This document shows, one piece after another, positions 1 through 64,000 of a DNA stretch of 64,000 nucleotides. Made by a program: the position numbers and the translations under genes. The DNA is from Cephalotus follicularis. Taxonomy: Eukaryota; Streptophyta; Magnoliopsida; Oxalidales; Cephalotaceae. The notes under the pieces are model-generated. The model was not told where the DNA came from and ran no database searches. It worked only from the letters and a program-made list of their open reading frames with translations. The stretch lies in assembly GCA_001972305.1 (NCBI GenBank), contig BDDD01002234.1, positions 117,334 through 181,333 on the forward strand. Direction: 5' to 3'. How positions within the stretch are numbered: the first letter of the stretch is position 1; each line of letters opens with the position of its first letter.

Positions 1-757
1 TTGGGCCAATTAAAATTGCTCAAAATGGCGACGCTCAGCACAAACCGTCAGCACTTTGAGGGAAACCGTCGACCCCAAATTCAAGACCATCTGCGCTTTG
101 AGAAGAACATTTCAAATTCAAACATCCAACGGACACATAAGCGGCGACGCTTTGAATGACTCCGTCTATGCTTTGCACTGCTGGGAACAATTACTAACAA
201 CATTTATAATGTGCCATCTTTGAAGGAACAAGTCCCAAGACTGAAGTAACAATTCCCAAGACAGAAATAACGAGTTCCAAGACAAAAGCAGCTATTCCCA
301 AGGTTCCAAACATTACCTCTATTAATTCAAATCAGCTAAAAACACAAGAACACAAGAAATAAAAAAGAGATCTAGATCAAACAAGCAAAGAGATTATCAA
401 GAGAAAATCCTCCACTTTCAAATCAACATCAAAGCAAGAAGAAGATCTTTTCATCTATCTGTGAGCTATTATTTTCTTGTAATCATATAGCCATATCAAA
501 CCTTTAAGAGCTTACACAAAATAAATCATCCTTGTAATCCACACTTGTAAAGGGGAGTGAATCCTAAGTGAGAAATAGGAGTGAACCCTAGTGATTGAGG
601 TCAATCACAAAAATTTGTAAGGTGCACCGAATATCCCCTGGTAAAGATATTCGAAGATTGTATTCGGGTGGAATACTAGTGGAATCTCAAGGAGGACCTT
701 GGGAAAGTGGACGTAGGCATGATCTTTGTCGAAACACTATAAATTCTTGTTTGCTTC
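1..757 (+). mobile_element. Ty1/copia (Sirevirus-like) LTR fragment
   Basis: No coding frame is present. The segment reads like the 3' half of a Sirevirus-type LTR in plus orientation: an A-rich leader (330-480), a CTTGTAATC-rich stretch (475-560), and the block GTGGACGTAGGC (709-720) followed by a CGAAACACTATAAATTCTTG stretch. From memory of the family, that block lies in the transcribed part of Sirevirus LTRs. The LTR is cut at 757, where a different LTR start (TGTAATATCCCG) begins. Positions 200-310 contain an irregular direct repeat built on TTCCCAAGACAGAAATAACG. The element's internal region is not in the window, so the lineage call rests on short-motif recognition only. Confidence 0.45.
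28..175. repeat. GTCGAC-type motif cluster (Sirevirus-like LTR)
   Basis: Four to five degenerate copies of a GGCGACGCTTTGA / CGTCGACCC type motif occur about 20-70 bp apart. They are of the GCGTCGACGCTT variant seen in gypsy LTRs further right in the window. These are the weakest and most decayed copies in the window. Confidence 0.4.
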
Positions 758-945
758 TGTAATATCCCGTTTTCCGTATGGGTTTTTTTATGCTTTTCGA
801 TTTGTTTTGTATGGGCTTTTCGATATGTTTCGTGTGGGCTGTCGATTGTTTTTCGGTTTGTGGTCTGCCCATTTTTCGGTTTGTTTTGCTTTTGGCTCGG
901 CTAAACGGGTTTTAGTCTTAGCCAGTGGGTTTTGATTTTATTTAG
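758..945 (+). mobile_element. Truncated LTR 5' end, same family as solo LTR C
   Basis: It begins TGTAATATCCCGTTTTCCGTA and stays closely similar for about 180 bp to the start of solo LTR C at 13066, including the GTTTTAGTCTTAGCCA block. Similarity stops near 945, after TTTTGATTTTAT. Because 13066 is a verified LTR terminus, 758 is probably an LTR terminus too. The rest of the element is missing, and the sequence to the right belongs to another family in opposite orientation, so a deletion or rearrangement breakpoint lies near 945. Confidence 0.6.
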
Positions 946-1725
946 TTACAAAACATTAAGAAAAACTAAAGAAAAGAAAAGGGGCGGCTGCTATTTTTTG
1001 TGTTCTACTCTGTTGCTCTTTTATATATGCAACTAAAACAAACCTAAAGCAATGCATGAAATAAAACAATTGTCCATAAATAATTTGATCAAAACCGGCA
1101 ATTAAATTTTTTCCCTTTTCTTCTTCTGCGGCGCATGACTTGCTGATGGCATGCATTGCTGGGCTTTGGCGTTGAAGACTGCATGCATGCAGATGGTGTG
1201 TATTGTAGGCTGAAGATATATGGTCTTTAGCAAATCTGATGGTGACACGTGGCGTGTGATGCATGGTCATGGCTTTGGCAATTGTATGGATTGTCTCGCA
1301 TGTATGGGCGCTTGTTGGCTGATTGTGCGCATAATTCATGCGTAAATTGCTGGAGAATACATGCATTGATAACTAATGGCATAATGGTAATATGCCATGC
1401 AATCCAAATGTATCTTTTAACTATATCTCTTCACTTGAACCTCGGAATATGTTGACCCAAGAATTAAAAGTGCACCAAATGATTTTATGAACGCAATGAA
1501 TCCAATATTTGATATGTTCCGGTAACTTCACAATGTTTCATAATTACCATTATGCCATTATCTCTTATTTTGACTCAAAAATTAGCTTCTTAGCTCTGTT
1601 TATTTCTCTTTCACTGAATTAAACCAAAAACCTGAAAATACAACAAAACATACCCGAGTAATCTGATCCAAGCATAAAAATATAACAAATAGATCATTAA
1701 AAATAACACATTTTTATGCTAAACA
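946..1725 (-). mobile_element. LTR fragment, minus orientation, family of LTR K
   Basis: Read on the minus strand from 1725, it begins TGTTTAGCATAAAAATGTG and aligns over about 100 bp with the start of LTR K at 62648, sharing the TATTTTTATGCTTGGA block and a downstream ATTTTCAGGT block. Further along (minus strand) there is a TATA-like CATATATAAAAG near 1020-1030 and a pyrimidine-rich stretch near 965-985. It abuts the RNase H remnant of element A exactly at 1725, so it inserted into A there. The far end is not recognisable. Unlike K, it has no GTCGAC cluster. Confidence 0.5.
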
Positions 1726-2100
1726 TAAGGCTTCAACTGTCTTGAAGCATAAGCTATCACATGACCATGCTGCATAAGAACACATCCCAAACCCTTCTTG
1801 GAACCATCACTGTATATCTGATATCCCCCTGACCCAGACGGTAATCGAAGAATTGGTGCTGACACCAAACCGTTCTTCAATTTCTCAAAACTTGCTTCCC
1901 TTTCTTCATTCCACACAAACTGGACTCCTTTTCTTAGAAGTTGTGTCAGTGGCAAGGCTATGGAGGAGAAGCCTTCCACAAATCGTCTATAATAGCCAGC
2001 CAGACCCAAAAAGCTCCTAACTTCCGTTACCGTAGTAGGCCTCGGCCATTTGGTAATAGCCTCAACCTTTGCAGGGTCCACACTAATACCATTGGCTGTA
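1726..2100 (-). pseudogene. RT C-terminus and RNase H remnant of gypsy element A
   Basis: This minus-strand segment encodes the end of the RT thumb/connection ([15 protein letters not shown], then [16 protein letters not shown]) and the first half of RNase H ([27 protein letters not shown]). In an intact element these copy genomic RNA into cDNA and remove the RNA strand. The frame is cut at 1725 by the inserted LTR, so the second half of RNase H and the integrase are absent. Upstream it joins directly to the protease C-terminal part near 2100, which means the RT palm with its YIDD motif has been deleted. It is non-functional. Confidence 0.85.
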
Positions 2101-2691
2101 AAAGGATATGATCGGTGTCGAGAACCCTTTGTCTCCCTTGAACCGGAAAGTCGTTCCATCGGGTAGACAAAAATCCACAATTTTATTATAACAATCCATA
2201 CGAGCACGGTGTGCTGATAGCCAATCCATCCCCAGTATAACATCAAAGTCACGGATAGGAAGATCTATTAAATCTGCATACAAAGATATGCTTGCCGTAA
2301 ACATCTCACAACTCCTATATATCAAGTCAGTATACATAGAAGTCCCAGTCGGTGTACTCGCATCGAGCATATATGACATGCAGTCAGGGGTGACATCTAA
2401 GAAAGATGTAAAACGGGCAGATATAAAAGAATTCGATGCTCCAGAATCCATCAATACTCTAGCAGAAAAGCCATATATATACAGAGTACCTCCAAAAATA
2501 GAAGTCGACTCTGGAACCTCTGTCTGGGAAAGTACAAAAACTCTACCTTTTACGATGCCCTTGCCGGTGTCCTTCCTCTGTGACGGTCCCGCCGCCGCAA
2601 CACTACTACTCCCTGGCCCAGTAGGCACTGTAGCATAACTCTTCGGACAGTCCTTCACCAAATGACCAGGGGCCCCGCACCTCAAAAACAA
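2101..2691 (-). pseudogene. Zinc knuckle and aspartic protease remnant of gypsy element A
   Basis: The minus strand encodes a CCHC knuckle (CGAPGHLVKDCPK) followed by a retropepsin-like protease with active-site LMDSGASNSF and the typical downstream block [19 protein letters not shown]. In an intact element the protease processes Gag-Pol and the knuckle binds genomic RNA. The frame is open over about 195 codons but runs straight into the RT deletion junction near 2100, after the GFSTPIISF block. The sequence is very similar to the matching part of element F (about 40500-41110), which places A and F in one family. Confidence 0.85.
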
Positions 2692-3695
2692 ACCATTGAA
2701 CCCCCAACAATCTTTCTGTTGGTGGCCTGTACGACCACAATAATAGCAACCTCCAGATCCAGCATTACTCCCTTCGCTGGGAGTGCCCTGTGAAGCTGTC
2801 TACTGAGACTTGTTCTTAGACAACTTCGTCAAAGAACCACCATCTTGCCATTTCGACGATGCCGGATGGGACTGTGTAGAACCCTGTTTAGTCTGCTGCG
2901 CGCAAGCTCTCTCAGCTTGGTCTTCACTGGATATTGTCTCTAGTAGTCTTGCTTTCTGAGCAACCTCCACAAACGTCCCCAGTGCCATAGCTCTATCTCT
3001 TGATCGAAGATTCGGTCGCAGACCTCCCGGGAATCTCCGTATCTTCTTCACTTCATCAACTACCAGATAAGGTGAATGTCTGGCCAGCTCCATGAACCTT
3101 TCCTGATACTCAGCCACAGTCATCTCTCCCTGTCTCAACTCCAAGAGCTCCGTCTCTCATCGCTCTTGTTCAATTCGTGGAACATAAGTCTCCAAGAACT
3201 CCGTTTGGAATCTATCCCAAGTGCTATCCGGTCTCTGTGATTCTCATTTTGGTTTGACCATTTCCCACCAATGAGTGGCCTCACCCTATAGACGGTACAC
3301 ATCAAACTTCAGCTTTTGAGTGTCAGTACAGTCCATTACTTCAAAGATTTTCTCCAAGTCCTGCAGCCATCTCTCAGCAACAGTAGCATCAAGTTCCCCC
3401 TGGAAACTGGGAGGATTCAACCTCATGAAATTTTCAATGTCCCTCCCAAACTGGTTATTATCCTCTCCTGGGCAGTGGTCAGGAGATCTATGTTGCGGCC
3501 GAGCTTGCACGTAGTACTGGCGCATCTCCTCCGCATTAGCCCTACTAAAGGCCATCTGTTGCTGAAAATAGTCCGCAATTTGGGCCATTGGATCTCTGTC
3601 ATCTTGGGGGACATTCATTCCTTGGGGAACGTTTGCTTCCTCAGGGCATTAGCTCCAACAACTCTAGCCCTAGCACGTGTTCTCCTCCGGTCCAT
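2692..3695 (-). pseudogene. gag remnant of gypsy element A
   Basis: The start is probably the ATG at 3695-3693 (MDRRRTRARARV), matching the start of F at 39536. A frameshift near 3640 separates that start from the frame continuing NVPQDDRDPMAQIADYFQQQ. The Gag core (NPPSFQGELDATVAERWLQ, LEKIFEVMDCTDTQKL) is present, then a stop-rich stretch at about 3145-3285, then the second half ([34 protein letters not shown]). A CCHC-like knuckle at about 2700-2745 is interrupted. Gag would form the particle shell. Several independent lesions show this copy is dead. Confidence 0.85.
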
Positions 3696-3791
3696 TGGTT
3701 CCTATAAGAAGGATGACGGTTAGTCACGACTTTAGGAAAACAATTCATTAATTCCCGGGGAAAGTTTCCTAGCTAAGCATATTTGGAATAT

Positions 3792-3803
3792 GCTTTGATA
3801 CCA
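3792..3803 (-). other. Primer-binding site of element A (tRNA-iMet)
   Basis: Minus-strand TGGTATCAAAGC differs at one position from the initiator-Met tRNA complement TGGTATCAGAGC. It lies four bases inside the LTR border at 3808, the usual position for minus-strand DNA priming. Confidence 0.85.
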
Positions 3804-3807
3804 CTCT

Positions 3808-5034
3808 TGTCACGCCCCATTTTTTGAGAAGACAACATTAAAGCAATAAAGGCAATTAACATATAAATTCAGCTCATGTAAATACCCTAAAATTTAAACT
3901 TTTAAATGAGATATCGATTGCGGAAGCATTAAACTCATAAGCTGAAAACTCCTAACTTGCATCCCATACTGCACACTACTCAAACAAATCTGTCATTGTT
4001 AATAGCCCTCAAAACGGTGCGTGATCACACTACAATAGTAAATCTAATCATTAAAAAAAACCATAAGTATGGTACATTAGTAGTCCTTAAACAAAATCAG
4101 GCTTATTACAAATCAGGAGAATTAAAACCAAGAACAACGACAACATAACAACATGTTCTTCTTCCATACCAGTCCAACCGGTCCACTACATCAATCTGTA
4201 AAGTAGGGGGTTAGCCTTTGTCCTCACTCGGCTAAGTCATAAAAGTAGCTCGGGATCAATATTAAATGCATGTCATGTGATGTATGCATAAATGATGCAG
4301 TGTAGGAAATACCAGTTTATATATACATGAAAAATATATATATTTTAGCGGTACAGTAAAAATAACAGTGGGCATATATATACGAAAATATATGTATGCA
4401 AGAACAGTACAATTATAACCCGGCCAGGGCTACATCAACAAGCACAGTAATGTCCAAAAAGGACCAGCAGTACAGTATGCCAACAAATGACCACAAGAGG
4501 AGGCAGTATGTGTAACGCCGCCAACTCCTGGTCCCACGCTACACTCCTACTTCGGTCCCTACTCCAGGCAACCAAGCGAGGCAACAGTACAGTATAGTGA
4601 GTCACCCAACCAACTCCTGGCCCCTAGGTCAACCCTACCACTAGCCGGGGCTGGCAGTCTCCGCCATGCAACCAGTGGCTCTAGCACAACCACAATAAAT
4701 TCACAGAGCAAGCAGTGAATCCAAATACTAAACAGTACAGTATTGATCGTTTAGATCGACAACAGGCAGTTCATTTTCAAATATTTTGAATAACATTTCA
4801 GGAGTAGGAATACTTTTGAACAAATCAGTAGTGTAAATCGCTTTCCAGTTTTTTCAAAAATTCGTTATTAACAAATACATATTTTCATACTCAAAATAAC
4901 GCTTTCCGAGTTCACATATGCATTTCTAAATATCATAACTTTAGAAATCATAAACGATTTACAAACAGTAAGCAAACAGGCAGTAAACAGTGTATATGCA
5001 ATGCATACAAATGCTCAAATGCACCAAAACAGGA
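3808..5034 (-). mobile_element. 5' LTR of element A, part 1 (split by element B)
   Basis: On the plus strand it begins TGTCACGCCCC next to the PBS; on the minus strand that is the LTR end GGGGCGTGACA. It shares all its blocks with the solo LTR at 21453-24204 and with LTR J: an AAACTTTTAAA stretch, the conserved module at 4210-4229, an (AT)n-rich part near 4310-4400, and the CCAACTCCTGG blocks. The LTR resumes at 17790 after element B. A 5-bp duplication, CAGGA at 5030-5034 and AAGGA at 17790-17794 (one mismatch), marks B's insertion. Confidence 0.9.
4210..4229 (-). promoter_or_regulatory. Conserved LTR module (A)
   Basis: Minus-strand GAGTGAGGACAAAGGCTAAC, followed by a run of C. It is 402 nt from the PBS-side LTR end. 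The same 20-mer recurs in other LTR families here. The function is unknown. Confidence 0.6.
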
Positions 5035-5416
5035 TGTCACACCCCGCTTGCATTAACAACACATCAATTTAATAGATATCCTGCTTATACAGAGAATGAT
5101 AAAATTTAAAACTTTTAAACAGACATCATCTGGTGGAAGCACATATGTATATAAGCTGAAACGAACGGAAACATGCGTCCCATACCGCATGATCCACACA
5201 AAACCTCATCATAACAAGTTAAAAGCCCACAAACGGAGCATGATCCAAAGTTAATACAACAACAATAGCAAAACATTAGTACATAAACCAAAGTACAACA
5301 TGTTCGCTACATTGCTTAACAAAGCACTTAAAACATAAAACTCCGACACATCACTGTCCAGCACCACCGTGCTCGGCGACATCCCAAAACGCAGCATCAA
5401 TCTGCAACAGTAGGGG

Positions 5417-5436
5417 GTTAGCCTTTGTCCTCACTC
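5417..5436 (-). promoter_or_regulatory. Conserved LTR module (B, left LTR)
   Basis: Exact minus-strand copy of GAGTGAGGACAAAGGCTAAC, 382 nt from the TGTGACA end of the LTR. The flanking sequence differs from family A while the core is identical. Confidence 0.6.
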
Positions 5437-6125
5437 GGCCAAAGTCATAAAAACAACACAATATCAATAAAATCAAAGTATGAAAGCAGCATGACGCAGT
5501 ACATACTATATCTCGATGCATATATATAAATATAGATATGCATATGCCCAAACACGATGTCACAGTTCACAATGTCACGATATCACGATGCACGGTCTCA
5601 ACCAAGTCCAAAGGACTACACAATAAATGGTTCACGGTTCACGGTACACGGTAGGTACGAAGAGCATCACCAACTCCTGGCCCCGACGTCGTACATCCCG
5701 ACATCGGCCCCAACTCCCGGCGGCACGAAGCAGGTCACAATACAGTAACTCACCCAGCCAACTCCTGGCCCCTGAGTCGACCAGACCACTAGTCATCGCT
5801 GGCATCTCCGCCACGTAACTAGTACGGCCACAATAAAAAACACAATCAGCAATCATAGTCAAGCTCAATCACAATCGCAATCATCTCGATATCACAAAAC
5901 TCGGTTCACGGTGTTTTTGGAAGTCATTTTCACGGTTCGAAAGTATATATTTCTCAAAACATATAATTTCGTGTAAAGTAATGATTTTCATTAAGCTACA
6001 ATGCACTTCCAGAAATATGTTATAACAGTTCAATCTAAATATCCACAATACTAAAAACAGTTCATAAAGCTTCACGAAGCAAAACATCACAATACACTAT
6101 GCATACATATGTTCACGGGTAAAAC

Positions 6126-6450
6126 AGGCCCCCAACAGTCAGCTGCCCACCACTGGCAGTCGACTGTCCCCCTCAAAGTAGTCGGCTGCCAGTCCCAGGC
6201 AGTCGGCTACATGACCAGGCAGTCGGATGTCTACATAGACAGTCGGCTGTCCACTCTCGACAGTCGGCTGGCCCTCAGGACAGTCGGCTGTCCACACCCC
6301 CACAGTCAGCTGTCGACCTACGACAGTCGACTACACAACCCCTGGAGACATATCCTGGACACGAACGTGGGCAGTCGACTGTCCTCCCTAGGACAGTCGG
6401 CTGGACCCCTAGGCAGCCGACTGCCCAGGGTGGGAAGTCGGTTGGATTCT
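6126..6450. repeat. AGTCGACT/AGTCGGCT motif cluster (B left LTR, cluster 1)
   Basis: About 14 copies of CAGTCGACTG or variants (CAGTCGGCTG, CAGTCAGCTG) occur in about 320 bp, with spacers of 8-40 bp that are unrelated to each other. It is not a regular tandem repeat; only the decamer recurs. The same cluster is present in the right LTR at 16695-16995. Confidence 0.85.
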
Positions 6451-6969
6451 GCAGCAGGTGGAAAAATCAGCTGCTAAAACAGCCTCAATCACGCACCAAA
6501 CACAACCCAAAATGACATATTTATGCACATACACGTTCCAAACTCACAATATAACATAAACATGCATTTTATTTCATCAAAAACATTATCAATTGAAATT
6601 ATGTTGCAAAAACGACTTCCCCCCTACCTTAGAACTCCAAGTTAGGAGCTGCAATCCACCCCTTTGTGTCTAAATCCGAAGCTCTTGCAACCCCAACACG
6701 TCCAGCCACCTTATACCGGTCCGGATTCCCACTGTCAAGCCTCCAAGCTTCACGGTTTCAACACACAAGCTTCTCAAAGCTTCAACACACACACACTTTA
6801 ACTCTCAACTCTTTAGAAATCTCTTGCAAACACAGGGAATGATGGAGAAAGAAGAGAGAAAGGATGTATTTTACGGAGAAACCCCCGCCCCCTCCTCTGC
6901 CAAACGCAATAAATCCAAAACACTCTCCCATTTGTCACTTAAGGCAGACAACACGTGGGTTGTCTGGCG

Positions 6970-7110
6970 CATGGCAGTCGACTGCCTTGGATTGGCAGTC
7001 GGCTGTTTCTGCCGACACTCCTACCAGCCGGCTGCCTCCTCTTGGTAGCTGGCTGCCACGCCTCAGCAAGCGTCCAGTCGGCTGCCTCCCTGTGGCAGTC
7101 GGCTGCCCCT
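6970..7110. repeat. AGTCGACT/AGTCGGCT motif cluster (B left LTR, cluster 2)
   Basis: Six to seven further copies (GCAGTCGACTGCC, GCAGTCGGCTG, CAGCCGGCTGCC and variants), on the U3 side of the putative leader. The matching copy in the right LTR is at 17515-17650. Confidence 0.8.
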
Positions 7111-7248
7111 GCACAAAAAACACACAACAACACACTTCTTGCAACATTCCAACACATGAAAGAGGGAAAATACGATTCTCATTAACACAAGGTGTAAAAT
7201 TACATTGGAAAGCGATATTACACATAAATGAAAATCCCGGACGTTACA

Positions 7249-7261
7249 TCCACCCCTCCTT
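7249..7261 (-). other. Polypurine tract of element B
   Basis: Minus-strand AAGGAGGGGTGGA lies directly against the 3' LTR start TGTAACG. It primes plus-strand DNA synthesis. It is preceded on the minus strand by the TTTCGGGGACGAAATTCC block that is also seen in element F. Confidence 0.85.
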
Positions 7262-7293
7262 CAAGGAATTTCGTCCCCGAAATAAAGGCGGTA

Positions 7294-8004
7294 CTAGAAC
7301 AAGTGAGAGTAACGCTCCCTCATCTCCTCTTCACGTTCCCAAGTTGCCTCTTCATAACGGTGAAACGGCCACTGAACCTTTACCATAGGAATGGTTCGGT
7401 TCCTCAGCACCTGCGTCTTCCAATCCAGGATCCGTACAGGCAATTCCTCGCAATATAGGGCATCTCGCACCGGACCTGAAGTAAAGTCCAGGACATGCGA
7501 AGGATCTCGGACATATCCCCGCAACATGGATACATGAAAGACATCATGTACACTTGACAGCACAGGAGGTAAAGCAAGCTGGTAAGCCACCTCCCCAACT
7601 CTTTCCAGAACCTCGAAGGGACCAATGTAGCATGGAGCTAACTTGCCCTTCTTCCCAAACCTCTGAACGCCTTTCCACGGTGAAACCTTCAAAAACACGT
7701 GATCACCGACGTCGAAGGTTAGGGGTCTTCTTTTTACACTGTCAACGTACCTCTTCTGCCGACTCTGTGCAGCAATCAGTTTCTCCTTTATAAACTTGAC
7801 TTTCTCAGAAGTCTCTTCCACCAGATCTGAGCCCAACAAAGGTCGTTCGCAAACCTTGTCCCAACACACAGGGGACCTACAATTCCTCCCATACAAAGCC
7901 TCAAACGGTGCCATGCCAATGCTGGAATGATAGCTGTTATTATAAGAAAACTCTATCAAAGGAATATGATCCTCCCAGGTACCAGCAAAATGAACAATAC
8001 AAGC
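7294..8004 (-). pseudogene. Element B pol, C-terminal part: integrase tail and chromodomain
   Basis: This continues the gag-pol frame after an in-frame TGA. It encodes the integrase end (HIPLIEFSYNNSYHSSIGMAPFEALYGR, in pieces) and the GPFEVLERVGEVAYQLALPP block typical of gypsy integrases. The last about 65 residues are chromodomain-like (VLDF, CEELPVRILD, TIPMVKVQWPFH, EEATWEREEEMRERY), ending at the stop at 7294. Chromodomains of this clade are thought to direct integration to marked heterochromatin. The neighbouring stop means it would be made only by readthrough. Confidence 0.9.
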
Positions 8005-9480
8005 TCAGAGCATATCCTCCAGGGTCTGGATAGTTTGCTCTGACTGGCCATCCGCCTGTGGGTGGAAAGCTGTGCTCAAGTTCAGCTTCATCCCAAACGC
8101 TGTCTGAAACCTCCTCCAAAAGTTGGAAGTGAAGATCGAGTCTCTGTCACAGACTATACTCACCGGAACACCATGCAGTCTTACGATCTCCTTCACATAC
8201 AACCGAGCCAACTTGCTCGCAGAGTCAGAAACATGAGTAGGCAAAAAGTGAGCTGACTTCGTGAGTCGATCCACAATTACCCACACTGCATTGTGGCAGC
8301 TCCGAGTCAAAGGAAAATCCGAAACAAAATCTATCGTAACATGCTCCCACTTCCACTCTGGAATCGGTAGGGGTTGCAGCAATCCTGCCGATCTCTGGTG
8401 CTCGGCCTTCACCGTCTGGCAAGTCAGACACTTTGCCACATACTCGGTAATCTCCAGCTTCATGCCGGGCCACCAGTAACACTTCTTCATGTCTTGATAC
8501 ATCTTGGTGCTACCAGGATGTATACTGTATGTAGATTTATGGGCCCCGTGAAGCAACCTATCCTTCAACCCCGGTTCATTCGGAAGACACACACGTCCCC
8601 GATATCTCATAATGCCATCATCATGCACTCTAAAATCAGACTCCGAATCCAGATTCTCTCGAATCTGTTGCAACTCCGGATCATGTGGTTGTGCATCTTT
8701 GATACGGTGTAGTAACATAGGCTCTACCCGCCTGTTGGCTAGAAAGATCCCCGGTGACTGATTGAATGGAGACCATTCCTGAAAGTCCTCCAACAACTTC
8801 CACTGAGACACCATGGCATTGGCAACCATGGCCTTACGGCGTAGGGCATCTGCGACAACATTCGCCTTCCCTGGATGGTACTGAATACTGCAGTCGTAGT
8901 CATTAAAGAACTCAACCCAATGACGCTGCCTCATATTCAAATCATCCTGACTGAACAAGTACCTCAGGCTCTTGTGATCGGTATAGATCTCAAACTGTGC
9001 TCCATACAGGTAATGTCTCCATTTCTGAAGTGCAAAAACGATAGCCGCTAGCTCGAGATCATGAGTCGGATAGTTCTCCTCATATGGTTTCAGCTTCCGC
9101 GAAGCATAAGCGATCACCCTACCTCGTTGCATCAACACGCAACCCAGACCCTTGCCCGAAGCATCACTGTACACTGTAAAGCCCTTATTACCCTCAGGTA
9201 ATGCCAGAACAGGAGCGGAGATCAGCCGATCCTTCAGATCACAGAAACTGGTTTCACAGTCATCATCCCAAACAAATAAGGTCTTCTTCTGAGTCAACCT
9301 TGTCATAGGTACTGCTATCCTGGAAAAGTTATGGATGAACCTCCGATGGTATCCTGCCAAGCCAAGGAAACTACGTACCTCTGTCACATTTTTCGGACGT
9401 GGCCAATCTCGCACCACCTCTGTCTTCGACGGATCCACTGCCAAACCCTCTCCAGACACAATGTGACCCAAGAAGATCAC
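8005..9480 (-). pseudogene. Element B pol, middle part: RT end, RNase H, integrase core
   Basis: Open frame of 491 codons, same phase as the parts on either side. RNase H shows [11 protein letters not shown] with later DLEL, YTDHKS and VADAL, giving all four acidic residues. Integrase shows an HHCC zinc site (GAHK, HPGS, CLTC) and the catalytic triad in TIDFV, CDRD and GQSEQT. It begins after a TAG at 9490-9492 that replaces the tryptophan codon expected in the CEFW block (TGG to TAG), and ends at a TGA at 8005-8007 where family members have arginine (CGA to TGA). Both are transition mutations, so this is one broken polyprotein rather than separate genes. Confidence 0.92.
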
Positions 9481-9489
9481 ATGGTCGAG

Positions 9490-11913
9490 CTAGAACTCGC
9501 ACTTGCCAAACTTAGCATACAACTTATGCTCTCGGAGAGTCTGCAAAACTAACCTCAGATGATAGACATGCTCTTCCTCACTCCTTGAGAACACCAGTAT
9601 GTCATCTATAAACACCACCACAAACTGGTCCGGATATGGTCGGAACACGTCGTTCATCAAGGACATGAACGCTGCTGGTGCGTTGGTGACACCAAAAGGC
9701 ATAACCAAGAATTCATAGTGACCATAACTCGTTCGGAAAGCAGTCTTCTCTACATATCCTTCCTTCACCCTCAGCTGGTGATAACCCGACTTCAGATCGT
9801 GTTTAGAAAACACCCTCGACCCTTGCAACTGGTCAAACAGATCCTCGATGTGTGGAAGAGGATAATTGTTCTTAATAGTGACCTTGTTCAACATCCTGTA
9901 GTCGATCCAAAGCCTCATCGACCCATCCTTCTTCTTCACAAAAAGCACGGGCGCACCCCAAGGGGAAACACTGGGTCGCACAAAACCCTTATCGATCAAG
10001 TCTTGCAACTGCAACTTCAACTCTCGCAGCTCAGCAGGAGCCATACGGTAAGGCGCCTTAGAAACAGGAGTCGTACTTGGGACCAAATCGATTACAAACT
10101 CCATACCCCTCCTCGGAGGCAAGGGCACTAGATCTGGAGGAAACACATCCGGAAACTCACTTACAACAGGAATCTCCTCCTGACTTTTGCCCTTCTCCTT
10201 CCTTGTGTCAACCACATGCGCAAGGAACCCTTCGCACCCTTTTTCCAGATACCTTGATGCACGAATAAAGGATATAATCGGCATCGAGAAGCCTATGTCT
10301 CCCTGGAACTGGAAAGTAGTCCCATCAGGCAAGCAAAGATCCACCACCTTGTTGTAACAGTCCAGTTGTGCACGGTAGGCTGACAACCAGTCCATACCCA
10401 AGATAACATAAAAGTCATAAAGGGGTAGCACGATCAAGTCTGCACACAACATAACACCTGCAACAGAAAGCTCACAACCTCGGTACACCGAGTCTGCACA
10501 CATAGAACCCCTAGAAGTTGTGCTCACATCAAGAACAAAAGGCATACAAATAGGAGACACATCCAAACATGATGCAAAACGGGAAGCAACGATAGAATGT
10601 GATGCTCCTGAATCCATCAAAGCTCTAGCAGAGAAACCATAAACATATACAGTACCTCCCACAACAGAAGTAGACTCTGGAACCTCTGTCTGAGTGAGAA
10701 CGAAAACTTTACCTTTCACGATGCCCTTGCCAGTATCTCTGCGCTGTGACGATCCAGCTGCGGAAGCACTACCACCAGCTGGCCCAGTAGGTGCCGTCGC
10801 TGCTCCCTTCGGGCAATCCCTCACAGAATGTCCCCCTGTGCCGCACCTCAGACATAGCCCTTTCGTCAGCCAACAATCCTTCTGCTGATGGCCTGCACGA
10901 CCATAGTGGTAACAAACCCCGGTCCTAGCATCACACCCCTGACTAGGAGCACCCTGTGAAGCTGTCTGCTGATTTCTGTTCCTCAGGGACTCCGTCGGGG
11001 AACCACTGCCTTGCCACTTTGACGATGCTGGTCTAGACTGACTCTGCGTCTGCCTGTTCTGCTGTGCTCGGGCCCTCTCGGCCCTGTCCTCATTCAACAC
11101 ACTTTCTAACAGTCTTGCTTTCTGGGTAACCTCCACAAAGGTACCAAGCTCCATCACTCTGATCCGTGACCGAAGATCCGGTCGCAAGCCCCTCAAGAAC
11201 CTTCGGACCTTCTTCTCCTCATCTGCAACCAAGTAGGTTGAATGTCTGGCGAGCTCAACAAACCTGGCCTGGTACTCGGCCACAGTCATCTCTCCCGGAC
11301 GTAGCTCTAGGAACTCCGTCTCTCTCCGCTCACGCTCAATGCGTGGCACATACGCCGCCAGAAACTCCTCCTGGAAACCCTCCCAGGTGCCTACAACTCC
11401 GGTATCCTCCCATTTAGCACAGACCATCTCCCACCAGTGAGTGGCCTCTCCCCATAGCCGGTCCACGGCAAACCTCAATTTCTGTCTGTCAGAACACTCC
11501 AGTACCTCAAAAATCTTCTCAAGGTCCTGAAGCCATCTCTCAGCGGCGGTAGCATCCAACTTTCCCCTGAAACTAGGCGGGTTCTGCCTCATAAGCCTCT
11601 CTAGGTTTCTACCAAACCTGCTACCATCATCAAGAGCACCCTGAGCGGGAGCCATCGGCTGAGCCTGAACATATAACCTCTGCATCTCCTCCATATTGGC
11701 TGCATTAGCGGCCATCAGTTGCTGGTTGGCAGCTATCTGCTCCTGAATGTAGTCGGCGATGTGGTCCATGGGGTCTCTCACATTCGGCTCTGCCTCCGGT
11801 GGAGCATTATGATCTCCGCCAACATTCACTTCCTCAGGAACATCCTCGTTCACGGCCCTACTCCTTGCGCGTCTCCATCGACCGTCAATAGGTTCCCATA
11901 AGAAAGATGTCAT
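9490..11913 (-). pseudogene. Element B Gag-protease-RT part of polyprotein
   Basis: 807 codons. The Gag core is at residues about 110-270 ([23 protein letters not shown]). There are two zinc knuckles at about 334-347 and 354-367; in the first, the second Cys is Tyr (CYHYGRAGH), so it is probably inactive. The protease has DSGAS at 434-438. RT has [28 protein letters not shown] and the catalytic FIDD at 768-771 (usually YIDD). The start ATG of relatives A and F is ATT here, so translation would have to begin at an in-frame ATG about 14 codons upstream (11913). It ends at a premature TAG at 9490. Confidence 0.93.
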
Positions 11914-11981
11914 TAGTCCTCTTGAGGAAACATGTTAATTGCCAAGGATAGTATCCAAGCTAAGCATATAAATGGATATAT

Positions 11982-11993
11982 GCTCTGATACCA
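11982..11993 (-). other. Primer-binding site of element B (tRNA-iMet)
   Basis: Minus-strand TGGTATCAGAGC is an exact 12-nt match to the initiator-Met tRNA 3' end complement. It is separated by four bases (GCAG) from the LTR end at 11998. Confidence 0.92.
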
Positions 11994-11997
11994 CTGC

Positions 11998-13065
11998 TGT
12001 CACACCTAGCTTGCATTAACAACATAGCAATTTAACAGATATCCAGCTTATACAGAGAATGATAAAATTTAAAACTTTTAAACAAACATCATCTGGCGGA
12101 AGCACATATGTATATAAGCTGAAACGAACGGAACCATGCATCCCATACCGCATGATCCACACAAAACCTCATCATAACATGTTAAAAGCCCACAAACGGA
12201 GCATGATCCAAAGTTAATACAACAACAATAGCAAAACATTAGTTCGTAAACCAAAGTACAACATGTTCGCTACACTGCTTAACAAAGCACTTAAAACATA
12301 AAACTCCGACACATCACTATCCAGCACCACCGTGCTCGGCGACATCCCAAAACGCAGCATCAATCTGCAACAATAGGGGGTTAGCCTTTGTCCTCACTCG
12401 GCCAGAGTCATAAAAACAACACAATATCAATAAAATCAAAGTATGAAAGAAGCATGATGCAGTACATACTATATCTCGATCCATATATATAAATATAGAT
12501 AGGCATATGCCCAAACACGATGTCACGATGTCACAGTTCACAATATCATGATATCACGATGCACGGTCTCAACCAAGTCCAAAGGACTACACAATACACG
12601 GTTCACGGTTCACGGTACACGGTAGGTACGAAGAGCGTCACCAACTCCTGGCCCCGACGTCGTACATCCCGACATCGGCCCCGTCTCCGGACGGCACGAA
12701 GCAGGTCACAATACAGTAAGTCACCCATCCAACTCTTGGCCCCTGAGTCGACCAGACCACTAGTCATCGCTGGCATCTCTGCCACGCAACTAGTGCGGCC
12801 AAAATAAAAAACACAATCAGCAATCACAGTCAAGCTCAATCACAATCGCAATCATCTCGATGCTCAAAACAGTTTTCCAAGTAAATTTATAAAACAAAGA
12901 TACTTGAAAACAAACTCATTTTCACGATGTCAGGGTTCACGGTTCTCGATATCATAAAACTCAGTTCACGGTTTGTTTGGAAGCCATTTTCACGGTTCGA
13001 AAGTATATATTTCTCAAACATATAATTTCGTGTAAAGTAATGATTTTTCATTAAACTACAATGCA
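11998..13065 (-). mobile_element. 5' LTR of element B, part 1
   Basis: On the plus strand it begins TGTCACACCTAGC and follows the left LTR closely up to the ACAATGCA block, where solo LTR C inserted. A local inverted-looking ACGGTTCACGGT run (12597-12625) and an extra piece of about 85 bp (12865-12950) are the main differences from the left LTR. Confidence 0.9.
12380..12399 (-). promoter_or_regulatory. Conserved LTR module (B, right LTR)
   Basis: Exact minus-strand GAGTGAGGACAAAGGCTAAC, 382 nt from the PBS-side LTR end, the same distance as in B's other LTR. Confidence 0.6.
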
Positions 13066-13351
13066 TGTAATATCCCGTTTTCCGTATAGATTTTTGGGCT
13101 TTTTGATATGTTTTGTATGGGCTTTCTGATTTGTTTCGTGTGGGCTGCCGATTGTTTTTCAGTTTGTGGACTGCCCGTTTTTCGGTTTGTTTTGCTTTTG
13201 GCTTGGCTATGCGGGTTTTAGTCTTAGCCATTGGGTTTTGATATTATGTCCATGATTTGATAAAATATTTTTTTGGCTTTTTATTTTTTGTGTTAAAAAT
13301 CATTTTTGCATTTTTAGAAGTCAAAAAGCCTAAATTTTGTGTTAAAAACTT

Positions 13352-13420
13352 GTACCTCTCTCTCTCCCTCTCTCTCCCGACCATCTCTCTCTCTCTCTTC
13401 CGTTCTCTCTCCTCCTCTCA
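13352..13420 (+). repeat. CT-rich low-complexity tract in LTR C
   Basis: Runs of CTCTCTC interrupted by CC and GA, directly before a GC-rich segment. The position suggests a core-promoter or leader region of the LTR, but no clear TATA box is visible just upstream. Confidence 0.6.
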
Positions 13421-14355
13421 CCTGCTGCCGTCACCGTCAGTGATGATATAGCACCGGCGAAGGCACTGGCCGAACCCCCGCAACGCCCTGAGTCCACCGG
13501 TACCAGCCCCTACACCGGCCGACGTCCGTAGCGGCATGCGCGACGAGTTCTCTCTCCCGGACCTGTTTGGCGTTGTTTCTCCCTCTCCGGTGATCGGCTC
13601 GACAATCCAACCACAGATTCGGCATCCTGGCGACGAGATGAAGCGAACCCGACCGGCCTCGACCCCTGACGACGTCGGAAAACCAGATCGGCGCAACGAC
13701 AACCCGCGGTCAAACGGCTTCGTTCCGGCCAAACGCGGCCGATTCACGCCAAACGCGCCATGGATTCATGATCAGTGGCCCCAAAACGTCTAGATCGGCT
13801 ATTTTTGGTGACTGACCGACGACGTGTGATGACACGCACCGGCCAGCGGTGATGCGTGAGCCCACGTGCGGCTGCTCCGGTGACTCTCTGGCGAGAAATT
13901 TTTTTGATAGTTTCTGACTCCGCTCTTCGCGTAGGTGTGATCCGCTCCAGTTCCGCGATGTGATTATGGCTCGGTGATCTGTTTCGACGACTTTCGGTAA
14001 CCTCTGAACCTTGCTCCGTTACATTCTGTTTTCGATTGAATTATGTTTTTATGTAATCGCTTTGAGATATTATGAGCTGAAATAGTGTTATGATTTGAAA
14101 TTGGATGAATTGGATAAATTGGACTTACCTTAGTGAATTCAAATTATGTTTAGATGAGACTTCTAAGAATTGGACGTATTAAACGTGTTATGTTATATGG
14201 TCATGATTAGTGTACAATGACCAATGAGTTGAGGTTTGATTTTATTTCAAGTCCTTATGAGAATGATTTTATTTCTGTTAGATGTTTGCAACAACCGAGG
14301 AGTGGTCTAGGGAAGTCTCGATACATATGCTTGAGGTTGTTTTGGTGATCGCATG

Positions 14356-15170
14356 AGGTACGGATCATTCTTTCTTTGGCGCTCTTATCGATTTTGTTTG
14401 AGTAAAGTCGATTTTACTGTTTAATGATTATGTACGGATTTTTCGTTCCTTCATACACTCCTACTGTTTTATAGTAAAAGAATAGTTTTACACTGTGGAT
14501 AAGTACAGATTTTTCGTTCTTTGGCTATCTGATATCATTGGTACTATCCCGTTCCACTTTTATGATTATGGTACGGATCTTCGTTCATTGATACACTGGT
14601 GATTTTATTAAAATAAATCAGTTATGTGTTTTTGGTGAAAATGTACGGATTTCTATCGTTCCTTGGCTATCTGATGATCGAACTAAAATCAGTTTTATGT
14701 TATATTCTCGTTTTATAAACTTCGTTATGTTTTATGATACGTTTCGGAAATAAAGTACGGATGCTTTCGTTCTTTGGCTATCCTTTTCGTTTGATCGAAA
14801 TAAATTCAGTTTCTGTTTTGAAAGTACAAATTTTATCGTTCTTGGGCTATCCAATTTATTTGAAATAAACCCAGTTTTATAAATATGTTCCTTTGGATTT
14901 ATGAACTCTGTTATGTTTCGTGTTTTGACACATTCTGGAACTAGAGTCGGTTTTGACGTTTTTGCGAAATTAAATGTTCTGACTTTATATATGCTCATTT
15001 ATGATTTGTTTATGAAATGCTATGCGAGCATCTCTTTTATGATAAATTAAAATGAGTTGATTTCTGATTGTGAAAACGTTTGGATTTCTTCGTTTTGGGT
15101 CATTATCCTCCAATTTTATTGAAATGAATTCAAATATGTTTTCCGTATGGATTCTTCGTTTTGACTATTA
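14356..15170 (+). repeat. Degenerate TACGGAT...TTTGGCTAT repeats in LTR C
   Basis: Seven clear copies of a unit containing GTACGGATTTTTCGTTCTTTGGCTATC occur at about 14357, 14430, 14504, 14570, 14642, 14753 and 14822, with weaker ones near 15080 and 15143. Spacing varies from 65 to 110 bp, so it is an old, diverged array. Related units occur in solo LTR I (57838-57990). Confidence 0.7.
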
Positions 15171-15246
15171 TGTTCCGATATGATTCGAATACAACTGTTT
15201 TATTACTTTGTGAATATAGTAAAGATTACTGGTTTTATTTTTGGAC

Positions 15247-15314
15247 ATGAGCATGACTTTCACTATCGAAAGTATGTTACATGAGCATGACTTTCCCTAT
15301 CGAAAGTATGCTGA
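15247..15314 (+). repeat. Tandem duplication of a 34-bp unit in LTR C
   Basis: Two adjacent copies of a unit starting ATGAGCATGACTTTC and ending GAAAGTATGTTAC/GCTG, with about three differences. Confidence 0.85.
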
Positions 15315-16694
15315 ATTTATGAAATGATATGTATATGTTTTGAATTTGTTTTGGAGTAAACCAATATATGAAATGATTTGATAAATCGTTATTTTCGAAA
15401 TATTAAGTTTTTGATATGGTGATATACTGAGCTTTTTATCCACCTATGGGGGTACCATAGGCATGCTGTGGGCCTGGCACGGGGGCATGACACTTTCCGC
15501 AACGGTGTGATTAGTTTACGGCGTCTCTCTTTGGGATATCCGTAGATTGGATTCGGGATAGAGGCGTATGGATCGATCCTAGTTATATGTTTTTGGGATA
15601 TGGGAATTGTATGTGTAGTGCCGTACACTGCAATTCTATTTGGCATGTGGAACTAGCTATTCCCTTGCTACTATGTGTTTCTGATATGTTTTGGGTGCTC
15701 AGTTATGGAACCTATGTTTTGGCAAAGATATGCTTTATGTTTTCGAAGTATGGAACTTATGTTTTGAAAGATTTCGTGTATGTTTTGAAAGTTATGATCC
15801 TTTGTTTTGAAAAGGTACACTTTACGGTTTCAAGTTATGGACTTGTTTTATATATTTTGCCGAGGGCAATTGCAAAGTAAGTTTAAACTGATTATTGCTT
15901 AAGATTTCTGTTTTCAGTTAACTTTGAAATCTTACCGCTTTTATCGTTATCGTTTACTGTTTATTTGGTTTTGTTCCGAAATCTGTTTGTTTCAGATACT
16001 GTTTCGTTTTGGTAAACTGCTTTATTTCAGATACAGTTTTGGTTTCGTTCTGTTGTGATTCGTAGCTGATCTATTATGATTCGTATCTGTTATGTTTTGA
16101 TTCGTATCTGTTCTGTTTTGATTCGTAACTATGTTGTTTCGTATCTGTTTTGCTTCGTAAACAGTTTTATGATTCTATATCCGTACTGAGGTTTGCTCAG
16201 CCGCGTTTTTGTTTTCCATGCGGCAGGTTTACAGGGACAGCATGGGCAAGTGTGATGAGAGAGTTACCCTTTATCAGAGGATCATCTAGGAGTTTGATCC
16301 AGTTATGTTTTTAGTGGTGTTATGGTCGTGTATAGACAAGTTATCTAAATAGTATTGGGATTTTTGATTTATGACAGTTTTCAGATTATGTTTTAGATTC
16401 AGTTTATGTTCCAAGATGATACATGTTTTCAGATTTTTAGAACCACCACGTTTTGATGATGATTAAGATTAAGATTAAGATCTTGATATGTTTTTAGTTT
16501 AGTTTTGTGTGACACACCGATCTCGAATCGGGAGTGATCCCGGTTCCGAATCGGGGGTGTTACAGCGCACTTCCATAACATGTTATAACAGTTCAATCTC
16601 AATATCCACAATACTAAAAACAGTTCATAAAGCTTCACGAAGCAAAACATCAAAATACAAGATACATACATATGTTCACGAGCAAAATAGGCCC

Positions 16695-16995
16695 CCAACA
16701 GTCGGTTGCCCACCACTGGCAGTCGACTGTCCCCCTCAAAGTAGTCGGCTGCCAGTCCCATGCAGTCGGCTACATGACCAGGCAGTCCGCTGTCTACATA
16801 GACAGTCGGCTATCCACTCTCAACAGTCGGCTGGCCCTCAGGACAGTCGGCTGTCCACACCCCCACAGTCGACTGTCAACCTACGACAGTCGACTACACA
16901 ACCCCTGCCGACATATCCTGGACACGAACGTGGGCAATCGACTGTCCTCCCTAGGACAGTCGGCTGGACCCCTAGGCAGTCGGCTGGATTCTACA
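16695..16995. repeat. AGTCGACT/AGTCGGCT motif cluster (B right LTR, cluster 1)
   Basis: About 13 copies, homologous to the cluster at 6126-6450. A stretch of about 20 bp with one copy, present on the left, is missing near 16980. Confidence 0.85.
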
Positions 16996-17514
16996 GCAGG
17001 TGTAAAAATCAGCTGCTAAAACAGCCTCAATCACGCACCAAACACAACCCAAAATGACATATTTATGCACATACACGTTCCAAACTCACAATATAACATA
17101 AACATGCATTTTATTTCATCAAAAACATTATCAATTGAAATTATGTTGCAAAAACGACTTCCCCCCTACCTTAGAACTCCAAGTTAGGAGCTGCAATCCA
17201 CCCCTTTGTGTCTAAATCCGAAGCTCTTGCAACCCCAACACGTCCAGCCACCTTCAATCGGTACGGATTCCCACTGTCAAGCCTCCAAGCTTCACGGTTT
17301 CAACACAAAAGCTTCTCAAAGCTTCAACACACACACACTTTCACTCTCAACTCTTTAGAAATCTCTTGCAAACACAGGGAATGATGGAGAAAGAAGAGAG
17401 AAAGGCTGTGTTTTAAGGAGAAACCCCCAGCCCCTCCTCTGCCAAATGCAATAAATCAAAAACACTCTCCCATTTGTCACTTAAGGCAGACAACACGTGG
17501 GCTGTCTGGCGTAT

Positions 17515-17650
17515 GGCAGTCGACTGCCTTGGCCTTGCAGTCGGCTATTTCTGCCGACACTCCCACCAGCCGGCTGCCTCCTCTTGGCAGCTGGCTTCCA
17601 CGCCTAAGCAAGGGTCCATTCGGCTGCCTCCCTGTGGCAGTCGGCTGCCC
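17515..17650. repeat. AGTCGACT/AGTCGGCT motif cluster (B right LTR, cluster 2)
   Basis: Six copies, homologous to 6970-7110. Confidence 0.8.
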
Positions 17651-17839
17651 CTGCACAAAAAATACACAACAACACACTTCTTGCAACATTTCAACACGGG
17701 AAAGAGGGAAACACGATTCTCATTAACACAAGGTGTAAAATTACATTGGAAAGCGATATTACACATAAATGAAAATCCCGGGCGTTACAAAGGAATAGGG
17801 ATCATTTCGCATCGTGGATAAGGAAACCTCTAAACAGTA

Positions 17840-18180
17840 CCTAGGACGTCGATGTCTATTAAAAGGCATCGATGTCTTTGTCCATCAACGTCGATGTCCA
17901 AGTCCTTAGTGTCCGCGCTTTATACTGTTCAAACACGTTGATGGCCATTTTATACGCGTCGACGCTCAAACTCCAAAACCTTTAAACGTCAGTGTATTTC
18001 TCACGGCCTTGACACATTAAGGTAGTAACCTTAGGCATCGACGCCTAATACATCAAAACCCAAGCAGATAGCCTAAGGCGTCAATGTTTTTCCAAAGACG
18101 TCGATCTGTTTCACGTCAGTAACCAAGCAAATAACCCAAAGACGTCAAGGTTCTTAAAAGGCGTTGACATTTTTCAAGTA
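17840..18180. repeat. GTCGAC motif cluster (A LTR, cluster 1)
   Basis: About 13 degenerate copies of (A/G)(G/A)GACGTCGATGTCTTT and GGCGTCGACGC-type motifs in 340 bp. Spacer sequences are unrelated to each other. Confidence 0.75.
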
Positions 18181-18899
18181 GCAGTCGTCTTCTTCCTCAC
18201 AACATCACAGACAGTAGCCATTACAAACTATGTACATGCAAAACAACATGTAATCAAGGCAGGGAATCAACATGCATATACGTATCACATATCTAGGATA
18301 ACATGGCATTGATCCAGTGAGCAAAATCAATTCAGTAATCATGCAATTTATACACCAAAACCATAGTCCATGCATGAACATTATTCTCAAGATTACAGTT
18401 ATGGCTTCCCCTACCTTTTGTACCAAGTTAGGAACTGGAAAGTCCACCTCTTTGCATTCCAAACTGGTCACAGCAGCCTCCAGGTCCTTCCCGTTGCTGC
18501 AAGCCACCAGCTCCAAGTTCCAAGCTCCAACCAAGTTCAACAATGGAGGAACCTCTCTCCTTCACTTCTGTTTTCTTGCACTGGTGTTTTTTTTTCCAAG
18601 ACAAGGACGAAGAGATTAGTTTTTATGCTTTTGGGAACCCTCTCTCTCTTTCTCTATGTATGTTGCATGCATTCTCTCCCGTGTCCTTCATCTCCACTTA
18701 ATGTTTTTGTCCCCTCTTCATTTTTACAGGCGTCATGAAGGTGGCACCGCTCTTGCATGCACCAAGCTAAGGACACATTTTAGAGTGTTCCTGGTAACAC
18801 AGCAGCATGCTCAACACGTCACTTATGCATGTGAAGATGCCTGGTTAAAGCTCAAAAGTTGTTCACTTGCAGGTTATTTTGTTAGCAGAGTAACGTGCC

Positions 18900-19080
18900 T
18901 AACATTCGATGTTACGCATCAACGTCTTGTTCCAAGACGTCTATGTCTTTCCCCTTTTACATGAGGGCATCGATGTCCTCGCCTGCATCATCGTGCATGT
19001 GCATGCAGTTACATGCGCCCCTTTGCTTTAAGGGCGTCGATGTGTTTAGAAAGGCGTCGACGCGTTCACTAAAAAACATC
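18900..19080. repeat. GTCGAC motif cluster (A LTR, cluster 2)
   Basis: About six copies (CAACGTCTTGTTCC, GACGTCTATGTC, GGGCGTCGATGTG, AAGGCGTCGACGCG), on the far side of the candidate leader from cluster 1. Confidence 0.7.
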
Positions 19081-19256
19081 ATTGTTTCTCATTGGTTTTC
19101 CTTTGTAACATTTCTTCAACATTTTTACTCTAAAATTAACATTATTAGAGTTTGGAAAACATCATCAAAGCCTTGGAAATCCATCACTTTATTAATTCCA
19201 TAACAAAAACACATTACATTGTGAAATTACAACATAGGAAAATCTCGGGCGTTACA

Positions 19257-19859
19257 TAAAAGGAAGAAGATTGGATGTAGTATGAGTAGAGTACAAGTAC
19301 AACTAGCCACCTAGTGGCTTGATGGGTCACACACTCTCTAACAAGGCCACTAAATAAAGGTGGCAGCAGTGAGTAGGGGTTGAGTTCTCTGTGTTTCCTT
19401 GTGGTATGAAGGAAGGAAAAGAGAGAAAGGGGAGGAAGAAATCGGGTGGAGAAGAGGGGGAGAATGATGGTGGTATGTTTGTGCTATGTGAGGAAGAAGA
19501 AGAATAGAGGCAGAGGGAGAATAGGGGGTGGTCAACAGGAGATAGAGAGAGGGAGAAGAGGTTATGTGAAAATGAGAGGAGAGAGTTATCTATATAGGAG
19601 AACGAGTGGTCTATGAGTGTTTAAAACGAGTGGTTCAGAATGAATGCTACCCCACACTCCTGAAACTCAACTTAAACGTACCTGACCAATAATTGGACTA
19701 TGTATGCTCCATCAATAAAATAAGATTAAGTATATAAAATTCTCTAATCCATCAATAATCATGTATCGGCTATATAAAATACCTCAATCGGTCAATACAA
19801 TACAATAACAGTAATGCATACATGTAATAAAATGCATTACAATAGTTCGAGTCATTACA
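19257..19859 (-). mobile_element. LTR fragment in inverted orientation, family of LTR D
   Basis: Read on the minus strand from 19859, it begins TGTAATGACTCGAACTATTG and aligns with the start of LTR D at 21063 for about 400 bp. Shared blocks include TACGTTTAAGTTGAGTTTC and a TATA-like CCTATATA followed by a CT-rich leader. It stops at 19256, where element A's LTR ends, so A probably inserted into this LTR. The remainder would lie left of A and was not found. Confidence 0.75.
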
Positions 19860-21062
19860 ATACAAGTGTGAGAATGTACGAGAAACGGAGAGAGAATTAG
19901 TTATGCTAATGTGATTAGTGTAATTAAACCAAAGCTTATGAGATAGGTTTTATAAGATTAACGTGATTAATAACATGCGACATTTTATGTCACTTATCTA
20001 CCTATGGCTAAGTGAAGTCAAAGGTAGTAAGCTTTGGTCTTAACTTAGTACATATACTAAGAGTTAGACTTGGTTTGGTTTAAGAGTTAGACTTGGTTTG
20101 GTTTAAGAGTTCATTTCACAGAAGGGAGTAAAGATACTAAGGCTTAAGAGACTAGCATCTCCACCTTGGTTCTTCATCTCCTTTTGGCCAAAATTTTAAC
20201 TCTTTCTCTCAACACTCTTTTGCTTCTCTCTTGTTGTGGATCCTCTTGGAGATATCATACTCTTTTCTATTCAAAAGGTGCTTTGAAGTAAGATAGGTTT
20301 TGAAAAGATTTGATAGAGTAAAGAACTTAAAGTAAGTATTACATCTTCTTCCTTCTCCTTTACTCGCTTTCATATATCAATGTTTGTGATCAAAGTGATC
20401 TTGGAAAAGTGTTTTATTAATGGACATCCATTCTGCTTTAGGATTGTAATTTTGTTAGTTTAAGTATTAATCTAACTTCTTTGTAAAGAAACCAACAAAA
20501 AGTACTTTTGATTTTTAACTATAGAAAAGCACTTTTTCAACCATACCCAAATATATTGGTTGGGAAAGTGCTTTTCATGAGTCAATATTTTCATGTCTTT
20601 AATGCAATAATTTGATACGAAATTACTCGCATCTCTTCTTTAATAAGTATCATTAATTCGAGACTTTTATTGATCATGACATTTTCATTTTCAATTAAAA
20701 TCATTAATTTTTGTTTTATTAACCTTACAATTATTTACCTTTTGTTCATAGATCCGTTTACTAGGTTTTTTTCTTCTTTCATAGTCTTCAAACACTTAAA
20801 ATTCGATATAATTATATTTTATTAGATTCGCTATCATTTCTATAGATTACATTATTTCTTGTTTGAGAATATAATTTTATAAATTTTGTGCGATTTAATT
20901 CAGGTTTAATTTAACGAAGTATAAATGCTAATTGTGGTCTAAAATAAATGTATTTTTTTAATCTTGGAGATTAGTGAATATTGATTACTAAATTCATAAT
21001 TTGAACTATAATAACTATCAATAATATATATTTTATTTAAGTACGCTACCAAAGACTCATTA
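19860..21062. other. AT-rich stretch without recognised gene
   Basis: About 1.2 kb between two head-to-head LTR D-family copies. No protein similarity is visible. It holds a perfect tandem duplication of a 23-bp unit (AAGAGTTAGACTTGGTTTGG...) at 20059-20104, a pyrimidine-rich stretch at 20180-20240, and very AT-rich DNA from 20500. It could be old host DNA or a decayed LTR. Confidence 0.5.
20059..20104 (+). repeat. Perfect tandem duplication of 23 bp
   Basis: Two identical adjacent copies of a unit starting AAGAGTTAGACTTGG, in the anonymous AT-rich stretch. Identity suggests a recent slippage event. Confidence 0.9.
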
Positions 21063-21452
21063 TGTAATGTCCTGAACTATTGTAGCGCATTTTATCATAT
21101 GTATGCATTATTGTTATTGTATTATATTGACCTATTGAAGTATTTTATATACCCAATATAGGATTACTGACAGTGAGCATGCATACTCATATTATTGTTC
21201 GGGTACGTTTAAGTTGAGTTTCGAAGATGGGGCCGCAGTTCTTTATAACCACATGTTATAAATGAACCGTGCCCACTCATTTTCCTATATATACTCTCCC
21301 TTACATCTCTCCCTCTCACAACATCCCTCTTTTTCTCTCTCTCTTCCCATGGTTAGCCCCTCTCTACTTCTTCACCTTACCACTACATCATACACACATC
21401 TTCATCTCTTCTCCATTCACCTGATCTCATTTTCTCTTTCTCTCTTGGTTAT
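21063..21452 (+). mobile_element. 5' LTR of element D, part 1
   Basis: It begins TGTAATGTCCTGAACTATTG. A TATA-like CCTATATATACT lies at about 21283-21294, followed by a CT-rich leader, so the U3/R border is probably near 21310-21330. It is split at 21452 by a solo LTR with TSD GTTAT. It is inverted relative to the copy at 19257-19859. Confidence 0.75.
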
Positions 21453-21851
21453 TGTCACACCCCGTTTAAGAGAAACGTAACATTAAAGCGGTAAAGGCAA
21501 TTAACATAAAAATACAGCTCACGGAAAAACCATAAAATTTAAAACTTTTAAACAAACTGTCAGTTGCGGAAGCATAACAAGTTCATAAGCTGTAAACTCG
21601 TAACGTGCGTCCCATACCACACGCTACCAAGATACAAATCATAAAAGTTAATCGCCCATGAAACGGAGCGTGAATTACAGTACAAGATTAAAATCCTTCA
21701 GAAACAAAACCATAACAACAGTGCAACCGAAAATCATAACCAGCATAGGTTTAATACAAAGCAGGAGAATAAGCAAAACCAAGGACACAACAACTTGATC
21801 TCCATCCATGTCAGTCCAACCGGTCCACTGCATCAATCTGTAAAGTAGGGG

Positions 21852-21871
21852 GTTAGCCTTTGTCCTCACTC
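21852..21871 (-). promoter_or_regulatory. Conserved LTR module (solo LTR of family A)
   Basis: Exact minus-strand GAGTGAGGACAAAGGCTAAC, 399 nt from the TGTGACA end. Confidence 0.6.
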
Positions 21872-22785
21872 GGCTAAGTCATAAGAGTAGTTCGGGATTA
21901 ACATTAAATGCATGTCATGATATGAATGAAGAAATAATACAGTGCAGTGGAGACCCCAGTTTATATATATATGAAAAAATATATATATATATAACAGTAC
22001 GGTAAATATCAGTGTTACATATATATATGAAATATTCGTATGCAGTAACAGTACAGTAGTAACCCATCCAAGGCTACATCAACAAACACAGTAATGTCCG
22101 AGAAGGACCAATAGGCAGTACAGTATGTCCGCATAGGACAACAACAACAGTCAGTATGTCCACATAGGACCACAACAGGCAGTATATAGCGCCGCCAACT
22201 CCTGACCCCACGCTACACTCCCACTCCGGCCCCTACATCAGGAGACCGAGCGAGGCAATAGTACAGTGAGTCACCTAGCCATGCTCTTGGCCCCTAGGTA
22301 CAACCCTACTACTAGTCGGCGCTGGCAACCTCCGCCATGCAACTAGTAGCTCAAACATAAACACATAGCAATTCACAGAGCAAACAGTGAATTTAAACAG
22401 TAACAGTACAGTAAACAGTAATGATCGTTTAGATCGACAACAGGCAGTTGTTTTCCAAAATGTTTCCAAAAATGACAGTATTTGAAAATAGACATTTTCA
22501 GTAGAAAATATCAATAAACAGCTTCAGTAGTGTAAATTGTTTATCAGTTCGGTCGAAAATACGTTATTTAACCAATACATATTCTCATACTCAAAATATC
22601 CTATTCCAAGTTCATATATGCATTTCTAAATATCAATACTTTAGAAATCATAAACAATTCACAAATAGTATATAATGAGGCAGTAAACAGTGCATATGCA
22701 ATACATACAAATGCTCAAATGTACTATAATAGGAATCAGGATCGTTTCGTATCGTTACATGAAGAAAACCCCAAACAGTAGCAAA

Positions 22786-23115
22786 GACGTCGATGTCTAT
22801 CCATAAGGCGTCGATGTCTTTTCCAATAGGCGTCGATGGCCAGGTCCTTAAGGTCAGCGCGTTCTGCAGAGAAGGCGTCGATGTCCAATCCGTACACGTC
22901 GACGTTCAAGGTCTGGAACCCTAAAACGATAGCGTATTGTTGATGGCGTCGACGCGTTAAGGTAGGAACCTTAGGCGTCGACGTATAATACGTCAAAACC
23001 CAGGCAGGTAGCCTAAGGCGTCGATGTCTTTCCATAGACGTCGATCCCTTTCAAATAGTAACAAGGCAAAACTCAAAAGACGTCGATGTTCATTAAAAGA
23101 CGTCGATGTCTATCT
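22786..23115. repeat. GTCGAC motif cluster (solo LTR, cluster 1)
   Basis: Eleven copies in 330 bp, among them AAAGACGTCGATGTCTAT, AAGGCGTCGATGTCTTTT, GGCGTCGACGTAT and GGCGTCGACGCG. The copies resemble one another; the spacers do not. Confidence 0.9.
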
Positions 23116-23869
23116 AGCAGCAGTTGTCTTCTTCCTCACGACTTAACACACAATAGCCTTAACAACCCATAATCATGCATAATAATAGGTAATCCAGGCA
23201 AGAAACCAACATGCAGATACTCAAAACATATCTAGCATATCATGGCATCAATCCAGTAACAAAATCAGTTCAAGAATCATGCATTTCATACATCCAAAAT
23301 CATAGACTATGCATGAATATCAAACTCGAGATTACAGTTATGGCTTTCCCCTACCTTTTGTCCCAAGTTAGGAACTGGAAAGTCCACCCCTTTGCGTTCC
23401 AACCGGTCATAGCAGCCCCTCTAGGTCCGTCCCGTAGCTGCACTAGTAGCTCCAACCTCCAAGCTCGAAGGTCAACAATGGTGGAAGTGTTTTCTCTCTT
23501 TAACCCTCTATTTTCTTACACAGGTGTCTGAGCCGAACCAGGAATGAAGAGAGGAGGTGTTTTATGCTGGTAGGACCTCTCTCTTCCTTATCTAGCCCAT
23601 TGTATGCACTTCCCAATCCCATTTTCCCATTTTCTCTCTTTCCCAGTTCTGTCTCATTTGTTTTGCAGGAGTAGGCGTTGAAGGTGGCACCATGGCCTGC
23701 ATGCACACCCAAGTGTCATGCCCTTCCTTCAACTCTGGTACTTGCATGACTGATATCATCTAGCATGCACAACACGTATCTATCATGCCCCAAGGCGCCT
23801 ACAAAAGGCTCTAAACCCGATTCCCTTGCACGTTATTTGTCAGAAGAGTAACATGCATGGCATTCGAAG

Positions 23870-24040
23870 TTAAAGCGTCGACGTCTTTCCAAAGACGTCG
23901 ATGTCATTCATTAGGTTACACGAGAACATCGATGTCCTCCTCTGGATCGATGTGCATGTGCATGCAGCTACGTGCGCCCTCTTGCCACAAAGGCGTCAAC
24001 GTGATTCTAAAGGCGTCGACGTGTTTCTCCCAGAACAACG
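23870..24040. repeat. GTCGAC motif cluster (solo LTR, cluster 2)
   Basis: Five copies (AAGCGTCGACGTCTTT, AAAGACGTCGATGTC, AACATCGATGTCC, GGCGTCAACGTG, GGCGTCGACGTG), beyond the leader region. Confidence 0.85.
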
Positions 24041-24714
24041 TCGTTTTAGCATTTTAACATTCTTTTAGCATTTAACACAACAATTCAACATTATAGAGAT
24101 GGGAAATCATCACCAAATTCGGAAAATCCATCCTTTATTTAATTCCACAATTCAAGTACAAATACATTGTGAAATTATAATACATGAAAATCTCGGGCGT
24201 TACAGTTATTTTCACTACATAACACCCTATACACACAACCCTTTCTCTCCTTACTGTAGCCTCAATTTGAAAGCACCAAGGGGAAGATGGGGCTTGGTTT
24301 TGCCTGATTGTAATCACCATTGAAGCTTGGAGGCATTGGAGGTTCTATACTTGAGTCTAATATTCGATTTCTGCTGAATTCAACACCCATAAGCTTCAAA
24401 GTGTTAGGTAGGAAATCTCTATGTAAAATTCAAATGATTATGCACATATAAATTGTATTTGAGTGATTGCGATAGTTGTTATTAATTGAATTGATGGACT
24501 GCAAGAAATCGGTGAAAACGGTTTATAGATCCACTTTAGCCATTTTATTGTTTGAGGACATTTGGGCCATCTAAATGATTTGATATCTTGATATGTTTTT
24601 TTTGGACATGTCTATATTATTCTCGCAAAGTTTCATTTCAAACGGATTTGAGGAAGGCCTTCAAAAACTGAAATTGTCTAAAGGGCTTGCTGATATTTTC
24701 TGCATAAAGTGGTC

Positions 24715-24870
24715 TATTAGTCGACTAATTGTGAAATTAGTTGACTAATTATGGAAATTTTGGCATATTAGTCCACTAATTATTAAATTAGTTAACCAAG
24801 TTCTTAATTCTGGTTTGCAGATCTGAGCAACTTAGTCGACTTATTATGAAATCAGTCGACTAGTTTCACC
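24715..24870. repeat. TTAGTCGACTAA motif cluster (D LTR)
   Basis: Six copies of TTAGTCGACTAATT or variants (TTAGTTGACTAATT, TTAGTCCACTAATT, CAGTCGACTAGTTT), two to three of them paired about 15 bp apart. It is the same GTCGAC centre as in other families but with TTA/TAA flanks, so the palindrome arms are family-specific. Confidence 0.8.
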
Positions 24871-25129
24871 CAAAAGTGATGATTTCACTTATTTTTCAAA
24901 CGGTTGTCAATGTGATAAGGTCTTGTGTATGGGACTTTCAAGTGAACTATGGTTTTAGGGATAATGGTTAAGGTGTGTTCAAGTTTAGGGACAATGGGGG
25001 TACGGTTTGGAAGGTGTTTGGAAGGATTAGGGGCTGATTTGGGTTCAGTGAAATGAATGGAGATTGGGCACGAGTTATGGGGTTCTTTGAGGGTTAAGTT
25101 TCTGGTTTGTTGACGTTTTAATGGTTCAA

Positions 25130-26060
25130 GATGATGTGGTTAAGAATTGTGGAATAATAGAGAAGATAGTTCATCCAAACACCAATCCAAGCCTAAAGGA
25201 CTAACCACCAGCGAGGAATTAGTATCACCACCACAAGAGAGCTCAAGTCTTGGATAAAGGTTGAAGAACACAATTTAAAGAGTAAACACTCAATATTTCA
25301 TTCAACGGAGGCTCCCTAAATCTGATTACGACTTACATTTTTAAAGCCCAAGGACATAGAAATTCAAAATTCATCTAGAGACTTCTTCATAGGGGTGGGA
25401 AAACACTCAGAAAGACCAGTCAAGCCTACAATTTACAATAGATGATAAAATGTGCTAACAATAATGACAATACAAAGATAAAGACCAAAATACATGAATA
25501 AACTCAAAATGTAACTTCCCATGCCTAGAAAATATTCCTCATGCCCTGATTGTTGCTTCCCATGCCTTGATTGTAGTTTCAAGACATCAAATATGGTTCT
25601 CATACATCAAAAAATGGGATTCAAAGTCTAGATTAATCAATAAAAGTGTCATATCTTATTCTCATGCTTTGAAAACGGAATTCAATGCCTAGATTAGTGA
25701 AACAACATCTTGAAACAAGTTTCAAAGCCATCATTAATGCTTTAAGTCTTCAAAATGTAGATTCATCACCCCTGGACCATTATCAACACTTCAAGTCTCC
25801 AAAATCATATTTATTCGCCTTTTCCACTTCAATGCTTCTTGAATGAATGAATGAATTTCCTCTCAAATTGAAGCTAGGACCAAAATTTATTGATCCATGC
25901 AAGTGGGTTTCACCAAAGCAATCAAAGTATACCAAAAAGACAAAGAACAAACTTCCCTTGGGCCTAAAGAAGGTTGGATCGGCCATCAAGTAAATTAAAG
26001 GCAAATTAAGCTTGATTAGCATGTTGGACTAGGGATTGAACTTGCAAATGTATCACAATG
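25130..26060. other. Unclassified segment inside D's LTR
   Basis: It begins about where the text changes from LTR-like G/T-rich DNA to A/C-rich DNA (from about 25140) and changes back near 26060. It contains dispersed CATGCCTTGATTG / CATGCCTAGATTA phrases (25520-25700). There are no protein matches, and I could not define terminal repeats or a TSD. It may be a nested non-autonomous element or simply LTR sequence. Confidence 0.3.
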
Positions 26061-26659
26061 GGAGTCTCCTAACGCTCAAAGGACTTTATACTAAACATTT
26101 TTTTACACATGTTCATATGTTTATTGACCGACGACATTAGGTAACCATGTTTGGCTAAGCACTTGTGCTTAAGCCAAAGCATACCCGCCTAACACTCATT
26201 TTTACAACACCAAAGCTACAAGGTTATTAAGTGATGATGCTCTATCTAGAGTGTTCTTCACCAAGAGTCGGTTGTTAGCCTGAGCATCGATCCTTGACTT
26301 AGTTCACTGCGATAAGTATCAATTCTTGGAGTCTAATCATTGCCACTTGGGTTATCCCTTAGCACTTGGTTGCTTATTTTTTAAACCATTTGCAATACTT
26401 TCTAACTAGCTGCTTCACCGGATCGTACTTAGATCACTAGAGCTCTTTTAAAACTATTTTTTATCTTGGTTATATAGGTTTGATCTTTTGGTAGATCAAT
26501 ATATTGTACAACACTTTTGATTGACATGATAGACCGATTGAATCATTGGCCATTAGATTGGTTGAGTGACTATTTTGGAATACGGTTCACCCATCGACCG
26601 AATCTTCATCTAGATTGATGGTGTATTCATGTTGATGATTGTTTGATTGATTGATACCA

Positions 26660-27030
26660 TAGGCATCTTAGCGATCTCTAGTCAGGTATGCATGACGATA
26701 GTTGTATATCTATACTCGTGCTCCCTCTAGTTAGTCATTCACCGCCTATTGGCCAACAGAACCATTGTATTGAAAGATTGTGTAGCTGTGTCGATGACCG
26801 AGTGATTGATTGATCATAACCAAAGATGTCTTTGCGATCTCTAGTCAGGTAATTGTGGTCTCCCCTATTTTAGACATTTGTTGCCTATTAGCTATCAATA
26901 TCATCACCAACCAATCGATTGATAGATTGTGACCATAGGTGTTGAAGCGATCTCTAGACATGAATCTAGGCAATGGTTATCCCATATGTTCCCTTTGTTT
27001 AGACATTCGCTGCTTATTGGCTATTGACAC
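26660..27030 (+). repeat. Degenerate tandem repeat of about 120-130 bp in D's LTR
   Basis: Three units, each with ACCATAGG...GCGATCTCTAGTCAGGTA...TTAGACATTCGCTGCCTATTGGCTAT-type content, start near 26655, 26817 and 26930. They are clearly diverged from one another, so the array is old. Confidence 0.65.
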
Positions 27031-27032
27031 AC

Positions 27033-27040
<8 letters not shown>

Positions 27041-27082
<42 letters not shown>
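27041..27082 (+). repeat. (CT)21 microsatellite
   Basis: Twenty-one uninterrupted CT dinucleotides, followed by CTTCTTCTTC. It lies in the transcribed-looking part of D's LTR. Confidence 0.97.
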
Positions 27083-27085
<3 letters not shown>

Positions 27086-28090
27086 TCTTCCCTGTCATCT
27101 CTCTTCTCCCTGCTACTAGCGTACATGTCGATGCCTAAATCGCCTGGTTCAATTTGTATCCATTTTCAACCCTCCTTTCATCGCTCAAAGTTCATAATAG
27201 GTGGAGATAATTTGTACACTGCATCTTATCTTTATCTAGAGTGATTTAGTGTAGGATAAACACTTGGCTTGCATCCTGGATATTCCTTTTCCGTGGCTTA
27301 AGGAGGAGCTTGGAGTTCTTGGATTCAAAGGGTAGAGGGAGTCTGACTTGAAGGAAGCAGTCTTCACCTTGGTAAGAATCTCTTCTCTTCTTGTTCTTGT
27401 GGCCGTGGCAGCGGGCTGTGGCTTGGGTTAGAGAACCCAAGCTGAACCCCTTGCCCTCTTGGTGGTATGCTTCTCATCCCTTAGGGTTAGGGATGTTTGG
27501 GTTTGGGTTGATTGGACTTTTGGCTAGGGTTTGTGTGTTTCCTTGTGAGCCATTCTTGGAGTCCATTTCTAGGGTTTACGGCAACCCTCTTGTTCGACCC
27601 GGTTTTCCCTATGCTTGGTTTTGGGTGTTGGTTTGATTGGTTGTTCAATCAGAGTTCCTTGACACTCATTGGGACAATTCAAACTTAGATTAGGGCATCC
27701 CATTGCTTATGGATAAATCAATTTGGTGAAATTTAAAATTAATCAGCCATAAACCCTAAAGTCTGGATTGTATGTCTTTTTTCGCAGCGCTAGGGCCCGT
27801 TCCCAACATAGTGGATGTGGAGGCTCTTGATATCGTTGTCGTGCGAAGATTGAAGTTGGACTTTATAGCTTTGTTATTTATTGTATAAGTGTTGTACTAG
27901 GATGGATAAGTATTGTACTTGTAATCAGGCTTGTAATTATCAGTATTATTGTATCTCTAGTAATAAGCTTGAGTCATGTATGTAATAAAGTTTTAAATTA
28001 TCCTACTTTTTGATATGTTACCTAGGCCCGACCACTTTACTGTATTGAATGTAACGCCTTGAATTTTTTACTCGGAAGCGGGGTGTTACA

Positions 28091-28234
28091 GTTGGTATCA
28101 GAGAGATTGTCGGTCTGCTAGGTTAAGTATCAAATTGTGGTGATAAGTCCCAGTTAAATAATTCCTACTATGAATCTAACCTTTTCTTTCATAAGGTAGA
28201 TAATGGATGACAGAAGGAGATGTAATTCTCCAGC
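28091..28234 (+). pseudogene. Element D leader and first codons of gag (interrupted)
   Basis: After the LTR come the PBS (28093-28103, TGGTATCAGAG, an 11-nt match to initiator-Met tRNA) and a short leader. An ATG at 28203 opens a frame (MDDRRRCNSP) that is cut at 28234 by copia element E. The same frame resumes at 44709 after E and its target duplication CCAGC, so E landed about 11 codons into D's gag. Confidence 0.75.
28093..28103 (+). other. Primer-binding site of element D
   Basis: TGGTATCAGAG, two bases after the LTR terminus at 28090. Confidence 0.85.
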
Positions 28235-30378
28235 TGTTAGATATAGTGACCCGACAAGCCATTAGATGGATTGTCATATTATATCTTACCATGCATGGAA
28301 CAATCTTTTTCCTTATATATGATGCGTGCTAAATTTTTTACGGTAATATCACTTGTATTTTATCACATAATTGAAGTAGTTAAGTACCTACTTATACTAG
28401 TGATGCCCTGACATAAGGTTGGATGCCTGGCAAGGAGGCTGTGAGACTGGTTACCTTGTTCCTTATGTCAAACTTGTTCCAAGTCATAGGTTCACTTTGT
28501 GGGCATTAGTGAACCGGATAGACTTGCGCGTATGTTGCCTGCTCATGGAATCGGGGGATGGATTCTCTGACTACCATGTATGTTGGACACTAGGGCAAAT
28601 ACGGGGTGCGCACTGGGAGCGTATACACTGAATAGGACCCGCGTAGGAGACACTATTTTGATAGTCGCTATTCTCGTGTCAGTAGTGACTCCTGCTTGTG
28701 GCGCTTGTGTATAAGTGATTATCACTTAGCGAGTTTTTTAACTCGTCTGATCCTTAGACCTGAGCAACTACTCTATATTGTATGGAGACGGTTATGATTT
28801 GATCTCCACCTTACCCAGTCCTTACGCAGGGCTGGGAATTGGGTGGTCTATGGGTATGATCGAATCTATACGAATATAAGTGAGTGCGCAATAAGGGATT
28901 GTCGCCCCTGAGCGAAGGTGGTCGGCCCTATTATGGTGTGATTATACTTTAGATTTATGAAATCCTTGGCCAAGGTTGAGGTAGACTGAAAATTAGATTT
29001 CCGGAGAGTTTACCAAAGGTCCAGGTAATGATCAGATATTTTAGCCATTGAGGTACTATCTAGGGTTGACACATATCCATACCCTAGACCTCAATCGGGA
29101 CCAAGTATGACAAGGGATTATAGTACACGCGAACCGACGACTTAGAAAATATGGGTTATTGAGGTGTGGGAAAATTAATTAGATTAATTTTTCCATATGG
29201 ATAATATTTGGATATTATTCCAATAGCAATAAAATTGGTCGAGGACCATTTAGAATGGCTAAACCGGACCCGAGGGGTATTTCGGTCATTTATGAACACC
29301 TCTCTAATAACCAAGATTTTAAAGGGTCACTGCCTTATAATGATTATATCTTTAATATGTTGGACATATTAAGTCTTGGTGTCAAATATCGGTTGTGTGG
29401 ATTTTGCATTTTGTGGAAACACATATGCTTGATCTTACTTAACCAATATTCGAAGGGTACATGAGATCACTAAAAGAGTTAGACACTTAATGCTTCACTG
29501 ACCAGAAGGAGTCGATGTCTTTTAGAAAGACGTCGATGCTTAACTCTTGGAAAGACGCTGATGTCTTTTAGAAAGCGTCGATGTCTTTAGTGCCACATTG
29601 CATAGGCGTCGACGTCCTTTGGAAGGCGTCGACGTCTTTGAGCAGAACGTGCTGCCTGTGCACGAGCTCACTTCGTGGGAACGTTTTCTCTCTCATTTCC
29701 AGCAACCATCTCCTGTTCTTGCACGTTTTAGAAACGTGGGAATCGTGGCTTTGGACTCCCAGGGAGTGAAGGCCATGATCCTTAGTGAATGGGAGATTGG
29801 GAGAGAGAATTGTAGGCTAGTTATAAGCATTTCTGCAGAAAATGCCAAAATGAGGTTAAGGCATTTTTGCTGGGCAAGAGCTCGAATTTCTCTGCAGATT
29901 GTGTGTTCCTTTCATTTGTGATACACCAAGCAAGAGCTTGTCTAGGGTGGATTGATCATTGACTTCATTGGTCAATATCAATTTACCTTTTCCAAGCTAA
30001 GTGAGAGAAAGTGAGAGTTCAAGCACTTGATCATTGCTGGTTGGATTGCTCGTTGTTCCTGAGACTTGGAGAACATCAAAGGGGAACCTACTCAAGCTTG
30101 TAGCAGCAAAGAAAGAAGGATCCTTCACCCGCTGGTATAAATTCTTGGTCCTTCTTCCTTATGCCATGCTTGTGTGTCACCATTGGTTGCAATGGTGACA
30201 CCAATTCAATTCTGTTGATGTTGTGGTGAACCATGTGGTCTGTGGACGTGCCATAATGGATTGGTTTCGTTATATATGGTGTTATTCCGCTGCCATGATT
30301 GTACGTTTAAAGTTTTAGTCTACACCCTTACACCCTTTGTCCATTTTGGCACCGAACTCAGTATATCCGATTCCAACA
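28235..30378 (+). mobile_element. 5' LTR of element E
   Basis: 2144 bp. It carries a GTCGAC cluster (29505-29645) and TATA-like TATAAA at 30136-30141 after a purine-rich stretch. The 3' LTR lacks about 456 bp present here (about 28278-28733). Confidence 0.93.
29505..29645. repeat. GTCGAC motif cluster (E 5' LTR)
   Basis: Six copies: AGTCGATGTCTTTT, AAGACGTCGATGC, AAGACGCTGATGTC, AAGCGTCGATGTCTTT, GGCGTCGACGTCC and GGCGTCGACGTCTTT. The copies and order match those of the 3' LTR at 36470-36615. This is a copia element, unrelated to the gypsy families with the same motif. Confidence 0.88.
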
Positions 30379-31846
30379 ATGGTATCAGAGCGTCCCACAT
30401 CATCCTTAATTGAATATGTATGCCTTAGACGATGTACTGATTAATAGTTTAATCAATGGATGTGTTTTGTGATCAAACAGCATGAAATTGGATTTCATTG
30501 TGTTTTTGTGCTGCGAATGTTGTTTTAATTTGTTTAGAATTATGTTTGGAACATGCATAGTGCATTTTGGAATGCCAGAATGGTATACCAAAGTCTAAAC
30601 CATTGATTTCTGTATTTTTTGAAATGCAGAAACTGCCCAGGGGGCTATAGACGTCGACGTCCTTGGTAGACATCGATGTCATGTTCAAATTCCCAAGAAA
30701 GACGTCGGCGTTCTTGATAGACGTCGATGTCTTGTTCATCTTTTCCAGAAAACGCGTGTATGTTCTTGCTGGACGTCGACGCTTTTTTCAACTGTTCTTG
30801 AGAAATGCATTGATGCTCTATTTTTGCATCGATGCTTTATGTTTTTTCAGAAAACACGTCGATGCCTTTTGAAAGGCGTCGACGTCTTTTATAAAAAAAT
30901 GAAGCAAACTGGTTTTGATAAAATTGGATTTTATACATTTTGGCACTTGGAGAATTAAAAATCATTGCTTGATTTAGTGGGAGTTTGATCAATTAACAAT
31001 CATTGAATTAAATTTTGTAATTGGTTATCATTTATGACATTTGTTTTATTTGTGGTTATATTATATTGGATATAATATAGATCTTATGCACAATGGATGG
31101 CCCGAAAAGGACTTTGACCTAGTTTATGGTTTTCTTTGTGTGGATGGATTTGTTTATTTATTATCTTTAAAGGTCTGTAATAAGGTGTCTGCATGCACCA
31201 TTTATTTATCCTTACTTTTGTAATTTCTCCTTGTAATTTTTTAAAATGTAATTTTCTTTTCGAAAATTTATTGTTCCTTTTGTAAAAGATGACTTTGCAA
31301 GGAGAGATGGAGGAAATGAGATATGGAGTACAAGACTTTTCAAGGCCATGTATGCATGGTTATTGTTGTAATAAATAGATTTAAATCTTTACACCTAGGA
31401 AGACCTTGTAATGACTTTGGGCTCAAGTCATTGCATATAATGTACCTTGCCAAGATCCATTGACATATTTTAGAAATATGTCCAAGGTGCATAAGGTACT
31501 CGTCTTGCATGCTAAGCCTTAATTAATTGGAATTGGCTAATACAACCAATGAATTAATTAATGGCTCGGTAATCAAAACTTGAGACCGCAAATTCCCTCA
31601 ATGCAATAATAAATCTTAACGTAGGAACCCATGGAGTGGTTCCCCGTGGCCTTCCACAATTTTCGTTGAGTAGTGTTCCTGGGTTGTTGGTTTGTCATGC
31701 CCTAGCTGAGGCTAATGACTTGGGGATATTATGTCAACGTCGGTGTTGGGAACCGCAAAGGGTGGCTATGTTTTAGCACTTGGACACGCCTACGTGTGGG
31801 TGTTAAAACTTGACTCAACTTATATTTCCTTATCTAGGTTGCTAGT
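30379..31846 (+). other. Untranslated leader of element E with PBS and GTCGAC cluster
   Basis: The PBS TGGTATCAGAGC is at 30380-30391, an exact 12-nt match. The next 1.45 kb lacks a credible frame. It includes a cluster of GTCGAC motifs (30650-30895) and AT-rich DNA. The gag ATG is at 31847. The leader should be present in genomic RNA, so the motif is not restricted to LTRs in this element. Confidence 0.8.
30650..30895. repeat. GTCGAC motif cluster (E leader)
   Basis: Nine to ten copies, for example AGACGTCGACGTCC, AGACATCGATGTC, AGACGTCGGCG, AGACGTCGATGTC, GGACGTCGACGC, TGCATCGATGC, ACACGTCGATGCC and GGCGTCGACGTCTTTT. Confidence 0.88.
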
Positions 31847-32644
31847 ATGGCTTTATCAAATGCAATGTCCCGCATTCTAGAGACAAATAAACTTGAGGGG
31901 CCCAGCTTCAACGATTGGCAACGTAACCTCAAATTCATCCTAACGGCCAATAAATTTGCGTATGTGATGAAATGGGGGCCTCCATCACTAGGTGATAATC
32001 CTACGCCTGATGAGTGCGATCGTCTGGCCATGTGGCTGGAGGACGATGATCATGCTCGGTGTATCGCCCTTTTGGGGATGACACCGGAGTTGCAACGCAA
32101 GTATGAGAAGATTGAGATCATATCTGCTATACTTCAAGATCTCGAGGAGATGTATGGGGCCGGGTCTAGGACTCGGAGGCTTAATGTCTCACGCAAACTC
32201 TTCAAGGCGCAGATGCCAGAGGGAGCTTCAGTCCATGATCATGGACTGGAGATGATAAACATGATTGAGCAGCTTGCTCAATTAGGGTTTGTCATGGATC
32301 ATGATCTGCAGATAGATCTTATTCTTACATCCCTCCCTGGATCGTTCTCACAGTTTGTGGAGTGTTTTCACTTGATTGAAATAGAAGTAACTCTTTCTGA
32401 GTTAGTTTCTATGTTGAGAACGGCAGAGGCCAATCTTGACTCTACGAAGTCAAAGATCCCAGTCAAGGAGGGGAAGCTTGGAGCTAGTGGGATTGTTGCC
32501 AAAGATCGTTTGAAGCAGTTGGCGGCTGAGGGTGCTTGTTTTCAGTGCTGTAAGTCCGGACACTGGAAAAAGGATTGTCGAGTTACTGGTGCTGGAGTCT
32601 CTTCTGATGTTTGGTGTAAGTACATCAGGTATGTTCATGATTGA
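31847..32644 (+). pseudogene. Element E gag (copia)
   Basis: 265 codons starting MALSNAMSRILETNKLEG, a copia-type Gag (UBN2/retrotransposon gag family from the pattern KLEGPSFNDWQRNLKFIL). A single CCHC zinc knuckle CFQCCKSGHWKKDC lies near residue 230. Gag packages RNA into virus-like particles. The frame continues for a few codons after the knuckle and stops at 32644; the protease is in another frame, so a frameshift of about 1 nt lies between 32600 and 32660. Copia elements normally use one frame, so this looks like damage. Confidence 0.88.
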
Positions 32645-32649
32645 ATTAA

Positions 32650-33143
32650 ATCTAGCTTTGAATAGTAGTTCTTCATGGGTATTGGATACTGGATGTGGAA
32701 CTAACCTGTGCAATTCGTTGTAGGGACTAAGAAAAGTTAGAAAGCTTAGAGCTGGAGACTTGGACTTACGGCTTGGGGATGGATCTAGGATCATCGCTGA
32801 GGCTGTAGGGATTTATGACATTACTTTATGTAATGGTTATGTATTGACACTTGATCCTTGTTATTTCATTTCAACCGTTGTAAGGAATATTGTAAGTGTT
32901 TCATACTTATGTAATTTGGGCTTGGAGCTCAGATTCCAAGACATTCAATGTTTTGTTTATTCTGACAATGTTTGTGTCGGTAATGGTTTTATCGACAATG
33001 GATTATTTGTCTTAAATACTGCACAATCCAAAGTCCTATCCATAGAGCAAAGTAATAAGAAAAGACAAAGAGAAACTGAGTTAAATAAAACCTATACCTC
33101 GCATTGTAGACTTGGTCATCTTGGTGATACAAGACTATCATAG
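32650..33143 (+). pseudogene. Element E protease and pre-integrase region
   Basis: Protease active site WVLDTGC, then the LRLGDGSRI and GNIV-like (VVRNIVSVSYL) blocks, then the gag-pre-integrase block with integrase zinc residues (HCRLGHLGDTRLS). Two in-frame stops occur: TAG 32721-32723 (expected CAG, in the LQG block) and TAG 33141-33143. The protease would cleave the polyprotein. It is inactive as it stands. Confidence 0.87.
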
Positions 33144-33953
33144 TTGGTTAAGGATGATCTCCTTGATATTCAGGACTTAGAGTCCTATCCAACATGTGAA
33201 TCCTGTTTATTGGGTTTAGTCCATACTGACGTATGTGGTCCTATGTCAGTCAGTGCGCGAGGTGGTTATATCTACTTCATAACTTTTACCGACGATTTAT
33301 CTAGGTATGGTTATGTGTATCTAATGAAACACAAGTCAGAATCCTTTGAGAAATTTAACGAGTTCAGACTTGAAGTAGAAAAACAAATAGGTAAATCCAT
33401 TAAAATACTTCGGTCGGACCGAGGTGGAGAATACCTGTCAGCCGAATTCCTAGGTTATCTTAGAGATAACGGAATTCTATCTCAGTGGACTCCTCCTGGA
33501 ACACCACAACATAATGGTGTGTCCGAAAGGAGGAATCAGACTTTGTTAGACATGGTTCGATCGATGATGTCTTTTGATGACCTTCCTACCTATGTCTGGG
33601 GTTATGCCCTAGATACAGCTGCTTGTATCTTGAATCAGATTCCTTCAAAATCTGTGTCTTCTACTCCATTCCAGGTATGGTCAGGGAGGAAACCCAGCCT
33701 AAACCATTTCAAGGTTTGGGGCTATCCTACTTATGTCAAGGGGCTTGACGCAGATAAGTTGGAAGCGCGGTCGGACCGTTGCAGGTTTGTGGGGTATCCT
33801 AAAGAGACAAAAGGATACTACTTCTATCACTCTAGCGAACAAAAGATATTTGTTTTGTGAAATGCTGTGTTTCTAGAGAAGGAATACCTTCTTGACGGAA
33901 ACAGTGGGAGCAAGGTGGAACTCAAGGAGTTGCCACCGGTAGAAACCACATAG
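33144..33953 (+). pseudogene. Element E integrase
   Basis: The zinc site is completed by CESC. The catalytic core has HTDVCGP, TFTDDLSRYG, LRSDRGGEY and HNGVSERRN, giving the D-D-E residues. The GKR-like region KPSLNHFKVWGY and the copia block RCRFVGYPKETKGYYFY follow. Integrase inserts cDNA into the host genome. In-frame stops: TGA 33858-33860 (CGA to TGA) and TAG 33951-33953 (CAG to TAG). All motif residues are conserved, so the stops are recent compared with amino-acid drift. Confidence 0.9.
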
Positions 33954-35690
33954 GAGATGGAGGAGTTGGAGGTTAGACCTTCAACAGACACAGCTGAGAT
34001 TGGATCTCAGGCTGAGAATGGTTCTCAGTTGGGCAAAACTCCTTTGAGGAGATTAGGCAGAATCCCATTGGCACCTGAGAGGTATGGTTTCCTCATTGAT
34101 GGTACTGATGAGATAAACGTCATTGAAGATGACGAGCCTGCCAGCTAGTTAGAGGCAGTGCAAGGCACTGAATCTGAAGCATGGCTAGGAGCCATGAAAT
34201 CCGAGATGGATTCCATGTACTCCAACCAAGTGTGGAATTTGGTTGAAGCACCCGAAGGCATAGTGCCTATTTGCTGCAAATGGATCTTCAAGAAGAAGAT
34301 GAATGCATATGGAAAGATCGAGACTTATAAAGCTCGATTAGTAGTGAAAGGGTATAGGCAATGACATGGAGTTGACTATATTGAGACTTTCTCACCTGTC
34401 GCCATGCTTAAATCCATTAGGATTTTGCTTGCTATTGCCGCTCATTATGATTATGAGATATGGAAAATGGATGTCAAGACGGCATTCTTGAATGGGCGTC
34501 TTGAAGAGGATATTTATATGTCCCAACCCGAGGGGTTTACATCTTCCGAGCACCCGCACATGGTGTGCAAGCTCGAACGGTCCATCTATGGACTAAAGCA
34601 AGTGTCTCATAGCTGGAATCTACGTTTTGATGAAGCAGTCAAAGCTTTTGACTTCATTAAAAATGTAGATGAGCCATGTATTTATCGAAAGCAAGAGGGT
34701 CCTAGTATAACTTTCTTAGTGCTATATGTGGATGACATCCTGCTCATTGGGAATGATGTAGGGATGTTGCAGTCTGTAAAGATATGGCTGACTAAGAATT
34801 TTTCCATGAAAGATTTGGGAGAAGCCACCTATATACTGGGTATAAGGATCTTCAGGGATAGATCCAATAGGTTGCTTCGGCTTTCCCAAAGCCAGTACAT
34901 GAGCAAGGTGCTGAAAAGGTTTAGAATGGAGAATTCCAAGAGAGGCCTATTGCCAATAGGCGAAGGAATTCATCTTTCTCGAAAGATGTCTCCTCAGACA
35001 TCTGAAGAGAGAGCACGCGTGAGTCGGATACCTTATGCTTCAACAGTAGGGTCAATCATGTATGCCATGTTATGTACTAGGCCTGATGTCACACTTGCCC
35101 TGGGGATGGAAAGTCGTTTTCAGTCTGATCCCAGTGAGAAGCACTGGGAAATGGTCAAGGGAATCCTGAAGTACCTTAGGAGGACTCAGGATATATATGG
35201 AAAAGATAGTGATATGAAATTGGAGGGCTTTACAGACTCCATTTTTTACAGTGATCCGGATGATCACAAGTCTGTCTCTGGGTACATGTTCGTACTTAAT
35301 GGTGGAGCTGTGAGCTGGCGCAGTTCTAAGCAAGGGACTATTGCAGATTCTACCACAGAAGCCGAGTACATAGCAGCCTCAGACGCCACCAAGGAGGGTG
35401 TTTTGATGCGCAATTTCATTACTGAACTAGGAGTTGTTCCTTCCATAATTAGTCCAGTTGTAATATACTGTGATAATAATGGAGCTGTAGCACAAGCCAA
35501 GGAACCGCGGTCTCACCAGCGATCCAAACACATCGAGCGGCGCTACCATTTGATCCGAGAGATTATTGGTAGGGGAGATATACAGCTTGAGAGGGTCTCG
35601 TCAGAGGAGAACACAGAAGATCCGCTGACCAAGGCAATGGGCACCAAGGCTCTGGAGATTGTTAGATATAGTGACCCGACAAGCCATTAG
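33954..35690 (+). pseudogene. Element E reverse transcriptase and RNase H
   Basis: RT starts with WLGAMKSEMDSMYSNQVW and shows KARLVVKGYRQ, KMDVKTAFLNGRLEEDIYM, GLKQVSHSW and catalytic LYVDDILLIG. RNase H shows GFTDS, TEAEYIAASDA, YCDNNGAVAQAK and RSKHIERRYHLIRE. Stops at TAG 34146-34148 and TGA 34362-34364 (CGA to TGA) interrupt the N-terminal part; the last 429 codons are open. The frame runs 31 nt into the 3' LTR (which starts at 35660) and stops at 35690, so the pol C-terminus is encoded by the LTR itself. Confidence 0.92.
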
Positions 35691-37017
35691 ATGGATTGTC
35701 ATATTATATCTTACCATGGATCCTTAGACCTGAGCGACTACTCTATATTGTATGGAGACGTTATGCTTTGATCTCCACCTTACCCAGTCCTTACGCAGGG
35801 CTGGCAATCGGGTGGTCTTTGGGTATGATCGAATCTATACGAATATAAGCGAGTGCATAATAAGGGATTGTCACACCTGAGCGAAGGTGATCGGCCCTAT
35901 TATGCTGTGATTATACTTTGGACTTATGAAATCCTTGGCCAAGGTTGAGGTAGACTGGAAATTAGATTTCCGGAGAGTTTACTAAAGGTCCTTGTAATGA
36001 TCAGATATTTTAGCCATTGAGGTACTATCTAGGGTTGACACATATCCTTACCCTATACCTCATTCGGGGCCAAGTATGACAAGGGATTGTAGTACACGCG
36101 AACAGACGACTTAGCAAATCTGGATTATTGAGGAGTGGGAAAATTAATTAGATTAATTTTTCCATATGGATAATATTTGGATATTATTCCAATAGCATTT
36201 AAATTGGTCGAGGACCATTTAGAATGGCTAAACCGGACCCGAGGGGTATTTCGGTAATTTATGAACACCTCTCTGATAACCAAGATTTTAAAGGGTCCCT
36301 GCCTTATAATGATTAGATCTTTAATATGTTGGACATATTAAGTCTTGGTGTCAAATCTCGGTTGTGTGGATTTTGCATTTTGTGGAAACACATATGCTTG
36401 ATCTTACTTAACCAATATTCGAAGGGTACATGAGATCACTAAAAGAGTTAGACTCTTAATGCTTCACTGGCCAGAAGGCGTCGATGTCTTTTAGAAAGAC
36501 GTTGATGCTTAACTCTTGGAAAGACGTCGATGTCTTTTAGAAAGCGTCGATGTCTTTAGTGCCACATTGCATAGGCGTCGACGTCCTTTGTAAGGCGTCA
36601 ACGTCTTTGAGTAGAACGTGCTGCCTGTGCACGAGCTCACTTCGTGGGCACATTTTCTCTCTCTTTTCCAGCAACCATCTACTGTTCTTGGACGTTTTAG
36701 AAATGTGGGAATCATGGTTTCGGACTCCCAGGGAGTGAAGGCCATGATCCTTAGTGAATGGGAGATTGGGAGAGAGAATTGTAGGCTAGTTATAAGCATT
36801 TCTGCAGAAAATGCCAAAATGAGGTTAAGGCATTTTTGCTGGGCAAGAGCTCGAATTTCTCTACAGATTGTGTTTTCCTTTCATTTGTGATACACAAAGC
36901 AAGAGCTTGTCTAGGGTGGATTGATCATTGACTTCATTGGTCAATATCAATTTACCTTTTCCAAGCTAAGTGAGAGAAAGAGAGAGTTCAAGCACTTGAT
37001 CATTGCTGGTCGGATTG
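35660..37017 (+). mobile_element. 3' LTR of element E, part 1
   Basis: Begins TGTTAGATATAG. Compared with the 5' LTR it lacks about 456 bp at the junction near 35718 (TTACCATG joined to GATCCTTAGACC). It is interrupted at 37018 by element F with TSD GATTG and ends with the short part 2. Confidence 0.92.
36470..36615. repeat. GTCGAC motif cluster (E 3' LTR)
   Basis: Six copies matching those of the 5' LTR, with a few transitions (for example GGCGTCAACGTC against GGCGTCGACGTC). Confidence 0.85.
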
Positions 37018-37184
37018 TGTAATGCCCGGTATTTTCCTGAATGTAATATTTCGATTTATGATGTAATCTTAAATTTGGAATAATGAGAATGTTGAGTTTT
37101 GGACTCAAAAGTATGTTTAAAACCCTAATTATGGTCATAGAATTGAAGTGTGTATGTTAAAAGTTTGAAACGGCAACGTTCTGG

Positions 37185-37330
37185 GAAAAAGACATCGACG
37201 TCTTTTGGAAAGACGTCGACTCCTTGAAGAGCCAGGGCACACGTGAAGAAAGGGACATGCACGTCGACATGGAGAGAAGGCATCGACACCTTCTTGCTAA
37301 AAGGAGAAAAGACGTCGACACCTTTGGTGC
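37185..37330. repeat. GTCGAC motif cluster (F 5' LTR, cluster 1)
   Basis: Six copies: AGACATCGACGTCTTTT, AAAGACGTCGACTCC, CACGTCGACATGG, GGCATCGACACC, AAGACGTCGACACC and a weak one. Confidence 0.85.
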
Positions 37331-38069
37331 GAATGGACAACACGTTCTTCATCGGCAGAATAACGTGCAAGGAGAATTGTTTAAAGGCTACCTAACGCCT
37401 TTTCTAGTGCATATTGACGTGTTGTGCATGTCTGTGTATTGCCAGGGATGCCCAGAACATGTCCTCACATGGAACATGCAAGGAATCATGCCATCCTAAC
37501 ATGCCACCTGCAAAAGAAAAGAAAAGAGAACAAAAAGAAATGCAGAAAGAGAGATAGTGGGAGAGATTTCGGGAGCGGCTGTTAGATGACAAAATAAGTG
37601 TGTTAGGTGGGAGGTATCTGCATAAAAATAACCCTCCCCACCTATCTCTCTCATTTTATAACACCAGAAGAGAGAGAGAGAATTGGACAGTGTGTATTCC
37701 TCCATTGTTGAGTTTCTTGGAGCCTGGAGCTTGGAATCGCTGGTGCAGCTTCGGGACGGACCTTGAGAGGCTGCTGTGACCTGTTTGGATACTAAAAGAG
37801 GTGGACTTTCTGGTTCCTAACTTGGAACAACAAGGTAGGGGAAAGTGATGAGTTTATATGTGCATTTTGAGTTTTAAGTTAATGTATAGCATGGTGAATT
37901 GCATGTTGATGATTGGATTGAGATTCTGGACTTGTTGAAGTGTTACTGTGATGCACTGAGATTATTATGCATGTATAGCTACATGAATACGAGTGTTGTT
38001 GGTGTTATGGAATGATTCAGGAATGGCTTGGTGTGTTGAAATTGTGTAAAACCCGTTCTAGGTTGCAAA

Positions 38070-38460
38070 GACATCGATGTCTTTTGTAAAGACATCGACG
38101 CCTTTTCTGGGAATTTGTATGAACTGTGATGATTACTTCAGATGGCCATTTTAGCCACTTGGAATTACCTGTTTGGTTTCGGATTGATGCTATGGTTGTG
38201 TTACTATTAACCAATAGCATGTCTTGCACATTTATATAGTGGGATACGTTTATATAAAGGATTAAAAGGTTGAGTTTTAGCCTCTTGAATCAAGGTTCGC
38301 AACTGATACTTTCTGGTATGAAAAAGACATCGACGTCTTTGTAAAAGACGTCGACGTCTTTTGTACGAATACACCTGGAAATGCTTGTATATAGGTTGGA
38401 CGCTTTAGGCAGAAAGACATTGATGCCTTTGGAAATGACATCGACGTCTTTCCTCCTGGA
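38070..38460. repeat. GTCGAC motif cluster (F 5' LTR, cluster 2)
   Basis: Copies occur in three pairs (38078-38106, 38326-38362, 38416-38455). They include a perfect 20-bp palindrome AAAAGACGTCGACGTCTTTT at 38343-38362. Pair members are about 25-35 bp apart. Confidence 0.9.
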
Positions 38461-39427
38461 CAGTAGAATTTTGCATGAATGAGAACCGTTAGACCCGAAA
38501 CGACTCTAGAAACGAACCTAGATGCATTCTGAGCATATGTTTGCATTGTTACCGTGACTTGCATTATGGTTGCTTTCCTAAAAGTGTTAAAACCATTTTG
38601 AAAAGCTTGCGTGATTGTTATGATCATTTGGGTACGAAAATATATATTTGTCAAAACCTGATTTTATGTATTTTCGAAATGAAGTATTTCCAATGACAAA
38701 GAACTATTTTAAGGGTTTGATTACGAAACCGAATGTTTTGTGCGAAAATGTATATTTGTCGACTTAAGAATTTATATATTTTCAAAATGACTGGGGAAGT
38801 ATTTCCAAATACAGAGAGATGCATTGTTTTAAGTTTAAAACTTATTACAACTTGTGAACGGAAAAGTATATTTTAAACAAATTTATTTGATCAAGTAATC
38901 ATATGTAATTGCTTGACTTGTACTGTGAAATGCTTGTGCTTGTTGATTATTGGCCATCGTGCTAATAACCTGTTGATTACTTAGCCGCTGTGCTAGTAAC
39001 CTGTTGTTGGTTTAGTCGCCATGCTAAACAACTTACGGAGGACTTGCCCCAAAACCGTTCGCAAACAGGGATGGAGTAAGAGTGCGTGACGTTGGGGCCA
39101 GAAGAGAAGACTTGTTATTTTCTCTTAATTTGGGTTGTTGAACATTTATCATGTTATTTGGTTTTTGTAACATTGGATATTTGTTATCTTGTATTGTATC
39201 TTTATCTCACGCTCCATTTTGGGCGATCAACAGTTACGTTTGGTTTTGGGCATCATGTAGTATGGGATGCGTGATGTGTTTGGCTTATTTTTAATGCTTT
39301 CGCAAGTGATTATTGGATATAGAAAGTTTTAAATTTATGGTAAAATTGCATAAGCCGGATTTATTTGTTGATTGCCATACCACTTTATGTGTTGTCTATG
39401 TTTTATGGAAACGGAGTGTGACAGCAG

Positions 39428-39439
39428 TGGTATCAGAGC
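39428..39439 (+). other. Primer-binding site of element F
   Basis: TGGTATCAGAGC, exact match to the initiator-Met tRNA complement, four bases after the LTR end. Confidence 0.93.
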
Positions 39440-39535
39440 ATATTCCATATATGCTTAGCTAGGATATTTTCCTTGGCAATCAATGAATTGTTTCCTTAAA
39501 GTTGTGACTAACCATCGTCCCTCTTATAGGAACAT

Positions 39536-41587
39536 ATGGACCGAAGGAGAACACGAGGTAGGGCTAGAGCCGCTGGAGCCAATGCCCCTGAGGGAGGGAA
39601 CGTTCCTCAAGATACTAGAGATCCGATGACCCGGATTGCTGACTACTTCCAGCAGCAGATGGCCTTTAATATGGCCAATGTGGAGGAGATGCGCCATCAC
39701 TACGCGCAAGCCCGACCGCAACACAGAGCTCCCGATCATTGCCCGGGAGAGGATGGTAGTCAATTCGGAAGGGACATCGAGAGATTCATGAGACAAAACC
39801 CACCTAGTTTCCGGGGAGAGCTTGACGCCACAATTGCTGAAAGATGGCTTCAATATTTAGAGAAGATTTTCACAGTGATGGACTGTACCGATACCCAGAA
39901 GCTGAAAATTTCCGTGTACCGTCTTTGGGGAGAGGCCACTCACTGGTGGGAGATGGTCAAAGCAAAATGGGAGTCAGTTGGACTTGACGCCACATGGTAG
40001 AGGTTCCAGACAGAGTTCTTCGATTCCTATGTACATCGGATGGAGCAAGAGCGGAGAGAGACGGAGCTTCTTGAGTTACGGCAAGGGGAGATGTCTGTGG
40101 CCGAGTACCAGGCCAGGTTTATGGAGCTATCCAGACATTCACCATATCTGGTAGCTGATGATGAGAAGAAGATACGAAGGTTTTTGAAGGGTTTGCGACC
40201 GGACCTTCGGTCGAGGATCAGAGCTATGGAGCTGGGTACTTTCTCAAAGGTTGCTCAAAAAGCGAGACTCCTGGAGAGCATATCCAGTGAGGACCGAGCA
40301 GAGAGGGCTCGAGTGCAACAAGTTAAACAAAACCCGACGAGGCTAGCTTCTTCGAAATGGCAGGATAGTGGTTCTCCGAGTAAGTCATCAAGGAACAGAA
40401 TGGGGCAGACTGCCACGCTGAGGACTCCTAGTCAAGAGAGTAATGCAGGAACTGGAGCCTGTTATCACTGTGGTCGGAAGGGCTACTTGCAGAAGGATTG
40501 CTGGAGATATAATGGTTGGTGCTTGAGGTGTGGGGCACCTGGTCATTTAGTGAAGGACTGTCCAAAGAGTTCAGCTACAGCACCTACTGGGCCGGGGAGC
40601 AGCAGTGGCGCGGCTGCGGGACCATCACAGAGGAGAGATACCGGCAAGGGCATCGCAAAAGGTAGAGTCTTTGTACTTGCTCAGACTGAGGTTCCAGAGT
40701 CGACTTCGGTTGTTGGAGGTACTCTGTACATATATGGGTATTCTGCTAGAGTATTGATGGATTCAGGTGCATCACATTCATTCATATCTGCACATTTTGC
40801 ATCATGTTTAGATGTCACCCCTGACTGCTTGTCTTATACACTTGATGTGAGTACACCGACTGAGACTTCTATGTATACTGACTCGGTATATAGGAGTTGC
40901 GAGATGTCTATGGCAGGCATTCATCTATATGCAGATTTGATCGTACTGCCGATCCGTGACTTCGATGTGATATTGGGGATGGATTGGCTATCGGCGCACC
41001 GTGCTCGTATGGATTGCTACCACAAGACTGTGGATTTTTGTCTGCCCGACGGAACAACTTTTCAGTTCAAGGGAGACAAAGGATTTTCAACACCGATCAT
41101 ATCTTTTATCCGAGCATCGAGATACCTGAAGAAGGGATGCGAAGGATATTTGGCTTATGTTATTGATAGAAGGAAGGAGAAAGGCTTGAGCTTGGAAGAA
41201 ATTCCAGTCTTGTGCGAATTTCCGGATGTGTTTCCTGACGACTTGGGATCCTTACCGCCCAAGAGGAGTATGGAGTTCGTTATTGACCTTGTTCCTGGAA
41301 CGGCTCCTATCTCTAAATCACCCTATCGGATGGCTCCGGCTGAGTTGCGAGAGCTGAAGCTAAGATATATCCCGGACCCGACACATGTCCTGGATTATGA
41401 TACTGTTCCTGTACAGGATGATCTATCTTGTGAGGAGTTACCTGTGCGGATTCTCGATAGGAAGATACAGACTTTGAGGAACCGAACCATTTCCACGGTC
41501 AAGGTTCAATGGCAGTTTCACAAACCTGATGAGGCAACTTGGGAGCGTGAGGAGGATATCCGGGAACGCTACCCGCATTTGTTCTAG
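39536..41587 (+). pseudogene. Element F fused Gag-protease-chromodomain frame
   Basis: Starts ATG 39536 (MDRRRTRGRARAAGANAPEG). Gag core residues about 85-265 (PPSFRGELDATIAERWLQ, HWWEMVKAKW), zinc knuckles at about 309-322 (CYHCGRKGYLQKDC, with the zinc His replaced by Tyr) and 329-342 (intact CLRCGAPGHLVKDC), and protease DSGAS near 409. The frame runs to the RT N-terminal ELRELKL block and then jumps in frame, near 41362, to the chromodomain (DPTHVLDYD, EELPVRILDRK, EATWEREEDIRERY). RT, RNase H and integrase core are deleted. One TAG at 39998-40000 interrupts Gag; the frame is otherwise open. Confidence 0.92.
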
Positions 41588-41619
41588 TACTATGTAAATT
41601 TCGGGGACGAAATTTCTTC

Positions 41620-41632
41620 AAGGAGGGGTGGA
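41620..41632 (+). other. Polypurine tract of element F
   Basis: AAGGAGGGGTGGA directly before the 3' LTR start TGTAACGCCCGG. Confidence 0.88.
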
Positions 41633-41804
41633 TGTAACGCCCGGTATTTTCCTGAATGTAATATTTCAATTTATGATGTAATCTTAAATTTGGAATAATG
41701 ATAATGTTGAGTTTTGGACTCAAAACTATGTTTAAAACCCTAATTATGGTCATAGAATTGAAGTGTGTATGTTAAAAGCTTGAAACGGCAACGTTCTGGG
41801 AAAA

Positions 41805-41965
41805 AGGCATCGACGTCTTTTGGAAAGACGTCGACTCCTTTAAGAGCCAGGGCACACGTGAAGAAAGGGACATGCACGTCGACATGGAGAGAAGGAATCG
41901 ACACCTTCTTGCTAAAAGGAGAAAAGACAACGACGTCTAAAGAAAGACGTCGATGCCTTTGGTGC
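41805..41965. repeat. GTCGAC motif cluster (F 3' LTR, cluster 1)
   Basis: Seven copies, one or two more than the 5' LTR: a GACAACGACGTC / AAGACGTCGATGCC pair near 41932-41960 corresponds to a single copy in the 5' LTR. Confidence 0.85.
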
Positions 41966-42699
41966 GAATGGACAGCACGTTCTTCATCGGCAGAATAACG
42001 TGCAAGGAGAATTGTTTAAAGGCTACCTAACGCCTTTTCTAGTGCATATTGACGTGTTGTGCATGTCTGTGTATTGCCAGGGATGCCAAGAACATGTCCT
42101 CACATGGAACATGCAAGGAATCATGCCATCCTAACATGCCACCTGCAAAAGAAAAGAAAAGAGAACAAAAAGAAATGCAGAAAGAGAGATAGTGGGAGAG
42201 ATTTTGAGAGCGGCTGTTAGATGAGAAAATAAGTGTGTTAGGTGGGAGGTATGTGCATAAAAATAACCCTCCCCATCTATCTCTCTTGTTTTATAACACC
42301 AGAAGAGAGAGAGAGAATTGGACAGTGTGTATTCCTCCATTGTTGAGTTTCTTGGAGCCTGGAGCTTGGAATCGCTGGTGCAGCTTCGGGACGGACCTTG
42401 AGAGGCTGTTGTGACCTGTTTGGATACTAAAAGAGGTGGACTTTCTGGTTCCTAACTTGGAACAACAAGGTAGGGGAAAGTGATGAGTTTATATGTGCAT
42501 TTTGAGTTTTAAGTTAATGTATAGCATGGTGAATTGCATGTTGATGATTGGATTGAGATTCTGGACTTGTTGAAGTGTTACTGTGATGCACTGAGATTAT
42601 TATGCATGTATAGCTACATGAATACGAGTGTTGTTGGTGTTATGGAATGATTCAGGAATGGCTTGGTGTGTTGAAATTGTGTAAAACCCGTTCTGGGTT

Positions 42700-43090
42700 G
42701 CAAAGACATCGATGTCTTTTGTAAAGACATCGACGCCTTTTCTGGGAATTTGTATGAACTGTGATGATTACTTCAGATGGCCATTTTAGCCACTTGGAAT
42801 TACCTGTTTGGTTTCGGATTGATGCTATGGTTGTGTTACTATTAACCAGTATCATGTCTTGCACATTTATATAGTGGGATACGTTTATATAAAGGATTAA
42901 AAGGTTGAGTTTTAGCCTCTTGAATCAAGGCTCGCAACTGATACTATATGGTATGAAAAAGACATCGACGTCTTTGTAAAAGACGTCGACGTCTTTTGTA
43001 CGAATACACCTGGAAATGCTTGTATATAGGTTGGACGCTTTAGGCAGAAAGACATCGATGCCTTTGGAAATGACATCGCCGTCTTTCCTC
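42700..43090. repeat. GTCGAC motif cluster (F 3' LTR, cluster 2)
   Basis: Homologous to 38070-38460, including the perfect 20-bp palindrome at 42978-42997. Confidence 0.9.
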
Positions 43091-43975
43091 CTAGACAGTA
43101 GAATTTTGCACGAATGAGAACCGTTAGACCCGAAACGACTCTAGAAACGAACCTAGATGCATTATGAGCATATGTTTGCATTGTTACCGTGACTTGCATT
43201 ATGGTTGCTTTCCTAAAAGTGTTAAAACCATTTTGAAAAGCTTGCACGATTGTTATGATCATTTGGGTACGAAAATGTATATTTGTCAAAACCTGAATTT
43301 ATGTATTTTCGAAATGAAGTATTTCCAATGACAAAGAACTGTTTTAAGGGTTTGATTACGAAACCAAATGTTTTGTGCAAAAATGTATATTTGTCGACTT
43401 AAGAATTTATATATTTTCAAAATGACTGGGGAAGTATTTCCAAAGACAGAGAAATGCATTGTTTTAAGTTTAAAACTTATTACAACTTGTGAACGGAAAA
43501 GTATATTTTAAACAAATATATTTGATCAAGTAATCATATGTAATTGCTTGACTTGTACTGTGAAATGCTTGTGCTTGTTGATTGTTGGCCATCGTGCTAA
43601 TAACATGTTGATTACTTAGCCGCTGTGCTAGTAACCTGTTGTTGGTTTAGTCGCCATGCTAAACAACTTACGGAGGACTTGCCCCAAAACCGTTCGCAAA
43701 CGGGGATGGAGTAAGAGTGCGTGACGTTGGGGCCAGGAGGTGGCGACGGTCATGACGACTGGACTGTCTGGTTCCTTTTTGGGAACATATTTACTGCTTG
43801 TGTTGATATAACTTATGAGTTATACCTGTACTGTGAGCATGCATATATTTTTATATGTACATACTAGGATATTTTACTGTAAAAATCACATGTCATGACT
43901 CATCATTATGCATTCATTCATGATACTCCTTATCTTATGACTCGAACTGTATTTTATGGATTTATTCACTTAGCC

Positions 43976-43995
43976 GAGTGAGGACAAAGGCTAAC
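43976..43995 (+). promoter_or_regulatory. Conserved LTR module (F 3' LTR)
   Basis: GAGTGAGGACAAAGGCTAAC, 378 nt before the LTR end; absent from F's 5' LTR because of a deletion. Confidence 0.6.
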
Positions 43996-44373
43996 CCCTA
44001 CTGTAACAGATTGATGGGGTGGTCTTGACATGGAGCATGCACGGAGATTTAAAGAGAAGACTTGTTATTTTCTCTTAATTTGGGTTGTTGAACATTTATC
44101 ATGTTATTTGGTTTTTGTAACATTGGATATTTGTTATCTTGTATTGTATCTGTATCTCACGCTCCGTTTTGGGCGATCAACAGTTACGTTTGGTTTTGGG
44201 CATCACGTAGTATGGGATGCGTGATGTGTTCGGCTTATTTTTAATGCTTCCGCAAGTGATTATTGGATATAGAAAGTTTTAAATTTATGGTAAAATTGCA
44301 TAAGCCGGATTTATTTGTTGATTGCCGTACCACTTTATGTGTTGTCTATGTTTTATGGAAACGGGGTGTGACA

Positions 44374-44708
44374 GATTGCTCGTTGTTCCTGAGACTTGGA
44401 GAACATCAAAGGGGAATCTACTCAAGCTTGTAGCGGCAAAGAAAGAAGGAGCCTTCTCCCGCTGGTATAAATTCTTGGTCCTTCTTCCTTATGCCATTTT
44501 TGTGTGTCACCATTGTTTGCAATGGTGACACCAATTCAATTCTGTTGATGTTGTGGTGATCCATGTGGTCTGTGGACGTGCCATAATGGATTGGTTTCTT
44601 TATATAGAGTGTTATTCCGCTGCCATGATTGTATGTTTAAAGTTTTATTCTACACTCTTACACCATTTGTCCATTTTGGCAACAGACTCGGTATATCCGA
44701 TTCCAACA
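44374..44708 (+). mobile_element. 3' LTR of element E, part 2
   Basis: This resumes with the TSD copy GATTG and ends GATTCCAACA, matching the last about 330 bp of the 5' LTR (30050-30378). Confidence 0.93.
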
Positions 44709-46120
44709 CCAGCTCCTCCCGTTGAGGATGAATCATTACATGAAAATGATTTTCCTGAGTACAACATTTATCCTCCACCTCCCAGGGCTAATCCTGAGTT
44801 GTGGAGATAGATGTGTGTGATCTTTGGCGCAGATGGGAAATCTCATAGGACGCAGAGCTGGCAGAGCTGAACGGAGACCACGAAAGGATAGTGCTTTGAA
44901 CAAATTCTTAAAACTACACTCGCCAGCTTTCTTGGGACTTCCAGATCCTTTGGCAGCAGTGTCTTGGCTTCACCAGTTGGAAATGATCATTCAGGAAATG
45001 TATTGTGATGACTATAAGAAACTGGAGTTGTCTATATATATATATGCTACATGGTTAAGTTGAACATTGGTGGGCCATGGTTAATAATGACTTGATGAGG
45101 AATGGTACAGTTCATTCTTGGACTGCCTTCTAGATAGAGTTCTATGCTCGGTATTTCCCTCAAGATGAAAAGGATAAAAGGGAGATTGAGTTTGCTAATT
45201 TGGTATAGGGGAACATGTCAGTTTTAGAGTATCAGTCCAAGTTTATAAAGCTAGCCCGTTCTGCTCCATATCTGGTGGAAGGTCAGGAACAGAGGGCGGA
45301 AAAGTTTCTTCACAGTTTAAGAATGGATCTGACAAGACAATTGACTCCTCTAAGTTTAACATCCATCACAGAGATTGCTATTTGAGCTAGGTAACTTGAG
45401 GGACTTACAGAGGAAAGTAAACATATGAGGAATAGAGCTAACACCCATCCAGCGCCTACTTCTTGGCACGGTGGTGGTTGTGGTAGCGATAATGGTAAGT
45501 CTCGGAGGACTGATTGTAGTGACTCTCTTGGTTCTCACTGTGCTAGTCCTTCTAGTGATGGGAATCGATCCCCGTTCTGAAGGAGGAGGGGCCAATTGAG
45601 GAGTTCTCGTCAGAGTAACGGGTCTAAATGGCCCAATCAGAGTACGCCTTCCAGGATCTCCGATGCAGGTAACCAAAATTCCCAAACCTATTGCATACAT
45701 TGCCAGAAGACTAACCACACTTCAGAAAACTGCTGATGGCACTTGGGTCTTTGCTTGACTTGTGGTTCTGCTAATCATTTTACTAGGAATTATCTATAAA
45801 GAACAGTTTATGCATCACAGCCTCAGCCACCACATGGGTAGATATCACAGAGATAGTATGGTAGTACACCATCATCTTCTCGTGGGACTTCTCAGTCCAA
45901 GTTGAAGTAGGTCATAGGTTTCACACTGATTGTACTGGCCAGAGTGTTTTCTATGGATCTAGGTTCTGCAATTGGGCGTAACTCAATGATTGAAGGTACC
46001 CTTTGACTTTTTCAGCTTTATCTCGGGTTATTATAGATTAAAACTCATCTCACTCATTCATTACATCTCACATTGCTCCTAGCACAGGTTTTAGTCCTGA
46101 TTGGTTACAATTCCTTATCG
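44709..46120 (+). pseudogene. Element D gag and protease remnant
   Basis: This continues the frame opened at 28203. It has a Gag core (LKLHSPAFLGLPDPLAAVSW, then after a frame change WWAMVNNDLM and MSVLEYQSKFIKLARSAPYL). A first zinc knuckle CIHCQKTNHTSENC is at 45692-45733. A second at 45752-45793 has lost its last Cys (CLTCGSANHFTRN then Tyr). At about 46026-46060 the protease site is D-stop-N followed by SSHSFIT, where D-S-G is expected, so the catalytic motif is destroyed. Many stops are present. It is cut at 46120 by LTR G. The gypsy origin is clear; the clade is not. Confidence 0.8.
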
Positions 46121-48145
46121 TGTCACACCTCGAACTATGAGTGAACCCTACGGCCCGTCACGTGGCAAACCATCCATGTACATATCTTAATTTCAAAATT
46201 ATGCTATAAATAAAAACTTTAACAACCATTACGAGAAAGACCATTCAAACACTTGCACAAATGAATCCAAGGTTATACATCACATAACATACGTCTGTAG
46301 CACTGCCAAAAGCCGACAGGTCGATACAATTGAGAAACAACATCTTATACAGCAACTCTTATACAAGGTAGATAAAACAAATAGGAAATGCTATTGGAAG
46401 TCCTGCCCTGAAAGTCCAGCCCGATCACTTCGAATTATCCTCAACGCTCGACCCTAGATGTTGTGCCTATTTCGAGAATGGGTCAACTAAACACAGCTAT
46501 GTAGGCAAGACTATATGCAATGAAGTGAACAGATATATACAGCTATATGCATGGCATGCGAAATGCATGAATGTCAACTGTGGACAACGTTAATACATCA
46601 ACCGTCCCTAAGCGGTGGAATAATTAACGAGTCATAACCATAGAGATTACCATCCATACACCCTAGGTCTATGGACGCTCAATAGGTCAATCCATAACCA
46701 TCCACGGGTACAAACAATCCAGAAGGTATAAGTACCACTATGTTTTTGGCCAGAGATAGTACATCCATCGTATACGCACTCTCTGTATCGTAGCTGTGTG
46801 GAGTCGAGATAATGCTGACCACATAAACCCTCCCTTAATGCTAGTCTCCTTAAGTTCTAGCTCCTAGTTCCCTCCCTCCCTCCTTTATAAAACAGTGGTC
46901 CTATAGGTCCATCCCCAACGTCGTGTCTCCCTGGGGTTCACCTCTAAAGTGCTTCCTATAGGTCCATATAACTTTCATATTATGTGGTCAAACACCCCTA
47001 ATCTCTATGACAGAGTAAAGATTAGGAATGGGTCATCCCATCAAGTCTCAAAAATGTCAAACCAGAATCCATAACCCTGTAGACCTTTAAACTATAAAAC
47101 CCTAAAATCCTTTAACCCATAAAAACCATTTAGACCATTTATTAAAAACCTCTTTAAAATCCATTTGGAAGGTTGATATGAAGATCAATTGTGTTAAATG
47201 AGGGTTCACATAGGCTACATGGCCTTATGGAGGCTTCTTATAAAACTCATTTGAAGATAAAAGAGTTTGGGGTTGAAAACATTGCATTTCGTATAAAAAC
47301 AGGGCACAAAGCGCTGACCCTTCCATCAAAGCATCGACGGTTTATGGCAGCAATGCATCACTGGTTAGGAAAAGCATCACCGGTTTAGCGTTTCCTTATA
47401 AAGCGTCGACAAGTGCACAAAGTGTCAACAATTATCTTACTCCCAAAGCGTCAACGCTTGAAGCCAAGCATCCACGGTTTTCACAGTTGCAACAACAATG
47501 CATTTGTTGATCGACAACACTAAAAATCAACTCCAATCCCATTTAAACCGTTGGAAAATCAATCCAATGGAGGCCATAAGCCCCAATGGTTGGTTAGAAC
47601 TTGAAAACAACTCTAAACCCTCAGATCCATACCCATAGATCCATAATCGAGGGAGAGAAGAGATTAGTCCAATAAACCTCAAACTCTCAAATCTCTTTCT
47701 GATATGTTATTAAGAGTAACAATCATCCTAACTCATCCATCTAGCATAGATCTATCAATCCATAACCCTATAATCCTTCCATTCCATCAATATGTATGAA
47801 TTCAAAGCATATAGGTAGAACCTACCTCAAAACTGTTGAGCTGAAGATCTGGAAGGATTTGTCGCTGAATTCTTGTTCTGATCCTTCCTTCAAGCTCTAA
47901 ACTCTGCCACGAATCTGCCACGAATCCAAAGACACTTTCCATGGTCAAACTTAAGCGCTCTCTCCCTAACTCCCCCCCTCACTTCCTCTCTCTAGAAAAT
48001 GGAATGAGAAATGGAATGAGAATGAAAGAGTTGAACTGTCTATATATAGACTTCCATGGGAGAAAACCCAGAAACTTGCCCTGGGTTAACTTTAATCAGC
48101 ACTATCCAGAAACAACCATAAAAAGGAAAATATGATAATATCATA
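46121..48145 (-). mobile_element. LTR G fragment (gypsy-like, probably minus orientation)
   Basis: It begins TGTCACACCTCG, like the plus-strand start of minus-oriented gypsy LTRs here. Its architecture is also parallel: an AACTTTAACAACC stretch, a GGGTCAACTAAACACAG block (46475-46520), GTCGAC-type motifs (47320-47490), and a leader with minus-strand TATA-like TATATATAGAC near 48038-48050. Sequence identity to families A and B is low. It is cut at 48145 by element H. No protein is encoded. Confidence 0.6.
47320..47490. repeat. GTCGAC motif cluster (LTR G)
   Basis: Six to eight degenerate copies (AAAGCATCGACGGTTT, AAAGCATCACCGGTTT, AAAGCGTCGACAAG, AAAGCGTCAACGCTTG, AAGCATCCACGGTTT). Confidence 0.75.
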
Positions 48146-51056
48146 TGTGACACCCCATGTCAAATTTAAGATATGTGGCGTGCCAAAGACGCAAGAGTAT
48201 TAATAGTATTATTGTAATTGCAAATTTTACCCAAAAAAAGGCTCACGGGCATGTCTAGAAGGCGCTAGACGCGCCAAAGGAGAAGTAAAAAAAGAGAGAC
48301 CCGAGCGCATAGCACCCGGGAATAAAGAAAACAGAGAGACGGAGGGAATGAGAGAGAGAGATGGCATTGGAGGAGTTGCTGGGCGTGACAGGAGGCGCCA
48401 GGAAGGGAGAGCTCGTCGGTCGGAGCCTCCACTGCATGGTAAGCCCATTATTTCTCCTCCTTTCATTTTTTTTCTTTCTTCCTCTTTCTTCTCTGCCGCC
48501 ACTATCGCCCGCCGTTTGTCGTCGAAATCATTATTGATGGGGCTGGTCTTCATCATGAGGATCAACTATGCCTATTTTGGTGTTGGTCGAGGCGTTGTTT
48601 GGCCAGAATCGACCCGATTCTAGGCGCTGAGTCAACTCAGTTGCCTTGGCTTACTGTCTGTTGTGACGCCACATTTGGCACTGATTCCTGGAGACTCTCG
48701 GTAACCAATGAGTAGCCTGTAGGTTGTGGAAACCAGTGGTGGTGTGACTGGAGCTGTGGTTGTTTGGCCAGAGCTCCGGCGAGGCGACAGCCGCCGACTC
48801 TCGATGAGTTACGGGAAGAGACGCGTAGTACGGGACTGGTGTATACTTTTTTTGAAGTGACCATAATTGTTGGATGACCGACGGGTTGACTCAGTGAGTC
48901 ACACTGGCTATCGGCGATGGCTGTCTGTTCCCGGGCGAGTCATAGTGAGTTTCGATCAGTAATGTGTTGATCAACGGTTATGGAGGGTCAATTTTGGGTG
49001 TCGCCAGAACTTTGGCAGGTTGGCCAGGGTTCCGATTACAACGGTGTTATACTTTTAGTGTGTGGGATGTAACGGATATGTGTTGTTTATGTAGTGTGAA
49101 GGATGGTAGAGTTTCCAAATTATGCGAGGACTCGTTAGCCAATTCGAGCTTTGAGAAGTTAGTTCGTGGTAGAAATTGGCATTGAATTGTGTGTAGAACA
49201 TCTCCTTCCTTTACCTTATTTGTTATTGTTATTCTTTGATGATGAGTTTGATACTTCTATTGAAATTCTTAAATGCCATGTTTGTTGATGGCATGACTTG
49301 TTGATAGCCTTTGTTATTGGATGTCATCTCGTGATATCACTTGTTTTTAGATGTTTCCATCATTGATCATGATTTGATTATGCTTCTTAAATGTTATATA
49401 ATTGTTGATAGACCTTATTGGTGACTCCATCATATGATTGACTTGTTACATGATGTTTTCATCGTTGGTTATTCGAAAATCTTTTGAGTAGTCTCATTTG
49501 AACTCTCATATTGATATGGGACCTTTGTGATCATATATTCATATCGCCTTTTGATGTCGTATCCGCATTGGCTCCTGCGGACATATATTGTTTCTATTGC
49601 TACTATTATATTCATTCTAGCTCCGTATCATCATGTTTGAGTTTTGTTGTTGGGTATGTACCCTTTTGTGGTTCTATTATGAAATGGCTATTGAGGGCGG
49701 ATTTGTCGATTTGGATTGGTTTTCGTATTGTTATACTTGAGCCTTGTTGTTGATACCATCGAGAAATTCATTATTTGAGAGTCCTGTTGTTTTCATATGT
49801 GCCCTATTTTCTTGTGATATGTGATCTTGGTTGGGATTTTTATTTCGTTTGACTTTTGTTGATATATTCATTGGTTTGTGATATGATTCTGAGCGGGTTT
49901 ATGCTAATGTTCTGGGTGACTTGGTCACCTTCTCACACTTGTGACATTGTGACTTGTTGTATTGTTATGCTGTGTTATATTCTGATGCTGGGTACCAGGA
50001 TTTCTGATATGTATTACCTGTCAATGGTGAGGGTACGTTCGATGATCAACTCTCCTTAGTATGCCCATTGGTCTATGATGGGGTGCTATGTGGGAACTAC
50101 CCCCGGGTTCCATACCTGGATCTATGGCATACTATTGTCTATGATGGTTTGCTGAGTGTGAGTGCAGCTGACGCTCCGTCCCTCAACCATTTGACCGTAT
50201 TGGCTATGTGATTCTGACGAGGGCAGATCCGTGAAATAACGACTTCCCCTTGGTCGAGCTTCATATATGTATATTATTGTTGCAGTGATTGTATTATGAC
50301 GCCATGGGATTTGGCGGTGATATGATATGACGCCATGTGATTTGGCGGCAGGTATGAGACAGTGATATGATTGGTACTAGCATCCTCTTATATTTATATG
50401 TTTTCCTGGGTACATATTACATTCTAGATATTGATATTGTCATGATCGTATCTTTAAGTTTTGATATTCATATACTTGATATTATTGTGACTCTCATGTA
50501 CTTGATTGGTGTCTTCAGAATGATATTTGTTCAGTGGACTTCCTTGTTGAGTCACTGGTTATTTCATTGGAGTCGCGTTGTTGTGCTTTTCATGATTGTT
50601 GATCATATTCGTAATTATTGATATTTTATTGTACTTGGGAAGTCCTGAGCTTTGAGTTGTTCAACGGAACTTTTATCGTTGACTTCCGAGTTTCTTTTAT
50701 GGAGCTTTGTTAATGTCTATGTTCATATCTATGGAATTTAATTGTTAGATATTGAGATGGTCTTGATCTCTTTTGTGGATCTTGCTCTCTTTCTTGATTG
50801 TTGGTTCCTCCTTCGGGAGTGTGAATATAAATTGTGTTTTTCTTTACAGGGGGCATATTCTGATAAACGGATACTACATGCCCCATTTTTGTTAAATTTT
50901 AAGAGTTAGAAAAAATTTCAAGTTTTTTGAAAAAGTTCAACTGTATGATGGTTTTAAGAAGTTTTGCGAATGAGGTTTAAGATATCACGTGGAGGTTTCC
51001 GAAAGGAGGCTTGACACGTGATTGTTACATCTGTCTCGGTTGGGACGGGTCTGACA
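48146..51056 (+). mobile_element. 5' LTR of element H
   Basis: 2.9 kb. It has a GAGAGAGAGA tract (48347-48360), a GC-rich leader-like part (48380-48900), TTGTTGATGG-rich DNA, and one copy of the GACGAGGGCAGATCCGTGAA unit (about 50205-50267) that is expanded in the 3' LTR. It has no GTCGAC cluster. Confidence 0.87.
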
Positions 51057-51060
51057 TATT

Positions 51061-51072
51061 TTGTATCAGAGC
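51061..51072 (+). other. Primer-binding site of element H
   Basis: TTGTATCAGAGC, one mismatch to TGGTATCAGAGC, four bases after the LTR end. Confidence 0.75.
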
Positions 51073-53626
51073 TTTTGGTTTTAGATTCTCTAGACTTTTG
51101 AAGTGAAATGTTTTCAAGATTTTGAAGAAAAGAGGAAATGATTTTAAACTCATGCATATCATGCATTGCATCAGTCATGTGTTCGGTAGCATGCCCCGTG
51201 GTCAGTGAGATGGGTCCCGCTGTGGATAGAAAAAGTAAGACCTTTTATGGTTACCAGATAGATGGCTCATGTAGAGCTAGAATAAGATGTAAGGCTAGAG
51301 ACTTTAAGATCGGAGGTACTTTAGGATGTTATCTTTGTTTTTGTAGCGGCCGAGTTAGCTGCGATGACGTTATCTTCCCTATAGCCCTCTATTTAATCGA
51401 TATGTCTGAGTCAGAGTTCTAGCGGGCTATGGCCTAGCTATTCTAAACTTTATGAGTTATCAGCGCAAGATGTATGCGATAAAACACCTTAAATGCATTG
51501 GAGGAACTACTCTATGGTTCTTGCATATGTTCTAGGCCAGCATCATGGTGACAAATCGTTGACAGTGACGAATTGTTAGAAGAGGTTCACGCAACCAGTA
51601 TAGTATGTCTCTTTTTGAGCATTTGATGGAAACGTTAGCGGAGGACGATGAAGGATTTAGCCTATAAGGGGCTATGTCTGGATGACATCATCTATTGTGG
51701 ATGAATGTTGGCTCTATGTAGATCTTCAGAGACAGAGATTCGAACCTCGAGCAGAGCTCGGTGGAGATGATTAAAGATTACGATTACGATTACGTTGACG
51801 AATACCCAAGGCAAACGTGATCACAGATGCTTTGAGTAAGAAGTTTTCTACTTCTATGGCTTCTCTTCAGATGAGTTATTCATTTTGTTAGCGGAGTCGG
51901 ATCATTGCACGTGATCCTATTAGCCTTAGGCATGGGGACTCTATCATCTATTCTTCAGGAGAGACCGATATTGCAGGCCCGGATCAGTCATGCTCGGTGA
52001 AAGAATTCTAACCGCACTGACTGCTCGCTTTGAGACAACGAAAGGTTGATGAATGGGGATAGGTTATGTTAGTCTCACAATGAAGCCGTCAACGGAAGTC
52101 CTTGTGAAGACCATAGTTCACCTTATGTGATGCATTCTAATAGTGTCAAATATATCGTCACTTGAATGAGCACTTCTTGTAGAACAACAAATGAAATGAG
52201 AATATCGTAGTTTTGATCACCAGATGTTCAGCATACCGGTAAATCAATGCAGAGCAACAGCGAAATTTCTAGACTATTACAGCTGCTCTATATTCTCAAA
52301 AGGAAGTGTGTGCTATGATTTGCTATGCTCTGGTGCTATTGATGCAATTTTGCCGTGCGCTTGGCTGTTGTGTGTGCATCTTGATGTGTGCTTGCGTGCG
52401 TTTTATGCAGATGATGCATTCATTTTTCCACACGAAGAGTTTGTACACATGCTACTGTGTGCACTTCGTGTTGTTCGCTTGGCGATTGTGAATGCATAAT
52501 GTGGTGCTTGCATGAGGTTTGTGTGCGTATTTATGTGCACATTCTTCTGCGTACGCTTGCCTTTGTACACATGATGACATGAGTATGTGCAACCTGCCTT
52601 CATGGTGCTTTGAGCATGTACATTCTGTGTACATGATGTCTCGATTGTTAGCTTTGATTGTTAGCACCAGGAGTTTTTACTCATTCTTATATCACGCCTA
52701 TCGGTGCTATCATTGGTTCTCTCGATGTTTTCAGATGTTTGATATTCACTATTCATCATTTTGATTTGTGGTTCGTTTAGATAACCTTTTGCTTTGTGTA
52801 CGTTTGGGCGTTTGAGTGGCATTTTGGTTGCGTGGCTTGGCTAGCCCCATGTTGATTTATTGATTGATCAATACGCATGCCTTCACTTTTGTCTTCAGAC
52901 ATCCTTGCTACTGGTGGATTGTGTTTGAGATCTTGTGCTGCATACCTATGAAACGGAATACCAATGTCCCTCGAAAGATTTTTGCCTGATGCTCTTTCTG
53001 GTGTTGAGTGATCATATAGTACTTTGTCCCAAGTATGCGTTGCTCATTCGACTTGTTGTGGGATACTAGACTTTTCTCGTGCAGTTGGATACGGAACATG
53101 AAATGCACGTGGGACTTCGTTCCTTATTCGCTATCCAATCATTTGTCGCTCGACACGTATGATGTTCGTGTGCCTCGTTGACCCCGCAAACGTGCCTATT
53201 GGCTTGATGGGTGACTCATCTGGTTTTTGATGTTATGTGGGACCATGTCAAGATGGACTTCATCATAGACAATGCGATATGAGTCATACTGGAATGGCCT
53301 ATCCAGACAATACACTTCTATCAATTCGGCTCATCTATGTTTAGACCGCTTGGGTGCGATCATACCAGCACTAATGCATCGGATCCCATTGGAACTCCGA
53401 AGTCAAGGATTCTTGGGCGAGAATGGTACTAAGACGAGCTTTGTCACAGGACTTTCACAGACATAGGCAAGACATGGTTATAACCAACTCATCTACAGAG
53501 CTGGAATGCATCCATGATAGCTTCCATGTATCGATGTTGAGGTAGTACCAGTACAGATACTTGAGCATGCAATACACAGAATATTGTACAATGTGATGCG
53601 AGTAAATTTCAGGGACAAAATTTCTT
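51073..53626 (+). pseudogene. Element H pol remnant (RNase H and integrase traces)
   Basis: There is no long frame. At 51804-51843 one frame reads PKANVITDALSKK, matching the RNase H end block ([12 protein letters not shown] in element B). At about 52120-52270 traces of the integrase zinc region are visible, with frame changes (SVKYIV, MQSN in place of KAEHQ). At 53235-53260 WDHVKMDFI matches the start of the integrase core. Between about 52300 and 53220 lie about 0.9 kb that have no counterpart in element B. gag, protease and RT are not recognisable. Confidence 0.7.
52300..53220. other. Extra segment inside H's integrase remnant
   Basis: In element B the integrase zinc site and the catalytic core are about 30 codons apart; here about 930 bp separate them. 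The first part (52360-52660) is rich in TGTGCA, GTGCGT and TGTACACATG phrases. I see no terminal repeats, and no protein is recognised. It may be a secondary insertion or very decayed sequence. Confidence 0.4.
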
Positions 53627-53642
53627 AAGGAGGGGGGGGGGA
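53627..53642 (+). other. Polypurine tract of element H
   Basis: AAGG followed by A and a run of ten G, directly before the truncated 3' LTR, and preceded by the AAATTTC...GGGACAAAATTTCTT block that is also present before the PPT of F. Confidence 0.8.
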
Positions 53643-54850
53643 GTCGTGCCAAAGACGCAAGAGTATTGATAGTATTATTGTTAATTACAAATTTTACCCA
53701 AAAAAAAAGGGTGACAAGCGCGTCTAGAAGGCACTAGACGCGCCAAAGGAGAAATAAAAAAGAGAGACCCGAGAAAACAGAGAGACAGAGGGAATGAGAG
53801 AGAGATGGCGTCGGAGGAGTCGCCGGGCATGACGCGAGGCACCGGGAAGGGAGATCTCACAGGTCAGAGCCTCCACTACGCGGTAAGCCCATTCTTTCTC
53901 CTCATTTCCTTTTTTTGTTTCTTCCTCTTTCTTCTCTGCCGCCACTGTCGCCCGCCATTCACCGTCAAAATCATTATGGATGTGGCTGGTCTTCATCGTG
54001 AGGATTCGTTGCGCCTATTTTGGTTTTGCTGAAAGCGTTGTTTGGCCAGAATCGACCCAATTCTAGGCGCTGAGTCAACTCAGTTGCCTTGGCTCGCTCC
54101 CGATTGTGACGCCACATTTGGCGCGGATTCCCGGCGAGTCTCGGTAACCAATGAGTAGCCTGAAGGGTGTGGAAGCTAGTGGTGGTGTGACCGGAGCTGT
54201 GGCTATTTGGCCAGAGCTTTGGCGAGGCGACAGCTGGAGAAGCATAGTACGGGCCTCGTTGATACTTTTTTGTGAAGTGGCCATAATTGTTGGATGACCG
54301 ACAAGTTGACTTAGTTAGTCAAACTGGCTGTCGGCGGTGGCTGGCCATTCTCGGGTGAGTCACAGTGAGTTTCCATCAGTAATGTGTTGATCAACAGTTA
54401 TGGAGGGTCGGTTTTCGGTGTCGCCGAAACTTCGGCGGGTTGGACGGGGTTCCGATTACTATGGTGTTATACTTTTAGTGTGTAGGATGTAACTGATATG
54501 TGTTGTTTATGCAGTGTTAAGGATGGTAGAGTTTCCAAATTATGACGAGGACCCGTTAGCCGATTCAAGCTTCGAGGGGTTAGTTAGTGGTAGAAATTGG
54601 CATTGAATTTGTGAGTAGAACATCTCCTTCCTTTACCTTTTTTGTTATTGTTATTCTTTGATGATGAGTTTGATACTTCTATTGAAATGCTTAAATGCCA
54701 TGTTTGTTGATGGCATGACTTGTTGATAGCCTTTGTTATTGGATGCCATCTTGTGATATGACTTGTTTCCTGATGTTTCCATAATTAATCATGCTTTGGT
54801 TGTGCTTCTTAAATGTTAAATAATTGTTGATAGACCTTATTGATGACTCC
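53643..54850 (+). mobile_element. 3' LTR of element H, part 1
   Basis: It starts at GTCGTGCCAAAGACGC. The first about 31 bases of the 5' LTR (including the TGTGACACCCC terminus) are missing, so the LTR border itself is deleted. Otherwise collinear with 48177-49430. Interrupted by solo LTR I with TSD ACTCC. Confidence 0.85.
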
Positions 54851-56249
54851 TGTGACGTCCCGAATTTCATAAATAATTATTTTGAAATTGGTGCGTGTAC
54901 CGTCGTGATAAAATCGATAGAGCCGAGAGTAATAAAAAGGCATTACGCATTTAAGTCGTAATTGTGTTAGCTAAGACGGCTAATATAAATCTATTTTTAA
55001 TGCGCGACAACAAAGCCCAAATGTTCGCAATATTATTGCGATTATTTTGGTGGTTGCTTGGATAATTTATGTCGCGATTTGCGGAAAAATCGGGACCAGT
55101 ACCTTAGTATTTTACCAGAAAATACTAAGGAAGAGACAAATTATAAAGGAAATGAGGGACACACACGGGCGCATCGCGCGCCCGTGCGTTTTTGTACCTG
55201 CAGATTAGAGGAACAGAGAGACAGGGAGAGAGTGCAAGAGAGATTGGGAGAGAGAACGGCAGAGAGATCGGGAGAGGATGCTGGAGGCAGCTACCGGACC
55301 GGGAGAGCACGTCAGTCAACCCAGGGCCTCCAACCGACGGTAACCTCCTCCCCCTCCTTCTCTTTTTCTTTTTTTTTCCTTCCTTCCCCGCCACTGTTCG
55401 CGCAAGATGCCGGCGTTTCCCGACGCCGTTTGCGTCGCGGGTGGGGTGGGTTTTGATGTAGAAGGTCCCCTCTACCCATTTTGACAACCGGTGTGGCGTG
55501 ATTCGGCCGGAAATGGCCGGAATCAATGGGCTGAGTCTACTCAGCGAGTCGACTCACGGTCTCATGAGACACGGCGTTTGGCGCCGAGTCTCGATGAGTC
55601 ACGGCCATGGATGTGTAGGACTGTTGAATGTGTGGCGTTTTTGGGTGGCGATCGGACCTGTGGAGGTTCGGCAAGTTGACTCAGTGAGTCACGACTCACT
55701 GCCTGCCGTGGCGCGGCGTTCGGCGCTGATTCCCGGTGAGTCTTGACCGGTTATTTGTAGACCGTTCAATGTGGAACCCGTTGATAGGTGTTTCATCGCC
55801 TGGTTGTGTCGGTCGGAATCCGGTCGGCTTTTCGGCGACGGAATGTTTTGTATGTCGAACATAACGGAAATGTTTTGTATGTGCAGTGTGTAAGCGGCAA
55901 TTGGATTTGGCATCGAGGAATTAATCAATTGGCGAGAACCGACTTCGGTTCAACGATTATCGAAAAGGTTTGGCAATTGAACGTGCAGCTCGACTGTACG
56001 GTTGTTACCGCTGTAACAGGTAGGGGAAGCTATACATGCAAGTTTGAGTTCAATAATATTGTAATGCCATTGATGAAATGCATGGTTTGCGGATTATGGA
56101 TTGTGTGACTGTGTTAGGGTTGCTATGAATAGATCACCTGTCTGCATATTGTGTTTTGCGATGATTGCGAATTGAATGACATGTGTTGTGTGCTTTGAAC
56201 TCTTTTGGTTTTGAGACATGCTAAAGGAACCGTGTTTTGGTTCGCTTAA

Positions 56250-56500
56250 CCGTCGACGCTTAGGAAAGAAGCGTCGATGCTATGGATTGTTATACGGATA
56301 ATGAGTCATGATTCGCGATAAATGTCGACGCCATGATTCGTCGTGTGTGAGAATGGACACTTGTGCCGTTGACGCCTGAGGTTCCTACCTCAGAGCATCG
56401 ACGCCAAAGGGATGAGATGTTGATGCGTAAAGTTTCTGATTGGAAGCATTGACACTAAGAGTTAAGCGACGACACTTAAGTGATTGGGTTGAACATTAAC
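56250..56500. repeat. GTCGAC motif cluster (I, cluster 1)
   Basis: About eight degenerate copies (CCGTCGACGCTTAGG, GAAGCGTCGATGC, AATGTCGACGCC, CCGTTGACGCC, GCATCGACGCC, GTTGATGCG, GCATTGACAC, GCGACGACAC). Confidence 0.75.
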
Positions 56501-56654
56501 GCCTATATGGTGTATGTAATAACCCGTTTTCTATGTTGACATGTTTATATGTTTATTGTTTGGCATCATATCATGTTTGACTTATGCTATGGTTTGTGGA
56601 CTTATTTGATTTTTTTTGCTTGAATTCCTTTTTATTGATTTCTGGGCACAAAGT

Positions 56655-56790
56655 GCCGACGCTCTCTTTAGAAACGCCGACGCTTTGGCTGTGGTGTGGC
56701 AAGTCGACGCCTAAACGTGTGTTTTTTACGCGTTTTGTAATTAAGTGCTTGACCGTCGACGCTTTAAGTAAACAGTCGACGCTTTGATCG
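56655..56790. repeat. GTCGAC motif cluster (I, cluster 2)
   Basis: Five copies: GTGCCGACGCTC, ACGCCGACGCTTTG, AAGTCGACGCC, CCGTCGACGCTTTAAG, CAGTCGACGCTTTG. Confidence 0.8.
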
Positions 56791-57547
56791 GGTTTCCATA
56801 TCAGTTTGGTCGGTGACAGTGTTTTTGGAAGGCTGATTTCTTTCCTTTTTGTGGCTATCCGATTTTCCTTAAGTGTTAGACACGTTTGATCTGTATGGTA
56901 ATGTCCTATTACACTTATTTTGGCAATTAAACACTCGGATTTTCGCATTTAACCAGACAAATTCTTTTTAAAAGCATAAACTTTTCTGCACTTTTTACAA
57001 ACGAACAGCAGCTTTAAACCCGATTTTCTACACTGATTTCAACGTTTTCTGGAGGTGATTCCTAAACGAAAATTATAGTTTATACTACGTAGTTTCTATA
57101 TCATCCATTATTTTGTGTTAAAACCAACTATAACATGATTTTGAGCATGGTTTAGGAGGTCTCTTGAAACTAATTTCTGCTGATGTTTCTATATGTTTGT
57201 TCATGGGTTTTTATGCATGGGTTGTAATTGTGATGATTAAAAACTGGGAATCATGTCATTGATATATGTTTACATATGTATACTACTGTTTTTACAGACT
57301 ATAAACAAGAAAATCGGATTATAATTCATGATTTGGTAAATTATTTTTGAAAACCATATTTTTATATGAACATACTATGTTAAGCTTATTATTTTCATGA
57401 TGTTGTGTTTGAAATCACTATATTGATAGATACAGACTCATATGACATGTTTTTAAGTTTGGTTATAGCTATTATAACTTCTGGATATGAAAAATCAGAT
57501 TATTCATGAGTTTGAAACTAGTTTTCTGTAATTGTTGTTTTGTGACT

Positions 57548-57690
57548 GACGCAAACCGCCGACGCTTAGTATCTGAGCGCCGACGCTTTGTGTTGTTTTA
57601 TGCCTTAGTCGGTCGACCCCCTTGTTCGACGCTTAGTCCCTTTTGCTATTAGATAGTCGACGCTTAGAAACAAACGGTCGACGCTTTAAG
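57548..57690. repeat. GTCGAC motif cluster (I, cluster 3)
   Basis: Five copies: CCGCCGACGCTTAG, GCGCCGACGCTTTG, GGTCGACCC, TAGTCGACGCTTAG, CGGTCGACGCTTTAAG. Confidence 0.8.
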
Positions 57691-58364
57691 ACAATTTTTG
57701 ATGTTTTGATTTCTTTTATGATATGTGATGTTTGGACTCGTATGTTTAGGTCTTTATATCGTTCCTGGTGAAGTTAGGACACTTTAGGATACTTTTGTCC
57801 GGTATTCGTATTTGTTTAGATTGTTCAGTCAGCTAAGGTACGGATCATTCTTTCTTTAGCGCTCCTATTTATTTTAATTGAGTAAAAATGTTAGTTTTAC
57901 TTTATGGATAACGTACGGATTTTCTGCTCTTTGGCTTATTCCTTCAAAAAGAATTAAAATATGTTTTTGTACGGATTCTTTACGTTTTATCGAATGGATT
58001 TGTATTCCTGGTTTTATTAGCAATAAATCTTATGTTATGATACGGATGTTCTCATTTTGATGATAATCTTTTGGAAATGGATTTCGACATTGTTACTTCA
58101 GATATTAATCATTAATAAGCATATTTTCTGTTATAAAAAAGAATGATAATTGCTTTAACATGGCTTCCACTTACGGAGTATGTTAACTTCAGATACAGTT
58201 AAGATTTTGTTTTCAGATAAGATCAGAAATTGTTTCGAAATTGTTTTAGATTAAAACAATGTTTTAGCATAATAACATACAGAGAAAATCCCTACCTATG
58301 AGGTATCATAGGCGTGTTCTTTGGCACGGAGGACATGACACCAGGGACTCCCACCTTCGGCAGG

Positions 58365-58640
58365 TACTAAACGCAGAGCGGAAGTAACTGGGTTACTAAA
58401 CACAGAGTGGAAGTAACCGGGTGCTAAACACAGAGTGGAAGCATCTCTGGAGTGACTGATTGATTGTTGTGGCGGTTGCTAAACACAAAGTGGAAGTGAC
58501 CGGGTGCTAAACACAGAGTGGAAGCATCTCTGGAGTGACTGATTGATTGTTGTGGCGGTTACTAAACGCAGAGCGGAAGTAACCGGGTTGCTAAACACAG
58601 AGTGGAAGTGACCGGGTGCTAAACACAGAGTGGAAGCATC
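58365..58640 (+). repeat. Minisatellite of 27-28 bp units in LTR I with higher-order pattern
   Basis: Eight units of the type CTAAACACAGAGTGGAAGTG(ACCGGGTG), some followed by a CATCTCTGGAGTGACTGATTGATTGTTGTGGCGG spacer (in two parts). Unit-spacer blocks of about 100 bp recur twice, giving a two-level repeat. It probably expanded within this LTR. Confidence 0.88.
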
Positions 58641-58964
58641 CCCGTATAGAGTGTTGTCCGTGGTGACATGATTGATTGACCGTATTGATTTGTTTGTCCG
58701 TTGTGACATGTCTTATATGATTGTTGGCCCGTTGAGGCATAACTGATGGTTTGTTCGGTCCTTCGAGGACATGATTGTGACTGGTCCGCTGAGGACATGA
58801 CCGTGATTGTGTTTGGGTAGCCCTAACGGGTTGCACATATACTGTGAATATGCATATATAGATACATATATGTATATACTGTTATATATATACCGTACTG
58901 CATCACTGTGCATTCATACATTACATGCATTATCATTGAAACCGAACTGTGTTTATACTTAGCC

Positions 58965-58984
58965 GAGTGAGGACAAAGGCTAAC
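58965..58984 (+). promoter_or_regulatory. Conserved LTR module (I)
   Basis: GAGTGAGGACAAAGGCTAAC, 353 nt before the LTR end. Confidence 0.6.
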
Positions 58985-59337
58985 CCCCTACAATTTCAGG
59001 TTGATGCAGCGGTTCTTTACCGTTCAGCTCCGTGGAGCCAATGGAGTTTTATGCTGTTTTTACCTTTGAGAAATGTTAATGGATCATTGTAATAAATGAA
59101 TCGATGTATTGATGTATATTGTTCACGCTCCGTTTGAGGGCAGTTAACTTTGATGATGTTTATTGTTGTAGCATGTAGTATGGGATGCATGTTACGTTAT
59201 AATTCGGCTTATATTTAAATGCTTCCGCAAGTTGTTAATGGATATGAAAAGTTTTAAATTTATGGTAAATTGCATAAGCCGGATTTATATGTTGATTGCC
59301 ACCACTTTTATTGTTGTTATGGGAACGGGGTGTGACA

Positions 59338-60582
59338 ACTCCACCATATGATTGACTTCTCACATGACGTTTTTATCGTTGGTTATTCAAAAATCTTTTG
59401 AGTATTCTCGTTTGAACTTTCATATTGATATGGGACCCTTGTGATCATAAATTCATTTTGCCTTTTGATGTCGTATCCGCATTGGATTCTGCGGACATAT
59501 ATTGTTTCTATTGCTACTGTTATAATCATTCTAGCTCCGTATCATCATGTTTGAGTTTTGTTGTTGGGTATGTACCCTTTTGTGGCTCTATTATGAAATG
59601 GCTATTGAGGGCCGGATTTGTTGATTTGGATTGGTTTTCGTATTGTTATACATGAGCCTTGTTATTGATACCGTCGAGAAATTCATTATTTGAGAGTCCT
59701 GTTGTTTTCATATGTGGCATGTTTTCTTGTGCTATATGATCTTGGTTGGGATTTGTATTTTGTTTGACTTTTGTTGATATATTCATTGGTTTGTGATATG
59801 ATTCCGAGTGGGTTTATGCTTGATGTTCTGGGTGACTTGGTCACCTTCTCACACTTGTGACATTGTGACGTGTTATATTGTTATACTGTGTTATATTATG
59901 ATGCTGGGTACCGGGATTTCTGATATGTATTACCGGTCAATGGTGAGGGTACGTTCGACGATCAACTCTCCTCAGTGCTATTGTCTACGATGGTATGCTG
60001 AGTGTGAGTGCAGTAGACGCTCTGTCCCTCGTCCATTTGACCGTATTGGCTATGTGATTCCGATGAGGGCAGATCCGTGAAATAACGACGTCCCCTCGGT
60101 CGATGTTGTGATATATGTGGTTCCAACGAGGGCAGATCTGTGAAATAATGATGTCCCCTCAGTCGATGTTGTGATATATGTGATTCCGACGAGGGCAAAT
60201 CCTTGTGGTACACGACGTCCCCTCGGTCGAGGTTCAGATATGTGGTTCCGACGAGGGCAGATCCGTGAAATATCGACGTCCCCTCGGTCGATGTTAAGAT
60301 ATATGTGGTTCCGACGAGGGCAGATCCGTTAAATAACGACGTCTCATCGGTCCATGTTGTGAGATATGTGATTTCGACGGGGGCAGTTCCGTGAAATAAC
60401 GATGTCCCCTCGGTCGATATTGTGATATATGTGATTCCGACGAGGGCAGATCTGTGAAATAACGACGTCCCCTCGGTCAAGGTTCATATATGTATATTAT
60501 TGTTGCAGTGGTTGTATTATGACCCCATGGGATTTGGCGGTATATGATATAACGCCATGTGATTTGGCGGCAGGTATGAGAC
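59338..60582 (+). mobile_element. 3' LTR of element H, part 2
   Basis: Continues from the TSD copy ACTCC, collinear with about 49425-50355 of the 5' LTR but with about 60 bp lost near 59975 and the 62-bp unit expanded (60055-60485). Ends at GTATGAGAC, where LTR J inserts. Confidence 0.85.
60055..60485 (+). repeat. Tandem repeat, seven copies of a 62-63 bp unit in H's 3' LTR
   Basis: Each unit reads GTGATTCCGACGAGGGCAGA, TCCGTGAAATAACGACGTCC, CCTCGGTCGATGTTGTGATA, TAT with few changes. Unit starts are near 60055, 60118, 60181, 60243, 60305, 60368 and 60430. The 5' LTR has one unit at about 50205-50267, so the expansion happened after insertion of H. Confidence 0.93.
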
Positions 60583-60989
60583 TGTCACGCCCCTGTTTCG
60601 GTAAGACAACGTTAAAGCGGTAAAGGCAATTAACACATAAATACAGCTTATGCAAATACCATGAATTTTAAACTTTCCCAAGGAACATCAGTTGCGGAAG
60701 CATAAAAAAATTCATAAGCTGTAAACTCGTAACGTGCATCCCATACTACACGCTACTTAACACAAATCCGACATTGTTAAAAGCCCACAAAACGGAGCGT
60801 GATCACAGTACAATATTAAATCCCATCATTAAACAAAACCATAAATACAGCACGTAGTAGTCCTCAAACAAAACCCGGTTTATTACAAAACAGGAGAATA
60901 CGTAAAATCAAGAACAATAACAACATAACGACTTGTTCTTCGTCCACGCCAGTCCAACCGGTCCACTGCATCAATCTGTAAAGTAGGGG

Positions 60990-61009
60990 GTTATCCTTTG
61001 TCCTCACTC
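60990..61009 (-). promoter_or_regulatory. Conserved LTR module (J)
   Basis: GAGTGAGGACAAAGGATAAC on the minus strand, one mismatch to the common core, 407 nt from the TGTGACA-type end. Confidence 0.55.
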
Positions 61010-61894
61010 GGATAAGTCATAAAAGTACCTCAGGATCAACATTAAATGCATGCGATGTAATGTATGCATAAATGATACAGTGCCGGAAATACCAGTTTAT
61101 ATATATATGAGAAATATATATATTTTAGCAGCATAGTAAAATAACAGTGGGTACATATATAAGAAAATATATATATGCAAGAACAGTACAGTTGTAACCC
61201 GATCAGGGTTACATCAACAGGCACAGTAATGTTCGAAAAGGACCAACAGGCAGTACAGTAAGTCCGTAAGAGGACCAGAATAGGCAGGCAGTATGTGTAA
61301 CGCCGCCAACTCCTGGCCCTACGCTACACTCCCACTCTGGTCCCTACTCCAGGCAACCGAGCGAGGCAACAATACAGTACAGTGAGTCACCCAGCCAACT
61401 CCTGGCCCCTAGGTCAACCCTACCAGTAGCCGGCGCTGGCAGCCTCCGCCATGCAACCAGTGGTTCAAGCACAACCACATAGAAATTCACAGAGCAAACA
61501 ATGAATCAAACAGTAAACAATGCAGTAAACAGTACAGTGGTGATCGTTTAGATCTACAACAGGCAGTTCATTTTCAAATATTTCTGAAGTAATAAATATT
61601 TGAAACATGTAATTTCAGTAGTAGAAATACCTTGAACAAATCAGTGGTGTAAATCATTTACAGTTCGTTGAAGATACGTTATTAACCAATACATATTTTC
61701 ATATTCAAAATAGCACATTCCGAGTTCACATGTGCAATTCTAAACATCACAACTTTAGAAATCATAAACGATTTACAAACAATAACCAAATAGGCAGTAA
61801 ACAGTGGACATGCATTGCATACAAATGCTCTAATGCATCCTAGGTGAAATCGGGATCGTCCGGTATCAAAACCATAAAAACTACCAAACAGGAG

Positions 61895-62090
61895 TCTAAA
61901 GCATCGGCGTTTATTCCTTAGGCATCGATGCTTATATCCCTTAAGCGTCGACGTTCAGTCCCATAGCGTCAGCGCTTTCAGTGTCTAGGCGTCGATATCT
62001 CCTCCCTTTAGACGTTGACGTTTTAACACATTTCAACATATAAAACGCAGTTCACAGAAATAAGCGTCGACGCTTACCAAAGGCATCGAC
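61895..62090. repeat. GTCGAC motif cluster (J)
   Basis: Eight copies of the GGCATCGATGCTT, AAGCGTCGACGTTC, GGCGTCGATATC, AAGCGTCGACGCTTACC types. Compared with the solo LTR of the same family the copies tend to end in GCTT rather than GTCTTT, so the motif arms differ between subfamilies. Confidence 0.8.
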
Positions 62091-62854
62091 GGTTTCATGC
62101 AGCAGTCTTCTTCTTCCTCTCAACATGACCAAACAGTAATAATTCCTTCATTGTAACATGCAATCCTACATGTATACATCCCAGAAGATCGACATGCAAC
62201 ATCATATGACACATCCAGTACAAGGTAGCATCATTTCAGTGACTAAAAAAGGATCATCAAGCTATGAAATTCATGCATAAACATCACTGAACATACACCA
62301 AGTATTGAACACAAAATACAATTATGGCTTCCCCTACCTCTGGCCTCAAGTTAGAAGCCAAAAGTCCACATCTTTTAGTGTCCAACCAATCACTTGGATC
62401 TCCCAGCTATGGCTTGAAGTTCCCTGGTTCATCCCGGCAGTTGGTGTGCAAGCTCCAAGCTTCCTTTGCTCAACAATGGTGGTCTCTCTCTCTCTCTCTT
62501 TCACTCTCTTTGTCACTCACAGTGTCACTAATCCCTCTGGCTTTTAGTAACATATGAGAGGGGGTGAGAGGAGTCAACTTTTATGCAGATTTCTTTTTGT
62601 TTTCTCTGCATGTCCTCCTGCTTTCTTCTCCTCTCCCACTTAGGCAATGTTTAGCATAAAATTGTGTTGTTTTTAATGCATTATTTGTGATATTTTTATG
62701 CTTGGAATAGACTACTTTGGTTGTGTTTTAATGATTTTCAGGTACAAGTGTTTAATCACCAAAGTGCAAGAATACTACCCAAAAGTGTGCAAAATTGGAG
62801 TTTAAATGAGTAAAGATTGAAGAAATGCTAAATTCTGCAGAAAACAGGGCAAAG

Positions 62855-63250
62855 AAGTCGACGTCTTTCAAGAAGAAGTCGACGTCTTTTCTGGGTTTCA
62901 TCAAAAGCATCGATGTTTTTCATACAAGTCAATGTCTTTTCTGGGTTGGATAAATCACGTCGACGTTTTTAGGAAAGAAGTCGACGTCTTTTCTGGGCAA
63001 CACAACAATCTTCAAAGGAGCTATGAAAAAGAAGTAGATGTCTTTTCACAAAGGAGTCGACGCTTTTCATGAAGACCGACGTCTTTCACACAAAACATCG
63101 ATGTCTTTATGCCAAATTTTCCTGTAACTTTTTATTAAAAGACGTCGATGCCTTCCAAGAAGAAGTCGACGCCTTTCACTCGCATTTCAGTAAATTCGCG
63201 ATTTTTACACAAAGAAGTCAACGCCTTTCAAAAGAAGTCGACGCCTTCCT
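62855..63250. repeat. GTCGAC motif cluster (K)
   Basis: About 15 copies, mostly AAGAAGTCGACGTCTTT or AAGAAGTCGACGCCTTTC, often as pairs 15-25 bp apart. Some variants (AAGCATCGATG, AAGTCAATGTC, AAGACCGACGTC). Absent from the related LTR at 946-1725. Confidence 0.9.
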
Positions 63251-63562
63251 CTGCAGCAGAAATAGAAAGTTCAGATTTTTGCCATATTCTGTAACTAGAA
63301 TTACTTTTATTCCATTTTTGATCAACTTAGTAGTATATAAACAATGCTATGGCTGGCCAAATCAGTGTGTAATATGTAATTAGAGTAGATTAGAGTAGTA
63401 GAGAGGGTGGTAGAAACCCTAATTTTCCTTCTCTCCTTAGTTTTGTTTTATTATGCTTAGTAGCTAGTTTTTCAAGGTTTTGGGTTAGAACAAAGCCTAG
63501 ATTGTTATTGTTTCAATTCCATCAATAAAAAACCCTTGAATATTTTATTTGTTCTTCAAAAT

Positions 63563-63976
63563 TTCTGCCTTCGCACACACTTTGTTTGTCTGATTAAAAT
63601 CCACTCATATTGTCGGTGAAGCTGAAGGTTGGTGAATAAATGGAGCTCAATTCAACGGAGTCTACTCATACGATTTGTCGCAACGAACACACTTCGTATA
63701 GAACTAGCATGACTACTCATACGTCTTGTCTGATTAAAATCCACACTTCGTATAGACCTAGCATGACTNTTCTGCCTTCGCACACACTTTGTTTGTCTGA
63801 TTAAAATCCACACTCATCTTGTCGGTGAAGCTGAAAGTTGGTGAATAAATGGAGCTTAATTCAACGGAGTCTACTCATACGATTTGTCGCAACGAACACA
63901 CTTCGTATAGAACTAGCATGACTACTCATACGTCTTGTCTGATTAAAATCCACACTTCGTATAGACCTAGCATGAC
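63563..63976 (+). repeat. Two tandem copies of a 207-bp unit, with an undetermined base at the joint
   Basis: The first copy is 63563-63769 and the second starts at 63770 with the same TTCTGCCTTCGCACACAC. They differ only by about four bases and a 2-bp indel. The base at 63769 is n. Within each unit there is a smaller repeat of about 51-54 bp ending CTAGCATGACT. It is either a real duplication or an assembly joint. Confidence 0.9.
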
Positions 63977-64000
63977 TACTCATACGTCTTGTCATCACCG

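Follow-up and report, generated by a model that had tools for sequence, protein, structure and literature searches.

Palindrome clusters and the elements that carry them

The window, that is, the whole 64,000-nt stretch of DNA that was analysed, holds LTR elements of the Ty3/gypsy (A, B and D, by Pfam) and Ty1/copia (E) superfamilies and further LTRs, including G (54851-59337), interpreted as a solo LTR of gypsy type, 4.49 kb long, and it carries clusters of short palindromes centred on GTCGAC or its variants (Table 1). Clustered core sites number 17 in the B 3'LTR, 16 in F, 11 in D and 9 in A, and those of copia E come to 5 in the LTR and to 13 only when the leader is counted. The last clustered site lies at ~49-59% of LTR length in A, F, J, B, D and E and at ~63% in G; TATAWAW matches follow it by ~500-800 bp in F, J, B and E, where the distal clusters are upstream of them, and in A and D they lie nearer or between clusters. 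Turnover of clusters is seen in the gypsy J LTR.

Table 1. Clusters of GTCGAC-type palindromes in the window
Cluster	Position	Strand	Remarks
Gypsy B 3'LTR, distal	6159..6442	-	12 core sites, arms ~GGCAGTCGACTGCC
Gypsy B 3'LTR, proximal	6977..7103	-	5 sites, 146-272 bp from LTR 5' end
Gypsy B 5'LTR, distal	16701..16984	-	13 sites; LTR interrupted by element C
Gypsy B 5'LTR, proximal	17519..17645	-	4 sites
Gypsy A LTR, distal	17848..18105	-	6 sites
Gypsy A LTR, proximal	18969..19061	-	3 sites
Gypsy F LTR, distal	22789..23107	-	11 sites, many with 20-22 bp steps
Gypsy F LTR, proximal	23877..24020	-	5 sites
Array I	24716..24864	no strand	six copies ~ATTAGTCGACTAAT, picked by hand out of nine scan matches; steps 20, 31, 20, 44, 20 bp
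Copia E 5'LTR (28748-30379)	29511..29633	+	5 sites, arms ~AAAGACGTCGAYGTCTTT
Copia E leader	30653..30883	+	8 sites, between primer binding site and gag
Copia E 3'LTR	36480..36582	+	4 core sites
Gypsy D 5'LTR (37019-39424), proximal	37194..37356	+	6 core-type sites
Gypsy D 5'LTR, distal	38073..38445	+	5 sites; perfect 18-bp palindrome at 38344-38361
Gypsy D 3'LTR (41633-44374), proximal	41809..41991	+	6 core-type sites
Gypsy D 3'LTR, distal	42708..43059	+	
G	56252-56402, 56655-56814, 57558-57682	+	motif ~AAACNGTCGACGCTTTG
Gypsy J LTR, distal	61903..62193	-	7 sites
Gypsy J LTR, proximal	62857..63242	-	11 sites, some without counterpart position in A, F or D

The palindromes are far more frequent than dinucleotide composition predicts, as an earlier note on this DNA had supposed. 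The window contains 58 copies of GTCGAC, where 200 dinucleotide shuffles of it give 7.5 on average (sd 2.7, maximum 18), and dinucleotide shuffles give 7.6 for GACGTC (51 seen) and 46.9 for RTCGAY (145 seen); all others among the 64 six-base palindromes reach at most ~4-fold, TATATA and ATATAT coming next. Most of the GTCGAC copies (51/58) lie inside LTRs A, B, D, E, F, G or J or the copia E leader. Tested region by region with 300 shuffles each, GTCGAC is in excess (p 0.003 to 0.03) in LTRs A, F, J and G, in both LTRs of B and of D, in the copia E 5'LTR and leader, and in the region holding array I (24205-28747), with gag/pol at background (0, 0, 1 and 1 copies in four regions, p 0.22 to 1); the copia E 3'LTR gives p=0.12 for GTCGAC and p=0.037 for RTCGAY. 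A point against strict specificity is that RTCGAY is also elevated in 44709-48178, a region without element assignment (5 versus 1.6, p=0.02). Dyad symmetry extends beyond the core, near-perfect 14-bp palindromes being in excess in all eight site-bearing regions (p 0.01 to 0.04) and, at the 0.05 level, in none of 11 others, with a TCGA centre listed for only 28 of the 93 and others AT-rich. The family consensuses agree with the earlier description of arms that differ by family and stay roughly palindromic.

These arrays represent fewer independent cases than the “at least eight unrelated families” first proposed, a count that is wrong because LTR homology (BLAST) joins A, F, J, D, B and G into one Ty3/gypsy lineage, within which gypsy B and D are also kin by their internal regions (~2 kb at 70%). 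The independent cases are two sure lineages, Ty3/gypsy and copia E, plus one short array (I), and, since the gypsy-lineage LTRs are homologous, the clusters there are partly inherited. Array I is itself borne out, but it sits in non-coding DNA without element assignment and its status as an LTR is unproven. Two other supposed members were dropped: the LTR at 1-757, termed Sirevirus-like in the earlier note and entered there with a cluster at 28-175, has a single GTCGAC (p=0.07), no palindrome excess and no BLAST match to the other LTRs, and LTR K has zero GTCGAC, no RTCGAY excess (p=0.22) and only a 63-bp tandem repeat containing GACGTC. LTRs C and H do lack the motif. By eye, loose GACGCTTT words in the 1-757 LTR look like G.

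A palindrome common to two superfamilies, and its spacing

One 18-bp palindrome, ~AAAGACRTCGAYGTCTTT, is common to copia E and gypsy A/F/J/D, in a data base of one window and one copia element, with comparisons within A/F/J/D not independent of each other. The sharing is limited to the palindrome: BLAST matches between E and A/F/J/D (E<=0.01, word size 7) sit at palindromes alone and all vanish once 22 bp per site are masked, no other similarity between them being found by BLAST, so that a single homologous insertion or satellite does not account for the clusters. The arms of E match those of AFJ and of D in both directions (p=0.0002, the floor) and do not match those of gypsy B (p 0.63 and 0.82), which has the same core with other arms and gives no BLAST match to copia E even unmasked. 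A search by arms alone (at least 9/12 bases) returned 54 matches against a permuted-arm mean of 7.2 (maximum 31), 38 of them with an exact TCGA centre; at 8/12 there were 99 against a null mean of 51 (maximum 99), 43 with TCGA. For B, D and E, one LTR per element entered the consensus, arm, spacer, BLAST, arm-search and spacing analyses, and site-level counts (consensus, arm mismatches) cover only sites with a neighbour within 60 bp. The idea that a sequence-level property has been kept in both Ty1/copia and Ty3/gypsy is thereby supported, through E and A/F/J/D, though not its repeated acquisition in eight families.

The sites also have a preferred step of ~21 bp. In clusters of at least three sites (distances >12 bp), 40 of 84 intervals measure 19-22 bp, where random placement in the same spans predicts 11.2, and the step reaches significance separately in gypsy AFJ, gypsy B, copia E, G and array I as hand-picked, six of nine scan matches (p 0.001 to 0.024), with 2/5 in gypsy D (p=0.14); it accompanies different arm types. 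Over successive distances of 13-80 bp, the range used also for spacer likeness, no helical period past the 21-bp peak is significant (p ~0.2 at 10.5 bp; 0.47 by simulation), and phasing beyond 21 bp was dropped.

With a third LTR used to define the sites, the cores show higher identity than the remaining LTR sequence in 10/12 comparisons, and the central CpG is kept in 93/169 cases versus 192/549 for CpGs away from sites; arm conservation across A/F/J/D is not consistently above the rest of the LTR.

Relation to known palindromes and host-factor sites

The nearest precedent is the repeated motif (RM) boxes of Sireviruses, which passages of Bousios et al. (2010, PMC2829016) call Sirevirus-specific and absent from classic Ty1/copia elements. 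Like the arrays here, these are many short palindromes that cluster in the LTR and resemble each other within an element, with arms that vary round a core and extra copies outside the LTR, and two of the consensuses given in those passages, Vitis CGGTCGACCG and Tnd-1 ACAATCGATTGT, hold a core seen here. RM boxes sit in the upper half of the LTR with a TATA box a short way downstream; the sites here keep roughly, not strictly, to the upstream half, and the TATAWAW matches lie at the distances given above. The at least eight clustered palindromic copies per element that define RM boxes are present, in copia E only with the leader; however, whereas the RM core is described there as CGG-CCG except in Tnd-1, the family consensuses here are built round an RTCGAY-type core, and a CGG-CCG dyad was not seen in them. 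The arrays differ further in lying mainly in a Ty3/gypsy lineage, with one 18-mer common to both superfamilies, and copia E lacks beside its 3'LTR the polypurine tract AGGGGGAG that marks Sireviruses 10 bp before the 3'LTR: the window has exact copies only at 19455 (+) and 55348 (-), away from the copia E 3'LTR at 35719. Rows of palindromes were known from Sireviruses; the titles and abstract openings listed from the open-access literature on LTR palindromes describe no single one as common to Ty1/copia and Ty3/gypsy LTRs.

Host-factor sites in LTRs are exemplified, in an excerpt of PMC12786077, by the heat-responsive element of ONSEN and the W-boxes of EVADE. The present arrays would likewise be candidates for elements exploiting host transcription factor sites, but unlike those they have up to 13 sites per cluster, commonly in 21-bp steps. 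The core overlaps (G/a)(C/t)CGAC, the motif of DREB/CBF (Xue 2002, by its title as cited in PMC9862540); since DREB/CBF needs at least one intact half site, ATCGAT should be depleted, yet the 38 arm-found TCGA sites comprise 15 GTCGAC, 15 ATCGAC, 4 GTCGAT and 4 ATCGAT, the last against ~4 expected by independence (small numbers), and this half-site model was rejected. As insertion targets, palindromes are only slightly preferred according to an excerpt of PMC6911290.

Candidate binding-site arrays and competing explanations

The earlier note offered a binding site, a structured RNA or local amplification, and the first fits best. We give even odds to the view that the clusters, which lie in the upstream portion of the LTR and in the copia E leader, are arrays of cis-regulatory sites to which a protein binds. 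Each site would consist of palindromic DNA, up to 18 bp long and built on an RTCGAY core, neighbours lying mostly about two helical turns (21 bp) apart. From these sequence patterns we infer a reader that is a protein, encoded by the host, binding as a dimer and assembling cooperatively on one face of the DNA, at best guess an activator whose sites would serve the elements as an enhancer; that one plant has the same site in both a Ty3/gypsy lineage and a Ty1/copia element would most likely reflect convergence on one host factor rather than transfer, gypsy B and array I presenting other arms round the same core. More specifically, and tentatively, a single host DNA-binding protein may read the 18-bp site at two-turn spacing and have been captured independently by the two lineages, in which case the change of arms around an unvarying TCGA core in gypsy B and array I would indicate that elements had escaped members of that protein family or moved from one to another. 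The differing arms of B and D are a point against a one-protein model.

Transfer of the array, in which template switching or gene conversion would have carried it from a gypsy LTR to the lineage of copia E or the other way, with spacers diverging afterwards and sites perhaps still functional, appears unlikely. It would account for the 18 bp, arms included, common to E and gypsy A/F/J/D with arms not shared by gypsy B, and for one E-leader to J match that covers 67 bp and three sites at nearly equal steps, and a short array would leave little trace after spacer decay. Yet no E to A/F/J/D match survives masking, the core asymmetry is opposite (ATCGAC:GTCGAT 20:5 in gypsy A/F/J/D and 0:5 in copia E; small numbers), which makes same-strand transfer unlikely, and the presence of arrays in both E LTRs and the leader means that the array did not simply come from the nested D copy nearby.

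Local amplification clearly contributes to the arrays, as family-specific arms and the consistent orientation within gypsy A/F/J/D suggest, but alone it does not explain the same palindrome in copia or the same step with different arms. A wholly neutral origin by slippage or short tandem duplication, the shared core being chance plus homology, is improbable. Short tandem arrays are present in TRF output, there is the turnover in J, and adjacent-copy spacers are more alike than distant-copy ones in 4/8 sequences, clearly in F and G, so that some block duplication is likely; in the other four they are no more alike, and conservation is higher in the core than in the remaining LTR sequence (10/12 comparisons, as above) despite the CpG that the core contains.

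We give little credence to RNA hairpins, in which copies fold with a UCGA loop or pair with each other and feed small-RNA silencing or serve to package the RNA, a proposal made for the palindromes of maize Sireviruses (2016 work, via excerpts of PMC5311732 and PMC10760457), which are also clustered in LTRs, have predicted secondary structure and are small-RNA hotspots: although 6 of 21 site windows (200 nt, at least three sites), located in E, the E leader, F, J and G, have far more stable folds than 20 shuffled versions of each (z -4.1 to -6.9), folding is uneven (z +1.3 to -6.9), E windows without sites also average -3.0, and the distal clusters of F, J, B and E precede TATA matches. Arm mismatches carry no RNA-strand bias, 66 being G/T and 74 A/C (p=0.55) and, in the 42 best-paired sites, 14 G:U versus 24 A:C; this lack of G:U excess favours DNA over RNA, and a pure sense-RNA hairpin was dropped on this ground.

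Palindromic LTR repeats had previously been described as a Sirevirus trait of unproven purpose. One palindrome carried by two superfamilies between which nothing else was found to be similar supplies a concrete 18-mer as bait for a host factor, and B versus D, with the same core and different arms, offers a comparison separating binding from ancestry; if such a factor exists, unrelated transposons would be tied to one control switch.

In databases, tblastn confirmed no relatives of the gypsy B protein in viral_contigs or genome_contigs and none of the copia E protein in viral_contigs. The 18-mer occurs in viral_contigs at 7 loci, with one site each and 0-6 GTCGAC apiece in 4-15 kb, which are treated as chance. 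The gypsy B protein has 13 matches, the best 42% identical over 56% of the query, and the copia E protein is 57-70% identical to the matches listed (120 of 6096), those named being mostly from plants.

Retroelements and palindromes in the window

The window (64 kb, GC 0.416, one N) holds nested LTR elements, delimited by self-comparison and boundary inspection, with gypsy D nested inside the 3′LTR of copia E. Pfam typing covers A, B and D (gypsy-type gag and/or protease, with RT, RNase H and integrase additionally in B) and E (copia gag, integrase and RVT_2), while F, J and G are assigned by LTR homology. H, the host of the G insertion, has homologous uninterrupted sequence near 49424. Amid retroelement remains, 53352-53455 (plus strand) gives an Rfam 5S rRNA match (41.3 bits; gathering 38), possibly a Cassandra-type 5S-bearing element. 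At 63563-63977, two 208-bp copies (97.6% identity) flank the sole N, which suggests a gap in the assembly whose ends have been duplicated.

Coordinates of the LTR elements
Feature	Position	Strand	Remarks
Gypsy A LTRs	3807-5034 + 17791-19256	minus	B splits A; self-comparison, boundaries
Gypsy F LTR	21452-24204	minus	self-comparison, boundaries
Gypsy J LTR	60583 to about 63300	minus	outer end approximate; self-comparison, boundaries
Gypsy B LTRs	5036-7248; 11998-13065 + 16561-17789	minus	C splits latter
Gypsy B internal region	7249-11997	minus	
Gypsy D LTRs	37019-39424; 41633-44374	plus	
Copia E LTRs	28748-30379; 35719-37018 + 44375-44708	plus	
G, 4.49 kb	54851-59337		read as gypsy-type solo LTR; target duplication ACTCC

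The comparison with a dinucleotide-shuffled null proposed in the earlier note, run on the window with 200 shuffles, gave 58 GTCGAC against 7.5 expected, together with 51 GACGTC against 7.6 and 145 RTCGAY against 46.9. Counting both LTRs of B, D and E, 51 of the 58 GTCGAC fall within LTRs A, B, D, E, F, G, J or the E leader (between primer binding site and gag); the 1-757 LTR has one, 24205-28747, with the short non-coding palindrome array I, three, and the A internal region, the D internal region and 44709-48178 one each. The last region, outside assigned elements, has raised RTCGAY (5 vs 1.6, p=0.02) and its GTCGAC at 47405. There are 33 near-perfect 18-bp palindromes, whereas five Markov resamplings gave 5-13; 22 of the 33 are TCGA-centred in a list read by eye that counts both LTRs per element. 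Palindromes of 14 bp are in excess in all eight site-bearing regions tested (p 0.01-0.04) and reach 0.05 in none of 11 other regions (two at 0.07); because just 28 of 93 in the site-bearing regions are listed as TCGA-centred, counting the four commonest centres per region, this excess comes partly from AT-rich palindromes. LTR K carries, at 60051-60478, not a palindrome array but a 63-bp tandem repeat (6.8 copies), the likely source of its GACGTC excess. CpG observed/expected is 1.25-1.29 at 13066-16560 and 54851-58358, about twice that of gag/pol regions (0.53-0.69).

Kinship of the LTRs and sharing of the palindrome

In BLAST comparisons (word size 7, E<=0.01) with and without site masking, homology connects the LTRs of A, F, J, D, B and G and persists after masking (for example D-G, 177 bp, 80%; B-F, 57 bp, 93%); direct B-D LTR matches are weak (E 0.001-0.003), and B and D match internally over about 2 kb. 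These six thus form one lineage, whose clusters may therefore be inherited in part, and the "at least eight unrelated LTR families" of the earlier note cannot stand. In an alignment of A, F, J and D, the proximal clusters match in position (about 60-450 bp), as do the distal ones (about 1050-1430 bp); the clusters of B lie at 146-272 and 807-1090 bp. Copia E matches A, F, J and D at palindromes only, and masking 22 bp per site removes every such match; E and B gave no match at these settings, masked or unmasked, and one 26-bp E-G match (E=0.002) survives masking.

The consensus is about AAAGACATCGACGCCTTT in A/F/D, AAAGACGTCGACGTCTTT in J, AAAGACGTCGATGTCTTT in E, AAACNGTCGACGCTTTG in G, GGCAGYCGACTGCC in B and ATTAGTCGACTAAT in array I. 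Profiles of the arms (the flanks of the core) are common to AFJ, D and E (p=0.0002, the lowest value that 5000 permutations allow) and partially shared by G (p 0.0006 to 0.15); by the same permutation test, B does not share them (p 0.3 to 0.9). The two arms of one site pair better than arms combined across sites in AFD (0.61 vs 0.50), J (0.54 vs 0.49), B (0.52 vs 0.45) and G (0.38 vs 0.31), no better in E (0.51 vs 0.54) and equally in array I (two sites); these are raw differences, and the composition null is 0.29. An arms-only scan at 9/12 finds TCGA in 38 of 54 matches and an A just before the centre in 29 of 54, a pattern that stronger decay of the flanking CpG than of the central CpG would give, though A could be the plain family consensus base; at 8/12 the scan is not clear of its null (99 matches; null mean 51, maximum 99).

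Clustered LTR palindromes as such are already known. The closest match, in the portions of the literature covered, is the RM boxes of Sireviruses, described from a comparison of Ty1/copia elements and termed Sirevirus-specific (PMC2829016); no exact Sirevirus polypurine word lies at the 3′LTR of copia E. The maize Sirevirus palindrome is reported to occur in Helitrons too (PMC10760457). An 18-mer common to Ty3/gypsy and Ty1/copia, with B as a same-lineage counter-example, as seen in this one window, was not found described in the parts of the open-access LTR-palindrome literature consulted.

Conservation, spacing and symmetry of the sites

Conservation was scored as the identity between two LTRs at sites taken from a third. 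On this measure the core is more conserved than the remaining LTR sequence in 10 of 12 comparisons, the two exceptions both taking their sites from D; the arms give no consistent gain in the same 12. CpG is retained in 93/169 central positions, 89/185 near sites and 192/549 elsewhere. The conservation effect is modest and comes from overlapping comparisons.

Intervals of 19-22 bp make up 40 of 84, against 11.2 expected from random placement in the same spans and including six hand-picked sites of array I; a recount with other cut-offs and array I left out gave 39 of 83. This spacing is not significant in gypsy D on its own, and no helical period beyond the 21-bp peak is significant. Adjacent units are more alike than distant ones in their four-base spacers in four of eight sequences (2-9 pairs each), with F (0.39, 0.29) and G (0.45, 0.25) as the clear cases, and in their arms in all eight, where the distant set contains chance sites. 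Asymmetric cores run 20 to 5 in one orientation within gypsy A/F/J/D (p=0.004; sequences not independent) and 0 to 5, the reverse, in copia E. Because of these spacing, likeness and orientation data, we read the arrays as having grown partly via local copying, with selection on core and step retaining them. Tandem arrays with the same 21-bp step lie at 16047-16139 (element C) and 222-302 (the 1-757 LTR), two elements in which no palindrome excess was found.

Mismatched arm pairs are G/T in 66 cases and A/C in 74 (p=0.55), near-equal as expected if symmetry is maintained in double-stranded DNA. The ratio varies by sequence, and the opposite leanings of D (1 to 13) and the E LTR (11 to 3) are put down to fixed consensus asymmetry. 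Strong RNA folding is seen in 6 of 21 site windows, so an additional role in silencing is possible.
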